NCBI GenBank assembly: GCA_030272585.1
Contig: BSYQ01000015.1
Coordinates: 186,001 to 250,000 of the forward strand
DNA from: Bryopsis sp. KO-2023
Taxonomy: Eukaryota > Chlorophyta > Ulvophyceae > Bryopsidales > Bryopsidaceae
Length of the DNA stretch: 64,000 bases
Direction: 5' to 3'
Shown: piece after piece, positions 1 to 64,000 of the stretch
Layout: every line of letters begins with the position of its first letter
Position numbering within the stretch: position 1 is the stretch's first letter
Made by a program: the position numbers and the translations under genes
The notes under the pieces: generated by a model
The model's input: the letters and a program-made list of their open reading frames with translations, nothing else
What the model was told of the DNA's origin: nothing
Database searches by the model: none

Positions 1-3000
1 GTTCTCACCCCTGCTGAGGAGCCCAATCCTGAGAAGAGGTTAGAGCGCGTTGGCATGTGTGCCATCATTCCTCCACACGGGGCCTACAGCTTCGATTCTG
101 AATACGATATCGAACCTCCGATTGCGTACTTCCCGTTGACTGGTGACAACGTGGACAGCTGGCCTTTCCCCACTTTCAAGGGCCTGCCATCTGGCAAAGT
201 GGAGTTTGTGGATGATGATGTTTTCGGAAGCGTCTTGAGTTGCAGTCAGGTGTGCAACAGACTTTAAAAAATAAAAAAATAAATTGTGGCATGGATTTTG
301 AGAATATTTATCTGATTTTCTACTGAATTTTGAGAATATCCATCTGAATTTCTACTGAAACATAGGCCTATGTTTCAGTAACCCTTGGTCTATATCCGTT
401 TTCTTTCTGTCGAATGCTTCAAAAGGTAGGGGTATTTTGTCTGGATTTCAGGATAATCAGGATCAGCTGGTGCTGGACCCTGTTGATTATGCTGCCACTG
501 GGGGCTTCACCATCAGTCTTTGGCTCAGAAGGCGTCCCCACCATGTGACCGAAGGAGAGGGCTACCAGTTCGTCTTTTCCCACAACGATGCTGGTGGATA
601 TAGTGGCATCAAGGGTCGATCACAGGTGCAAATCTACTTCCCCGAGGAAACCCATCAGCTGTTTGGGCTTGTCCGAGCCGTGGTTCGGGATTCCAATGAC
701 TTGGATGATGGCACGGATGCATCTGTTTCGTTTTTGGATTCTGATGGGACCTTTGCCAGCAATACTGCCCGTGAATTCCCTCCCAAGATGGCCAACTTTT
801 CGGACGATCAGTGGCACATGCTGACCATTACGAGCCATGAGGAAAATGAGCCTGGGTATTCGATCTTTGTGGATGGGGTGCTGGCAGCTGACGTCAAAGA
901 GGGTCCCAGCGTGAATGGACAGGCAAGTGTTTCTTGTTTTTTTCAACATGTTTTTGTTCTATGGAGGGGCTTTATGAAGCATTTGTATTGTTAGGATTTG
1001 GTGGATGTTCCGGAAAGCTAACTCATCCTTGAAACACTTTCAAAATAGAGAGACTTTTTCGAAATATGCGAAATAGGCACGTTTTGAAAGATGTTGTTTT
1101 GCATTCCTCTGTAAACCCTTGCATTTTTTTGGTTGATTCTTTCAGGTGACTGGTGGTGACCCGATAAACCTGGATGGTCCCATTTATCTGTGTGGGCGTT
1201 CTGACGAGAAGCCAGACAGGCATTTTGATGGAACTCTTGCTCACTTGACCTTGTGGAATTCCGTTTTGACCAAGCAAGAGGTTTTCGTTCTTTACGAGCG
1301 TTTCATTCTCGCTTCCAAAGGCATGCAAGTGCCGCACCCAAATCGACAAGGGGTCAACGGAGAGGGTTGCTTTTTCCCTGGAATTTTGAGGTAATTTTTT
1401 TAAATTATTACAATCTACATTTTTATCTGAAACCATTCTTAAAAAGCGAAACAAAAAAATGGTTTTGCATGTGGAGTATTCTGTTATTTATGTTTTTTGT
1501 TTTGGTAATTGCAGAGGAAAGCTTGTTCAGGACTGCTCCGAGTTGGATGGTGTTTTGAAATGCCCCAATAAGGAAGGACATTGGATAGAGTGTGCACCGT
1601 TTGACGATGAGCCTGTTCCAGTGGCAGTGGATATAGAGCCGGTGCGTACATTGACTGAGCAGAAAACAATTGTTTTTTTAAGCATTGGAATTTGGAAAGG
1701 CATTGAGAATATATATCTGCCGCTGTGTGTGTGTGTGTGGATTACTCCTAATGCATGCAGAAAGTCTTTGAAAAAGGCTGTAATTTTTTGTTGTTGCAAC
1801 TATTTGATACTGCTTATGGGATTACTAAAACCATTACTAAGATGTTTTACTAATATATTTTCATGCCACAGGCTGAACGTTTCACGATCAATGGGGAGAA
1901 GTGCGAGCTGCCTGACACGTACAACGGAAAACAGATTTTCGACTGCATTCCAATCAATGGAAAGGAGCCCAGATGCCAAGTCGTTGGAAAGCCGGGCTCT
2001 TGGGAAATCTGCGCACCCAAAGACGATCCAGAAGAAAGTGTCCCTGAAGGATTCGAAACCGAAAGGCCCCCTCCAGTGGCAACTGTGGCTGCTGGAAGAA
2101 TCGTCAGCAGAGTAACTGTAGATGGTGAGCTCAGAACTTTTTTTTCTATGTCCCCATCTTGAGATGAAATCTCAATTTTGAAAGAGGGCCCAATTTTGTT
2201 TTTTTTTAATTTTGGATTTATTGAGCCCAATTTTTTTTTTTTTTTTAATTTTGGATTTATTGAGTATGAAGTACTAATCTAGGTATTGATTTTTGTCAAA
2301 CAGTTAATAATGCAAATTTTAAGTTTTTGAGTTTTGGTGTGCTGCTCCAGGAAAAACTTGTGTGTTCCCTTTCTGGCATAAGGGCAAGTCTGTTGCAGAT
2401 TGTGTGGATATTGGAGGATCGAACCAATGTCAGGTAAATAGTAAGCTTTTTTTCCTCAGGACAGTGAAACTTGCCGAAGTGGAAGTGTTGAGACATCAAA
2501 ATGCATGTTTTTGATAATTGCACTTTCTTTTTTGCTGGTAGGTTGCTTCTGGGGAGCTTTCAAAGTGTGCCGATATCGTTTACACAAAAACGGGCACCCC
2601 TTGTGCTTTCCCTTTTACTGATGAAAACGATCCTTCAAAGCCAGTCACAAGCTGTGTGAAAAAGGATGGGAACGACATGTGCAAGAATGCAGAAGGTGAG
2701 GAAGAACAGTCAATCTTTCCTTTTTGCTTGTGTTTTCATTCACAGCAAATTTGATTTGTTTTGCCGAGAGAAAAATTCTGGGCGATTTTTTATTGCAATG
2801 TCGATAAATTCACTGGAAATTTATCTCTACAGGATTTATTCACCATATGGAGTGGAGTGTGGAGTCTAAAATGTAGAAAATATCACGATGTAGCCCTTCT
2901 ATCTGATTTTTTCGGTCTTGCCCACATTTTTTTCATGCAAAAAGGAAGAAGTATGAAAGGGAGAGAAGAAAATTCTGCTGAATTTTTTATTGATTTTTTT

Positions 3001-6000
3001 TTTTTTTGCCTTTTCTAGGTTTCTGGGAAGAATGTGGTGGAAAGCCCGCTGTCACGGACAGTTTCCCTCTTTTGCTTCCTGGAAGAATAACAGCTGATAA
3101 GGAGCAGTGTGCTTTCCCCTTCTGGTACAAGGTATGTTAACCCAAAAAAAGTGGGGCAATGGCTGCCTCTCCTGTGCGATGCCACTGTGTAGCCAACGAA
3201 CTATTTCAGTTTTTTTCAGTTTTTTTTTCTTCTGCCCCTATTTCACTGCGATTCTGTTTTGAAAATGTTCCACAGGGAAAGCTGGTTTCGAGTTGTGTGG
3301 ACATCTCTGGGGAAGCTGGCTCCACAGGATCGGGCTTCAGATGCAGAGCTGAAAATGGCCAATTTGCTGAGTGCGCACCTGCCCGTACCACGATCACAGG
3401 AAACCAATGCTCCCTCCCATTCACATACAATGATGAGGTAAGCCGCCTGTTTTTATTAACAGGTTTGGGTACAGAAAGAATATATATAGGCACATATACG
3501 AAAAACTTGAAAAATTCCTTGAATTTATTTTTTGATTTTCAGAAAGCGATCGACTGTATCGATGTTGACGGCAAAGAGCAATGCATGGTTGCTGATGGAT
3601 CATTTGAGGAGTGCTCCCCTGCTTCCAAGAGCTTCTTTGGAACCAAAGAGGAGCCTGATGTCACTGAGCCAGCCATCAGATTCACCCTTGCAGGTATTGA
3701 ACTCGCACTCACGCATACTTTTCTTTGTTTTCATTTTTCCGGCATCCAGCTGTGTTTGTGTTTTCGAAGTTTTCTTCTGGATGGCTTTTGACATTGATTT
3801 TTTTTTTGGCATCTTGGAATTGATTTTGGTAGTGGTTTGCTGAAAGCATGTTCATCTGGGGGTTGTCTTGCAGGGGAACAGTGTGTGCTACCTTTCATGT
3901 ACAACGGCAAAGTCCAGAACAACTGCGTAGATATCGATGGCATCGAAAGCTGCAAGGGTCCTTCAGAGGAGTGGGATGAATGCGCTCCAGAGGATAAGAT
4001 CCAGGTCGTGAAACGAACCACCATTGATGGAGACGATTGTACAATGCCGTTTGTCCTTGACGGAAGGTGAGTTACGACTGCGAGTGTTTAAGAAAAATGT
4101 TGAATTCCCTTGTTGCGTCTCTTTCTGTACTTCAACTGGGAGCTGTTAAATGTCTCTGTGTGTGTGGCAGGTTGAACACCGACTGTGTGGAAAACACTGA
4201 GGGAACCGAAATATGCAGAGTTGGGGATGATTTGGCGGAGTGTGCTCCGTTGGAAAGCAATCCAGAAACCGTGGAAAAGACTGTTGAGCTTCCGATGCGA
4301 AGGATCACCATTAATGGCGACCATTGTCGATTTCCTTTCACGTACAATGGGGATCTCTGGGTGGATTGTACTGAGCTGGACGGAGTCGAAACCTGCAAGG
4401 TGCTGTGCAAACAGAAAAAACAGGATCACGTTGTTTTACATTTTGGAAAATATGAACCATCAATATGTACATATATGATGGTTCAATATGCATATATGTA
4501 CATGAACATAAAGACATAGAAATGGTTAATTCCGTTGATTCGAAATAAGAAAGAATGGAGCCCAAGGATTTTTTTCCCAAGTTCTTTTTGTTTTGTTTGC
4601 AGGATTCTGATGGAGAGTGGCAAGAGTGCGAACCTCGAACCAAAACGGAGGCAACCGAGACGCCTTTGAAAGTGGAGCCCAGCACTCGTCAGACTGTCAG
4701 TGGGGATGAGTGCGTCTTCCCTCTTTCGTACAATGGAAAATCCGTGAATGATTGTGTCGAAATCGATGGGGTCGAGAGTTGCAAGGTGCTGTGTTGATAG
4801 GAAACCACGGTTGTAGGGTTTCATGTTGTGAAAAATCTGCTAGTGACACACATGAGAGAATTGCAGGGTTTAAATGCATCGTGAAAAGTATGGATCATCA
4901 ATAGAAAAAGAGCACGGAAATACAACACGGAAATGAAAATCATGATTTCTGTTTATGTTTTTTATTTTTTTCTTTTTGTTTGGCAGGATTCTGATGGTGA
5001 GTGGCAAGAGTGTGAACCTCAAGCCAAAACGCCTTTGAAAGTGGAGTCCAGCACTCGCCAGACTGTCAGTGGGGATGAGTGCGTCTTTCCTCTTTCGTAC
5101 AATGGAAAATCTGTGGATGACTGCGTTGAAATCGATGGGGTCGAAAGTTGCAAGGTACTGTGCTAATAGGAAAAACACGATTGCAGGGTTTTATGATGTG
5201 AAAAATATGGAGCATCAATATTCTTGACAAGAAACACAGCTCTTCCTAACACGGGAATGAAAATGATGATTTCTGTCTATCTTAAGAATTTTGTTCTTTT
5301 TGTTTGACAGGATTCTGATGGTGAGTGGCAAGAGTGCGAACCTGAAACCAAAACGCCTTTGAAAGTGGATGAGTCCAGCACTCGCCAGACTGTCAGTGGG
5401 GAGGAATGCGTCTTCCCTCTTTCGTACAATGGAAAATCCGTCGACGATTGTGTTGAAATCGATGGGGTTGAGAGTTGCAAGGTACAGTGCTAATAGAAAA
5501 AACACGATTGCAGGGTTTTGTGATGTGGAAACATGCGAGAATTGCAGGGTTTAGATATGAAAAATATGGTTCATCAGTAAAGAAACCCAGCTCTTTTGAA
5601 CACGGAAATGGAAATGCTGATTTCTGTTTATTCTTTTTTATTTTGCAGGATTCTGATGGTGAGTGGCAAGAGTGTGAACCTCAAGCCAAAACGGAGGCAA
5701 CCAAGACGCCTTTGAAAATGGATGAGCCCAGCACTCGCCAGACTGTCAGCGGGGATGATTGCGTCTTCCCTCTTTCGTACAATGGAAAGTCTGTCAATGA
5801 CTGCGTTGAAGTCGATGGGGTCGAGAGTTGCAAGGTAAATTCAGATTTTTCTTCTTTTTCTTTAAGTTGGATTTTTATTCAATTTTTAAGGTGTGCCATC
5901 AATTATGTTTCATTGAGAACGTAAGGTTTTTACTGTCACTTGCTTTTACATCCAGAATACTGATGATGAATGGGAAGAGTGCGAAGCTGTTTCTGGGGCT

Positions 6001-8722
6001 GCTCTGGAAATGGTGGCTGGGAGCGAACGTGTAACTGTGAATGGAAATCTGTGTGCATTCCCATTTGATTACCAAGGTGATGAAGTTACCACTTGTATCA
6101 CTGTCGACAGTGTTGAGAGCTGCAAGGTAAGCTTTGTGTTTTTTTACTACAAACACATACTTAAAAGAGGTTTAAAAAATATATACAGAAAAGAAATTGA
6201 ATTATTATTTAGGGCTTATTTCCTAAAAAATTAGTATGGATGGATTTTCCTAGAATTGAATAGCTTAATCTAGAATTGAATAGCTTAATCTTCCAAGGTT
6301 AAGTTCAATTTTTCAATAAGAAATAAAATGAAACAGAAATAGTTTTATGTTTCTGGGGTTGATGTAGAATTCAAGGAATATTTATCTGAGAATTTGAGAA
6401 TAATTTTCAACTCCTTGCACTCATGGGCTGCACACTATTTGTTCATGTTTCAGAAAAAAATTACTCATCTTTTTGTTTTCCCTTGGTGTTCATATTTGGT
6501 TTCCCTCCCTCCTAGGGTGTTTTCCTGTCTTTTTTTTGTGTTTCAAGAGTATTTTCAATGTGAATTGTGTTTTTTTTTTAATTGCATTAAAATATGTTAA
6601 ATACTCTGCTTATTTCAGAACTCTGACGGTGATTGGGAAGAATGCGCTGCACTTCGGCCGACGGTGTCTGGAGGGTTCTGTGCTTTCCCTTTTGATTACA
6701 ATGGCGAAAAGATGATCAACTGTGTTGAAATGGATGGCACTGAGAGTTGCAAGGCAAGTGAAAAAAAGAAAGCAGCAAATCCTATGATAGACGAACAAAA
6801 TACCAGCTCTGTTGCTGTTGGAAATACTCCTGTGTGCATTTCTTTCCTTGAACCAGCATCCAGTGTTCCACAGGAGTTTTTTTTGACCCAATCCAATTCT
6901 TTCTTACGAAACATGGAGCGTTGTCCGCTTTATTTTGAAATTGATGATTGGGTTCCCTGCTGTCCTCTCAGAATTCGGATGGCGAGTGGGAAGAGTGTGT
7001 AATTCCACGAGTAACGGTTGCTGGAGAGCTCTGCGATTTCCCTTTCGACTACAATGGTGATAAAATGGCCGAGTGTGTCGAGATCGAAGGGGTTGAGAGT
7101 TGCAAGGTAGGTTTCCTTTCTTTCATGTCCTAAAGATGTGTTGTTTTTTTCCAAGACTTTATTAAAGACTGTTTTTGCCGTTATGGTGACATTCTTGTTG
7201 ATATACAGCATTTTACTATTTTCATTCATGTTCCAGATCACAATAGCTCATTTGTTTTTTCAATATTTAAAATATGCATGAATGATTTTCAGGTGAGCTC
7301 TGGTGAGTGGGCGGAGTGTGCGAAGGACCGCTCCACGGTGACTGGCATTCAATGTCGATTTCCTTTTCCCTTTGAAGGTCAAATCATGACTCAGTGTGTG
7401 GAGGTCGATGGGGTGGAAAAATGTCAGAGCGTGAACGGCACTTGGGAAGCCTGTGTTCCACATGAAGAGGAAAAGAAACCCGTCCAAGAACGGCTCAGCG
7501 TGTCTGGAAAACTTTGCCAATTCCCTTTCACTCATAAAGGGAAAATGCGCTATTCCTGTGTCAAGCACAAGTGAGTGGAAACAGCCAGCCCATTTTTCCA
7601 CTTTTGACTGGTTGCACTGAAATGCAGGGCGTAAAAGACACGTTGGCGTCAGGGGAAATGAATGGTGGGAGTGCTCGCTGAGATTTGAAAGCGAAATTAA
7701 ATGTTGTGCGATCTGTTTTGATTCAGGCACACACATGTGTGTGATGTGGGTGATGGAGTTTTGGAAGAGTGTGCCAAACGAGGTAAAGAGAGCAATGCTG
7801 TTCGACTGCAGTCGGAAGAAGAAGAAGCAGCCACAGGTGCGCAGTTCTTGAAATAATTATGCATGAATTTGGAAAGAAAACCAAAGGCCAAGAAAGATCT
7901 GATCTGATCTGAATCTGGTGATCAGATAAGGATCAAATTTGTTGCTGCAATTGATGTTGTTCCAACTAGCCACAGCTTTATTTTTTCTGACATTTGCAAC
8001 ACCCGAGTTTCTTTGGAGAGTTGCAATCAGTTAGAAAAAAGATTATTTGCCTGGCTTGAACTTCTTTAAAAATCTTAATATTACTAATGCTTTTTTTTTT
8101 TTTCTTGTCAGGCCATGAGGAGAAGAAACGCCACAGGAGACACAGGAAGAAAAATAAGGGGGGTATGAATGCAGCGAGCGTCGGGATCATTGTGGCTGCC
8201 GTCATCTGTGGTGTTGGGCTGATTTTGATCATTGCAGCCGTAATTCTTTTCAGGAGGAGGAAAGGTGGCAAATTCAACGAAGAATCTTCAAAGGGATTCG
8301 AGAAGTTTGATGATGTGAGTGGTGAAAAATAGCCTCCTACCCCAACGTACATTTTTTCTTTTTGAAAAATTTCAGTATTCAATTCATTTTGCCATTGAAT
8401 GCAAGAAAATCATGAAACAGATACAGTGCAATTTTTTTGCAGCATTCAGTTTTTGTAGACTTTATTGTTTTGCCCCCAAATGCAAGAAAATCAAAATTCG
8501 ACTGCAGAAGATCCAACAGATTCTTCCAGCAGATGAATTTCCTTTCAATAAAATGATACATTATTGTTTCTGGGCTGGTGACAGGCTGCTGAGGAAGGAC
8601 AAAATATTGCAATGGCTGCTATGGGCTCCAGCGGTCCTAGAGGAGGAAAGAAAGGGAAAAAGAAAACCATGGATATGTTCCAAGGGGAAAATGGAACCGA
8701 AGGGGATGACGCCACCCTTTGA
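1..8722 (+). CDS. LamG/FN2-like repeat type I membrane protein (5'-partial, 23 exons)
   Basis: Exons seen: <1-249, 452-922, 1146-1390, 1515-1641, 1872-2124, 2351-2433, 2542-2695, 3019-3131, 3276-3437, 3543-3693, 3874-4066, 4171-4399, 4603-4785, 4987-5154, 5311-5481, 5649-5834, 5956-6126, 6619-6753, 6972-7106, 7293-7570, 7727-7836, 8112-8314, 8585-8722. Phase closes over all of them, giving 1435 visible residues; the N-terminus lies left of the window. Order: a LamG/concanavalin-like fold (about residues 20-265), then 18 repeats of about 60 residues with the pattern C-x-FPF-x-Y-x-GK..C..DG.E.CK..(G/D)xWxEC, then a basic stretch, a membrane span (about 1342-1366, followed by FRRRK) and a tail of about 65 residues. 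The four-cysteine pattern resembles fibronectin type II. By inference it is a cell-surface adhesion or glycan-binding protein; ligand unknown. Introns cut most repeats between the third Cys and the Trp. Confidence 0.85.
4603..5834 (+). repeat. Four near-identical tandem exons (repeats 10-13 of the LamG/FN2-like gene)
   Basis: Exons 4603-4785, 4987-5154, 5311-5481 and 5649-5834 encode almost the same segment (DSDGEWQEC at the start, TVSGD(E/D)CVFPLSYNG in the middle, VESCK at the end). The introns between them are also alike: each opens with GT plus a similar A-rich tract and several share a 'ttgcagggttt' stretch. All four exons are phase 0-0, so copies can be gained or lost without breaking the frame. 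Length differences lie in the linker (with or without the EATxTP residues). Confidence 0.9.
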
Positions 8723-10258
8723 ATACAAATAGTCTTTTTTAAAAAATGGTGCTTTGAGGGCATCATTCAGGATTTTTTTCTTCCCTTTTCCCCACTCGAA
8801 AACAAAAACAAAAAAAGAGACCTTGTTTTGGACCCACTTCTAATGAATCCTTTTGCTCCCCCCCATAAACTGGTCTTTTTTTTTCTTTTCTTTTGGAAAA
8901 TATTTCTCACAAACTGTAGGATTGTTATCAGACTGAAAGAGGAAAAAAGAGAGTGAGGAAATCTGTTCGTTCTTTTTTGGCAGTCGGATTTGTGTGGGAA
9001 TATGGGTGCATGTTGTTTCCTTTGAACTTCTATATAAAGAAGGTTGTATGTTTGTGTAAAAAAAGGAACAGTCACAGCAGCAGAAAATGAAAAGAACAGG
9101 AGGGAAATGGTATTGTTGATGTGTTTATTTCTTGGAATTGTTCTTATTGAGATAGGTTGTTTTTATGAGTGGGTTTTTATTTTTCTTGGGAATAGTGCAA
9201 ATGTGGATTAACTCAATAACGGATGAGTAGCAAGGCTAAAAAATAATTTTCTTTTTAAGGAACATGATTGGGAGGAACGATTAATATTGATGTGTTTGCT
9301 TGTTTGTGGGAAAGAGAGAGAGAGTGTTTCGGGGGGAGGGGCGCCGAAGCTCGTATGCTGGAAGCTGTGTAATGTGATTTATTGGTGTCAATTAAATCGT
9401 GTAAAATCAATCATGGCATATGCATGTTCCACACTTGCATTTTTTTGGAACCCCAAATTGGGCAGTATCTGAAAAACAAATTGTGAAGGGGTGAATTTCC
9501 ATTGACGCTTTCTTACCTGGGGTTTTCACCGAGTAAAATGAACCACGAAAACCCGATCAAACAAACAAGATTCAAAATTCTTTTGATTTACGAACCACAG
9601 CAATTCCACAAGTGGGGGAGGGATTCAGTCGAAAGGCCGCCAGAAACCGGCTGCTTCCACGTCGATGACTTACCTCACCTCACCTCACCTCACCACCAGA
9701 CAGCACAAACAAACCAACATGATTACACGCACAAAGCGTAGAAAAAAGGCCGCGGGATCACAGTTACTTCGCCAAAAAAATATTATTGTTGCTGCCTCTG
9801 TCGAATTAAGATTCGATAGGGAGAGTTCGAACGACCGGCAGACCGAGCGGTGTAGTTGAGACGGAGTCGGTTAAACACTCATTTACAACACAGTTCCTGA
9901 GAGGGAAGAGAAGAGGTGAATACAACCCAGAGTGTGTTCCTAAATACCACAGATGCCTTGCGGCCCTACAGCAATACACGTGCATGTCCAACCCATATCA
10001 CGCTACGGGTTACTCAGCCCTAAATCCTTCTTATCCAAATATGGATACGACACATCTTCCTAAACCCAGTACGGGATTATTATTGTTCACCTGTGGCAGG
10101 CTGCCAGTCCGTCATGCAAAGGACCCCTCTGGAAAAAGCTCCAAATCTCTGCTCCATGTGACAACCCTTCCACACCCTGTCTCGCTACAAAAACCAACCA
10201 CGCGCCCAGCTGTGCGCTATTGCACCATTCGATCATTCCGTTGCAGAGGCTGAACACA
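8723..10258. other. Spacer between the receptor gene and CA1
   Basis: No supported gene. The first few hundred bases are the T-rich 3' flank of the receptor gene. A short (TCACC)n tract lies at about 9673-9697. The last 300 bases before the CA1 start should hold its promoter; a CACGTG hexamer is present near 9976, but no TATA box stands out. Confidence 0.5.
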
Positions 10259-12255
10259 ATGGCGTCCTCCTCCTCTTTCCGCTTTGCTATCATCGCTGCC
10301 CTTCTTGCGCTTGCATCCGCAGCCGAGTTTGTAGAGGTGAATTCCACGCGCATTGACGCACCACTTTCCTTACCTGCGCCCACCAAGAGGATAACCTGAT
10401 ACAATTTCCTTCCCGAAATTCACTTTTCTCCGTGGTTGGCGGTCGGAGTCTCGCGCACAGCACGCCTTTCAGTCTCCCTACTCCTCTCGGGGGTCTGCGC
10501 TGCTCGTCTATGATTGTACTGAAGTAGCTTCCGCGTGTGTGCTGTGAGATAGGATGCGTCTGGCTTCAACTACGACAGAAACGGAGACGACTGGGAAGGT
10601 CTCTGCCAAACCGGCGAGGAGCAATCTCCAATCAACATCAACACCGGAGGTAATATTACCTGTTTTCCGGCGGACAGCACCACTTCGTTTCGCCTGCACT
10701 CCGAAATAAAGACGTCGTAGCACTTGTGTTTACCAGCGTGTGCTGTGTTGTTTCCTACCACACGTGCTGTGAACGCTCCTGTGCTCTCGGCCCCTCTTTA
10801 CTGTGACTACTTCTTTCCTTCCGGTCGTGTGTGGCTCTCAGCTGCCGTTGTAGTGGCTTGACGCTAAGGTTGGGTGCTCTCGTGGTGTGTCGCAGATGAC
10901 GTCGACTTGGACGAACCTGAGTTGAAGGTCGACGTGGAGGACGTTGGAGAGATTAAGGGGATGAGTATTTTCAGTACTGGTGCTGCTTTGGAGGTGGTCT
11001 GGAAGAAGTTCAGCAGGAAACCAAAGATCAAGGTCGCTGCCAAGGGTGAGACTGTTATTAGTCAGTCGCTGCCTTTGCTTGCTGCCTTTCTGTCATTCCT
11101 GTTTTATGCAATTGTAGGAAATAGTTTTGTACAAAAATAGAATGATCTGGAATCTTTGCCTTCAAGTTGTGTCACCATCTGCACTGATCACCTTTCATTT
11201 TGGCTTGCTGCGTACTGACTTTGCTGGTCATCTTTGGTTTCAGATGGAGATATCTTCACCATCTTCTCCAAGTCAGGATCCAAGGTCATGGAGGGCGTTG
11301 AGAAGCTTGATGCTGAGCCCATCCAGTTCCACTTCCACTCCCCCAGTGAAAATGCCATCGACGGTCAGCAGCTGCCTCAGTGCCCTTTCATTATGTGGAG
11401 AACCGGACATAGCCTTGCTTGTATTTTGCTGTTGCTGCTGATCATTTGCCTAAACTGTGTTTGTTTGATTCTGCAGGTCGATTGGCTCCTCTTTGCGTGC
11501 ACATTGTGTGCAAGATCTCCGAGGGACAATCCAAGATCTGCGACAAGGAGACTTGCCTGGTGGTCCTTGGAGTTCACTTTGAGTACGATGACCCCACTGT
11601 GGACAACAAGATGATCACCAAGCTCTTCAAGAAGCTGCCAACTGAGGTTGGAAGGGAGGTAAGACCAGCACCGTCGCATGTCCTGTCAAAGGTGTTGGCC
11701 CTTTGAAAACAGTTGATCTGAGACTCGATTCATGGTGTGATATACAGAATGGCAAGAGGATCAAGGGCAAGTTCGACTTGAACACCCTCATCCCCAAGAA
11801 CAGGGAGCACTTCACCTGGAGGGGAAGTTTGACCACTCCTCCTTGCACTGAGGGAGTCCTCTGGGTGATGTACTCTTCTCCTCTCCTTGTGTCCACCGCT
11901 CAGGTCAGAGAAGTTCAGGATTGCAATGGTTGTGCTGGTGATGATATCAGAATGCACAGTGGTCTGACTTTATTTTTCCGTTTTTTCCAGGTGAACGCTC
12001 ACCAGCAGGCTGCTGCTTTCTCAATCGGACCTGATTGTGAAGATGTTGTCGGTGAGTCCTCCATGCACATTTCGGAATGGTGTATCATGTCGCAACAAAA
12101 GCATCTCTGTCAGAATGCAAACGCATGAGTGTCCATTGCAATGAGATGTTTGTTTCTTTTTCACAGATGGTGCGTGCGATCCTCCACGCCAGTCTGGCAA
12201 CCACCGACCCATTCAGCCTCTCCACGGAAGGGTCATCAGGAAGTCGGAGACTTAA
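10259..12255 (+). CDS. Secreted alpha-carbonic anhydrase, copy 1 (CA1)
   Basis: Exons 10259-10336, 10553-10649, 10896-11045, 11244-11363, 11477-11658, 11748-11903, 11991-12051, 12167-12255; 310 residues. It should catalyse CO2 + H2O = bicarbonate + H+ outside the cell or in the secretory pathway: residues 1-20 form a signal peptide ending in ALASAA. Family marks are QSPINI, zinc ligands in QFHFHSPSEN (His138, His140) and CVHIV (His157), and SLTTPPCTEG (Thr238, equal to human CA II Thr199). Unusual points: by alignment the second-shell Glu before the third zinc His is Cys155, and the usual proton-shuttle His region reads STGAAL. A Cys-rich insert (CKISEGQSKICDKETC) follows the third ligand. 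Activity is likely but kinetics may be altered. Confidence 0.93.
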
Positions 12256-13558
12256 GTGACTCTGAGCTACCTGAAAAAAATATTATTTTGGATCGATTCT
12301 TACACATATTTGGGATTTGGGGCTTTCGCTATGTCAGTCCAGAGTGGGTTTTTTCTGGACACTGTCATGGGCAAAGCACATCCAATCAATTTAGCGGTTC
12401 CTCAAATTTGAGATATAATTCTCTTCTGTCTTCATACACCGCTAATATCTGTTTCTGAGTAGATTAAAGTTGGGATTGCAATTGGGTTTTCTATTTTTTC
12501 GATGTTTTCCTCGTGAGGAGGAAAAACCGGTGACTGGAAGTGAGACGATATATATTGAGACTTTTATTTTTATGGTGGGCTTGAGAGGGAATATTGTGCA
12601 GAATGCAGATATTCCAGGAGTTCATTTCTTTCTTTGTGCATTGTTGTAAGAGCGATTCTTGTTGATTGGTTCTTGTGGTTAATTCATGTTATCCACTCTT
12701 TTTGCCCTGTGTTGAAAATCACAACAAGTGGCTTAGTTGAATCATTCATGCTTGCCACACAACTCAGCCAGAATAGCTCTACAACCCATCATTGAACAGA
12801 AAGTTGTTGCTGGAAATAAAAAAAATCTTTGAACACTTGAATTCTTGAGCCTGTTCTTCACCACATCCTCAATGTGCCTTCGCCGCATGGGCAATACAGA
12901 CAAACGTTGAGTGTCAAGTCTCTTGATTGAATGGATCCATCGCCTGCTTTCTCGGTTTGGGCAGTAACTTCAATAAAATGCTATTGTACGATACAAAATT
13001 GCACTTTGTCTTTCCTACTGTTGTGGAGAAGGCGAAGGGAGGGTTGATGGGACTGGATTTGTACAAAATTACGAATGGTGGTAGTACATTGAGAGGAAGG
13101 GGGGGTATGTCTTAACCAATGTAAATGGTTTTCCATATTTTCCTCTTTTTTGTTTTTTTTTTTCTTGTAATAAACCGTTGAGTCCAGCACAAAACCCACC
13201 CAAGAGTGTTACATCCCAACCCCCCAACACCCCAACCGCCCTCCGAAGATAAAAAATGACAACGGACTTTCTACAGACGATCACAAAAATTAGCACGAGA
13301 AGGGAAAACAACATTGCCCACCCCACAACCTGGATAAGTACCCTTCCGGACAATAAAAGTCGAACAACGGAATTTAAAGCTCTGTTTTTGTGTGTCCAAT
13401 GTACTGATGATCAGGCTGAAATACAACAAAATAAACAAATAACTCACACTTCCCCCACTCTTCAGAATTAAATAACCAAAACCCATCGCCCCTTTTCCAA
13501 CTTGCATCTTTATCTGTTGAGGGTGATTTTTTTCCCCATTTTTCTAAACTATGCTCTA
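12256..13558. other. CA1 3' flank and spacer to the protease homologue
   Basis: Apart from the hairpin above I see only T-rich 3' flank, an AATAAA-like context near 12817 that could serve polyadenylation of CA1, and the 3' flank of the oppositely oriented protease homologue. The two genes are convergent. Open frames here are short and lack coding character. Confidence 0.45.
12505..12525 (+). promoter_or_regulatory. 3'-UTR hairpin of CA1
   Basis: TTTTCCTC, a 5-base loop and GAGGAAAA form a perfect 8-bp stem 250 bases after the stop. The same hairpin, with only small changes, lies about 200-230 bases after the stops of CA2 and CA3, while much of the surrounding 3' sequence of CA3 has drifted. 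It may act in mRNA stability or 3'-end formation; function not known. Confidence 0.55.
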
Positions 13559-16500
13559 TCATACATTGATTTTTCCGTTGATCCAATCGATGTTTGCATG
13601 CACGTCCGTGAATATTCCAGGCTTCCCTTTGACACCACACTCTGCCTTGAACTGTCTGGCGCTCAGGGCTACCCCCACCACAACATCCCTCCCACCACCA
13701 GTTTTCACCAATGCACTGCCATCGTCCCCTGGGAAAGAGGCAACCAAGTTTCTCAGGGAAAAGTATTTCTCATTTTTAATGTTGGGTTGAGCGTTCATTC
13801 GATCGTAGAAGAAAAAAGAGAATTGCAAATATGGCCCTTTCACTTCTCAGGAAAAAATAAATAAACTTAAGAAAGTATAATTGAAAAAATACACAGTTAT
13901 GTCACTGGCAACATTTCGACGCAAAAAAAAGTCTCTTCTCAACACGAACTCATTTTTCATTTTTTACATAAAAAACATTTTAAAAAATATTTTGAAATCC
14001 GAAATAGAAACAAAAGAAAGTAAGAAATGGCCGACATACCAGCGCACGTAGCATCTTCAACTCCAGCACACAGCAGCCTTCTTAAATCGAAGCCATGTCT
14101 GGCTGAGCATTCCATTTTGTTAATAAATTTCAACCCAATCCGATGGTTCAGCACTGCAGCGAACGCACTGCGCGGAGAGAGACGACCCCAGCCAATCGCT
14201 GTGAGCTGATTCCCTTCGAAAAAAAAAAAAAAAAAGAAACTCTCTTAAAGAATATTCATTCATTTTAAACACTTTTGAAGAGAAGCTACAGAAAAAAATA
14301 TACTTTCCGAAGCCAAGCAGCCCAAAGTGGCATTTGTTTTGCTCCGAATCTATTCTTTCCCGTAAAACTGTCAGTGCAAAATCGATGTATGGACAGATAC
14401 TTGGTATTCAAAATTCGAAATTTCATTCAAAAAAAGTGGAAAAACCAATTGCAAAAACAAAAACAAAAAATGGAAACTGACAGATAAAAAAAGAAAAAAG
14501 AAAATAAAGTGAATGCGATGGTCACTGTTTGCCGTGGACTGTAGGTCCACCTCTTCCAGACGAAATATTGATCAAAAATCACAAAATTTTCATGTGTCAA
14601 AAAAGGTAATATTGTCCAGCTAACAAAGTCCACCATGGACCAGATACCCAAACCTGGAGCATCTTTTCGACAATATATTTATTCCGGGGAAAAAAAAAGC
14701 TGAGAGGGTACTTTTTCAAAAAAATAAAATAAACTCACCAGGAGAGACTGGACCATTAGGTAACCGGGCGTGCTGTGAGTTTGCCGCACGAGTCAGTTTT
14801 ACGAGACCTATATCCCTTCCGGCCAATGGCTGGCCTTCATTGAAATTGTCATGCAGGATGGGTGTCCCTTTCCGAGCCTAGGAATAAACAATGATAATGA
14901 AGTGTACGGTTATAAGAACTACCAGCAAGCGACGAGTTTTTAGATACAGTGAGAATTTTTATTCACACGACAACATGCTGCAACAAAATTTTCTGCATTT
15001 TCTAAAAAACATATTTCTGACAGAAAGCAGGTGGAGCACAACGGTAGCCACACGTATTCCATATTTGTTCTTATCTACAAAGAAAACCTAGGTAGGCCAG
15101 CCAATATATATATATATATTCTCGATAAAAAAAAAAACGAAAAAGCTTGTGAGGTATGGGCCGACGCTACTTCGATTTTAGTTCTTAAGTGACTATTTTT
15201 TTTTGGGGGGGGAGTCAGCAGTGTGATGCTAAGAAATTTCTTAGTAATACACAGCATGACCCCAAAAAATGGGATTGAAAAAAGTACGACAGGCAGACTT
15301 TCCAGAAAAAAACAAAAATAAAACAAATCGACCAGAAGATTTGAACAACCTGACGAAGAATTCTAAATCTGAAGTGGTGGTGGTTTCAGCACGTTACCTC
15401 GGTGCCATCATTTATGGTGAAACCACCAATGAAAACGTCAATCGGCCCTGGCAGCAGTTTCCTTAAACAGCTTGCAGATGTCAGCACATACCGGGGATGA
15501 ATCAAAGCCCCTCCACATCTGTGGGCTGAAGTGATGCTATCCCTCAGGGAAGCAACATACGTATATCGATCACATGGAGCTGGTGAGCCGCCCTAATTAA
15601 CCACCCAAAAAACTTCGATAAGCCACATAATTTCAAAAAATCCAGTTGTTCTTTTTTTTTTAGATCTGATTTCATTTCATTTTCTCGCCCTTGATTCTGA
15701 TAACAGAGTTTCATTTTTTGTTTGTAAAGAATCCGGAATATACTTTGGGCTTTCTTGAAAAAAAACAACCCTGAAATTTATCAAACTAATCTTTTTAGAG
15801 ATTGGTGGTAAAAAACATTGAATGCGGGACACAAATTGGTCATGAAGAATTGCAAATGATATTTTTTTCTGGTGGATTTTGTAAAATAATGAACGAAACT
15901 GTACAAAGAAGCGAACAAATCTACACAACTGTGTTCAATTGTGCTAAATACAATGGATTGATATGCAATCAAGACAATTCTGTGGAAAAAATCAACACAA
16001 AAGCCTTGTCCACAGGGAAAATATCAAACACCTAAAACATCTAAAGTAAAAAGAAAAAATAGATCTTTGGAAAAAAATTAAAAATTTATATTTGAAGGAA
16101 ATTCGGCTTACAGAGATTTTTTCAACCACTCCAACTCCATCACCAAGACACCTTCCTGAATGGCATCAAGAAAAAAGAAACAATCTGAACCACCGCTATC
16201 CAGCCAGATCAATTACACCATCCAGGTTCAACACGTGGTTCTTTTTTTTCTCTTTTTTTTCATTCATTGTGATCTTGCCCCACACAAATTTCAAATTTCC
16301 CCGTACAGCACATACTGCTGAAAACCTGCATCAGTATTTCTCTAGAAACATCAAGGCAGCCAGAATGTGGGGCTCCAACCGAATCACTGGAGTGCTGTTG
16401 ATGCATTTTGACATATTTCAATCGCTAGACACAATACACAACATCGCTGGATCCCGCATGACCAGCCTGCGCAGGAAAAAGCAACAGAAAGCGAAATCTC

Positions 16501-16641
16501 GTCCGCAGCCGAACAGCCTATGTCGTACGCGCAGAAAGTCAACCTCCGAAAAGAGAGTCCCAATCCACAATCACCTGCGGCCTGTTTGTCGAGACACAGA
16601 AAAGCGCTGAATATCAGAGCCAGAAGGAGCCTCCACTTCAT
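13559..16641 (-). CDS. Secreted S1-family serine protease homologue, predicted inactive
   Basis: Minus-strand exons: 16575-16641, 16112-16155, 15398-15592, 14739-14877, 14040-14198, 13559-13728. All junctions are GT-AG and in phase, giving 257 residues. A signal peptide (MKWRLLLALIFSAFLCL) is followed by a chymotrypsin fold: ISGG at the mature N-terminus, YTYVASL, HRCGGALI, RDIGLVKL, IGWG, LLCAG, then CGVKGKPGIFTDV and a C-terminal IDWI helix. Catalytic Asp (residue 124) is kept. The His motif TAAHC reads TSASC (Ser78), and GDSGGP reads GDDGSA (Asp204 in place of the nucleophile). Loss of His and Ser recalls azurocidin and invertebrate serine-protease homologues, which act by binding rather than cleavage. 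Partner unknown. The frame is intact, so this is a pseudoenzyme rather than an obvious pseudogene. Confidence 0.85.
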
Positions 16642-16798
16642 GGGTAGCTTTTGTCAGTAAAAACCCAACGTAATGACACGGGCGTCTCGTCAAGCGGTGG
16701 AACATCTCTACCTTGTAATAACCAGCACAGTTACTAACAAAAAGGGGGGGGGGGGGGGAACTAATTATGGTCAATCGAAGTGGGGTCGCCGGCTGTTA

Positions 16799-17090
16799 AT
16801 GCTGTGAATGTGATTGTAATGCTGTGATTGTAATGCCGTGACTAATAATGATTGACCGATGTTGGCGGAAATCAGCCAGCGGCCGACATTCCAGCGGCCG
16901 ACAACCACCAATCGCCGACACACCATCTGCCGCTGAAGCAAGAAAAACTGACTCGCGGCAACCACGCCTCTTGAAAGCCGCTCAGATAACAACCCGTGAA
17001 ACCGTGACTGCCCAAACCGCCCCCAAGAAAACCAGGCCCAGACGGTGTAGGCTCCTTTCTTGAATTGTGATGGTGACGGCGGCTGGGGTC
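16799..17090 (+). repeat. Left-end direct repeat of unit A with iteron-like start
   Basis: It begins with three related tandem motifs (GCTGTGAATGTGATTGTAAT, GCTGTGATTGTAAT, GCCGTGACTAATAAT) and continues with AGCGGCCGAC and GCGGCTG-type motifs. Nearly identical to 26710-27010. A 71-75 codon open frame is kept in both copies, but the copies are too alike for that to mean coding. Confidence 0.75.
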
Positions 17091-17195
17091 AAGCGGCTGA
17101 GCAAACATGTTGTAACCCTGCTGACCAGCCGCCTGGCCTGAGCTGATGCATGAAACCCTGACTGCCCAAACCGCCCCCAAGAAAAGGCTCAACGT

Positions 17196-17426
17196 TTGGA
17201 AGCGGAAACTGGTTTAATACAGATTCAAAGTTTGTTGGATCATTTCGATTGTGCGCCTTTTTCTAGTGAAACTACGGCTATTCGCCAAGAACTTTTAGAG
17301 AGTTTATTAAGGCAGACAGCTATCGTCGAGGATATTTCGACTTCTTTCGCTTTGGCTTTTTTTTTTGGTCAGATTATGAGTACCTTTGTTCGTTGCTGTC
17401 TATCGTTGATCGACTCGTCCACCTGA
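17196..17426 (+). other. Unassigned open frame of 76 codons in unit A
   Basis: The predicted peptide is fairly protein-like (a leucine/glutamate-rich helix, LEAETGLIQIQSLLDHFD, then RQELLESLLRQTAIVED), and it lies where unit B carries the replicase. The frame may extend a few codons upstream. I recognise no family. It could be a remnant of an exon or of another transposon gene. Confidence 0.25.
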
Positions 17427-17565
17427 TGCACCTTTGCCTATGACTGTTTTTGGTTCACTGTTTATTTTGCTTTCTGGGGGTTCTATTGGTCGCAAATTGA
17501 AAGTACATTATCGGGTCCACCGCGCCATTCCTGTTAGACCACCCCGCTTTTCCAAATCTGCGATT

Positions 17566-18080
17566 TGGACTCTTCCCCCTCCTGTCCTTCTTCCCCCTCC
17601 TGCCTTTCTCCGCGGATGCGTTTTGGTTTCGTTTTGGGATGATATCCTTGGTTATTTCTCCTTGGACTGTTTTTTGTATCTACTTGCAATACACGCTCAA
17701 GCTTCTATGTATGTAATTTTTGGTTTGCTTTGATTCGTTTGTGCTTGAGTTCGTGATTGTGTTAATGTTAGACTTTGTGTTTATGCTTTTTCACGGCCTT
17801 TATTCGTATCACCACCAGACACTTATCTTCCCCCTCCTGTCCTTCTGCCCCCTCCTGCCTTTCTCCGCGGATGCGTTTTGGTTTCGTTTTGGGATGATAT
17901 CCTTGGTTATTTCTCCTTGGACTGTTTTTTGTATCTACTTGCAATACACGCTCAAGCTTCTATGTATGTAATTTTTGGTTTGCTTTGATTCGTTTGTGCT
18001 TGAGTTCGTGATTGTGTTAATGTTAGACTTTGTGTTTATGCTTTTTCACGGCCTTTATTCGTATCACCACCAGACACTTA
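17566..18080 (+). repeat. 255-bp perfect or near-perfect tandem duplication
   Basis: The stretch with the CCGCGGATGCGTTTTGG motif at 17609 recurs at 17864, exactly 255 bases on, and identity continues to the CACCACCAGACACTTA end of each copy. Only a base or two differ (CTTCTTCC against CTTCTGCC). This indicates a recent duplication inside unit A. Confidence 0.9.
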
Positions 18081-18216
18081 ACTTATGTTAAAAAAAAAAC
18101 AATTAGTACCAACGAAAACCAAAACAAACCCACAGCCCATACGAAAAACCCAAACCAACCCATACATACCGCACGCGAAAAACCAAACAAAACCATCAAG
18201 CGGCTAACACCACCCG

Positions 18217-18633
18217 CTATTCTTTCCCTTCATCCAACGCTCTTTTTTTCTGGACCATCGGCCGCTTTTCTTTCCCTTCACTCCTATCACCTTCAGCGGC
18301 TTTCCTTTTGGTATTTTTAGGCTCCTTTCCTTTCGCTGCGTCCGACTCAGGTTGGAACCTATATAAACTACGGCTTAGGTCGTCGTAAGACACTTTTACT
18401 ATCCCTAACACGTCTCTCGCCAGCGACTCCTTTTCAGCCCTTAGCGCTTCCGTGACCTTAGCCTGTTCGATCTTTTAATTTTTAAAACCTTCGATGCGAC
18501 TTTCCAGCGCTTGCTTCTCTGCCGCCCAGACCTTTTCATCTTTTTCGTACCCCGTGATTCGAGCCATCATCGGTTCAAGCGCCGCCCTCAAACTCGACAG
18601 TTCCTCAGCTTGCGTGGACTTCTTTGGAGCCAT
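18217..18633 (-). pseudogene. Accessory gene a, unit A copy (in-frame stop)
   Basis: Read on the minus strand from ATG at 18633, it opens MAPKKSTQAEELSSLRAALE, matching the intact copy in unit B (MPPRKSTQAEELASLRAALE). A TAA at 18477-18475 interrupts the frame after about 52 codons, at the point where the intact copy reads LQKEKM. The frame then continues to a stop at 18217 with a tail of K/R/E-rich GKEKR motifs. In the intact gene these features describe a coiled-coil protein with a basic, repetitive C-terminus. Function unknown. A stop-spanning read-through is possible but nothing suggests it. Confidence 0.75.
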
Positions 18634-18854
18634 TCTGTCTCGAAGTTTGATTCACACCAAGAAAAACACATCGCACAACACCAAATCGCTTTAAAAAGAA
18701 CGTTTCAAAACGATTTGACGCCGCCAACACAACGTCCCAACACGATTTGACGCCACTAACACAACGTCTACACGAAAGAACACATCAATTACATCAAACA
18801 AACAAAGAAACGAATAAACCTAAGGGGAAAGCACAATTGTTCAGTGTATCGAAC

Positions 18855-20015
18855 ATGGATCCCCGCGACCAAAGAATTCTCGAGTTGGAAGAAGAAAACC
18901 GCGCATTGCGCGAGGAGCTCAGGGGTGCACAGGAGGCGCTGGCGGTGATAAGAACAATCGTCGCGCACACAGGAGTGGCGGCGCAAGCAACGGAGACGCA
19001 GGAAATCGCAGAAACAGAAATCGCAGAAACAGAAATCGCCACCGAGAGAGAGGTGGAGGAAATTGCGGAAACAGGCATCGCGAAAACAGGCATCCCAGAA
19101 ACAGAGATCGCCAGCGGCGGACAGGTGGAGGAAACCGCGGAAACAGAAATCGCAGCACCCACCGTGGACGTAGGGGGGGGATCATCCACCATGGACTTTG
19201 CGGCAGATTCCAACGTCGGCGTGGAGTCAGCACCGAGCACGTGGAAGCATCCACCAGCGCCGCTGCCGCCTGCGATCAGCCAGCCAGCGCCGCCACCTGG
19301 GATCAGCCAGCCACAGCCACCGCCTGGGATCAGCCAGCCGCCACCACCACTCGCAACACTCGCTATCGGCCCAATGGGGGAAATATCCACCGTGCAGTTC
19401 GACGCGACAGATTCCACCATGGACTTTGGCGCAAGAGGCAGCTTCCAGCCGCCACCGCCGCTACCACTGCCTGGGTTCAGCCAGCCGCCACGGCCGAATC
19501 CTCTCAACAGACGCCGCGGCACAAGGGTGAAAGGCCCGAGAGTCCCACAGAGTCGTGAGCATGCTTCGTCGGCGAGATCGCAGCCGCTGACGTACCCGGT
19601 AGAGAAGTCCCCGTCATCATGTTTTTTGTGCAAGAAAAAGAAAAAATGGCAGGTGCTTACGAACAGATTTTGTACGAAGCATAGTGTCTGCGATAAAAAA
19701 TCATGTATTGACAAATGGTGGGTTTTGAAATCGCTTAGAATGGCCGAGGGGGGGGGCAGGCCAAGGATCGAAAAGATTTTTATTCCATCAAATATGCAGG
19801 GACCACCAGGTGGTGACGACAGACCCTGCCACGTCTGTCAGATAGCAGGGGACGATTTTCGTGGGCGCGAAGTTTGTGAGACGATAGCTAGGGCATACGT
19901 GGAAGTGGGCAGGAAAAAAAACATTCCGACAGAGAAACCCACAGATTTTGATGAAATGCCAACAGATTATCATGGTGAATGGTGGTACGCATACGGGCAA
20001 CAGGCCGAGGGGTGA
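18855..20015 (+). CDS. Accessory gene b, unit A: coiled-coil, proline-rich, Cys-rich protein
   Basis: 386 residues from ATG 18855 (MDPRDQRILELEEENRALRE). This start aligns with the unit B start. Residues 1-45 are a leucine-zipper-like coiled coil. A low-complexity part follows (EIAETEIA-type repeats, then proline-rich GISQPPPP repeats). The C-terminal 170 residues are well kept between units: a basic RRRGTR, CFLC followed by five Lys, C-x2-H-x3-C, then CHVC...REVC, and an end block DFDEMPTDYHGEWWYA. The Cys/His spacing suggests zinc binding, perhaps to nucleic acid, but it fits no finger type I know. The diverged middle and constant C-terminus suggest selection on the latter. Confidence 0.7.
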   Translation: MDPRDQRILELEEENRALREELRGAQEALAVIRTIVAHTGVAAQATETQEIAETEIAETEIATEREVEEIAETGIAKTGIPETEIASGGQVEETAETEIAAPTVDVGGGSSTMDFAADSNVGVESAPSTWKHPPAPLPPAISQPAPPPGISQPQPPPGISQPPPPLATLAIGPMGEISTVQFDATDSTMDFGARGSFQPPPPLPLPGFSQPPRPNPLNRRRGTRVKGPRVPQSREHASSARSQPLTYPVEKSPSSCFLCKKKKKWQVLTNRFCTKHSVCDKKSCIDKWWVLKSLRMAEGGGRPRIEKIFIPSNMQGPPGGDDRPCHVCQIAGDDFRGREVCETIARAYVEVGRKKNIPTEKPTDFDEMPTDYHGEWWYAYGQQAEG

Positions 20016-20074
20016 TTCTGTAGACAAACCATTTTTTGTTTAAAAAATAAATGAAACATTTGCTTGATGAATTC

Positions 20075-22290
20075 ACAACCTGTTTTCCCAGCCGCTCCAA
20101 CTGAGCCGCCACAACCTGGTCGCTCAGCCGCTTCAACTCAGCCGCCGTGAATCATCACGTCACCACATGCCAACATGAAAAAAAAAAACCACCGTTGCAG
20201 CGGCTGAGACCAGGCGGCAGCACATCCTCCCCACAACCCGTTTACCCAGCCGCTTCAACTGAGCCGCCACAACCTGGTTGCTCAGCCGCTTCAACTCAGC
20301 CGCCGTGAACCACCGTAAACCACCAGATCACCTTACCACAATCCATGGAAAAAAAAAAACCACCGTTGCAGCGGCTGAGACCAGGCGGCAGAAAATCCTC
20401 CAAAAAACCCGTTTTCCCAGCCGCTTCATCTGAGCCGCCAGAACCTGGTTGCTCAGCCGCTTCAACTCAGCCGCCGTGAACCACCGTGAACCACCAGATC
20501 ACCTTACCACAATCCATGAAGAAAAAAAAAACCGAAAGAAAATCTGTTGCAGCGGCTGAGACCAAGCGGCAGAAAATCCTCCAAAAAACATGTTTTCCCA
20601 GCCGCTTCAACTGAGCCGCCACAACCTGGTTGCTCAGCCGCTTCAACTCAGCTGCCGTGAACCACCAGATCACCTTACCACAATCCAAAAGGAAAAAAAA
20701 AAACTCTGTTGCAGCGGCTGAGACCAGGCGGCAGCACATCCTCTAAGAAACACGTTTACCCAGCCGCTTGAACTTGATCGCGTTGTGTTGTAAACCAAAT
20801 GTTGAAATTTTATGGTGACGGCGGCTGAATCCAGGCGGCTGGTGATCAGCGGCACAACCAGTTTTTTCAGCCGCTTGAACTCAGCCGCTTGAACGCGTTG
20901 TGTTGTAAACCAAATGTTGAAATTTTATGGTGACGGCGGCTGAATCCAGGCGGCTGATGATCAGCGCCACAACCAGTTTTTTCAGCCGCTTGAACTCAGC
21001 CGCTTGAACGCGTTGTGTTGTAAACCAAATGTTGAAATTTTATGGTGACGGCGGCTGAATCCAGGCGGCTGATGATCAGCGCCACAACCAGTTTTTTCAG
21101 CCGCTTGAACTCAGCCGCTTGAACGCGTTGTGTTGTAAACCAAATGTTGAAATTTTATGGTGACGGCGGCTGAATCCAGGCGGCTGGTGATCATCGCCAC
21201 AACCAGTTTTTTCAGCCGCTTGAACTCAGCCGCTTGAACGCGTTGTGTTGTAAACCAAATGTTGAATCGAGGCGGCTGATGCTCACCGCCACAACCAGTT
21301 TTCTCAGCCGCTTCAAGTCAGCCGCCGTCACCACCAGATCACCTTACCACAATCCAAAAGGAAAAAAAAAAACCCGTTTGCAGCGGCTGAGACCAGGCGG
21401 CAGCACATGCTCCCAAAAACCTGTTTACCCAGCCGCTTCAACTCAGCCGCCACAACCTGGTTGCTCAGCCGCTTCAACTCAGCTGCCGTCAACCATCAAA
21501 TCACGTCACCACATGCCAACATGAAGAAAAAAAAAACCCTGTTCCAGCGGCTGAGACCAGGCGGCAGCACATCCTCTAAGAAACCTGTTTACCCAGCCGC
21601 TTGAACTGAGCCGCCACAACCTGGTTGCTCAGCCGCTGCAACCACCACATCACCTTACCACAATCCAAAAAGAAAAACCAAAGAAAATCTGTTGCATCGG
21701 CTGAGACCAGGCGGCACCAAACGCTCCAAAAAAACTGTTTACCCAGCCGTATCAACTGAGCCGCCACAATCTGGTTGCTCAGCCGCTTCACCTCAGCCGC
21801 CGTGAACCACCAGATCACCTTACCACAATCCAAAAAGAAAAAAAAAACAACGTTGCAGCGGCTGAGACCAGGCGGAAGCACATGCTCCCCACAACCCGTT
21901 TACCCAGCCGCTTCAACTGAGCCGCCACAACCTGGTTGCTCAGCCGCTTCACCTCAGCCGCCGTGAACCACCAGATCACCTTACCACAATCCAAAAAGAA
22001 AAAAAAAACAACGTTGCAGCGGCTGAGACCAGGCGGAAGCACATGCTCCCCACAACCCGTTTACCCAGCCGCTTCAACTGAGCCGCCACAACCTGGTTGC
22101 TCAGCCGCTTCAACTCAGCCGCCGTGAGCAATCAAATCACGTCACCACATGCCAACATGAAAAAAAAAAAACCGTTGCAGCGGCTGAGACCAAGCGGCAG
22201 CACATCCTCCCAAAAACCTGTTTTCCCAGCCGTTTCAACTGAGCCGCCAAAACCTGGTTGCTCAGCTGCTTCAACTCAGCCGCTGAGAAC
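20075..22290 (+). repeat. CAGCCGC/GCGGCTG satellite array of unit A
   Basis: Two interleaved families. From about 20765 to 21270 the unit is exactly 115 bp (GAACGCGTTG at 20891, 21006, 21121, 21236). On both sides (20075-20760 and 21290-22290) a different unit of about 150-185 bp recurs, marked by ACCTGGTTGCTCAGCCGC and TTACCACAATCC and an A-tract. Every unit contains several TCAGCCGC or GCGGCTGA octamers, often facing each other, so strong hairpins can form. Short open frames across it are by-products of the repeats. Confidence 0.9.
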
Positions 22291-22451
22291 CACATTTCTA
22301 CAAACAGTCCGGGTCACAAACTGTCCAATCGACTCTATCGTGAGTCAAAACACTCCCATCACAGAGCGCCACGGCACAAAAACAAATACACGTCCAAAAA
22401 AAACACCATTCTGACTTTGTTGAAACGAACCTCCAACCTGCAACAAGCAAC

Positions 22452-22901
22452 ATGTCCAGCATTACCCTTCACGACGAAAAGTCAATGCGTATCAGGGTGA
22501 AGAACTTGGAAACGCATGCTACACGCCTGCAAGAACGTGTCGATCAGCTGGAAGCCAGTTTGCGACAGATAGCCGGTACCGTACGCGACGAAGAGAAAAA
22601 GAGGAAGAGGAAACAACCCATGGCGGCCTTCGTCATACAAGCAAAGCGGATGGCGGCCATCAGCGGAGTACAGACGCCTTATCGTCACGACACTTTGGAA
22701 CGAGCGCAACGCATGGCGTCGGCACTGCAAGACGGTACCGCGACAACTACACAAAAGGTCATAGACATCGAAGAAGAGGGACTGGCGGCACAAATTCATG
22801 AGCTCCATGAACGAACTAGTGTTTTCCTGAAAAAAGAAACGGACGACATCTACGAGTTGGATGGCGAAGACCTTGCGTTTTCTTTCCCTGAATCGACTTA
22901 G
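22452..22901 (+). CDS. Accessory gene c, unit A: small coiled-coil protein
   Basis: 149 residues from MSSITLHDEKS. A coiled coil (KNLETHATRLQERVDQLEASL) is followed by a basic KKRKRK stretch that could be a nuclear signal, then KRMAAIS, a linker, and an acidic end with HELHERT and DGEDLAFSFP. The unit B copy is 152 residues and matches from end to end, differing mainly in the linker. Substitutions with preserved length and motifs suggest that it is a real gene. Family unknown. Confidence 0.7.
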   Translation: MSSITLHDEKSMRIRVKNLETHATRLQERVDQLEASLRQIAGTVRDEEKKRKRKQPMAAFVIQAKRMAAISGVQTPYRHDTLERAQRMASALQDGTATTTQKVIDIEEEGLAAQIHELHERTSVFLKKETDDIYELDGEDLAFSFPEST

Positions 22902-22933
22902 ATGTTTTTTTTTGTTTTTTGGGGGGGGGGCTT

Positions 22934-23399
22934 TTGGTTTGGTTTGGTTTGGTTTGGTTTGGTTTGGTTTGGTTTGGTTTGGTTTGGTTTGGTTTGGTTT
23001 GGTTTGGTTTGGTTTGGTTTGGTTTGGTTTGGTTTGGTTTGGTTTGGTTTGGTTTGGTTTGGTTTGGTTTGGTTTGGTTTGGTTCGGTTTCGTTTCGTTT
23101 GGTTTCGTTTGGTTTCGTTTGGTTTCGTTTCATTTGGTTTCGTTTCGTTTCCTTTGGTTTGGTTTGGTTTGGTTTGGTTTGGTTTGGTTTGGTTTGGTTT
23201 GGTTTGGTTCGGTTTGGTTTGGTTTGGTTTGGTTTGGTTTGATTTGGTTTGGTTTGGTTCGGTTTGGTTTCGTTTCATTTGGTTTCATTTGGTTTCGTTT
23301 CATTTGGTTTCGTTTGGTTTGGTTTCGTTTGGTTTGGTTTCGTTTGGTTTGGTTTCGGGTTGGGTTGGGTTGCGTTGGGTTGGGTTGGGTTGGGTTTGA
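22934..23399 (+). repeat. (GGTTT)n pentanucleotide array
   Basis: About 460 bases of GGTTT units, nearly pure in the first 150 bases, then mixed with GTTTC and ATTTG variants, ending in (GGGTT)n. G is almost confined to one strand. It sits between genes c and d of unit A and is absent from unit B. All long open frames across it encode only LVWFG or NQTKP repeats and are rejected as genes. Confidence 0.97.
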
Positions 23400-24102
23400 T
23401 CGCAACAAAAAAAACAGCGGCGGATAATTCAGTGTGAAGGAACTCTATACGATTGTAATAAAAACAACTATTTACAAATACCTGAAAACTCTTTCCTTCG
23501 CTCGTTCGACACGCAGCGTGGGAGTTGTATTCGAACAGGATTCAACCAAAGCAACCCAAATCAACAACAACACAACACTATACCGTTGGACACATTAAAA
23601 ACCCATTGGAAATCAGGTTTCGCAAAAGGTACAGCCTGGGAAACCCAAAACAGCAAACTTGACATTCTCACAAGACAAAATATCCTCGCCCACAACTGTC
23701 TGTATTAATAAAATCACTAAACCATGCTCGCGCATGGCCCCACTGTCACTAGAACGAATAACACGCACGGACAAGAACAACCAACAGAATACTGGTGAGT
23801 ATGCTAAACAGTTCACACTACCAGACTTCATCAGCCTCCCAGCGAACAAACACAAAAAATGAAGATGATCTGATCTTTGAAACCAACAGAACCAACAACA
23901 TGATCTTCAGTAAATCGCAATCAAACAATAATTAAAATAATAATTATTCACAAATACAATCACAATAATAACTTACAATACAATCAATCAAACAATCAAA
24001 CACTCACAATACAACAACATCCACTAATCCAACAACCTGCAACCTATTTCAACCAACAACAAAAGAACGGATCCTAATAACAACAAAATAATAACAAGCA
24101 GG
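23400..24102. other. A-rich spacer between the pentanucleotide array and gene d
   Basis: I see no supported gene. The last 200 bases are very A-rich and unstructured, ending in AACAACAAAATAATAACAAGCAGG before the gene d start; the unit B copy has a comparable A-rich leader. Confidence 0.4.
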
Positions 24103-24709
24103 ATGTCAGAAAGTGATATCGATATTGACATTGCTGCGCTGGAACAAGTGGAGAAAGTGGAAAAGGTAACACGAAAAAAACCAGCACCTTTTCCAAATGT
24201 CACACGTTTTCTTAATTTAAACACTACCTCCAATGTCGTGAGCCAAAATGTGTCCAATGCAGGAACTACGGCAATGTGGCAAGTTTTCTATGGAGAATTT
24301 GCAGCGTGCCATGCGCTCACAACCATCCATGAATCCAAAAAAACCATCCCCAGACAGCACCGCAAGCGTTGGCCGGCCTCCAGCCACCGCAGATCTTACT
24401 GCCGCGGAACAACCTGCAGCGCCCCCCGCGTCCACCAGAGCTGCCCCACCACCCAAACAACCACTACTGCCCACCCTGACGACACCAGCTCCACGTCACA
24501 CTTCCAAGGCATTGTCGGCGCAGGTTCATCAGCCGCCACACGCGCCGGCAACAAAACCACCACCACAGCTGCGTCGCAGCACACAGGACCGCTCCGATGC
24601 AAAGCCCACGGCGCGCGCCAAGGACACACGCCAACAGCCGCCACCAGTTGAGAAAGTCGCGACGAAGCGACAGTCCAAGCGTCTCCAAGATCGAGAAGCA
24701 CATGGATAG
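24103..24709 (+). CDS. Accessory gene d, unit A: spliced acidic/proline-rich protein
   Basis: Exons 24103-24165 and 24263-24709, phase 0, 169 residues. The 97-base GT-AG intron is at exactly the same codon as in unit B, and only splicing joins the conserved parts: MSESDIDIDIAALEQVE(K/R)VEK, then ELR...FSM(E/Q)NLQRAMRS. The rest is low-complexity (Pro, Thr, Ala) with a basic end (KRQSKRLQDRE). The acidic N-terminal helix plus the short NLQRAMRS helix are the kept elements and could be interaction motifs. Family unknown. Confidence 0.65.
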
Positions 24710-25009
24710 ACCAGATCTAATTCTGTTTGTTCAGTACGAAGCTCCACAGATGTTCAATTGGAGGGGCTCTGTTTGAGACTAGCCATGTAAATCTGATTGC
24801 TCCGTTGAATCTTAAAAATGATCATTCAAAATACATCAACATAAATAACCAACATTATTCCACCATACAACAAAAAATAAAATCAACACATCACATCAAT
24901 CAAACAGATCAGCACGACACAACCCAAACACCTCTTTCTCACCATTCCTGTGCTCCTTATCCTTATCTTACAAGTAAATAACATATTGGACCTATTGCAC
25001 ACACAAAAA

Positions 25010-25503
25010 ATGGACCGGCGTGAGCAAGAACGTATATTTCTGTACAACGACCTACAAAGTCTGAGCAGGAAAATCAAGCAACTAATATTGGTAAGACGTA
25101 CAACAACACCTCGCCAACGCACCCTGGAAATAATTCAAAAACACCTCGACGATTACATGCTGGATCTTGAAAGATGATATTGTATGTTCAGGAAATATAT
25201 TACCTGAGTGGGCTCGACGACGACGAAATCCAACATCTTACGCAGCAAAGCGCCTCACAGACGCCATCCACCACAACACATGACACACCAGCTCCACAAC
25301 CACCACAGACAATGGCGACAAGCACCAGCAGCGACCACGCATGTCCGAGTCGTCCCCGTCACCGCCGACCACTCCACCTCATACTACCACACCCGCTTCC
25401 CCAAGACAATATGGGCATCCAAGACAGCTCGCCACCAAGACCACAGCGCCCAGACACACCTACACACACTGATGATATGGATCACACATTAGAATCACCA
25501 TAA
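25010..25503 (+). CDS. Accessory gene e, unit A: small spliced protein
   Basis: Exons 25010-25090 and 25192-25503, 130 residues. Exon 1 (MDRREQERIFLYNDLQSL...) is a charged helix and matches the unit B copy residue for residue over most of its 27 codons. The GT-AG intron is at the same place, and exon 2 opens EIYY in both. Beyond that the two copies use different frames of related DNA, so one tail is frameshifted or the tail is not constrained. An unspliced alternative of 55 codons (stop 25177) is also possible. Family unknown. Confidence 0.5.
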
Positions 25504-26136
25504 ATCATCACCGCCTCACCTGCAGAAGGGGCGATGTGGGAGAGACAATAAAAAAACGACATGCAAGGAGGCCAACACATGAAATACAATCGGGAGCGGG
25601 GACAGGGGAAATAGGGAAAGACGGCAAAGGACACAAAATATGTTAATAGGCCATCCTGGTGTTGTCAATATGTAATGGACGTTTGTTCCTTTGTTTGTTT
25701 ACTATCAACATTCTTTGCCTTCGTGAAGTTTACATCCTCACATAAAAATCATGATAAAAACATACATAGCGTACAGCGCACCACCCCGATCATACATCCG
25801 CTTTCTGCAAATCTTTCAATACAATCTGAAATTCAAGTTCCATGTTGAACACTTAACCTATTTCCTTGATACAGATAACATCCTTGATAAAATGACATAC
25901 CACAGTACTCCTCCCTAATGATTATTAATTAACTATCCTCAATCAAAAAAACATCATCACCGTGACATCACACAATTCACCAAACACAAAAATATTTAAA
26001 CCACACCGGCCATTTGTATCTACCATACTTCCACACCTCGACTCACTAGCCGACACTCTTTCCGGACTCCAATTCCGTACGGATCCAAACCCCGTGATCC
26101 ACAAGCGCCATGCCTATCCGTCACCCAGATACCGCA
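25504..26136. other. Spacer between genes e and f, unit A
   Basis: No supported gene. Unit B carries an extra small gene (g) in the matching interval; I could not find a counterpart here. Confidence 0.4.
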
Positions 26137-26445
26137 ATGCCCACACCATCCCTTGGAATCGCGCTCTCCCATGCCATCAGGCAGCTCCGTTGGAACATGT
26201 ACGATGGAGCATACTTCCTCCAAGAGTTACGTGACGCACGGACACCACAAGATATATCAAGAGCTCGCTGGATCTACAACAGTATTGCCCGCAACATGAT
26301 CAACAACCTATCAATGATCATCTCCCTCATACCACGTGCACGAGGCGTGCATGACCTCACCGAGATACGTGATGCATGGATCCATCGATACAATCTCTCC
26401 TCACGTCATGAGCGTCATCCCATAAACGGCGTCACACGCCATTGA
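26137..26445 (+). CDS. Accessory gene f, unit A: 102-residue helical protein
   Basis: The start at 26137 gives 102 residues, the same length as the unit B copy from its aligned Met. An in-frame Met at 26110 would add nine residues. Kept motifs are LGIALSHAIRQLRWNMYD, LRDAR(T/S)P, LSMIISL, a W(I)xRYN block and HP(I/V)NG near the end. The pattern predicts three or four amphipathic helices with many Arg and His. No family recognised. Confidence 0.65.
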   Translation: MPTPSLGIALSHAIRQLRWNMYDGAYFLQELRDARTPQDISRARWIYNSIARNMINNLSMIISLIPRARGVHDLTEIRDAWIHRYNLSSRHERHPINGVTRH

Positions 26446-26709
26446 CCACAAATATTGCCTAAAGGGGATAGCATTGCTCAGGGAAGTCTAAAGAGGAGGT
26501 CTACAAAACCAGCATCCACCTTTGTTGAAGTAGAATGGAGTGATTGGGGTTTTGGAGTTTTGGGATTTTGGGGTGACACCCATTGGAGCGGTGGGCTGTC
26601 GTAGTGCTGTAAACATTGTTGAGACAGATATCCTTTGCAAGGAAGATATCCTTGATGGCGGACATATCCTTGGTGACGAAGATAACATTACTTCAATCAT
26701 CAAAACTTG

Positions 26710-27290
26710 ATGCTGTGAATGTGATTGTAATGCTGTGATTGTAATGCCGTGACTAATAATGAAAATGATCGATGTTGGCGGAAATCAGCCAGCGGGCGAC
26801 ATTCCAGCGGCCGACAACCACCAATCGCCGACACACCATCTGCCGCTGAAGCAAGAAAAACTGACTCGCGGCAACCACGCCTCTTGAAAGCCGCTCAGAT
26901 AACAACCCGTGAAACCCTGACTGCCCAAACCGCCCCCAAGAAAACCAGGCCCAGACAGTGTAGGCTCCTTTCTTGAATTGTGATGGTGACGGCGGCTGGG
27001 GTCAAGCGGCTGAGCAAACATGTTGTAACCCTGCTGACCAGCCCCCTGGCCTGGCGTTGCACGGGGTTGTGGTTCTTCCCCCTTTCTTGAACTGTGAATT
27101 GTGATGGTGACGGCGGCTGGGTTGAAGCGGCTGACCAAACACGTTGTAACCCCGCTGACCAGCCGCCTGGCCTGAGCTGATGCATGGGGTTGCGTTTTTT
27201 CCCCCTTTTTTGAAATGTGATGATGACGGCGGCTGGGTTCAAGCGGCTGAGCAAACACGTTGTAACCCCGCTGATACCATTCAGCCGCCT
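26710..27290 (+). repeat. Left-end repeat of unit B plus extra GCGGCTG units
   Basis: The first 300 bases match 16799-17090. Unlike unit A, two further copies of a GACGGCGGCTGGG...GCGGCTGA(G/C)CAAACA..GTTGTAACCC(C/T)GCTGA unit follow. Unit A seems to have lost these by recombination between repeats, since it resumes at a sequence found earlier in itself. Confidence 0.75.
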
Positions 27291-27481
27291 AGACTCCAAA
27301 TGATTGCATAATTCCATTACTTCTACATTCTAGATCTTTATGATTTCATAGACGAAATCTGATGTCCATCTAGAGATGTAGTACAGTTTGTAGATGGACA
27401 GGTTTATATAAGGTGAGAAAAATCCTTTTGCTATTCATTGTGAATGGTGTATTCCAATATTCTTCGGACAGATTATATATT

Positions 27482-30400
27482 ATGGGCGATCACGAAACAC
27501 CACAACTACAAGCAAATGTGGCATCGACATCTACCATGCCTTCGTTACCATGGCTACAAAACGCAGGCACTGTTCTGCCTCTTCTCAGTAATATGGGGAC
27601 CAACGATGCTGAACAAGTGTTTGATCGACGTTGTGCGTTTTGTAACGCTTTGTTGATGCCATCGGAAACAAAGACAATGTGTTGTACAAAAGGCAAACAT
27701 GTTCTTGCACGATTACAACCTTTGCCACTGGAGCTACGGAGTATATACAAAACCCGAGACTTTTCAAGGTTATCAAGACAGATGAATAACCAGTTCTGCT
27801 TAACAGCAATTGGAACCTCAACCGATGGAGGGTTTGACACATTTGCTGGCCCTGCTTTCGTCCGTTTGCATGGGAAGGTGTATCATCGTGCTCTTCCTAC
27901 TTCGATGGAGGGACCTCTACGTTGGTTTATACATGCACCCGCAGAAAGGAATTATCGTAACCTTAACCAAGACACGGTCAATTCCATAGCTTCAATCCTT
28001 GACAGTGTGAACCCCCATGTGCAAGCCTTCCGAAGAGTATCACAATTTTTAGACACCGTTCCTCCCGTCGATACTATTGAAGTGTACCATCAAATGGACG
28101 ATGCACACGCGGATGAAATAGCAGTTGTATTTAAAACTGTTGCGGATCGAGAAACACCAAGCCCACGTTATGCCATTCGTTTTCCAATCAACGGTGGACC
28201 AATGGATGCGGAATTTGTAAGCATTCATAGTAGCATATATGAGTGTCTACAATATCCGCTTTTTTTTGTGACCGGAGAGATAGGATGGTTTGCACCCCCT
28301 GCAGAACGTCCAGATATATGTTATCGATCGACCAAAGGGGAACCCATCTCTCTAATGATGTACACACGGCAGCGCATTCTATGTGAGCCTCGATTTGGGC
28401 AATTAGGGCGTCTCATGCAAGAATATGTGGTGGACATGCAATGTCGGATCGAATCTCAACGTTTGAACTACATGCGTTCTCCTGAATTCCAGGCCAACTT
28501 GCTGCTCCGTCGAGAGTGTGAAACAATAGGAGCCGATGGATCAAATCCTGGCGGTCGTATTTTTTTGCCCTCATCATTTACATCAGGACCTCGCCGCCAA
28601 CGACAATTGACGCAAGATGGGTTAGCAATAGTTGCTCGAATGGGTAGACCATCATACTTCATTACAATGACATGCAACCCTCATTGGCCTGAAATACAGG
28701 CATTATTATCTCCAGGTGAAACTGCCTTCGACAGGCCAGACGTGACCGTACGGGTGTTCCATCGCTACCTTGCCCAGTTTACGAAAGATTTAAGGCGAGG
28801 GTTGTTCTTCGGAAGGAAAGCCCAATATATCCTTCGAGTGGTGGAGTTTCAAAAACGTGGGTTACCTCATGCCCACATTGCAATTAGAGTCGAAGGGGAT
28901 CAACCCGTTGCACCCGAGGTAATCGATACTTTTGTATCTGCTGAAATGCCACCAGCAGAGCAGCCCGAGCAACAAGAACTCGTGAAGACGTTTATGACAC
29001 ACAGACACACACCACGATGTTCTACTGGAACAGCAAGATGTAGTTATGATTATCCAAAAAATATACAAATGGCAACAACTTTTGATGAGCGGGGGTTTGT
29101 GCAATACCGTCGTCGCACACAAAATGATACACTTGTGGTGCCTTATAATATGCGGATGTTGGAGAAGTACAAATGTCACATAAACGTGGAGGTGGCAGCG
29201 ACAGTAAATATTGTTGCTTATTTGTATAAGTACATATACAAAGGACCCGATAGAACAAACGTCGCCACACAGGATGAGTCAAACGAGATCACGGCATATG
29301 AAAATTGTCGATACCTGTCCGCAACCGAAGCGATATGGCGTATATTTGGATTTCAAACCAACACACGCGACCCATCAGTAGGAACTATTTCGATTCATCT
29401 TCCGGGAGCGGATACTATACTAGTGACGCCAGGTGAAGCCCCATCTGTTGCTGCACAAAACCAAAAATCGATGCTTTTGAGATACTTTGAGCGGCCACAA
29501 GGGTTCAGAAGTTTAACAATTATTGAGTATTATGAGAAGTACCGCATCCTTTCTAGGTCAGAGGCTCTGGAGTACCGAGGTGGCGAACGATATTTGGATC
29601 AATGCAACAGGATGATTGTACCAAGAGTACAAAGTCGATATTTGTGTCGAATGTGGATGGTGATGCCACGGGTCGGAGAATTGTTCTACTTGAAGTTGTT
29701 ATTGAAATTCCATGCGGCTGATTCTTTTGTTTCATTGCGTACAATTGATAATACAGTATATCGTACGTTCCACGAAGCCGCTATTGCAGCGAATCTAGTG
29801 CAAAATGATGAAGAGGCTTCGATGTGTTTGGCGGAAGCATGTGCGGCATTATATTCGCCATCTCATTTGCGATCCTTATATACTATATTAGTATGCGATG
29901 GTGCCAATGCACCCTTGCTCTTCAACATGTATGGAAATTATCTTGGTCAAGATTTCAACCAAGGTGCATCCACAGGACTTCATCCTTTTGATGCACCACC
30001 ACCGCCGTTAACACCGCACGCAAAGAATGAGTTACTTAAGGACATATGGAGACGTTTGCGAGCTGCTGGGAAGGACCCCATTGATACTTCCTTGCCACAA
30101 CCATTGCAGAACAACACCGAATTGACACGTGCAATGTTAGCATACGATTTGGATGAATATACGACTATATTGGATGAAATGTTATCCATTGCATCCAACG
30201 AGCAACGTGGCATTTATGATACTTTACAACAAGCCGTTCACAATAATCGAGGAGGATTGTTCTTCATTGATGCACCAGCTGGCCGTGGGAAAACTTTTGT
30301 CTTAAAAATGATCACAATGGCAACGAGGATGCAACAACATATTGCACTTGTGACAGCGTCAACGGGTGTAGCAGCAATTGATCATGATGGAGGAACAACC

Positions 30401-31534
30401 GCACACAATATGTTTCGTATCCCGATAACAACACCAGGGGAGAGACATCCTGATGGCACAATAGAATGCAACGTTTCAGCAAATTCACAACGTGCCGCCC
30501 TTTTGATTGCAGCAACGATTATTATATGGGATGAAATTGCTATGGCGCATCGTTGCCAAGTTGAAGCGGTTGATACGTTGCTGCGTTTTCTACGAAACAA
30601 TCAACAACCCTTTGGAGGTGTTATTTTCATTATATCCGGTGATTTCCGACAAACACCACCCGTTGTTCTTCAAGGAACACAAGCGGATATTGTGGACGCG
30701 TCTTTGAAGTCCAGTCCTTTATTCCAACACTTCCAACATCTGAAGTTAACCATAAATCAACGGGCAGTGCCAGGGAGTCAATGGGCGAATTTTGTGGATA
30801 CTATAGCGATGCAACCTTCAACAAACACATTATCTTGCGTTAATTTTCCAAGCGAGATTCAAATATTCACTGATTGCGCCGCAGCAAGCCAATGGCTAAA
30901 TATTGGTTGTACTCCAGAAAACAAACACAACCGGGCGATCTTATCTTTTCATAATATTTTGGTGGATCAACACAACGAGATATATTTGACAGCAATGTCT
31001 GGCGAAGAACATCGATTTGAGTCTTTCGATACTGTTGCAGAAGATGCTAATATTGATGATGAGTACCTGCACAATGCGACAACCCCAGGAGTGCCACAAC
31101 ATGTTTTGAAGACGAAGATTGGAGCTTCGATGATGATTCTACGGAATTTGGACCCAACAAAACGCTTGATGAATGGAACAAAAGTTATATTCCGTTCTAT
31201 TGTTTCACGACGGCTTTTGGAGGTCCAAATTGCGGGGACAAACAACATAGCATTGATTCCGCGAATCAAATTTGATTTCAAAATTACAAATACTGGAATC
31301 ACAATGCAAAGATCACAGTTCCCATTAACATGTGCGCATGCTATAACTGTGAATAAGTCGCAAGGGAAGACGTTGGATAGAGCGGTTCTGGACATTCGGA
31401 CAGCTGCATTCATGCATGGCCAATTGTATGTTGCCTGTGGACGTGTGCGCAATGCCGAAAATTTCGGCATCTTGACAACTGCAGATGGAAAAACTTCAAC
31501 AGACAATGTCACATACCAAGCATTGGTGGATTAG
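27482..31534 (+). CDS. Helitron Rep/helicase, intact
   Basis: 1350 residues from ATG 27482 (MGDHETPQ); an in-frame extension to 27413 exists. Order: N-terminal region with a CAFC...CC Cys cluster; Helitron-like N domain; Rep domain with FITMTCNPHWPEI (about 390-402), the HUH motif PHAHI (about 460) and the double-Tyr block YLYKYIYKG (about 577-590); then a PIF1-type SF1B helicase with Walker A APAGRGKT (about 931), Walker B IIIWDEIA (about 1014), SGDFRQTPP (about 1053) and NKSQGKTLDRA (about 1291). It nicks and unwinds DNA for rolling-circle transposition in the nucleus. Length and all key residues are normal and there is no OTU or RPA domain. No intron or frameshift, so probably active. Confidence 0.97.
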   Translation: MGDHETPQLQANVASTSTMPSLPWLQNAGTVLPLLSNMGTNDAEQVFDRRCAFCNALLMPSETKTMCCTKGKHVLARLQPLPLELRSIYKTRDFSRLSRQMNNQFCLTAIGTSTDGGFDTFAGPAFVRLHGKVYHRALPTSMEGPLRWFIHAPAERNYRNLNQDTVNSIASILDSVNPHVQAFRRVSQFLDTVPPVDTIEVYHQMDDAHADEIAVVFKTVADRETPSPRYAIRFPINGGPMDAEFVSIHSSIYECLQYPLFFVTGEIGWFAPPAERPDICYRSTKGEPISLMMYTRQRILCEPRFGQLGRLMQEYVVDMQCRIESQRLNYMRSPEFQANLLLRRECETIGADGSNPGGRIFLPSSFTSGPRRQRQLTQDGLAIVARMGRPSYFITMTCNPHWPEIQALLSPGETAFDRPDVTVRVFHRYLAQFTKDLRRGLFFGRKAQYILRVVEFQKRGLPHAHIAIRVEGDQPVAPEVIDTFVSAEMPPAEQPEQQELVKTFMTHRHTPRCSTGTARCSYDYPKNIQMATTFDERGFVQYRRRTQNDTLVVPYNMRMLEKYKCHINVEVAATVNIVAYLYKYIYKGPDRTNVATQDESNEITAYENCRYLSATEAIWRIFGFQTNTRDPSVGTISIHLPGADTILVTPGEAPSVAAQNQKSMLLRYFERPQGFRSLTIIEYYEKYRILSRSEALEYRGGERYLDQCNRMIVPRVQSRYLCRMWMVMPRVGELFYLKLLLKFHAADSFVSLRTIDNTVYRTFHEAAIAANLVQNDEEASMCLAEACAALYSPSHLRSLYTILVCDGANAPLLFNMYGNYLGQDFNQGASTGLHPFDAPPPPLTPHAKNELLKDIWRRLRAAGKDPIDTSLPQPLQNNTELTRAMLAYDLDEYTTILDEMLSIASNEQRGIYDTLQQAVHNNRGGLFFIDAPAGRGKTFVLKMITMATRMQQHIALVTASTGVAAIDHDGGTTAHNMFRIPITTPGERHPDGTIECNVSANSQRAALLIAATIIIWDEIAMAHRCQVEAVDTLLRFLRNNQQPFGGVIFIISGDFRQTPPVVLQGTQADIVDASLKSSPLFQHFQHLKLTINQRAVPGSQWANFVDTIAMQPSTNTLSCVNFPSEIQIFTDCAAASQWLNIGCTPENKHNRAILSFHNILVDQHNEIYLTAMSGEEHRFESFDTVAEDANIDDEYLHNATTPGVPQHVLKTKIGASMMILRNLDPTKRLMNGTKVIFRSIVSRRLLEVQIAGTNNIALIPRIKFDFKITNTGITMQRSQFPLTCAHAITVNKSQGKTLDRAVLDIRTAAFMHGQLYVACGRVRNAENFGILTTADGKTSTDNVTYQALVD

Positions 31535-32213
31535 ATACACAAAATATTAGATGGAGCATATAGAAAATGTGGATAAAACGACGAAAGCACATGGAGATTT
31601 CGATACGGAAGTGCGACACATATTATATAAAGGATATCGAAATGTGGATAAAGAACGACGATTCTTCCACGATAGAGTTTGAAAAAGAGGATATACCAAG
31701 AATTGGAGGGTTCGCAGAGGGAATATTAGCTCCATTCGTTCTTTCGTTTTCGCGCTTGAAGGACCAAACATATTTGAACACGTGAAGCATGTGGGAATTT
31801 CGATACATATTACATGGAGCAAATAAAAAAAGTAGAAAAGAGCGACGATTCTTCCACGATAGAGTTACAAAGAGGATATACCAAGAATTGGAGGGTTCGG
31901 AGATTGCATGGAAAGCGCATGGCGATTTCGATACAGAAGTGCGACACATTTTATATAAAGCATATCGAAATGTGGATAAAGAACGACGCTTCTCTTCCAA
32001 AATAGCGCTTTCGTTTCAACGCTAGAAGGACCGAACATATTTCAACACGCGAGACATATAGGGATTTGATGGCGGCTGGGTAGTAACCATTCTTTGGTTT
32101 GGTGTGATATTTTTGTAATTTCATATTTCTTTGTTGTTTTTGGCTTCTACGCATGTAATATTTGGCTTCTACGCATGTAATATTGATTAAGTGATATGCG
32201 GATTCCGAAACAT

Positions 32214-32282
<69 letters not shown>

Positions 32283-32527
32283 TTTGGTTTGGTTAAAATG
32301 AAAGCCTTTGTTTTACAAATACAGAAAAACAACAAAACACCCCCCCTCTGCAACATGCAACATAAACCAAAATGCCTTGCAAACGCCTCCCAATGCTCTC
32401 TTAACTGGTTTGCTTAAAACGAAAGCCTTTGTTTTACAAATACAGAAACAAAAAAACGCCCCCCCTTGCAACATGCAACATAAACCATCAAAAAAACACC
32501 CCCCCTTGCAACATGCAACATAAACAA
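31535..32527. repeat. Repeat-rich segment between Rep/helicase and gene a, unit B
   Basis: From 31560 to 32045 a block containing GAAATGTGGATAAAGAACGACG and ATATACCAAGAATTGGAGGG occurs at least twice with rearranged parts. A (GT)n run follows at about 32215-32267 and then (GA)n. From 32287 to 32526 are tandem copies of an AAAGCCTTTGTTTTACAAATACAGAAA segment and three of CCCCCTTGCAACATGCAACA. Open frames of 60-125 codons here shift between copies and are not supported as genes. Confidence 0.7.
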
Positions 32528-33103
32528 TCAACCAGATTGCCTTGCGAACGCCTCCCAATTCTCTCTTATCTCGTTTTTATCACCACCAGCACCCCCCTTT
32601 TTTTTTTCCGCCACCATCCGCTTCTCTTTGCCTTCGTTCCTCTCACAATCAGGAGCTTTTTTCCTCTCCACTGGAACACGCTTCTCTTTTGTTTCGTTCC
32701 TGTCATTGTCCACCACTTTCTTTCTCTCCACCGCAACCCGCTTCTCTTTACCGTCGTTTCTACCACTGTCGACCACTTTCCTTTTCTTGACATCCTTTTC
32801 ATTCGTCAAACTACACTCAGATTGGAACTTACGAAGACTCGCGCTCATCCCAGCGACAGAAGTTTTCACTATCTCCAGGACTTCTTCCACCACCGAATCC
32901 CTTTCCCCTTTGACAGCTTGAGCAACTTTACTCACTTCCATTTTTTCTTTTTGAAGTGCTGCGATGCGACTCTCTAGCGCTTTCTTCTCTGACACCCAGG
33001 CCTTTTCAGCTTCCTCATACCCAGTGATTCGAGCCATCAGCGGCTCAAGCGCCGCCCTCAGACTCGCCAACTCCTCAGCTTGCGTGGACTTCCTTGGAGG
33101 CAT
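32528..33103 (-). CDS. Accessory gene a, unit B: coiled-coil protein with basic repeats
   Basis: 191 residues on the minus strand, ATG at 33103. The N-terminal half is a long coiled coil (AEELASLRAALE, SEKKALESRIAALQKEKM). The second half repeats a motif of about 17 residues, (G/E)KEKR(V/M)xVE(R/K)KK..D..RN, three to four times. It is the only accessory gene on the minus strand and is divergent from gene b (about 240 bases apart), so the two may share a promoter. The unit A copy is broken by a stop. No family recognised; a structural or nucleic-acid-binding role would fit but is a guess. Confidence 0.7.
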   Translation of the reverse strand: MPPRKSTQAEELASLRAALEPLMARITGYEEAEKAWVSEKKALESRIAALQKEKMEVSKVAQAVKGERDSVVEEVLEIVKTSVAGMSASLRKFQSECSLTNEKDVKKRKVVDSGRNDGKEKRVAVERKKVVDNDRNETKEKRVPVERKKAPDCERNEGKEKRMVAEKKKGGAGGDKNEIRENWEAFARQSG

Positions 33104-33346
33104 TTTGTTATCTCAACGTTCCATACGCACCAACAAAAAAAATACCAAAGCCAACACCGAATCCCTTTTAAAACAACGTTCCGCAAGGAAATGACGCCAC
33201 AGACAGAACGTCCCAATCTGATTTTACCCCAGCAACACAACATCACATCACGAAAGAATACATCAATCCCATCAGATAGGACAGTCGCGCGCATTAAACG
33301 AATAAACCTAAGCGAAACCACGAATGGACTCAGTAGTGTGGCGCAA

Positions 33347-34342
33347 ATGGATCCCCGCGACGAAAAAATCGCTCAGCTCGAACAAGAGAACCGTGTGCTC
33401 AAAGAAGAGCTCAGAAGTGCACAGCAAAAGCTGGCGATAATTCAGTCAATAGTCAATGCCACAGGAGTATCAGAGACAGTGGAGGAGACGGAGGTGGATG
33501 AATTCGCAGTACCAGAGACAGTGGAGGAGACGGAGGTGGATGGATTCGCAGCAACAGAGATTGAGAGTGGCGGGGGGGGCGGTGCACCCAGCGGTGAAAC
33601 AGGAAGCGACAATGGCGGGGGACCGAACGTGGAAACGGAACATACAACACCCAGCGGCTCAGGCCAGGCGGCTGGTCAGCAGCGCTCCACCTTCGAGCAG
33701 GAGGCACTGCCGCCATCGTCAACTGGGCTGTTGGACCAGCCACCACTTCCGCCTGAACTCAACCAGTCCCCGCTTCCGATTGGGCTGAACCAGCCGCCAC
33801 CGACAGCTGGGCTGTTGAGCCAGCCGCCACCCCGTCCAAACCCTCTCAACAGACGCCGGGGTACAAGAATCAAAGGGCCGTTTCCGCAGAGTCGGCAGCA
33901 CGGTTCGTCGGTGAGGTCACAACCCCTGACGTACCCAGTGGAAAAATCGCCATCGACGTGCTTCTTATGCAAAAAAAAAAAAAAATGGCACGTCCTTACG
34001 AATAGGTTTTGCACAAAACATAGCATATGCAATAAAGAATCGTGTATTGATAAATGGTGGGTTTTGAAATCGCTTGCAATGGCAGAACGGGGGGGAAGGC
34101 CAAGGGTTGGAAAGATCTTTATCCCATCGGACATACGAGGACCAGTTTCTGATAACAACAGACCATGCCACGTCTGTCATATAGCAGGGGACGCTTGCGC
34201 TGCACGTCACATTTGTGACAAGATAGCAGAGGCATACGTAGACATGGGCAGGAAAAAACATATTCCCACCGAAAGGGCAACAGATTTTGATGAAATGCCA
34301 ACGGATTATCATGGTGAATGGTGGTACGCGGAAAGAGGGTAG
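33347..34342 (+). CDS. Accessory gene b, unit B: coiled-coil, proline-rich, Cys-rich protein
   Basis: 331 residues from MDPRDEKIAQLEQENRVLKE. Same plan as in unit A: coiled coil, an acidic repeat (ETVEETEVDEFA, twice), proline-rich linker, then the conserved Cys-rich C-terminal half (CFLC, RFCTKHSIC, ESCIDKWWVLKS, GRPR...KIFIPS, CHVC, DEMPTDYHGEWWYA). The linker includes a copy of the unit's own satellite sequence (33655-33685), translated as SGSGQAAGQQRS. The longer open frame back to 33080 overlaps the divergent gene a and is less likely. Confidence 0.7.
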   Translation: MDPRDEKIAQLEQENRVLKEELRSAQQKLAIIQSIVNATGVSETVEETEVDEFAVPETVEETEVDGFAATEIESGGGGGAPSGETGSDNGGGPNVETEHTTPSGSGQAAGQQRSTFEQEALPPSSTGLLDQPPLPPELNQSPLPIGLNQPPPTAGLLSQPPPRPNPLNRRRGTRIKGPFPQSRQHGSSVRSQPLTYPVEKSPSTCFLCKKKKKWHVLTNRFCTKHSICNKESCIDKWWVLKSLAMAERGGRPRVGKIFIPSDIRGPVSDNNRPCHVCHIAGDACAARHICDKIAEAYVDMGRKKHIPTERATDFDEMPTDYHGEWWYAERG

Positions 34343-34464
34343 ATGGATGATTGTATGGACAAACATAAAATACTTTTTGTAAAAAAAAAAGGAAAAAAAC
34401 AGAGTGTTGCAGTGTTACGTCATGGAATTTAACCATCATATTTCGCAAACGTTTTACAACGCAA

Positions 34465-35675
34465 CGCGTTGCAGCGGCTCAGGCCAGGCGGCTGGTGATC
34501 AGCGCCACAACCAGTTTTCTGAGCCGCTTCAACTCAGCCGCCGTCACCATCACATTTCAACATTTGGTTTACAACAATAACAACGCGTCCAAGTGGCTGA
34601 ATCCAGGCGGCTGGTGATCAGCGCCACAACCAGCTTTCTCAGCCGCTTCAGCTCAGCCGCCGTCACCATCACATTTCGCAAACGTCTAACAACACAACGC
34701 GTTCAAGCGGCTGAATCCAGGCGGCTGGTGATCAGCGCCACAACCAGCTTTCTCAGCCGCTTCAGCTCAGCCGCCGTCACCATCACATTCCGCAAACGTC
34801 TAACAACACAACGCGTTCAAGCGGCTGAATCCAGGCGGCTGGTGATCAGCGCCACAACCAGCTTTCTCAGCCGCTTCAACTCAGCCGCCGTCACCATCAC
34901 ATTCCGCAAACGTCTAACAACACAACGTGTTCACCATCCGCTTCAACTCAGCCGCCGTCACCATCACATTTCAACATTTGGTTTACAACACAACCAGCGC
35001 CACAACCAGTTTTCTCAGCCGCTTCGACTCAGCCGCCGTCACCATCACATTTCGCAAACGTCTAACAACACAACGCGGATTCAGCCGTCGTCACCATAAA
35101 ATTTCAACATTTGGTTTACAACACAACGCGATCAAGCGGCTGAGGTCAAGCGGCTGAAAAAACTGGTTGTGGCGCTGATCATCACCCGCCTGGATTCAGC
35201 CGCCGTCACCATAAAATTTCAACATTTGGTTTACAACACAACGCGTTCAAGCGGCTGAGTTCAAGCGGCTGAAAAAACTGGTTGTGGCGCTGATCATCAG
35301 CCGCCTGGATTCAGCCGCCGTCACCATAAAATTTCAACATTTGGTTTACAACACAACGCGTTCAAGCGGCTGAGTTCAAGCGGCTGAAAAAACTGGTTGT
35401 GGCGATGATCACCAGCCGCCTGGATTCAGCCGCTGCAACAGAGTTTTTTTTTTTTCTTTTGGATTGTGGTAAGGTGATCTGGTGGTTCACGGCGGCTGAG
35501 TTGAAGCGGCTGAGCAACCATATTGTGGCGGCTCAGTTGAAGCGGCTCAGAAAACTGGTTGTGGCGCTGATCACCAGCCGCCTGGATTCAACATTCACCA
35601 TCACATTTCAACATTTGGTTTACAACACAACGCGTTGAAACGGCTCAGTTCAAGCGGCTCAGTTGAAGCCGCTGA
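34465..35675. repeat. CAGCCGC/GCGGCTG satellite array of unit B
   Basis: The left part (about 34480-34920) is a 114-bp unit, for example GCGTTCAAGCGG at 34699 and 34813. The right part (35090-35440) is the 115-bp unit of unit A in opposite orientation (TTGGTTTAC at 35226 and 35341). The 114-bp unit is a multiple of three, so a 168-codon frame of repeated peptide stays open; I take that as chance. Confidence 0.88.
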
Positions 35676-35842
35676 TCATCACCACACTATGCAATAATAT
35701 GCAATCATCACATACCACTATTACCACAATTTCTTATCGCCACCTGTGAAAGAACATAGGTCCCTTCAATCCCATCACACCCCAAAACTTTAAAACGACG
35801 ACGCTCTGACTCTGAAAAACATTTTTCGGAGGTGCAACAAAG

Positions 35843-36301
35843 ATGACCAGTATTACCCTTATTGACGACAAGTCCACGCGCAACAGGATCAAAAACTTAG
35901 AAACACATGCTGCGCGCTTGCAAGAACGAGTGGATGAGCTCGAAGCCGCTCTGCACAAGATAGCTGGCACAGTACGCAATGAGGAGAAAAAAAGAAAGAG
36001 GAAACCAGCCATGTCAGCGTTTGTGGCAAGTGTGAAGCGGATGGCGGCCATCAGCACGGTCAATACACCTTACCAACATGACAGTATTGAACGAGCGCAC
36101 AAAATGGCGATTCCGCAGAATGACGCTACCACGCATACTCCTACAAGCCATGACATCAAGACCGATATCGAGGAAAAGGAACTCGCAGCACAGATCCACG
36201 AGTTGCATGAACGAACTGCACGTTTCTTGAACAAAAACGATGATGATATTTACGATACAGATGGTGAAGATCTTGCCTTTTCTTTTCCTGACGCATTCTA
36301 A
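35843..36301 (+). CDS. Accessory gene c, unit B: small coiled-coil protein
   Basis: 152 residues from MTSITLIDDKS. Coiled coil KNLETHAARLQERVDELEAAL, basic KKRKRK, KRMAAIS, NTPYQHDSIERA, and the acidic end HELHERT...DGEDLAFSFP are shared with unit A. Differences are scattered and no frame is broken. Role unknown. Confidence 0.7.
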   Translation: MTSITLIDDKSTRNRIKNLETHAARLQERVDELEAALHKIAGTVRNEEKKRKRKPAMSAFVASVKRMAAISTVNTPYQHDSIERAHKMAIPQNDATTHTPTSHDIKTDIEEKELAAQIHELHERTARFLNKNDDDIYDTDGEDLAFSFPDAF

Positions 36302-36841
36302 ACAGTTTCGGGGGGTGATGTAAAGGGTTCCGTTCAGAGAGAGTTTGGGAGGGGTGGGTGTGGTTTCAGTATTATATTATTATTTGGATATTTATTTGTT
36401 TGTAGGGATGTTTTATTGGATATTCCGTCATCGCGCAAACTAAGCTTTCCTAGCTTTAAATGCGTTTGGCGACCCTGTTTGTTCGTTCCTGTTTGTTTGT
36501 TTGTTTGTTTGTTTGTTTCTTTTTTGTTTCTTTTTTGTTTGTTTTGTTCGTTTGTTTGTTTGTATGTGTTTCGACACGTTGTGTTCTCGACAATTACATG
36601 GATTACTGTAATGCAACTTTTTCTGTGAGAATGCTGACTGAAGGTCATTATTTTAATACACGACCGGCAAGTCTCCACCATGATCTGATTTGATGTTTGG
36701 TTGTTTGTTTGTCTTTAAAAAATGGAGTTACATTGGAATTTAAATGACATCTAAATGCGACACACACCAACATCCACTAATCCGAACAAGCTTCAACCTA
36801 TTTGAACCAACAACAGACAAACCAATCCTCATAATATCAAG
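36302..36841. other. Spacer between genes c and d, unit B
   Basis: Holds a (TTTG)n-like tract at about 36488-36565. Nothing else recognised. Unit A has the (GGTTT)n array in the matching place. Confidence 0.5.
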
Positions 36842-37361
36842 ATGTCAGAGAGTGATATCGACATAGACATCGCTGCACTGGAGCAAGTGGAAAGAGTAGA
36901 AAAGGTAACACACATAAACCTGTACAAATTGTGCACATGCAACAGTGATACAATAAAACAAACACGCCAAACACCAAATCAGATCGTTCTCATACATTGT
37001 CAAAAACACATTGGGTTTCATGTAGGAACTACGCCGGAAAAACGACTTTTCGATGCAGAATTTGCAGCGCGCCATGCGCTCCGAGCCACCCTTGGAGCTG
37101 CCAAAACCATCTCCAAAGCCCGTGAAAGAAGTCAGCCAGCCTCCGCCGACCAGTGATCATACTGCCACGCAGAACCTTGCTGCACCTGCCACATCCACGA
37201 TATCCGCTTCACCACCATATGGTACACTGGTGCCCACTCTGACCACGACGGCGGCGCATCACACTACCAAGACATCAGCACCACGAGTCGGTCACCCAGT
37301 GCCAACAATAAAGTCACCATCACAGCAGCGGCCCGCCACGGAGAAACGCTCCGATGGATAA
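36842..37361 (+). CDS. Accessory gene d, unit B: spliced acidic/proline-rich protein
   Basis: Exons 36842-36904 and 37026-37361; 121-base GT-AG intron, phase 0, 132 residues. The spliced product reads MSESDIDIDIAALEQVERVEK, then ELRRKNDFSMQNLQRAMRS and a Pro/Thr-rich tail ending ATEKRSDG. The tail is shorter than in unit A, which continues for about 35 more codons to a basic end. Introns differ in length and sequence while exons align, which supports real splicing. Confidence 0.65.
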
Positions 37362-37784
37362 CCCACAGCCCGTGCAAAAGACACACGCGAGCAGCCACCA
37401 CCACTTGAGAAGATCGCCACCAAGCGTCAGTCGAAGCGTCTCCAAGTTCGAGAACCAAAATGACACTTCAAATACAAGACTATATTTTCGGTGCAAACAT
37501 AGTGGGACGTTGGGTTCAACTGACACTGTTGTGAGAGCTTCTGCCCATATGATTTTCGATTTTTGGCACAAAATACCATGTAACTCGAGGTTTCCTCCTT
37601 TCATCTTCAAGCGTCCAGGTCATGGGTGTGCAACACTACAAACAAAAAATAAAATAAATGATATATCACTCATGACAACATAATGACATATGAAATCAGT
37701 GCAAAAACACAGTATAAAAACCCAAAGTCGCCATTCTCGCAATCATATTATCCAGGTTAGACATTGAAGTGAAAAATACACACA

Positions 37785-38118
37785 ATGGATCGACGCGAGG
37801 AAGAACGTATACTTATCTTTTACGACCTACAAAGACTTATGAGAGAAATAAAGCGCCTCATATCGGTGAGCTCAAAAACATAGCCCACACCCCCAAATCA
37901 CCCTTTTCATACAAAAAAAAAGAGATAAAAGATATAACGAGGTAGAGATATTGTTCGTTCAGGAGATATATTACCCACACCCAGCGACAACGGATGTCCC
38001 ATGCGTCCCCGTGCCCGTCGCCGTCGATCACTCCATCTCATACTACCTCACACGTTCCCATCACCAACGACGGATAGTCCGGACACACCTGCAGCGGCTG
38101 CAGAAAAATGCGTTCTGA
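37785..38118 (+). CDS. Accessory gene e, unit B: small spliced protein
   Basis: Exons 37785-37865 and 37963-38118, 78 residues (MDRREEERILIFYDLQRL... then EIYY). The first exon has exactly the length of its unit A partner. After EIYY a deletion relative to unit A shifts the frame, and the product ends early. Alternatively the unspliced frame ends within a few codons after the first exon. Treat the second exon as tentative. Confidence 0.45.
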
Positions 38119-38301
38119 CCCCCCAATCCAGGTCGTTAATTGTTCCACAATGCAATGCAAATTCTGTTGATGACATTGTATGTTATTCATATGCAATGAC
38201 GTTACACTTTGACATTTCACGTCCGACCCTGACTCAACCTATCAAAACAGCAAGCACATCCAAAACCCCCCTTTCGCACAATCAAGAGACAACCCACAGC
38301 A

Positions 38302-38601
38302 ATGGAAGCACAAAACCAAAGAGAAATCAAATCCTTACGCAACGTAGTCGCCCTTGCACGCATAATCCGTTGGCAACTACGTGCTGCTATATCGTGCAAT
38401 CAAGGCGAAGAGGCAATAACAACGCTCATCCACAGGTGCCGTCACCTAGAGATCCGCATCATCAACGTCCTAACCGCAATCGCCGAGACGATGCCACCCG
38501 CCTCCTACGATGCACGCAACCTCATGCTAGCGCTCCGGAGCCAAATTCATCGCCTCCACGTCCTCGTCCGCCACCGTAACCCCGCCAATCACACATCGTG
38601 A
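38302..38601 (+). CDS. Accessory gene g, unit B only: 99-residue helical protein
   Basis: Starts MEAQNQREIKSLRNVVALAR. The profile is of amphipathic helices rich in Arg, Ile and Leu (LARIIRWQL, IIVLTAIAE-like, LMLALRSQIHRLH). Its size and pattern resemble gene f (ALSHAVRHLQW, LSMIISL, RIRDMWIRRYN), which lies about 180 bases downstream, so g and f may be old duplicates; identity is low. No counterpart found in unit A. Confidence 0.45.
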   Translation: MEAQNQREIKSLRNVVALARIIRWQLRAAISCNQGEEAITTLIHRCRHLEIRIINVLTAIAETMPPASYDARNLMLALRSQIHRLHVLVRHRNPANHTS

Positions 38602-38784
38602 TCACACATGATTCAGGTCAATCACCTCATCCATAATATATTACCACACATTAAAACAATTAAATCTCATGATTATATCCCTTGCACCCTATATAAACCC
38701 TTGCTCATGTGTCCTTGCAGGCCTATTTCCACCCTTCCTTCCACTACGCATCAACCACCAGCAGACCGGCCGCTAACTCAGCTG

Positions 38785-39093
38785 ATGTCCGATCCGTCGC
38801 CTGGGCTTGCCCTCTCCCACGCCGTCAGACACCTCCAGTGGACAATGTACGACTCCATGTCGTTTCTACGTCGCCTCCGTGATGCACGTTCGCCGCGGAC
38901 ACTTGCACGAGCTCGTCGCAACTGTGAAACCACTGACCGGCTCATGATTGACGCTCTATCAATGATCATCTCTCTTATGTCACATGGACGAACCGCCCAA
39001 GACCTCGCAAGGATACGAGACATGTGGATCCGACGCTACAACACCCTCTACTTCCACATGCAGCACCCCGTCAATGGTACCATCCACTATTAG
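38785..39093 (+). CDS. Accessory gene f, unit B: 102-residue helical protein
   Basis: MSDPSPGLALSHAVRHLQWTMYD start, chosen because it gives the same 102-residue length as the unit A copy. The frame is open upstream to 38608, but that part does not match unit A. Kept blocks: LRDARSP, LSMIISLM, RIRDMWIRRYN, HPVNGT. Last gene of the unit; the conserved right-end stretch starts about 450 bases later. Confidence 0.65.
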   Translation: MSDPSPGLALSHAVRHLQWTMYDSMSFLRRLRDARSPRTLARARRNCETTDRLMIDALSMIISLMSHGRTAQDLARIRDMWIRRYNTLYFHMQHPVNGTIHY

Positions 39094-39990
39094 TTTCGGG
39101 CCATCTGAATCTTATCGATCCGTTGTGTTTGTGAAGCGGTGATAAAAAAGGACCGAGGGACCGTTTTTGTTATTCTCGCTTTTGTTCGATGATCACCAGA
39201 TGTTGGGTTGGATGTTCGCCACTATTATCTTCTTGCGTTTTCTTTGCAAAGGCACGATAGCACTACGATACAATGAATACCAACGGCCTAAACCGACCAC
39301 GGGGGGGGGTGTTTCCATTTGGTTTTTTATTGGGGTTTGGGGTTTGGGTTGGGTGGGGTTTCAGAGCACCCGCACAAGATTCACACAGAAGATGGGTGTG
39401 AGGCGACATAACTCACAAGACGGTTCAGAAGTGGAATGTCCAGGACCAACTTGGAGCAGGCGTTCCCCTTATGTTGGAGGCTGTGCAGGGTGTAAACATT
39501 TTCTATGAACGTTTATTGCAAAGATTTCTGACAACTGGTCGCTTGGATTCCACCTTTGTTGAAGTAGATTGAGCGATTGGACTTTTGGGGTTTTGGGATT
39601 TTGGGGGGACACCCATTGGGACGTGCTGTAAACATTGTTCGCCTTGCAAATGTTTCCATCCTTTCATTCCCTTATTACATCCAACATAAAACCAAGACCC
39701 CTTCCAACATCAAGCCACCATTCACACCCGTCATGCTCCAAACACCACAAACTTTTGTTACAATCTGACAATCGTACACCCGCCTTTTGCAAATCTGCGA
39801 TTTGCGTCCTTCTGCTTGTCTTGTTGAAATGTAGGCATCGTGGGTCGCACCCTGCCAGGGAAGATGTGTCAGTTCAAGAAGAGTTTCCAGTCCCCCCACG
39901 AGTGACGGGATGACCACTGCGACATTCGGATTGCCATGCGATTGTCATCATCATCATGTCATATCATCATCAATATGTCTTGTCATCATC
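39094..39990. other. Right end of unit B and flank before the LTR element
   Basis: Contains the right-end stretch shared with unit A (39549-39639), a perfect 7-bp-stem hairpin at 39789-39805 (GCAAATC TGC GATTTGC) and a CATCAT-rich run before the LTR insertion. No gene seen. Confidence 0.5.
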
Positions 39991-40110
39991 TGTAGGAGAG
40001 AAGTGATTGTATGACTCAGTTGGGAGGGTTAGGATTGTGAGTGGTCAGGAAGAAGGACAGTTAGAGTTTGGTTACTGTCATGTCGAATTGGGAAGTATTA
40101 ATTGTGGGCC

Positions 40111-40372
40111 TGTAGAAAAGGTTAGAGGAGGAAGAAGTGAATGGTGAACCACGTGGGCTTTTGTGAGGGTTCACAGGCGGTACAGGAAATGTGGTGTATT
40201 GGTTCAGTACAGTGGTTTTCTGGAGGACAGGCAGTACTTAGAAAGGGGAAGGATAAAATGTTGTGGAAGGAACGATACGATTAGTTCTTGTAAGTCCCTT
40301 CAGGGCAAAGCCCAAGTGTGTCTCCTGTGTGTCCCACCCAACTGGATCGAGTCCAGTAAGCCTATTGTTACA
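40111..40372 (+). repeat. 5' LTR, inner element
   Basis: 262 bp, begins TGTAGAAAAGG and ends CCTATTGTTACA. It contains a CACGTG hexamer near 40150. It differs from the 3' LTR at one site that I saw (GGACAGGCAG here, GGACATGCAG there). Confidence 0.95.
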
Positions 40373-40384
40373 TGGTTTCGGAGC
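40373..40384 (+). other. Primer-binding site, inner element
   Basis: TGGTTTCGGAGC directly follows the 5' LTR. It is close to TGGTATCAGAGC, the usual site complementary to the 3' end of initiator Met tRNA in plant and other LTR elements. Confidence 0.7.
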
Positions 40385-40385
40385 T

Positions 40386-42395
40386 ATGAACGAGCCTGAG
40401 GCAGGAGAAATATTGGCAGAGGGCTCACGACCTGAGCAGACAACCGCCATGGAATCGGAAATCGTAAAAGCTATTCGCACAAGTATGCGAGAAGAGTTCT
40501 CTCAGCTCGAAGTACGCATGTCAGCGTTGGAGGCATCGCAAGGCCTGAGGCCGCCGCCAGAAAGGGTAAACTCCCAGCAAGAAAGTGAATACGATGAGGT
40601 TTTTACTGTACCCAGCCCAGGAAATCGTGAAGGGCGGCGACATGACACCCCTAACGGAAGTGGAATGCGTTTCCCCATGGTCGCCAAAGTAAAGTTTGGT
40701 GTACCAGACTTCTTTACAGGGGAGAAAGCAGACGAGAGTTGGTCGGACTGGTGGTTCAGTATCACCGAATACTTGGACTTGATTGGCGAGAACTCGGAGC
40801 ACGCTCGGGTGCGGTACGCTGGGACAATGTTGCGAGGCTTTGCGAAAAGTTGGTACAGGGTTCTCTTAGAACGCTCTGATATTCGGGACCTGCACTTTGA
40901 TATGCTTCGTGAGAAAATGAAAGATCAGTTTGCGAGAAAGGATGATGACACACGAGTTCGAAGGTTGATTCGCAGTTGTTCGCAAGGCACCAGAAGCGTA
41001 CAGGAGTACAACGCAGTATTTCGAAAGCTGGCTGTGCGAATACCAGAAGCGCATGATGCTGAGTTAGTTGGCCACTACATTGCCGGCTTACAGCCCCAGA
41101 TTCGCGTTCAAGTCGAATCCAGGAAACCAACCACGCTGGAAAGGGCGACTGCTCTTGCTGGCGATTGGGAAGCTCTGGGCGGCGTGGGTCCCAGGGAGGG
41201 TAAAGTGAACGCAGCTGACTACTGTGGGGCGTTGGAGAGCGAGGAAAGCGAGGAGGTACTGCCCATCAATGGAAAGGGCCTGGTTACGTTCCCGTTACAG
41301 TTATCGCGCATGAATGAGTTGTTGAGTACGATCCAAAAGGGGATGCGCAACCCGTGGTTAGCAGATCGGATCAAAGAAATCGTGCACACAGCACAAGCCG
41401 AGGGAAATGGGGCCTCCTCGCTTCAGCCTCCAGGGAAACCCCCTTTTGGGAAGGCTGGTTCGTCAGGGAAGCCAGTGAAGCACGTGGACACTACAGAGGC
41501 GCAAACCGTGCACACCGTTTGGATGAATTCGGAGTCAGACGAAGAGGAGGTGTATGTGGGGGTTGGCAGTACTTCCGAAACTCGTAGCCCAACAAGGAGG
41601 CTCATGCACGTGAATGGAATTGTCAAAGGGCAGCAGGTCAAGTTTTTGATCGATACTGGGGCTGCAGTCAGTATCCTCTACGAAAAAACGCTGCGAAAGT
41701 TTGGTCTGCCATTGCAGCCAGGGACGATTTCGATTCAAGGCATTACACAGGACAGTGTACAGTCCCTGGGGACGACGACTGTGAGCGTCGAAGTAGGGCA
41801 GAACCGAGCTGAAATCAAGTTCGTTATTTTGGAAGGGCATGGGCGCAGCATCCTGGGCAAAGAAGCGATTGGGCTCCTGGGCTTTGTTATCGACCCTGGA
41901 ACTGATCGACTTGTGGACAAAAATACAGATGACGAAATCATTTGTTTTTCAGCTGCACCTAAGGTACCCTCGTCTGGAAAGCCAAAGGAGACCCAAGCGG
42001 ACTCAGGCGAGTGTGTATTGACCTTAGGAAACGACACCCTTTTGGGGCCTGGACGAACTACACAAGTCGTTTCCTCTGCTCGATGTTTTCTTCACGGGGA
42101 TGTGGTTATGGCTGTTGAGCCGCGAAACCTTCACGCAGATAAGCATGGGCTTCGGATACATTCGCAATTGGTTGCAGGACCAAAGGAAGGAGAGCCTGTT
42201 GTCCTCGATGTGGAAAATGAGCGCAGTTGTTCGATCTTGCTTAAGAAAGGAGCAAAGCTGGCCAAGACGATTTTCCTGGAGAAAGCCAAAGTGCGACCCG
42301 CTGTCTGTACTCAAGACGATTCAAAAAAAGGATGCCTAGGTGCGAGTCGTCCATGCATTCAGGAAACGATGGTAGGACGATCGACGATGGTATAA
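40386..42395 (+). CDS. gag-pro: Gag and aspartic protease, inner element
   Basis: 669 residues from MNEPEAGEI. Residues about 100-290 match the retrotransposon Gag family (PDFFTGEKADESWSDWW, GFAKSWYRVL, SVQEYNAVFRKLA, HYIAGLQPQIR). No CCHC zinc knuckle is present. The protease has the normal active site FLIDTGAAVSILY (about 420) and a later ILGKEAIGLLGF flap partner. The frame ends 64 bases inside the pol frame, and an A-AAA-AAA heptamer at 42323-42329 precedes the overlap, so pol is probably made by -1 frameshifting. Confidence 0.92.
   Translation: MNEPEAGEILAEGSRPEQTTAMESEIVKAIRTSMREEFSQLEVRMSALEASQGLRPPPERVNSQQESEYDEVFTVPSPGNREGRRHDTPNGSGMRFPMVAKVKFGVPDFFTGEKADESWSDWWFSITEYLDLIGENSEHARVRYAGTMLRGFAKSWYRVLLERSDIRDLHFDMLREKMKDQFARKDDDTRVRRLIRSCSQGTRSVQEYNAVFRKLAVRIPEAHDAELVGHYIAGLQPQIRVQVESRKPTTLERATALAGDWEALGGVGPREGKVNAADYCGALESEESEEVLPINGKGLVTFPLQLSRMNELLSTIQKGMRNPWLADRIKEIVHTAQAEGNGASSLQPPGKPPFGKAGSSGKPVKHVDTTEAQTVHTVWMNSESDEEEVYVGVGSTSETRSPTRRLMHVNGIVKGQQVKFLIDTGAAVSILYEKTLRKFGLPLQPGTISIQGITQDSVQSLGTTTVSVEVGQNRAEIKFVILEGHGRSILGKEAIGLLGFVIDPGTDRLVDKNTDDEIICFSAAPKVPSSGKPKETQADSGECVLTLGNDTLLGPGRTTQVVSSARCFLHGDVVMAVEPRNLHADKHGLRIHSQLVAGPKEGEPVVLDVENERSCSILLKKGAKLAKTIFLEKAKVRPAVCTQDDSKKGCLGASRPCIQETMVGRSTMV
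42323..42329 (+). promoter_or_regulatory. Candidate -1 ribosomal frameshift site
   Basis: In the gag-pro frame the codons are TCA AAA AAA GGA, so the heptamer A AAA AAA fits the X XXY YYZ rule. A slip of one base back continues as AGG ATG CCT into the pol frame with no stop between. Confidence 0.65.
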
Positions 42396-45300
42396 GGATT
42401 CAGTTAACTCAGGAGATTGACTATTATCCTGAGCAGTATCAGGATGTTGTGGTGTTCTATCTAAATCGAAGTGTGGTACTGGGACCAGGAGAAGTCGCAG
42501 TCATGAGTTTACCTTATGAACTTACAGGGATCCGAGGGCCTGTTATCGATTGTCTTAGTAAGAAGGGCGTTAGATTGGTGATGAAACAACGCACAGGAGG
42601 AACGCTGTTTGGGTATCTGGTCAATGATAGCAGTGAAGTACAACATGTGACCCCGAAAACAAAGGCTTGGTTCATTCCTGGTCGTCTTTGTGAATTAATC
42701 GATATTGATGGTCGTTGTGCATTATCTAGAGTGCGGAATAGCCCTGTGGCTCAACCGTATGTGCGAAAGTTGGGAAAGGAGGCAAATCGGCAGAATCAGC
42801 GGCGACAGGAGGAAAAAGTGGAAGGCAGCTGGAAACGTCACAAGAAAGAGAATGGGAAACAGGGGATTGGTTCGATGAAAGTGTGGGATATTCGACGTTC
42901 GAAATGGGGTCGATATGGGGAATGGGATGACGGGAAAGGTTCTCTTGGTGTAAGCGCCGACGTTATGAACAACGAGTTGTTTGAACCTGAGAATCGAGAT
43001 GAGTGTCTATCACAGCTTATACAACGATTCCCACGAGTGTTTGATTTGTCACCTGCCGCGAGCGGAATGACACGAGATATGGCGGCTCTTTCAGTCACAC
43101 TTTCTGACCTCGAACAGATAGGGGAAACACACTTCAGTTCTGAAAGCGCATGGCAGCCGCTGTCAACAGCACAGATGGGGGCAGCAGAGGACGAGCTCGC
43201 CACGCTAGAACGACGGGGAATAATACGCGAAATGTCATGGCAAGAGCGAGGTCTCTTCTCGCAGCCTTTGATATTCCAGAAGCCGGGGGGCAGCTCAGTG
43301 AGGATCACGTTAGACTGCCGTCGCGTGAACAAACTTTTCCGAACATGGAAGGCGCCACTGCCCCCCCCCAAGACGATATTATCAAGGTTAAACCCCGATT
43401 ATCGGGTATTCTCGGTAATTGACTTGAAAGATGGTTTTTTTAATTTAGGAATTGATGCTGAGCTTAGTAAATACTTTTGCTTTAGTTTGGGGAAGAAACG
43501 GTATCAGTTCCGAAGGTTGGTACAGGGTTTTAACGGGAGTGCATTGATGTTTCATGCTCTTGTTAATCGTGTCCTTGAAGAAGCGAGAAAAATAGATCCC
43601 GAACTAGACGCCGAAGTATACATGGACGATATCATCATTGGCGCGTTAAATGAGTGGGACCACGATAGGAAATTAAACGCACTATTTCGTGCCTTGGACC
43701 GATTCGGGTTTAAGGTAAAGGAGGAGAAGCTACAACTCAAACAGAGCAGCGTTACCTTTCTTGGATTTGAGGTATCGCATGGTACAGTGAGTGTGACTCC
43801 ATATTGCAAGAAGTTACAGGAGGGTTTACCAAAAATCCAGGGGCGAAAGACGCTACAACAGGCCTTGGGAATGTTGAACGTGGTGAAAGGGCATGTTCCT
43901 GGCTATGCAGGAAGAGTGCAGGATATGTACGAGGAACTTTCGGCGATAGGGAGAGAAGCAGACTGGGATTTGGTGAATGAGCGCTTTCGAAGCGTCGTAA
44001 CCGATGTTATGAGCTCTGTGTATGACATCGGGATGCAGGAACCAAGTACCGACTTCCAATTATACACGGATTGGTCGTCAGCTGCTGGCGGGTATGCTTT
44101 AACACAAGGGGATCGACTGCTGTTTCTGGGATCACATTTGAACTCGCCGAGCAAGAGGGCGGTATCCAGCTTCTTGGGTGAAGCGCAAACAATTGTGCGC
44201 GCGCTGAAGAAGGTATCATGGATTACTGGTGGGGGAAATATTCAAGTCTTTACGGACTCTGCAGGGTCGGCCCAAAAGTTCAACTCAGGGAACCTTACCG
44301 ACGACACAGATTTGAGGGTGTTACGACTCTTGAGTTATATAACGGGGAACTACACGATTGGGGGAAATTTGTGTTTTAGTCATTTGCCCGGTAAGGCAAA
44401 CATCCTCGCGGACCTTTTATCGCGCTGGGCGACACATGAACACTTTGAAAAAATTATGCGGAGTATTGTGATGGAGGAGGACTATCAGCAGCAAGTGAAT
44501 GGATGGCTGAAAGAGGCCCATCAAGGGCATTTCGGGGTGTCGAAGATGTTACAGATACTACGGGCGAAAGGCAGAAAGGTAGCTCGAACTGTCGTTCAAT
44601 CGTATGTGGATGCTTGCGTCGTTTGTCAGAAGTACGAGAACCCAAAGGAAAAAGCACCTTGGGGAGATACCAAGCGAGGTGTATGGCCTGGGCAGGCCCT
44701 CAGTATGGACGTGGTGGGTCCTTTACCTAAGGGAATTCAGGGCGCAGTCTATGTTATCACGATCATAGACCACTGCTCTCGGTTTGCAGATGCTAAACCT
44801 GTGGCGAATGCAAATGCTGTTGCTGTAAGTCAGGTGTTGGAAGCGTGGGTACAGGATCATGGCCAACCACAGATCGTGATGACCGACAACGCTGCAGTGT
44901 TCACCTCGCGGCGATTTGCGATGACTATGCAGAAGTATGGAATCAAACATGACTACGTTCCTCCATACTCTCACAAGAGTGCAGGGTTGATTGAGAGATA
45001 CCATCGCAATCTGGAGGATCGACTCAAGCGAATGTTGGATGGAAGGGAAACGTCGGCTTGGGAATCGCTGGTTGCCGACGCTGCGATATTAATTCAAGGA
45101 GCGCCGCATGATGCGACTGGCTTCACTCCAAAGCACCTGCTGAAGCGCATCGACATATGGGGCTGCGCAGTTGGGGAAATGCAATGGCGAGAAGACGTCC
45201 AGAACGCATGGAAGAAGGATATGGTGGGACGTTTGAAACGGTTACGCAAACAGAAGTATGTGGAGGAAAGCTACCAGACAGGACAGTGGATTTGGTGCTT

Positions 45301-45478
45301 CGATCATACTCGGGCCCGATCTGAGGGGGAAAAATTGAAGGCCTTTTGGTATGGACCTTGTCTCTTTGAGGGATACGTTTCTCGCCACAGATGCATGGTG
45401 AATGATCCCGATCAGGGAAGGTTTTTGACGCACGTTGATTTCGTAAAACCATGTCGGTTGTCGGAGTGGCAATATTGA
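42332..45478 (+). CDS. pol: Reverse transcriptase, RNase H and integrase, inner element
   Basis: 1048 residues. RT: GLFSQPLIFQKPGGSSVRI, VIDLKDGFFNLGI, and the catalytic YMDD box at about 430. RNase H: LYTDWSSAAGGY, GEAQTIVRALK, VFTDSAGSA, HLPGKANILADLLSR. Integrase: HHCC zinc part (HQGHFG...CVVC) and DDE residues in SMDVVGP, VMTDNAAVF and GLIERYH. The frame is uninterrupted, so enzymes look functional. YMDD rather than YVDD or FVDD is uncommon in gypsy-type elements. The Met at 42332 might allow separate initiation, but frameshift entry at 42329 is more likely. Confidence 0.95.
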   Translation: MPRCESSMHSGNDGRTIDDGIRIQLTQEIDYYPEQYQDVVVFYLNRSVVLGPGEVAVMSLPYELTGIRGPVIDCLSKKGVRLVMKQRTGGTLFGYLVNDSSEVQHVTPKTKAWFIPGRLCELIDIDGRCALSRVRNSPVAQPYVRKLGKEANRQNQRRQEEKVEGSWKRHKKENGKQGIGSMKVWDIRRSKWGRYGEWDDGKGSLGVSADVMNNELFEPENRDECLSQLIQRFPRVFDLSPAASGMTRDMAALSVTLSDLEQIGETHFSSESAWQPLSTAQMGAAEDELATLERRGIIREMSWQERGLFSQPLIFQKPGGSSVRITLDCRRVNKLFRTWKAPLPPPKTILSRLNPDYRVFSVIDLKDGFFNLGIDAELSKYFCFSLGKKRYQFRRLVQGFNGSALMFHALVNRVLEEARKIDPELDAEVYMDDIIIGALNEWDHDRKLNALFRALDRFGFKVKEEKLQLKQSSVTFLGFEVSHGTVSVTPYCKKLQEGLPKIQGRKTLQQALGMLNVVKGHVPGYAGRVQDMYEELSAIGREADWDLVNERFRSVVTDVMSSVYDIGMQEPSTDFQLYTDWSSAAGGYALTQGDRLLFLGSHLNSPSKRAVSSFLGEAQTIVRALKKVSWITGGGNIQVFTDSAGSAQKFNSGNLTDDTDLRVLRLLSYITGNYTIGGNLCFSHLPGKANILADLLSRWATHEHFEKIMRSIVMEEDYQQQVNGWLKEAHQGHFGVSKMLQILRAKGRKVARTVVQSYVDACVVCQKYENPKEKAPWGDTKRGVWPGQALSMDVVGPLPKGIQGAVYVITIIDHCSRFADAKPVANANAVAVSQVLEAWVQDHGQPQIVMTDNAAVFTSRRFAMTMQKYGIKHDYVPPYSHKSAGLIERYHRNLEDRLKRMLDGRETSAWESLVADAAILIQGAPHDATGFTPKHLLKRIDIWGCAVGEMQWREDVQNAWKKDMVGRLKRLRKQKYVEESYQTGQWIWCFDHTRARSEGEKLKAFWYGPCLFEGYVSRHRCMVNDPDQGRFLTHVDFVKPCRLSEWQY

Positions 45479-45499
45479 ATCAGAAGCGCAGTAGAAGCG

Positions 45500-45761
45500 T
45501 GTAGAAAAGGTTAGAGGAGGAAGAAGTGAATGGTGAACCACGTGGGCTTTTGTGAGGGTTCACAGGCGGTACAGGAAATGTGGTGTATTGGTTCAGTACA
45601 GTGGTTTTCTGGAGGACATGCAGTACTTAGAAAGGGGAAGGATAAAATGTTGTGGAAGGAACGATACGATTAGTTCTTGTAAGTCCCTTCAGGGCAAAGC
45701 CCAAGTGTGTCTCCTGTGTGTCCCACCCAACTGGATCGAGTCCAGTAAGCCTATTGTTACA
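45500..45761 (+). repeat. 3' LTR, inner element
   Basis: 262 bp, a near-perfect copy of 40111-40372, followed by GGGCC target duplication and then the rest of the outer element's 5' LTR. The tract just before it (GCGCAGTAGAAGCG) is a poor polypurine tract. Confidence 0.95.
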
Positions 45762-46133
45762 GGGCCAGCGAACAGATGTTTGTAAGATTTTGATCACGTC
45801 TTATCCTTTAGTTGGTGGCCAAGAAGGGGAAGCAGAGTTGCTTTGCTCTGACGGCCTTTTGAATTGAATATTGATCTCCGACTCTTCTATTTTTTTATTA
45901 CCTTGTGATATCTTTGGCCGACGCCACGACGACGTGGTCAAGCAGCAAACCGTCGGCGGACTTCGTCTTCGATAACCTCGAGGACAAGCTTTCGCACTAC
46001 GTTGTGCTGGGAAAACAGGCTTGATTGAATTGACCTCTGTGAAAACTATTATCGACCAGTGACGCGCAGCTAGCGTTTTCAAACGGAAAGAGAAGCTGGG
46101 TCGAAAAAGGGTTTTGAAGTGTGAAACCGGACC

Positions 46134-46167
46134 AGAGTTGTGCGCCGTTGCAACGGCGCACAACTCT
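46134..46167. repeat. Perfect 34-bp palindrome in the outer element leader
   Basis: AGAGTTGTGCGCCGTTG is followed at once by its exact reverse complement. It lies between the 5' LTR and Gag of the outer element and its outer bases match the arms of the larger hairpin downstream. Confidence 0.95.
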
Positions 46168-46259
46168 GCATCACACCACAGTCGCTGAGTGGCGGGGTTC
46201 GCTCGCGCTTTGGTGGGTGCTTGTCGTAGCACTCAAATCACATCATTGAAAAAAGTGTG

Positions 46260-46363
46260 AGAGTCGTGCCGACGTCGTTTTTGCGACAACGACAACGGCC
46301 GTTAACCGTTAACGCCGTTAACGGCCGTTGTCGTTGTCGCAAAAACGACTTCGGCACAACTCT
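46260..46363. repeat. Long hairpin (47-bp arms) in the outer element leader
   Basis: Arms 46260-46306 and 46317-46363 pair with only two mismatches that I count, around a 10-base loop. The arms contain GTCGTTTTTGCGACAACGAC. The hairpin ends about 150 bases before the Gag start. A leader structure of this strength could act in RNA dimerisation or packaging, or be a small foldback inserted there. Confidence 0.93.
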
Positions 46364-46514
46364 GAACCGGACAGACCGGCAATTTGGACCGGTGTTTTTA
46401 TTTGCATTGTGGGCAGGCAGTGCATTGATTTGGATTTGCTTTGTTTTTCGACGTATTGTCGACAGCTCCCTGACACTACCGCTCCTCTCCAACCCATTCT
46501 TCGCTCTCTCCCTC

Positions 46515-49202
46515 ATGGACGTTCAACTGCTGGCGCAATGCCTCACTGGACTGGCGGTACCCGAATTCAACGCTCAGTGTCGGGACCCTGACGACTTCTT
46601 GGACTCGTTCGAAGGTTGGCTGGGAAAAACACAGGCTTGGAGTGACGAAATGGCGGCCAAGCGATTACCATTCTTCTGCATAAAGGAATATCGCCACTGG
46701 TGTGAGCGATTGGTGACCTTAACAATTATAGTGGATGTACGCGGAAGGACAACATACGATTGGAGTGCAATCAGGACGAATTTCGCAAAGGAAGGCGCTT
46801 TGCTGCTGGGATTAGTACAGGATTTCGCTGATGACTTACGAAAAGTGCGGATGACCGCCGGTGATACCGTCGCAGCATACACCCTCCGATTCGAGCGTGT
46901 AACCAATAAAGCTGGAGGAGCTGTTTCGGAACAGGAGCAAATTAAAGCATTTCTGCGTGGCCTCGCATCAGATGTACAAGAAAAAGTGATGAACAAAATG
47001 CCTAATACAATTAAAAAGGCAAAACAGTTTGCCACCCAGGCGGCTGAAATTATCACGTACAAACAAAGGATAAGAATCGATTCACCACTCGCTCCAGCAC
47101 CAGCACTTTTACCTCGACCAGTCCAAGCATCAAGTGTGGAAGAGCCACCGACACCCACATCTCAGGCAACTCCATTTCTGGCGCTGCCAGCACCAGGAGT
47201 CGTCAATCAGGAGATTGCGTCATTGGCAGCGCAAGTCGGAAAGCTGACGGAAGTGGTAACACGCATGGCGACGCAACAGGAAACGCAAACACGAAAAGAG
47301 CGACCCACAGTCCATTGGCAAAACAGTCAGCGTCCACCAATTGCGACAGGCAGCAATCAAGTTCCACTTGGAGGTCAGCTCGATCAATCCAAAGCGGCTG
47401 GACGATGTTTTATTTGTCAGTCACCAGAGCATTGGGCTGATCGGTGCCCTCAACGCACTGGAAAGAAACCGGATCAAGCACGGTTGGCGCGGGTGGCACC
47501 TGCCGAGGATAGTATTGATTTCTCGTCACCATGTCCGGCGGTGATCGAATCAGCACGTGTCGGGAAGCGGCAAAGGAGTGGTGAAGGCCACGCAAGGAAG
47601 CCGAGGATCAAGACCACCTTGGATTCGGATTTCGAGGCCTTTATGGGCGAAATTAAGGTGCCCTTAAAACTTTGGCAGAACAGATCGAAAAAACAAATGA
47701 ATATGCAGTGGCAGCTGGGGTCACGAAAGTTCTTGATGCCTCCGCCGAAGCGAGCGACTGGATTCGTGCCACCTCCACCACCTCCCCCTAATTCGACTGA
47801 AGCTCAACCGACTGCAAGTGCCGATGCCATGCACCTTGCACAGGAGGTCGCGCGACAGGCGGCGGTGGTGTATGGAGTGATTGCAGGTCGGACTATTCGC
47901 AATGTCATACTGGATCCAGGAGCGTCCAGGACGTTATTGGATGCGGAGCAAGCGCGAAAACTCAATCTACTGCAGAAGCTGAACCCAGCTCCATTTACGA
48001 TTATGTTGGCGAATGGTGCTTCAGAACCATTGATGGGAGTTACAGATCCACTCGAAGTAGGCGTGAGTACTGCGACAGCCACGCTATCGATCGGAGTTGT
48101 CCAAGCGCGACAGTCATACGATTTACTGTTGGGGCAAGACTATCTCAAGGCAGTGAAGGCCTCAGCCGATTTCAAACGACAAACTTATCGACTGCAAGGG
48201 AATCCAGGGGTGACAGTACAACAAGGCAAGCATCAGTTGCATATGTATGTGGAGGAAGTGGATGGATCTGATGGCTTGGAATGGGATACTGATGAATCGG
48301 ATGAGGAGAGTGAATCAGAGGAGATGACCAGTGCCACTGAGAGTGCGTTTCGAGCATGGGAAGTTAAGGCAGAGGACCAAGTGTTGCAAGCTTTGCGAAC
48401 GTCAACAGAGGTCGACGACAATCCACTCAAGGAAGTGCACATTAATGCGGAGTTATCCAAAGCAGTCCAGGCCGATATTTGGGAGGTGCTGACCAAGTAC
48501 AGCTACGTTTTTACGTCGGATATCACGCAGATGCCTGTCACGACGACTGCGCAGTTTCACATTAACTTGAAACCGGGCGCTGTGCCTTGGAAGTGTGGCC
48601 GACTGAGACGATATGCGCCCAAAGAGGTGGCGTTCATGAAAGAGCACTGCGAAAAATTACTGGAGGCGAATATGATAATTCCCACAAATACAACGACATG
48701 GTTGGCAGCAGCAACGGTCGTTCCAAAGAAGGATCCAGTGACTGGCGAATGGAATTTGCTTCGGTTTTGTGTGGACTACAGAAAGTTGAATGAGGCAACT
48801 TTGGACGACCCATATCCGCTGCCTAGGACGGATATGTTACTGGATGAATTGGCTGGGCATGCTTTCTACACTACACTGGACTGTTTGGCGCGCTACCATT
48901 CCGTGGAAATTGCACCTGACTCTCAGCCCCTCACGGCTTTTCTCACTCCATTCGGTATTTACTCGTGGCGAGTAATGCCCTTTGGAGTAAAAAATGCACC
49001 AGCGTGTTATATGCGGATCATCGATCATACCCTGCTGGGCGTGAAGGAGGCGGCTGCGTTTGTGGACGACATTTGTCAAGGCGCAGACACTGAAAAAGCT
49101 ATTGCACCGAATCTGGAGACGTTGCTGAGCAAAATGGCTGGAGCAGCACTGCGCTGCAAACCGTTGAATTCCTGGGCCATCGTCTATCGCGTCAGGGATT
49201 GA
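46515..49202 (+). CDS. gag-pol: Gag, protease and N-terminal RT, outer element (frame broken)
   Basis: 895 residues from MDVQLLAQ. Gag is followed by a CCHC zinc knuckle (CFICQSPEHWADRC, about 297) and a protease whose active site reads LDPGAS instead of D(T/S)GA. RT carries FCVDYRKLN, MPFGVKNAP and the catalytic FVDD box (about 848). The frame then ends shortly after LRCKP because the segment that normally joins it to VEFLG is missing. The open frame extends upstream to 46257 through the leader hairpin, so the Met at 46515 is preferred. The product would lack the RT end, RNase H and integrase. Confidence 0.9.
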   Translation: MDVQLLAQCLTGLAVPEFNAQCRDPDDFLDSFEGWLGKTQAWSDEMAAKRLPFFCIKEYRHWCERLVTLTIIVDVRGRTTYDWSAIRTNFAKEGALLLGLVQDFADDLRKVRMTAGDTVAAYTLRFERVTNKAGGAVSEQEQIKAFLRGLASDVQEKVMNKMPNTIKKAKQFATQAAEIITYKQRIRIDSPLAPAPALLPRPVQASSVEEPPTPTSQATPFLALPAPGVVNQEIASLAAQVGKLTEVVTRMATQQETQTRKERPTVHWQNSQRPPIATGSNQVPLGGQLDQSKAAGRCFICQSPEHWADRCPQRTGKKPDQARLARVAPAEDSIDFSSPCPAVIESARVGKRQRSGEGHARKPRIKTTLDSDFEAFMGEIKVPLKLWQNRSKKQMNMQWQLGSRKFLMPPPKRATGFVPPPPPPPNSTEAQPTASADAMHLAQEVARQAAVVYGVIAGRTIRNVILDPGASRTLLDAEQARKLNLLQKLNPAPFTIMLANGASEPLMGVTDPLEVGVSTATATLSIGVVQARQSYDLLLGQDYLKAVKASADFKRQTYRLQGNPGVTVQQGKHQLHMYVEEVDGSDGLEWDTDESDEESESEEMTSATESAFRAWEVKAEDQVLQALRTSTEVDDNPLKEVHINAELSKAVQADIWEVLTKYSYVFTSDITQMPVTTTAQFHINLKPGAVPWKCGRLRRYAPKEVAFMKEHCEKLLEANMIIPTNTTTWLAAATVVPKKDPVTGEWNLLRFCVDYRKLNEATLDDPYPLPRTDMLLDELAGHAFYTTLDCLARYHSVEIAPDSQPLTAFLTPFGIYSWRVMPFGVKNAPACYMRIIDHTLLGVKEAAAFVDDICQGADTEKAIAPNLETLLSKMAGAALRCKPLNSWAIVYRVRD

Positions 49203-51019
49203 GTACTCAAGCTCAGAAAGTGCAGAAAGTGGCTGCTGCACTACCACCAATGAATCGAGAGGAGTTACAATCGTTCCTGGGATTATCGTCTTACTACAGA
49301 CGATTTGTGCCGAAGTTTGCTGATCGTGCAAAGGTGTTACACACGATGGTCGCTACGACGCCTTTTCCTGAGTGGACGAAAGAGAGGATGGAGGCATTCA
49401 ATGATCTCAAAGGTGCATTAACGACGACGCCAGTTTTGGCAGCCCCTCAAGAGGGTGTGGCGTATATTATTGATTCGGATGCATCGCAATATGCATCAGG
49501 CGGAGTGCTCAGCCAAATTCAAGATGGCGTTGAACGGCCTGTGTTCTACACAAGCAAACTGTTTTCTTCGACAGAAAGAAACTACAGTACCACCGAGCGA
49601 GAGGGATTGGCGGTCATACACGCACTCAAGGCGTTCAGACCATATGTGTTGGGCGAAAAAATTACCCTGCGAGTGGATCACGCGCCATTACTCGGCCTAT
49701 TCAGGAAATTGGACCTTACAGGCAGAGTGGCACGATGGCAGTGTCAAATCCAAGAATACACGGAGCTGGAAATGGTAACCCGCGCTGGAATCAGACATCG
49801 CAATGCTGATGGGTTGTCCCGATTGCGCTATGAGGAGGAGCCAGAAGTGGAAGTAGTGCGAAGTGCCAGGGTGCAATGGCGCAGCGTGGATTGGTACGAT
49901 CAGGTCATTGGGCTGTTGGTACAAGGCGATGCACAGGAGGAAGTATCGGAGTTCATGGTTCAGGAGGGCAGGCTTTGGCATCGGAATTGCGATGGGTTGG
50001 TGCGTCAGTGTCTGCGCAGTAAAGATGTGGAAAGTGCAATTCAGGTTGCACATTGCGTGGGTCACTTCGGAGTGCAGGCAACGGCGATGAGAATCAGGGA
50101 AACCTTTTGGTGGCCAACCCTTTTTCGCGATGTGAAAGAATACGTGCGTCGGTGTGTGAACTGTCAGCTGGTGGAACCAAGGAGAGGGCCAGGTCGCATT
50201 GAACCCATGGTTGTGCGTTCAGTTTGGCAAATGTTGGAGGTGGATTACTGCGTTGGAATGCCACGATCACAAGCTGGAAATGTTGCTTTATTGACGCTGG
50301 TGGACTGCGCCAGTGGCTATGTTGTTGCAGAAGCAACTCCGAACATCGATAGTACTACAGCGGCTCAATTCCTGCTCAAGCGAGTGTTCCTCGTTTTTGG
50401 AACACCACAGGTGCTGTATTCGGACAATGGATCGCATTTTCAAGGTGACGTCGCGGATTTGGCAGCAAAACTGGGGATCAAACAAAAGAAGTCGATTCCT
50501 TACAGAGCGGAAAGCCATGGGAAGGTTGAGAATGCGCACCATTTGATTTTGGAGCGATTGCGTCGATACAATGTCACGAATGAAAACTGGGATCAATATG
50601 TGGCAGCAGCTTGTTTTGCCATCAATACCAGGCAAACTGAGACATACATTCACTCACCATTAGAGTTGATGTGTGGGTTGAAACCAAGACTCCCAGGAGA
50701 AGTGTGGATGGCAGAAAATGGAGTGGCAGTTCCAGTGATGGAAGTGAGAAACGAATTGGGCTGTTTGGGATTGATTCGGGACCATGCACTGGATGTCATG
50801 GGTGAGAAAAGGGACCAATGGGCAAGGAATAGTGCTTATGGAAGCACAGAGCAGATCAAGCAAGGAGATCAAGTGATGGTTTTGACGGACCCCAAGCACA
50901 GGAGTAAGGTGGAGGTCTACTGGAGAGGGCCATTCGAGGTCGACTGGGTTGGAGAGCGAGGAGCGGTACGTGTAAAGGGTAAGTTGTTTGCCGATTGGCA
51001 AATAAAAACGCTGAAGTAA
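49163..51019 (+). CDS. pol: RT thumb, RNase H and integrase, outer element (downstream frame)
   Basis: The sequence resumes in another frame with VEFLGHRLS, a normal RT continuation, then FLGLSSYYRRF, RNase H (DSDASQYASGGVL, STTEREGLAVIHALK, VDHAPLLG, RNADGLSRL) and integrase with HHCC (HCVGHFG...CVNCQ) and DDE residues in MLEVDYCVG, LYSDNGSHF and GKVENAHH. Ends in a chromatin-side GPFEVDWVG domain. About eight residues expected between LRCKP and VEFLG are absent, so a small deletion and frameshift fits better than programmed frameshifting. Confidence 0.9.
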   Translation, partial: VEFLGHRLSRQGLSTQAQKVQKVAAALPPMNREELQSFLGLSSYYRRFVPKFADRAKVLHTMVATTPFPEWTKERMEAFNDLKGALTTTPVLAAPQEGVAYIIDSDASQYASGGVLSQIQDGVERPVFYTSKLFSSTERNYSTTEREGLAVIHALKAFRPYVLGEKITLRVDHAPLLGLFRKLDLTGRVARWQCQIQEYTELEMVTRAGIRHRNADGLSRLRYEEEPEVEVVRSARVQWRSVDWYDQVIGLLVQGDAQEEVSEFMVQEGRLWHRNCDGLVRQCLRSKDVESAIQVAHCVGHFGVQATAMRIRETFWWPTLFRDVKEYVRRCVNCQLVEPRRGPGRIEPMVVRSVWQMLEVDYCVGMPRSQAGNVALLTLVDCASGYVVAEATPNIDSTTAAQFLLKRVFLVFGTPQVLYSDNGSHFQGDVADLAAKLGIKQKKSIPYRAESHGKVENAHHLILERLRRYNVTNENWDQYVAAACFAINTRQTETYIHSPLELMCGLKPRLPGEVWMAENGVAVPVMEVRNELGCLGLIRDHALDVMGEKRDQWARNSAYGSTEQIKQGDQVMVLTDPKHRSKVEVYWRGPFEVDWVGERGAVRVKGKLFADWQIKTLK

Positions 51020-51316
51020 GGCATTTTTCAAACTGTTTTTTGAGTGAGTAATGGTGAGTGAAAAAAAGTGGTGTGGGGAAGTTGTTTTTTTTGACGATGA
51101 AGTGAAATGGAACGAATGGGTAGGCAAGGGATTTGTATGGGTTTTTTGTTTATCAACTCTGTGAGGGATGATATGAGGTCAGTGAACAATCTTTTCTGGA
51201 ATGGGCAAAACAGAGGGAAGGAAAAGTTTGGGAATGGTGAAATGTTTCGAAAAGATCTTGGACTGTGGGTTTTAACGGCAATCGTGAGGGCACGATTAAG
51301 CATCATGGGGGAGGCC

Positions 51317-51480
51317 TGTAGGAGAGAAGTGATTGTATGACTCAGTTGGGAGGGTTAGGATTGTGAGTGGTCAGGAAGAAGGACAGTTAGAGTTTGGTTA
51401 CTGTCATGTCGAATTGGGAAGTATTAATTGTGGGCCAGCGAACAGATGTTTGTAAGATTTTGATCACGTCTTATCCTTTA
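51317..51480 (+). repeat. 3' LTR, outer element
   Basis: 164 bp, TGTAGGAGAG...TTATCCTTTA, uninterrupted, preceded by a purine run (ATGGGGGAGGCC) that may be the polypurine tract and followed by the TCATC target duplication. Confidence 0.95.
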
Positions 51481-51572
51481 TCATCGATTGAGGTTCGGTT
51501 TTCGACAAGAAAAGTTGTGTGAGCGTTACAGTGGTGCTGTATCCCACCCTGAAAGAGGGTGGTCGCACAGAT

Positions 51573-51782
51573 CACGTGACCATTCACGATTCTCATTCCT
51601 GGTTGCTCCGGTCGCAGGTCCGCTCGCGTCGCGCCCGTCGAACGCTAATCCAACCCCCACACCCTGAACCCAACCTGAACATTTTTTTCGTTTTTGGTCA
51701 CGTGATTCTATACGATCGCCCTCTTTGAGAGTGTGATTTAGTTAACTCGAGTTAGCGCCACTCTGAGCGTTATGGTCACGTG
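51573..51782 (+). promoter_or_regulatory. Three CACGTG boxes upstream of the E-Syt-like gene
   Basis: CACGTG at 51573-51578, 51699-51704 and 51777-51782, each preceded by T and the last two within GGTCACGTG. Spaced 126 and 78 bases, 250-460 bases before the start codon. G-box/E-box sites bind bHLH or bZIP factors in many eukaryotes. The region 51486-52030 holds no other recognised feature and must contain the promoter. Confidence 0.45.
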
Positions 51783-52030
51783 GAAACGCATACGGAACAT
51801 TTCTACATAGCTTGGGAAAGCGTTAGGAAATTGATTTATCAGAGGATTTGGGCAACAGCGGCATTGGAGGACAGAAACGAAAACGGAGGAAAACAGTACC
51901 TGGGGGTGACGTCGCAGCCATTTCGTAAGTCTCTCACTTCCGCGGACCCTCCTCGGTTTTCTGTCCGTCTTTCGCCGTTTTCTGGCAGTGGGCGTCTGCG
52001 CTCGTGTTTCGTCCTGGATCTGGGAAGCCA

Positions 52031-55000
52031 ATGGCCAGGGTGGGCCTCAGCGCTAGAGAAACGCAACGCACTTTATCGGACAATCGTGAGTCACGGAGGT
52101 CGGACCAAGTTCCGCCCATTTCTCCCAGCTTGCGGAGCAATTCTTTTCCTGGGACGCTGCGAGGATGCAGCACGGGGTCGAGCGTGGCATCGTCGTCGAG
52201 CACAGCATCCCTCGCAGGCTTACTGAGCCCGTGTTTGGAGTGTCCCGACTCCCCGGCGACGACTTCAGGCCGCGAGACGACTGAGGATGGGGGTGGTGAT
52301 TGCTCGAACGCAGGCCCCCCGAAAGTTGAGCGAGGTGTTCCTTTCTCGAAAGTTGTTAATAGGATCGGGGCAGGCCTGGGCGCTGTGTTGTGCTTTTTGG
52401 GTTGGCGAATGAAGAAGATAAAATTGAAAGGGGAGTTCAAGTGGGGTCTGGTGACGGGGGGCCTGGCGGGAGTTGCGCTTGTGCGGAGCTATCAGCGAAA
52501 TCGGGAACGGAAGGCGATGAGGTTTGTCGCTTACAATCTACCCTTCGACGCCAGCGCTTCGGATGAAAGGGAAAAGACCGACCGTAACAGAAACGCAAAG
52601 TCGTTCCAGGACAGGATCGCGTTTTTAAATCGTGCCTTGCAGCAGATGTGGCCGTTCTACGAAACCGCGGTGTGCGACGTTATTCGGGATTCTGTCACGC
52701 CGATGCTGCAGAGCCACAAACCGTCCTTCATCAACAGAATCTTTTTCTCGAAGCTGACGTTCGGGACGATTCCTTTCGACATCACCCAAGTAAAGGGGGT
52801 CGGGGAGGGTGAGGACGAGTTCGTGATTGAAGTGGGGATCCGTTGGCATGGAGAGGCCGACGTCGCGCTCATGGTCGAGCTCAAAGGGGGCGGGGCTGTT
52901 CAAGCGAAAGTTCAAAGATTGCAGTTCTACGCCAGCGTGAGGGTGACGTTCACGCCGTTAGTTCCCTACTTCCCAGGATTCGGTGCGTTGACCGTGGCTC
53001 TCCAAAGACCGCCTCTGGTCACGTTCGAACTCAGCGTCGGTGGGCTACAAATCGTTGGAGAGCAGGTCAAAAAGTTTCTGCACTCCTTTCTGGTGGAGCA
53101 GATTTTCGGCAATTTGCTGGTGTGGCCCAACCGTTTCGTGGTTCCAATCCTTCCTCCGGAGCAGCGTGGCAATCTGGACCACCTCTACCTCCGCACGACG
53201 GGCGTCCTGAGGGTGGTGGTCAAAGGGGCTCAAGATTTGGACAACAACGACGGTCACAACGGATACCGCACGAACGTACATCCCTTCGTGACGCTGGAGA
53301 CGGTCCCCTTGCAGCTATTCACCACCAAGGTATTGCCCAGCAGCCAAAATCCGGTGTGGAACGAGGAGCATTATTTGAAGGTCCAAGAGCTGGAGCAATC
53401 CTTGAGGGTGGTGCTGATGGATGACCATTTCGACCCAGGGATCATGGCCCCATCCACTTTGAGGCAGGGAAGGAAGCTTGGTATGCATGCATGGTAACGC
53501 TCCACCCGAATAACATTTTCGAATTTGGAAGAGTTTTTCTAAAGAAAGCACAGCCAATGTGTCGAGTGATTTTGATTTCCCTTCCAACATCTGGTTTCTT
53601 TCACTTTTTGTTTCTTTGATTTTCATTGGGAAGGGGTGGTGTGTGCAGGCACTTGCGTGATCCCACTGACATCCCTGCCGAGTGGGGAGAGTGTCGATCG
53701 ATGGTTCAGTCTGGAAAAAGGAAACTGGGATGAAGCTGGACCTGTCAGAAGCAAGCATCATGGGCAAGACATTCTGAGTGACGTGTGGTATGTAGCCAAA
53801 ACGTCCGAGGTACCCCTTGGCATGTAGTGATTGCTGAAAATTGGAGTCGACTTAAAATTATAATTTACACCGGTGACAGCTTCCTCTATAAAGGCTGTTC
53901 AGCCAGGTGATTCAGCCCATTGCATTATTGTCCAGTGGAGGCATTGTCAGAGACTATATTGCCAGATCTCATCTTGAATTTGAGAAGTCCCCTGAAGAAC
54001 TCCAAGACGCCGCTCAAAAGGGTTTAGAAAGTTTTACTCTAGGCACAAGGGAGGTTGCGCGTTATCCGACCTGACCTGCACATGCAATGTGTTCTTTCCG
54101 GGTGTTGACTTCCCCCCATACTGAAATGGCTGGAGTTTTTTTTAGTTTGAAAATGTCTAAAAACCGAGAGGATTCCTGCATAATTCGGTGTCACCCTGTT
54201 CATCAATCAATGCACATCTGCTGCTGTGTTATAGGTACATGCCAAAGTCTAAAAACTCAGGCGTCGGCCGGATCAACCTATCCCTGACATACTTGCCCCT
54301 GGATAGACTACGACGAGGCATTTTCCCATTAGGCCCCCCCACAAAAGGCCGGACTCATCGAGGGCTACTGTTCTTGCAACTCATCCGAGCATTCAATTTA
54401 ACTTCGGGAAAGAGGCGATCCGTCACTGCCCCGTACTGCGTGTTGTGCCTGGGAGAAAACTCCTCCAAGAGATCGAGGGTGGCCAAGGATTCAGGCGACC
54501 CGGAATGGAACGAGAATTTTGAGTGGTTCTACGTGTCAGTCAAAGATGAACTGGTTGTGGAAATCCTGAACGAAGGGAAATTCATGGACACTTCGCTTGG
54601 GTTTGTGAAGATTCAAGCAGGTGGCGATCTTGGCACTAATCACATGAATGTGATTAGTCATCCTTACTCATGCGTATTTGATTCAATCGATCAATCAGTC
54701 CAACTAGCCATACGACTGATCCACAACTAGTGCAGATGATGATTCTGTTAACCCATTGCCTTAATTTTTTTTTTTCATGAAGTAACTCTGCTGTGTCTTT
54801 GTAGAGTCCATTGCTCTAGAGAGTAAGAAAACCGCTTTGGGATTGGTTGATGCTACATTGGAGGTTCAAGGTGGCCTCGGTGTAATTCAAATGCAGGTAA
54901 CGATATATCGTTGGAATACTGGCAGATACATTCCCTTTTCTTTCATCTTTTTTTCGGATTGATTTGAAAATACCTCATTCTGAAACTATTGTCCGGCGTT

Positions 55001-55871
55001 CTGGCAGCTGGAGTGGGTACCTCTCGATAACAACCCCATCAGAAAAAAGAGGCTCCGACAACGTGATGTCGATGTGTCGAGATTGGGGCCATCGACCCCC
55101 AGAGGCACACTGATGGTCAGACTGGTGAACGGCAGGAATCTGGATAATTCGGATCTTGGGGAGAGCCAAAAAACTTATTGCGTTTTGAAAGTGCAAGGCA
55201 AAGAAGTTCGCTCTGGGGTGTTCTCTGGGGAGGGCAATCCCAGTTGGAAAGAGGTATGGTTGGGGTGAATAAGCTGACCCAGCTAGCATTCAATAGGAAG
55301 GGATGCAGACATAGGTTGTAAAAGAGAATATAGGAGTTGAAATCTGTCTTTCTGTATCCTGAATTCATTCCATTGTGGCGGACCATAATCCTGATGTGTG
55401 GTTCCGATTGACTTCACTCCAATGTTGATTTTTAAACAACGCAGCCCCTGCTGAAAGAACTGTGTGTTTCTGCTGGCATTGCAAAAATAGATATATCAAT
55501 GTTGTAAGTACAGTGGATGACTCCACCATTTAGCGAAAATAGAAAAAAGTCCCCAAAAATCATGAAATCGTGTGTGTGGTTCTGTGTAGACGTTTTCGTG
55601 GCAATCGGTGAAGGGGTCCGATGTTCTGTACGTTTCGGTTTTCAGCAAAGGTGCCATGAAAGATGGGTCGCTGGGGAGGTGTATGATAAAACTGGAAGAA
55701 TGTGCAAAAAATCCAGAACAAGTCGGCTTGGTGGTGAAATCTCTGAGCGACGAGAAGCTGGATTTGCCTGTGGGGGGTTCCATCACCGTCCAACTGCATT
55801 GGACGATGGGGGTGATGCAAAGCAACGAAAATGATAAGATGCCAGTTTGGCCAGAGAACTATGGCCGATAA
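52031..55871 (+). CDS. Extended-synaptotagmin/SYT-like lipid-transfer protein
   Basis: Exons 52031-53480, 53649-53787, 54235-54620, 54805-54896, 55008-55253, 55590-55871; all in phase, 864 residues. The first Met of the open frame is used. Order: a low-complexity Ser-rich N-terminus; two hydrophobic stretches (about 111-124 and 137-151) that could form an ER membrane hairpin; an SMP lipid-binding domain (about 190-390, from FLNRALQQMWPFYE to FVVPILP); then C2 domains at about 405-520 (GVLRVVVKGAQDL, NPVWNE), 560-680 (LLFLQLIRAFNL, DPEWNENF) and 735-850 (LMVRLVNGRNL, NPSWKE). This is the plan of E-Syt, tricalbin and plant SYT proteins, which move lipids at ER-plasma membrane contacts. C2A keeps several acidic loop residues, so calcium binding is possible. 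The number of C2 domains does not decide between subfamilies. Confidence 0.92.
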
Positions 55872-57166
55872 AAAAAGGTAGATTTATATATATATACATA
55901 TGTACAAAGCGAAAAGAAAGGAATAGACACATGGGGTTCACTGCATGGTATGGGTGGTGGCCATTTCGACTGAAGGGAGGAATAGCATGCACACACACAC
56001 ACACACACGTCACATCTTTTTACTTGATCAAAAGTGATGGGGAATATCATCCTGAGGGTTACATTGATTTTGATGGGTTTTGCTTGTAGGTGAAAAAGAA
56101 ATTTGATTGTTACGATTTTTTTGTTGTTGTAGAATCGTTTGAGCTCTGTACATTTAGATTCGAAGCATTTCTGTGTTTTTTTTTGTTTCCTTTGGGGTTT
56201 AAATTTAGACAATTGGATATCATTCTAGACGGGTTTGTAGGGGGTGAATGGGCATTTTTCGATTGTTTTATTTATCGTTTGCTCTGATGGGTATGATTCA
56301 TTGGGGAAGAAAATGGCTACCTTTTTTTTTAAAAGAATTACACAAGCTTGGAAGGGCCGCATTTTTGTGAATTATATTGATGACAGAGAGAGCACGGACA
56401 GAAATTTTCATAATGTTGGCTGATAAAAATTTGTGTTTGAAAATCACTCTATTGATTTATTGATCTTGCTCTCGAGTAGATTTTGACTTATCATTAGTCA
56501 TTGTGTCATAAGGTAGTTATTATTGAGGTGTTCATTTTGCATGAAATGTTTTGTTATGTTAGGGTAGAGGGCTTAAAAACATGATGATGGTAGACAGGTT
56601 ACTTGCTCAATATTTGGACTGATATAACTGGGTTCTGTGACAAGGCATTATACCATACCCACTGATCATTTGGCAGTGAGTGAGAAATATTGACTAAGTA
56701 TATTTCCAGAGAACTTCATTTGTACATTTCTGAACATGATAATAAACAAAATGATTGTTTGCAAAACGAGGAAATGCATGTTTCTCCAATGCTGGAACAG
56801 AAATCAGACAAGAATCACTGTTACAACAATTCACATGACAAAGAACTCTCAAGGTGTTGGGACATCAAGAATCCACATTCTGCAAGATTCTCCCCCCACC
56901 ACAGATATTGAGATAAAAATATGTATATATAAAACAACTTTGTATTTCCTCCTCATGAGGAAATCCCAAGAAAAAATAAAAGAAATAATTCCATCACATC
57001 CTCCTCCTGAGGAAATGTCGAAAGAATCAAATAAACCAGCAATGCATTTTGAGTACATTGACCAGAATTGTTCAACTATGCCATGCCAGCATCTGGTAAG
57101 ACATAGTGAATCCCAAAATCCCAGTGATTCAGAAGGGCGGCGCAGATACAGGTAGATCAGAGTCAT
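55872..57166. other. Spacer between the convergent E-Syt-like and CA2 genes
   Basis: AT-rich 3' flanks of two convergent genes. A short (CA)n run is at about 55990-56007. Apart from the CA2 hairpin below, I see no gene or element. Confidence 0.5.
56944..56964 (-). promoter_or_regulatory. 3'-UTR hairpin of CA2
   Basis: ATTTCCTC and GAGGAAAT pair around a five-base loop, about 200 bases after the CA2 stop. A second, weaker CCTCCTCCTGAGG stretch lies near 57000. Same element as at 12505 (CA1) and 63614 (CA3). Confidence 0.55.
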
Positions 57167-59200
57167 TTAAGTCTCTGACTTCCTGATGACCCTTCCGTTG
57201 AGAGCCTGAATGGGTCGGTGGTTGCCAGACTGACGAGGGGGATCGCACACACCATCTGTGAAAAAGAAACAGATATTTCATTGCAATGGACACTCATGCG
57301 GTTGCATTCTGACAGAGATGCTTTTGTTGCGACATGAAAGCACCATTCCGAACTGTGGATGGAGGACTCACCGACAACATCTTCACAATCAGGTCCGATT
57401 GAGAAAGCAGCAGCCTGCTGGTGAGCGTTCACCTGGAAAAAGCGGAAAAATAAAGTCAGAACACTGACTATTCTGGTATCATACACAAGCATTGGATTCC
57501 TGTGGGAGACTTCCAGCCTCAGATTCCTGAACTTCACTGACCTGGGCGGTAGACACAAGGAGAGGAGAAGAGTACATCACCCAGAGGACTCCCTCAGTGC
57601 AAGGAGGAGTGGTCAAACTTCCCTTCCAGGTGAAGTGCTCCCTGTTCTTGGGGATGAGGGTGTTCAGGTCGAACTTGCCCTTGATCTTCTTGCCATTCTA
57701 TATATCACACCATGAATCAAATCTCAGCTCAGCTGGTTTCAAAGGGCCAACACCTTGGGCAGGACATGCGACGGTGGTGGTCTTACCTCCTTTCCAACCT
57801 CAGTTGGCAGCTTCTTGAAGAGCTTGGTGATCATCTTGTTGTCCACAGTGGGGTCATCGTACTCAAAGTGAACTCCAAGGACCACCAGGCAAGTCTCCTT
57901 GTCGCAGATCTCGGATTGTCCCTCAGAGATCTTGCACACAATGTGCACGCAAAGAGGTGCCAATCGACCTGCGGAATCAAACAAACACAGTTTAGGCAAA
58001 CGATCAGCAGCAACAGCGAAATGCAAGCAAGGCTATGTCTGGTTCTCCACAAAAAGAAAGGGCACTGAGGCAGCTGCTGACCGTTGATGGCATTTTCACT
58101 GGGGGAGTGGAAGTGGAACTGGATGGGCTCAGCATCAAGCTTCTCAACACCCTCCATGACCTTGGATCCTGACTTGGAGAAGATGGTGAAGATATCTCCA
58201 TCTGAAACCAAAGACGACCAACAAAAAGTAAGCAACCTGACAGCACATTCAAGACAAACCACCTCATAACATTTAATTGCATGATATGACACATATTACG
58301 AATGAGCAACAATAAATCTGTCACAGATCACTGACGCGTAACCGCCTACCTTTGGCAGCGACCTTGATGCTTGGCTTCCTGGAGAATTTCTTCCAGATCA
58401 CCTCCAAAGCGGCACCAGTACTGAAAATGCTCATTCCCTCAATCTCTCCGACGTCGTCCACATCGACCTTCAACTCGGGTTCGTCCAACTCGACATCATC
58501 TGTTGCGCAGAAACAATTATGCGTTAAATCATCCGTCCAACCGACGCCGACAGAACCCCACACGCCACTGTGGCGAAACGCCGCAGTGACCCGAATTCGG
58601 TGCACCCAAATTCACCGACGCAACCGACACGCCAACAATCAGTAACAAAACGGCGAAAAGGAGGCCATCAACACTGACGGCGGAAAACCACAAATGCAGC
58701 CAACATTCTACAGGATGTGCCGAAGCTTTTCCTCCACAAATGTTTGTCGTAGAAGATGCACGTAGCGTAATACCTGCGGTGTTGATGTTGATCGGGGACT
58801 GCTCCTCGCCGGTTTGGCAGAGACCTTCCCAGTCGTCTCCGTTCCTGTCGTAGTTGAAGCCAGACGCATCCTGTCCCGCAAAACACACGAACGCCACTTC
58901 AAACAGCTGAAAAATGAGCACCGTGACGCCGCGAGGGCACGGAAACCTTTCTGTAGGAGGTAATCTTGTACCGACCACAGAACGGCAAAGAAAGTGGCCG
59001 TGCTGTGTTGTTCAGGAAGGAAATTTCGGGAAATATCTGAGTGCGAATCATAACTCTGTGCGAATCATGACTCCGCTCGGGAAATAAAGTACATGGCCAA
59101 CATATGCATGCGCGGTGGAATTCACCTCAACAAACTTGGCTGCGAACGCAGCAGTGAGAAGGGTGGCAAAGAGAGCGACACGGAAAACGGGGGACGCCAT
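57167..59200 (-). CDS. Secreted alpha-carbonic anhydrase, copy 2 (CA2)
   Basis: Minus-strand exons 59126-59200, 58774-58870, 58350-58499, 58082-58201, 57787-57968, 57542-57697, 57372-57432, 57167-57255; 309 residues. Every exon after the first has the length of its CA1 partner. Signal peptide MASPVFRVALFATLLTAAFAA. Zinc ligands in QFHFHSPSEN and CVHIV, plus SLTTPPCTEG, are kept. SENAIDG of CA1 reads SENAING. Introns are also clearly alike between CA1 and CA2, for example the whole intron after SENAI(D/N)G, so the two separated recently or are kept alike by gene conversion. Same reaction and location as CA1. Confidence 0.93.
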
Positions 59201-61594
59201 TGTGTTCCAACCTCTGCAACAAAAGGTCCAATACTACGCTTGTACTTTGAAAGATTGTGGTCGTGGTATCTTTTTGTAGGGAAAAAGTGTGGAAGAAATT
59301 GTGACAGGCTGTCCATCAATCATGCTGACTGTGAAACGTCAGCAGCAAGGATGCGGCTGAAAAAGCAAGAAAAAGTTCTTGAGGCGGCCATCCGTCCACC
59401 ATCATTCGACGCAAGACCCAATCAATGAACTTTAAAGTTCCTTTACTTTCTACAGATTCAGGATCGCAAACAAAAGCCACCACCACTGCACCACCAAACC
59501 CATGGAATCCCTGTGAACCACCACCAACCCAACCCACCACCATCCAGTCCCAACTCGCACAACGAAGGTCACCTTTCCGCGGACAGTTTCTACCCCTGTC
59601 GATTTTCTGCATTGCTATCTAACGCGAGCTAGCTAGCCATCACGCCGATTTTCGGCTTACTGCAAGATTTTCCGCAGATTCTTCTTGTTCTGAGACAAAT
59701 AGAATGTATATATTCTCTTTAGACAACCCGAGCGACTCCACCCACCGACCGTCCGCCCGCCTCACGACTTCAAAGAAACCTCCCGTCGTGCAAGGCACAG
59801 GTCTACCGGAACGCGAGCTAAAACGAGGGCTGCACATCAACACTTCTTGAATCCAAAAGCAGTCAGACTGACAGCTTCCATTGGCGCCGTCTCCAGGATT
59901 GAGCATACCAACAAACGAGGGACCCAGCAACGCACTTACCCTCAGGAAGACAAACCAGTCAAAATTCCATTTCCATGCTCACAAGCTAAAGAACTTTGCG
60001 AGTGTGGGCGAATCTCAACTCGTCTCGGCTCGAGTTGCCTCCGCTCCGCCCAATTATTCCGTCACGCGGTCAGATGGGGTTTCCAAACCCCAACTGACAA
60101 GTACTCCTGCTCGAATGGCCAAACTCGCACCTACCCCCACCGCTCGTCCTCTAAACGAAAACACATGCATGGTCACAGAACAATTTCAATACATTCCAAA
60201 TCCGCCTCCACCACAAGGTGTCGCGCGCGCGTTTGGCGCATGGTTCCAAAGAAGGAAAACATCAAGACGCCTGCAGACAAGCGAATATATCAACTTGTGC
60301 TGCTCTGTCCCGTAGAGAATCCGAGGAAAATCTTCTTCCCGACAGTCACCAGCCCGATCAGTCACTCAATCAACAAGCAAACTAACAATCAATAAAGAGG
60401 AATGTGCCAGGGTCCATACTGACGTAACAGAATAAGATCGAACGATGAAGCTTAGTAGGCGTCACTGAATACACCAGAATCAGAATTGGACGCTGATGTT
60501 CTCATGTTTCTTTTTGTTCGGTCGAATTGGTTCGACCCCGGAGATTTTAGTGGTGGAGACTATATCAGCAACTGTGAGAGATTCGAGTGGGTTTGGTTCA
60601 TCTGGGTATTGACATTGAAGGATTATTTTTGATTGGAGTATTTGTCTGGAACATTGGTTGCGACAGGGGCGAGTGGCCCCTCAGGCAATGTAATTATTGC
60701 TGTTGTTGTTGTTGTCTGGTCGTGGTGGTTGGATTTGATTTGATGAAGAAGTGTTGGAGGAATAAGGCTGATAAAAAATAAGATGTTTGGTGTTTGATAG
60801 AGGAGGACAAGTGTGCCTTGATACGATTAAACTAAATATTTAGTTTCAGCCAACAAATACATGTCTATTTTTTTACTGCTGCCCTAGTGGGCTGCTAAGT
60901 GGTGATGGCGGTCGCCAAGGATTTGAAATGAAGAAAGAAACTTTACAACCACACCATTTTTAAAAATTCATTCATTCCAATTTGATTCAAAACACCGAAA
61001 TTGGGCCATCACTGAAAAAAAACCCAATGGAAAGTGCAAAAAAACCTCACAAATTTCTCACGAAAGAAAATTCTAAAAGAGAAAACACCCATGTTAATCA
61101 AACAATCCGACATGATGAATCATCGTTGATGATTCACAACACGGAACAGACAAAAACCACAAGAAACTATGCAACTACATTGTCCAAACACCCAAAATCA
61201 ACTCCAGCTTCAAAATCCAGAATTGTAAAGAACAGTGACCAGAAGCAAGATCTAAAAAGCGGGCAAAAGACCTAATGTCATCGATTCAAAAGCAATGAAA
61301 GACCTTATGTTGCTGTTTTTTTGGTGTTTTTTCTATCAACTTCACCATCAGTGCAGCACATGCACACACCGAATGTAATGAATGTCCAATTGAGAGATCT
61401 TTACTTTTTCTCTTTTCTCGCGTACGCCACACAGGAGCTCTCAGACGACCAACCAATCAAAAGGGAAGCTCTGAGGTCGCTCCAAGGTCCAGTCGCATCC
61501 CGTTCCACACTTGCCATGCTACAAAACCCAGTGACCAGCATCTTACAGAACGCAAGTGCAGGTTAGATCTTCCGTTGAAGAGCAGCTGAGTACA
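59201..61594. other. Shared upstream region of CA2 and CA3
   Basis: 2.4 kb between two divergent carbonic anhydrase genes. Open frames exist at 59847-60395 and 59881-60315 (182 and 144 codons, overlapping in different frames), but neither resembles a known protein nor shows splice-linked partners. I leave them unannotated. It should contain both promoters; no clear shared box seen. Confidence 0.45.
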
Positions 61595-63384
61595 ATGGCG
61601 TTCACCTCTGTTTTCCGTCTCGCTCTCGTAGCCACCCTTCTCGCTGCTGCGTTCGCAGCCGAGTTCGTTGAGGTAAACCCCCTCCTCCAGTACATTATTG
61701 GTGCCCGATGCTCTTTCCTCCCGCTATCGATACGGTGAAGAAGATTGTCGAAATTTCCCTCCCAGAGAATCACAGCTTCGCCAGCACGGTTGATGCTCCA
61801 CAACTGCAGGAAAACTCCTCAGGGTCTCGCTGAGCATCCGTTCAGTTTCCCTTGCAATTTTCGGCGGCCCATTATTGACGTGCTAAGATTTAAGCGAGGT
61901 TTTCTCCTGATTGTTAAGATTTGGTGCTGCTGTGTGTACTGTGGGACAGGATGCCTCTGGCTTCAACTACGACAGGAACGGAGACGACTGGGAAGGTCTC
62001 TGCCAAACCGGCGAGGAGCAGTCCCCGATCAACATCGACACTTCAGGTAAGATCGATCATGTGCTGGTGTCTAGCACTTCTGCGCTTCCAATCTCTATGG
62101 CAGTGAAGGCGTTGTAACGCGCGTTCCAACCTGTAGATTGAGAGTTGCATTGTATTTATTGTATTTTTGTTGCTCGGAAACAGAGGAGGTGGAGTTGGAC
62201 GACCCTGAGTTGAAGGTCATTGTTGAGGATGTTGGAGAGGTCGAGGGAATGAGCATTTTCAGTACTGGTGCCGCTTTGGAGGTGATCTGGGAGGACTTTT
62301 CCAGAAAGCCAAACATCACGGTTGCTGCCCAGGGTGAGATTAATCTGTCTCAGTTGCTTCCTGATTTAGAAAGACCGCTGAGGTTGCTAATTTTGCTGGA
62401 TGGCTGTTGTTTTCAGATGGAGATATCTACACCATCTTCTCCAAAAATGGAACCAAGGCTTTGGAGGCAGGAGATGTTGAGAGGCTTACTGCTGAGCCCA
62501 TCCAGTTCCACTTCCACGCCCCCAGTGAAAATGCTTTTGACGGTGGGTGTCTGCTATCTTTGTTTCACCAGTCCCTTGCCAGCATAAAATGCTCCCAGTG
62601 CTGTGGTGCTTACAGTGTGGATTTTCTTTTTTCTGCCCAGGCCGATTGGCTCCTCTGTGCGTGCACATTGTGTGCAAGATCTCTGAGGGACAATCTGATA
62701 TCTGCGATGAGGAGACTTGCCTGGTTGTGCTGGGAGTGCACTATGAGTACGATGACCCAGAAGAGGACAACGAGATTCTGGCCCCTCTCTGGGAGGAGCT
62801 CCCAAAGGAGGTTGGAAAGGAGGTACGCTTTTCATGGCATGAAGGTTTGAGTATTAATATCTGTTATGTCAGCTTGATTAACCTGTACTTTTTGTTGACA
62901 CCAGAATGGCATTGCAATCAACGGAACTCTTGATTTGAACACTCTCCTGCCCAAGAACAGGGAGCACTTCACCTGGAAGGGAAGTTTGACCACTCCTCCT
63001 TGCACTGAAGGAGTCCTCTGGGTGATGTACTCTGAACCTGTCTTCGTGTCAACTGCCCAGGTCAGCTCAGATAACATGGTATTTTTGTTCTTTGATCATT
63101 AAACTTTTCTAGATGTTGACCTAGGGTTCTTTTTCCTGCAGGTGAATGCCCACCAGCAAGCTGCAGCTTTCGCTGTTGGACCTGATTGTGCTAACGTGAC
63201 TGAAGGTGAGATCATTTATCAATAGTTACTGAGGCGCTGTTACCTTGTTCCTCCTCCTCAGCAATATTTAAACAAAAAGCTGTTTTTGTTTTCAGCTGGT
63301 GACTGCGACCCCCCTCGCCAGGCTGGCAACCATCGTCCTATTCAGCCTCACAATGGAAGGGTCATCAGGATGTCGGAGACTTAA
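61595..63384 (+). CDS. Secreted alpha-carbonic anhydrase, copy 3 (CA3)
   Basis: Exons 61595-61672, 61950-62046, 62184-62333, 62417-62542, 62641-62822, 62905-63060, 63142-63205, 63296-63384; 313 residues. Same eight-exon plan and phases as CA1 and CA2; exon 4 is two codons longer and exon 7 one codon longer. Signal peptide MAFTSVFRLALVATLLAAAFAA. Zinc ligands in QFHFHAPSEN and CVHIV; SLTTPPCTEG kept. The Cys in place of the second-shell Glu and the lack of a shuttle His are shared. It is more acidic than CA1 (IICDEETC-like insert, EEDNEIL) and its introns are unlike those of CA1 and CA2, so it is the older paralogue. Confidence 0.93.
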
Positions 63385-64000
63385 GTGACTCTGCCCTGGG
63401 CCTGCACTGTCTGAATCGTACCTTGCAAGATTTGGAATTTCCACCATGCCACCAACCCAAATCTGGGACATTGGTGTTTGGGGGACATACCTGTTTAAAT
63501 CCACATTTTCAGATTTGAGATTCTCTCTGATTTCTTCATTTTTTTTTAATTTGATAGATCGCTGGTATTTAGTTCTGAGTTGATTCATTGTTTTTATAGT
63601 TGGATTTTTTTGGTTTTCCTCATGAGGAGGGAAACAGTGGGTTTTTTTTTATTTCTTTTTATGCATTTGGCTGCTGGTTGCATATCTTGCTTTGGTTTCT
63701 GTGGTAACTGGCACCATGGGAGAACTGTGCAGTAACGCAGATTCCTGGTGGTTATTGTTTGTCACAGTCCAAATCTTGTAAGAGTGATTCTGTTCTATTG
63801 TGCCTGAGTAACTGTCATCCCCCAATTATGATTTTGAGTACATGCTTTGTTGTTTTTAGTAGAGTTTCAACTATATCCATACTTTTTGTTGTTTTTAGTA
63901 GAGTTTCAACTATATCCATACTTTTTGTGGTAAATCAAAAGACATAGGTCCAAGCCAACAAACAGGAAATAATATTCTTACATGTGGCGATTTTGTAATT
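63385..64000 (+). other. CA3 3' flank with hairpin and a 39-bp tandem duplication
   Basis: The hairpin TTTTCCTC/GAGGGAAA lies at 63614-63634. At about 63850-63928 the sequence TTGTTTTTAGTAGAGTTTCA and what follows is present twice with a 39-base period. No other gene seen up to the window end. Confidence 0.6.

Follow-up and report, generated by a model that had tools for sequence, protein, structure and literature searches.

The window analysed here is the whole stretch of 64,000 nucleotides of contig BSYQ01000015.1 (positions 186,001 to 250,000, forward strand) from Bryopsis sp. KO-2023. Positions 16705–39818 of this window are one Helitron, a single mobile element, with a Rep/helicase gene (RepHel) and two sets of small genes, labelled A in the first half and B in the second. 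The features are as follows:

16705–39818, + strand: whole Helitron, 23,114 bp (23.1 kb); five two-ended copies, each at a different A^T site
16705–16795, + strand: 5' terminal sequence TCTCTACCTTG..., also present at C6:5893842 in a Helitron derivative
16796–17140, + strand: first copy of the repeat
17185–17567, + strand: region ending in a second hairpin like that of the Helitron 3' end (17553); probably the relic of another element, lying where unit A lacks RepHel
18217–18633, - strand: gene aA, a coiled coil followed by a basic tail; the window copy alone has an in-frame stop
18855–20015, + strand: gene bA, 386 aa, with leucine zipper, proline-rich linker and Cys/His module
20074–22310, no strand: first motif array, 115–161 bp repeats with TCAGCCGC motifs in both orientations
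22452–22901, + strand: gene cA, 149 aa, coiled coil
24103–24709, + strand: gene dA, exons 24103–24165 and 24263–24709
25010–25503, + strand: gene eA, exons 25010–25090 and 25192–25503 (second exon uncertain)
26110–26445, + strand: gene fA, 111 aa
26707–27300, + strand: second copy of the repeat, then motif repeats ahead of RepHel
27413–31534, + strand: RepHel, open frame of 1373 aa, first Met at 27482; HUH, YxxKY and GRGKT motifs
32528–33103, - strand: gene aB, 191 aa
33347–34342, + strand: gene bB, 331 aa
34429–35690, no strand: second motif array, in which long stretches run opposite to their counterparts in the first (357 bp at 98%)
35843–36301, + strand: gene cB, 152 aa
36842–37463, + strand: gene dB, exons 36842–36904 and 37026–37463; internal stop in 3 of 5 copies
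37785–38118, + strand: gene eB, exons 37785–37865 and 37963–38118 (second exon uncertain)
38302–38601, + strand: ORF g, 99 aa, unit B only
38785–39093, + strand: gene fB, 102 aa, with a distant relative in a KDZ-like transposon
39789–39818, + strand: 3' hairpin GCAAATC-TGC-GATTTGC and terminal CTTG

The left end of the element reads A^TCTCTACC and the right end consists of the hairpin followed by CTTG^T. Five two-ended copies were detected in the Bryopsis sp. KO-2023 genome, all of them inserted between A and T (A^TCTCTACC ... ^T), and their 99.8–100% identity in RepHel at different sites indicates recent mobility. RepHel occurs once, as originally predicted. Its product displays the motifs GLPHAHI, YLYKY and GRGKT and matches Helitron_like_N (E 1.1e-42) and PIF1 (E 1.5e-51), the composition of an HUH-Y2 Rep joined to a Pif1/SF1B helicase. 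The anatomy of the element and its copies show that it is autonomous and was moved by its own RepHel from its outer ends. Like the canonical Helitron1 it has 5'-TC, a 3' hairpin, A^T flanks, HUH-Y2 and Pif1; unlike it, the element ends in CTTG instead of CTRR, is 23 kb long and carries two accessory cassettes and motif arrays. The derivative at C6:5893842 retains the 5' end and motif repeats, and a search of it for cargo genes and for a right end found neither. Our literature search found no paper joining Bryopsis, genome and Helitron.

Genes a to f occur twice, around RepHel, and follow the predicted order a(-), b, c, d, e, f(+) in both halves. The original prediction had taken these halves for two tandem units that start with the same repeat, the second ending at 39640. 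The repeat is real (16796–17140 and 26707–27053, 98% identity in two ungapped blocks), but its first copy starts 91 bp inward from the left end, its copy in the second half lies within the element, and the actual right end is at 39818. The collinear duplicated genes and the internal repeat would suit two independent neighbouring elements; two separate tandem Helitrons are nevertheless rejected, because each of the five copies encloses both halves within a single pair of ends (16705 on the left and 39818 on the right in the window). In addition, TCTCTACC occurs on the sense strand of the window solely at the outer 5' end, and the one further hairpin of the 39790 type on this strand is found at 17553 and not at the junction. 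Two neighbours are thus refuted as the present-day arrangement, which is a duplicated cassette inside one 23.1-kb element, possibly originating from an old fusion of two elements.

Both halves have a to f, and unit B has a further ORF, g; g was also considered as a diverged f and rejected, having neither BLAST nor profile support. Genes d and e can be read only through a GT-AG intron, and the frames of the second exon of e differ between A and B. The predicted lengths hold for c, and the 102 residues given for f in both units are found in B, whereas fA has 111 (102 if read from its second Met).

The A and B pairs of a to f have diverged (dS 0.74–1.58), with dN/dS of 0.35 for a, 0.28 for b, 0.23 for c, 0.37 for d and 0.25 for f; the value for e (0.23) is that of exon 1 only (27 codons, bootstrap 0.06–0.66). 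The strongest constraint was detected in the Cys module of b (dN/dS 0.11). Purifying selection on all tested pairs, each with dN/dS below 1, is far beyond chance, corroborating the proposal of selection since the two sets split. Helitrons often pick up pieces of host genes (PMC6431247), and the cassettes could be functionless captured pieces riding along. We consider this very unlikely, since dN/dS of 0.23–0.37 at dS about 1 argues against it for a to d and f, their reading frames are uninterrupted in most of the five copies (the stop in aA is missing from the other four), and no ordinary single-copy host gene that could be a source was seen genome-wide for a, b, c, d exon 2 or f. Genome searches with c, d (exon 2) and a matched only the five Helitrons, apart from a single degraded remnant locus of c and another of a. 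Genes a to f are Helitron cargo of unknown kind, as first proposed, kept by selection and travelling with RepHel. What the original prediction missed is that the Helitron shares b and f with other elements: both have relatives in a KDZ-like transposon, and b is found in gypsy-type retrotransposons as well.

The Cys-rich module of b has further carriers, namely a KDZ-like DNA transposon and Ty3/gypsy elements of two lineages, in which it follows the integrase. Profile comparisons of the module gave E 2.8e-9 between Helitron and retrotransposons, 2.2e-10 between Helitron and KDZ, and 2e-10 between retrotransposons and KDZ, and two controls reached probabilities of 1.3 and 0.1. When the KDZ sequence was shuffled six times with its C/H positions kept in place, one shuffle attained probability 88 (score 44, against 62 for the unshuffled sequence); Cys/His spacing therefore accounts for part of the match. 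Among the matches listed, 78 of 85 further b-module matches have an integrase upstream, and the spacing is near-constant, 76 of those 78 lying at 644–656 or 1639–1681 bp. Two pairs of retrotransposon b genes gave dN/dS of 0.21 and 0.22. The pol of the L033 type has the order RT-RNaseH-integrase and a chromodomain, and the L032 type was examined for its integrase only. The candidate transposase of the KDZ element matches PF18758 (E 3.6e-4) and CxC5 (E 8.6e-4), neither match reaching the curated cut-off, and its ORF is present at 6 of 7 loci. These sequence comparisons show that, within one genome, b proteins of a single family reside in a Helitron, a KDZ-like cut-and-paste transposon and gypsy-type retrotransposons of two lineages. 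In the gene models at NCBI (P0001–P0003), b has its Cys/His module spliced out or altered. We argue, contrary to these models, that b is one uninterrupted ORF including the module, which should be coding because of its low dN/dS and its relatives. This C-terminal module looks zinc-binding.

Gene f lies beside b in the Helitron and in the KDZ element alike. In the KDZ element, a coiled-coil gene on the minus strand matched a no better than shuffles did, and it therefore resembles a only in position. Two ORFs of the L032-type retrotransposon, one of 153 aa before b and one of 169 aa, were considered as relatives of c and f, respectively, and neither received support. In a retrotransposon subfamily whose integrase is 85–87% alike to that of the L032 type, none of nine copies has b among the matches listed, so not every close relative requires b. 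No relative of b outside Bryopsis was found in 5.8 billion proteins, of which the 7994 candidates with the most words in common were scored; given this number, and since the Bryopsis retrotransposon b genes were not returned, absence elsewhere is weak evidence. Two single-protein queries of viral contigs found no relatives, and known structures searched with the b-family profile gave only coiled-coil noise (E 0.11 or worse).

The abundance of b in retrotransposons (78 of the 95 b loci behind 100 listed matches, with b behind pol) raises the alternative that b is a post-transcriptional or particle protein in an env-like position, acting in RNA binding or packaging, which originated in the retrotransposons and was captured by the Helitron and the KDZ element. 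This seems improbable to us, considering that neither DNA element needs RNA packaging and that both carry f beside b as well as motif arrays. The motif TCAGCCGC occurs 76 times in the Helitron against 1.36 expected, and GTGCCGCY 31 times in the KDZ element against 0.51 expected; each element thus has its own arrayed variant with a common GCCGC core. TCAGCCGC is absent at L034 and L038, and the window shows no clear enrichment of GTGCCGCY (6 against 2.4 expected). The best parts of the arrays are 98% alike between the Helitron halves, while the genes have diverged to dS about 1, and it may be that the arrays are no more than DNA prone to repeats. A tandem array is missing from the L033-type retrotransposon, and the two gypsy loci examined lack enrichment of the GCCGC core, hence array binding cannot be the sole role of the b family.

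Our main reading, held by analogy at a probability of roughly 0.4, is that b binds the Helitron's own arrays and keeps the element active, as VANC does for the VANDALs of Arabidopsis. b would dimerise through its N-terminal zipper and bind the short motif of its own element (TCAGCCGC in the Helitron, GTGCCGCY in the KDZ element), and this target would have been amplified in arrays around b. By recruiting or blocking chromatin factors, b would let the element escape silencing; a, c and f could be its partners, and the two diverged cassettes might provide a wider target range or dose. The broader proposal of a previously undescribed zinc-binding family for anti-silencing or element licensing across both TE classes, exchanged among rolling-circle, cut-and-paste and reverse-transcribing elements and re-targeted in each DNA element via its own GCCGC-core variant, is conceivable and in our view rather doubtful. 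Alternatively, the cassette proteins may be replication or transposition helpers that bind the arrays, organise the rolling-circle intermediate and choose the strand end or protect ssDNA, as is thought for RPA-like genes in other Helitrons. The motif repeats directly ahead of RepHel (27006–27288) fit such helpers, and plant Helitrons are described as carrying a single-strand binding protein gene (PMC4683698). We regard helpers as unlikely nonetheless: the b family also resides in KDZ-like and gypsy elements, with unrelated transposition mechanisms, and among the matches listed none of a, b, c or f lies near the genome's other large Helitron family.

Anti-silencing by b would resemble the VANDAL/VANC system, in which a transposon-encoded protein with conserved and variable regions (PMC5735166, PMC10398659) is described as binding short element-specific motifs in non-coding tandem repeats (PMC5735166). 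The Helitron and the KDZ element display such motifs, unlike the L033 retrotransposon. VANCs carry DUF1985/DUF287 and sit in VANDAL elements, whereas b has no such Pfam match (none to DUF1985 in bA and bB at E up to 0.1) and sits in Helitron, KDZ-like and gypsy elements. We infer anti-silencing for b from a likeness in working, and claim no homology to VANC. Fanzor1 is a RuvC-type nuclease. This TnpB-like protein is common to several DNA transposon superfamilies including Helitrons, as b is to its carriers, but it differs from b in sequence and the carriers named in that account are DNA transposons, not retrotransposons (PMC3627910). Similarly, the TET/JBP dioxygenases of fungal DNA transposons span unrelated transposons, KDZ and Helitron included, and according to that study none was found in retrotransposons (PMC12730594). 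They are a known enzyme family, in contrast to b, which occurs in retrotransposons and in the scanned proteins has no Pfam match to that domain. As a sense ORF behind pol, b also recalls the extra ORFs between pol and the 3' LTR of plant LTR retrotransposons (PMC7264820), except that b has relatives in two types of DNA transposon and that the LTRs of its carriers are presumed.

Neither of the precedents, TET/JBP and Fanzor1, as these are described (PMC12730594, PMC3627910), extends to a protein common to Helitron, KDZ and gypsy elements. The present element also shows that the cargo retained by a large autonomous Helitron can be several genes under selection and need not consist of gene fragments alone. 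If b is anti-silencing, mechanistically unrelated selfish DNA in one alga would share a defence-evasion module; the comparable sharing of TET/JBP takes place among fungal DNA transposons, with no retrotransposon carrier reported in that work (PMC12730594). In that case the co-evolution of a protein and its target arrays would also become testable outside flowering plants, for which the Helitron and KDZ motifs offer a ready pair of element-specific motifs. The sharing of b hints at a common survival trick of mobile DNA in its host.

The genome of Bryopsis sp. KO-2023, a siphonous green alga, comprises 91.1 Mb in 28 contigs, and the window corresponds to C15:186001-250000. Comparison of the fetched loci with the window revealed that the whole of window 16705-39818 recurs at C4:3.21 Mb, C4:2.01 Mb, C7:0.44 Mb and C13:2.38 Mb. 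In 5/5 copies the left end is A^TCTCTACCTTG and the right end is a hairpin (GCAAATC-TGC-GATTTGC) followed by CTTG^T, a 3' terminus that differs from the usual CTRR of Helitrons, and the flanking DNA differs among the five. Compared with the window copy, the genes and exons of the other four show 98.6-100% identity, except for exon 1 of dB (gene d of the right half, B) at C4:3.21 Mb, which reaches 84% and has a 12-bp gap. The frame of the single Rep/helicase (RepHel, 27413-31534) is open in four of the five copies, the C13 copy being broken by a 9.4-kb insertion (C13:2368370-2377740). Window 16705-39818 is a recently mobile autonomous Helitron of 23.1 kb. The original prediction had seen two tandem units here, but each of the five copies spans both halves as one 23.1-kb element. 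The shared sequence of about 290 bp on which that reading was built does occur in pairs, although it does not mark the starts of separate units: the 292-bp query 16799-17090 gave at least 26 genome matches altogether, with ten full-length ones forming five pairs about 10 kb apart, two strong partial ones (C10, C6) and short ones.

An internal hairpin resembling a Helitron 3' end (CCAAATCTGCGATTTGG) was observed at 17185-17567 and also at L022:8053, a locus elsewhere in the genome. The same variant is present at C10:909 kb with CTTG and T after it, so that the left half (A) may retain at 17185-17567 a remnant of a different Helitron at the position expected for RepHel. An array of TTTGG-type 5-bp units lies directly 3' of cA (22918-23400), and its length differs in at least one other copy.

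Genes a (minus strand), b, c, d, e and f flank RepHel on both sides, and g is present in the right half only. No Pfam match above cut-off was found for aB, bA, bB, cA, cB, d, fA, fB and gB; the best match of the scanned cargo was that of cB to the coiled-coil DUF7310 (E 1.4e-4; score 22.7 bits, cut-off 40). The dN/dS between halves A and B, at dS of 0.74-1.58, is 0.35 for a (bootstrap 0.20-0.58), 0.28 for b (0.19-0.39), 0.23 for c (0.13-0.40), 0.37 for d (0.22-0.58), 0.23 for e, calculated on exon 1 only (27 codons; 0.06-0.66), and 0.25 for f (0.12-0.48). For the C-terminal Cys/His-rich module of b alone it drops to 0.11 (Nei-Gojobori). These values indicate that selection kept both gene sets after their split, as had been anticipated. 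Decay is slight though visible: aA has a stop codon in the window copy only, dB has a stop in 3/5 copies, and in the C13 copy aB carries a frameshifting indel close to its 3' end and bA is broken near its start. In the NCBI models of b (P0001-P0003; BSKO_13660, BSKO_13661, BSKO_07799) predicted splicing removes or alters the conserved module. The low dN/dS of this module, together with the existence of relatives, leads us to read it as coding.

Searches of the genome with a, b, c, d exon 2 and f uncovered no ordinary single-copy host gene, corroborating the view that the set is Helitron cargo. That these genes travel with the repeat and RepHel holds, relics aside, for d exon 2 (ten matches, all inside the five copies), c (ten such matches, and in addition two short relic fragments at a single site, C2:4694008) and a (the five copies plus a decayed relic at C22:17319), but b and f also reside in other elements. 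For b there are at least 100 matches, 15 being pieces of the ten Helitron b genes and 85 lying elsewhere; f has, besides the five copies, seven distant matches (29-30% identity, E 0.003-0.004), located in a different repeated element. Further relics were seen of b at C2:5649926 and of the f of that element at C2:3880030; the relics of b, c, a and this f are signs of older carriers. Searching with Pfam PF14214 recovered the five copies together with another Helitron family, whose frames measure about 1806 aa (C11:3347457-3473943 and other sites). On C11 its copies often neighbour one another at distances of about 9-12 kb, and among the matches listed no a, b, c or f lay near this family. A RepHel-like stretch of 34% identity was also noted at L028:8789-9328; a sequence matching the 5' repeat at 74% lies about 6 kb away.

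Most of the other b genes belong to gypsy-type retrotransposons. Among the 85 listed non-Helitron matches, at least 78 have a same-strand gypsy-type integrase upstream, and seven, the KDZ copy described below among them, have none within 6 kb. Two arrangements were found. At locus L033 the b ORF (3674-4840) overlaps the 3' end of a protease-RT-RNaseH-integrase-chromodomain ORF, and 52 of the 53 listed b matches behind this integrase type lie 644-656 bp downstream of it (one at 378). At L032 the order is integrase ORF, 153-aa ORF, b, with 24 of 25 listed at 1639-1681 bp (one at 1300). The 153-aa ORF (L032:3227-3688) is coiled-coil-like; tried as a relative of c, it showed no relation. The retrotransposon b is under purifying selection in two pairs (dN/dS 0.21 and 0.22). 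Among the matches listed, 12 of 86 close integrase matches and all nine integrases of an 85-87% subfamily had no b, which counts against the generality of b in gypsy-type elements. Two Ty3/gypsy elements adjoin the Helitron on its 3' side (40263-51019), with no b among the matches listed, and a host-like ordinary gene with SMP and C2 domains follows at 52004-53497.

The element with the distant f matches (L034/L038, C9:1717501-1729500) is present at seven loci, six with an ORF that matches KDZ (E 3.6e-4) and chromo (E 5.2e-4) domains; an adjoining CxC5 cluster ('associated with KDZ transposases') gave E 8.6e-4, all three under curated cut-offs. No Helitron_like_N match was found at these loci. 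Downstream of the ORF lie a minus-strand coiled-coil gene, with no detectable relation to a, and the following relatives:

L034, zipper start 2871, module 3741-4073: b relative of the KDZ-like element
L034:5085-5411: f relative of the KDZ-like element

Profile comparison linked the Helitron and KDZ versions of b (E 2.2e-10) and of f (E 2e-5, probability 77), and the reverse search from KDZ f recovered Helitron f (E 0.003).

The aligned b module keeps C-x2-C, C-x2-H-x2-C-x4-C-x-D-x2-W and C-x2-C in 7/7 sequences. The Helitron profile matched that of the retrotransposons at E 2.8e-9 over 118 columns, including a C-terminal DYxGxW, and the latter matched that of KDZ at E 2e-10; the control profiles gave probabilities of 1.3 (CxC5 protein) and 0.1 (integrase protein). 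When all residues except C and H were shuffled, eight retrotransposon shuffles scored 16-29 against 54 for the real one, and six KDZ shuffles 13-44 against 62 (best shuffle probability 88). As judged from sequence, part of the match signal is Cys/His spacing, and homology of b across the three kinds of element is well supported.

Each Helitron b is followed on its 3' side by a large array of repeats 115-161 bp long, and long stretches of the two arrays are oppositely oriented. Their motif TCAGCCGC has 76 occurrences across the window where 1.36 would be expected; the Helitron accounts for 74, and L034 and L038 have none. In the KDZ-like element a different motif, GTGCCGCY, is repeated, with 31 occurrences within 7 kb (0.51 expected) and another 13 in L038; across the window it was counted six times (2.4 expected), including four times inside the Helitron. 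Although gene dS is about 1, the best-matching array segments of the two halves share 98% identity, which indicates concerted evolution of the arrays. The 5' end and the motif repeats (17 TCAGCCGC in L024) are retained in a derivative at C6:5893842; tblastn of the fetched 20 kb with ten cargo and RepHel proteins, from genes other than e, found 0/10, and the right end was not found.

These observations show one mobile element with selected cargo, a common protein module and element-specific motif arrays. A literature search found no protein family common to Helitrons, KDZ transposons and gypsy elements, which does not prove its absence in print. VANC, as described in PMC5735166 and PMC10398659, binds short motifs in non-coding tandem repeats, the motifs differing between related elements; it is the nearest worked-out analogue, although b is not VANC by domain. 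By this analogy the array motif would be a putative target of b. Three observations count against this: retrotransposons of the L033 type lack a tandem array, the arrays that follow b at L032 are short (39-bp and 33-bp) and do not contain the motif, and neither L032 nor L033 shows enrichment of GCCGC motifs. The main alternative to an anti-silencing role is that the cargo serves as a replication helper. Accessory proteins common to unrelated DNA transposons have precedents in TET/JBP, which PMC12730594 places in 11 lineages, KDZ and Helitron among them, and in no retrotransposon, and in Fanzor1 (PMC3627910). For an anti-silencing b, the zipper would form a dimer, the Cys/His module would bind zinc and DNA, and the outcome of binding at the arrays may be escape from silencing.
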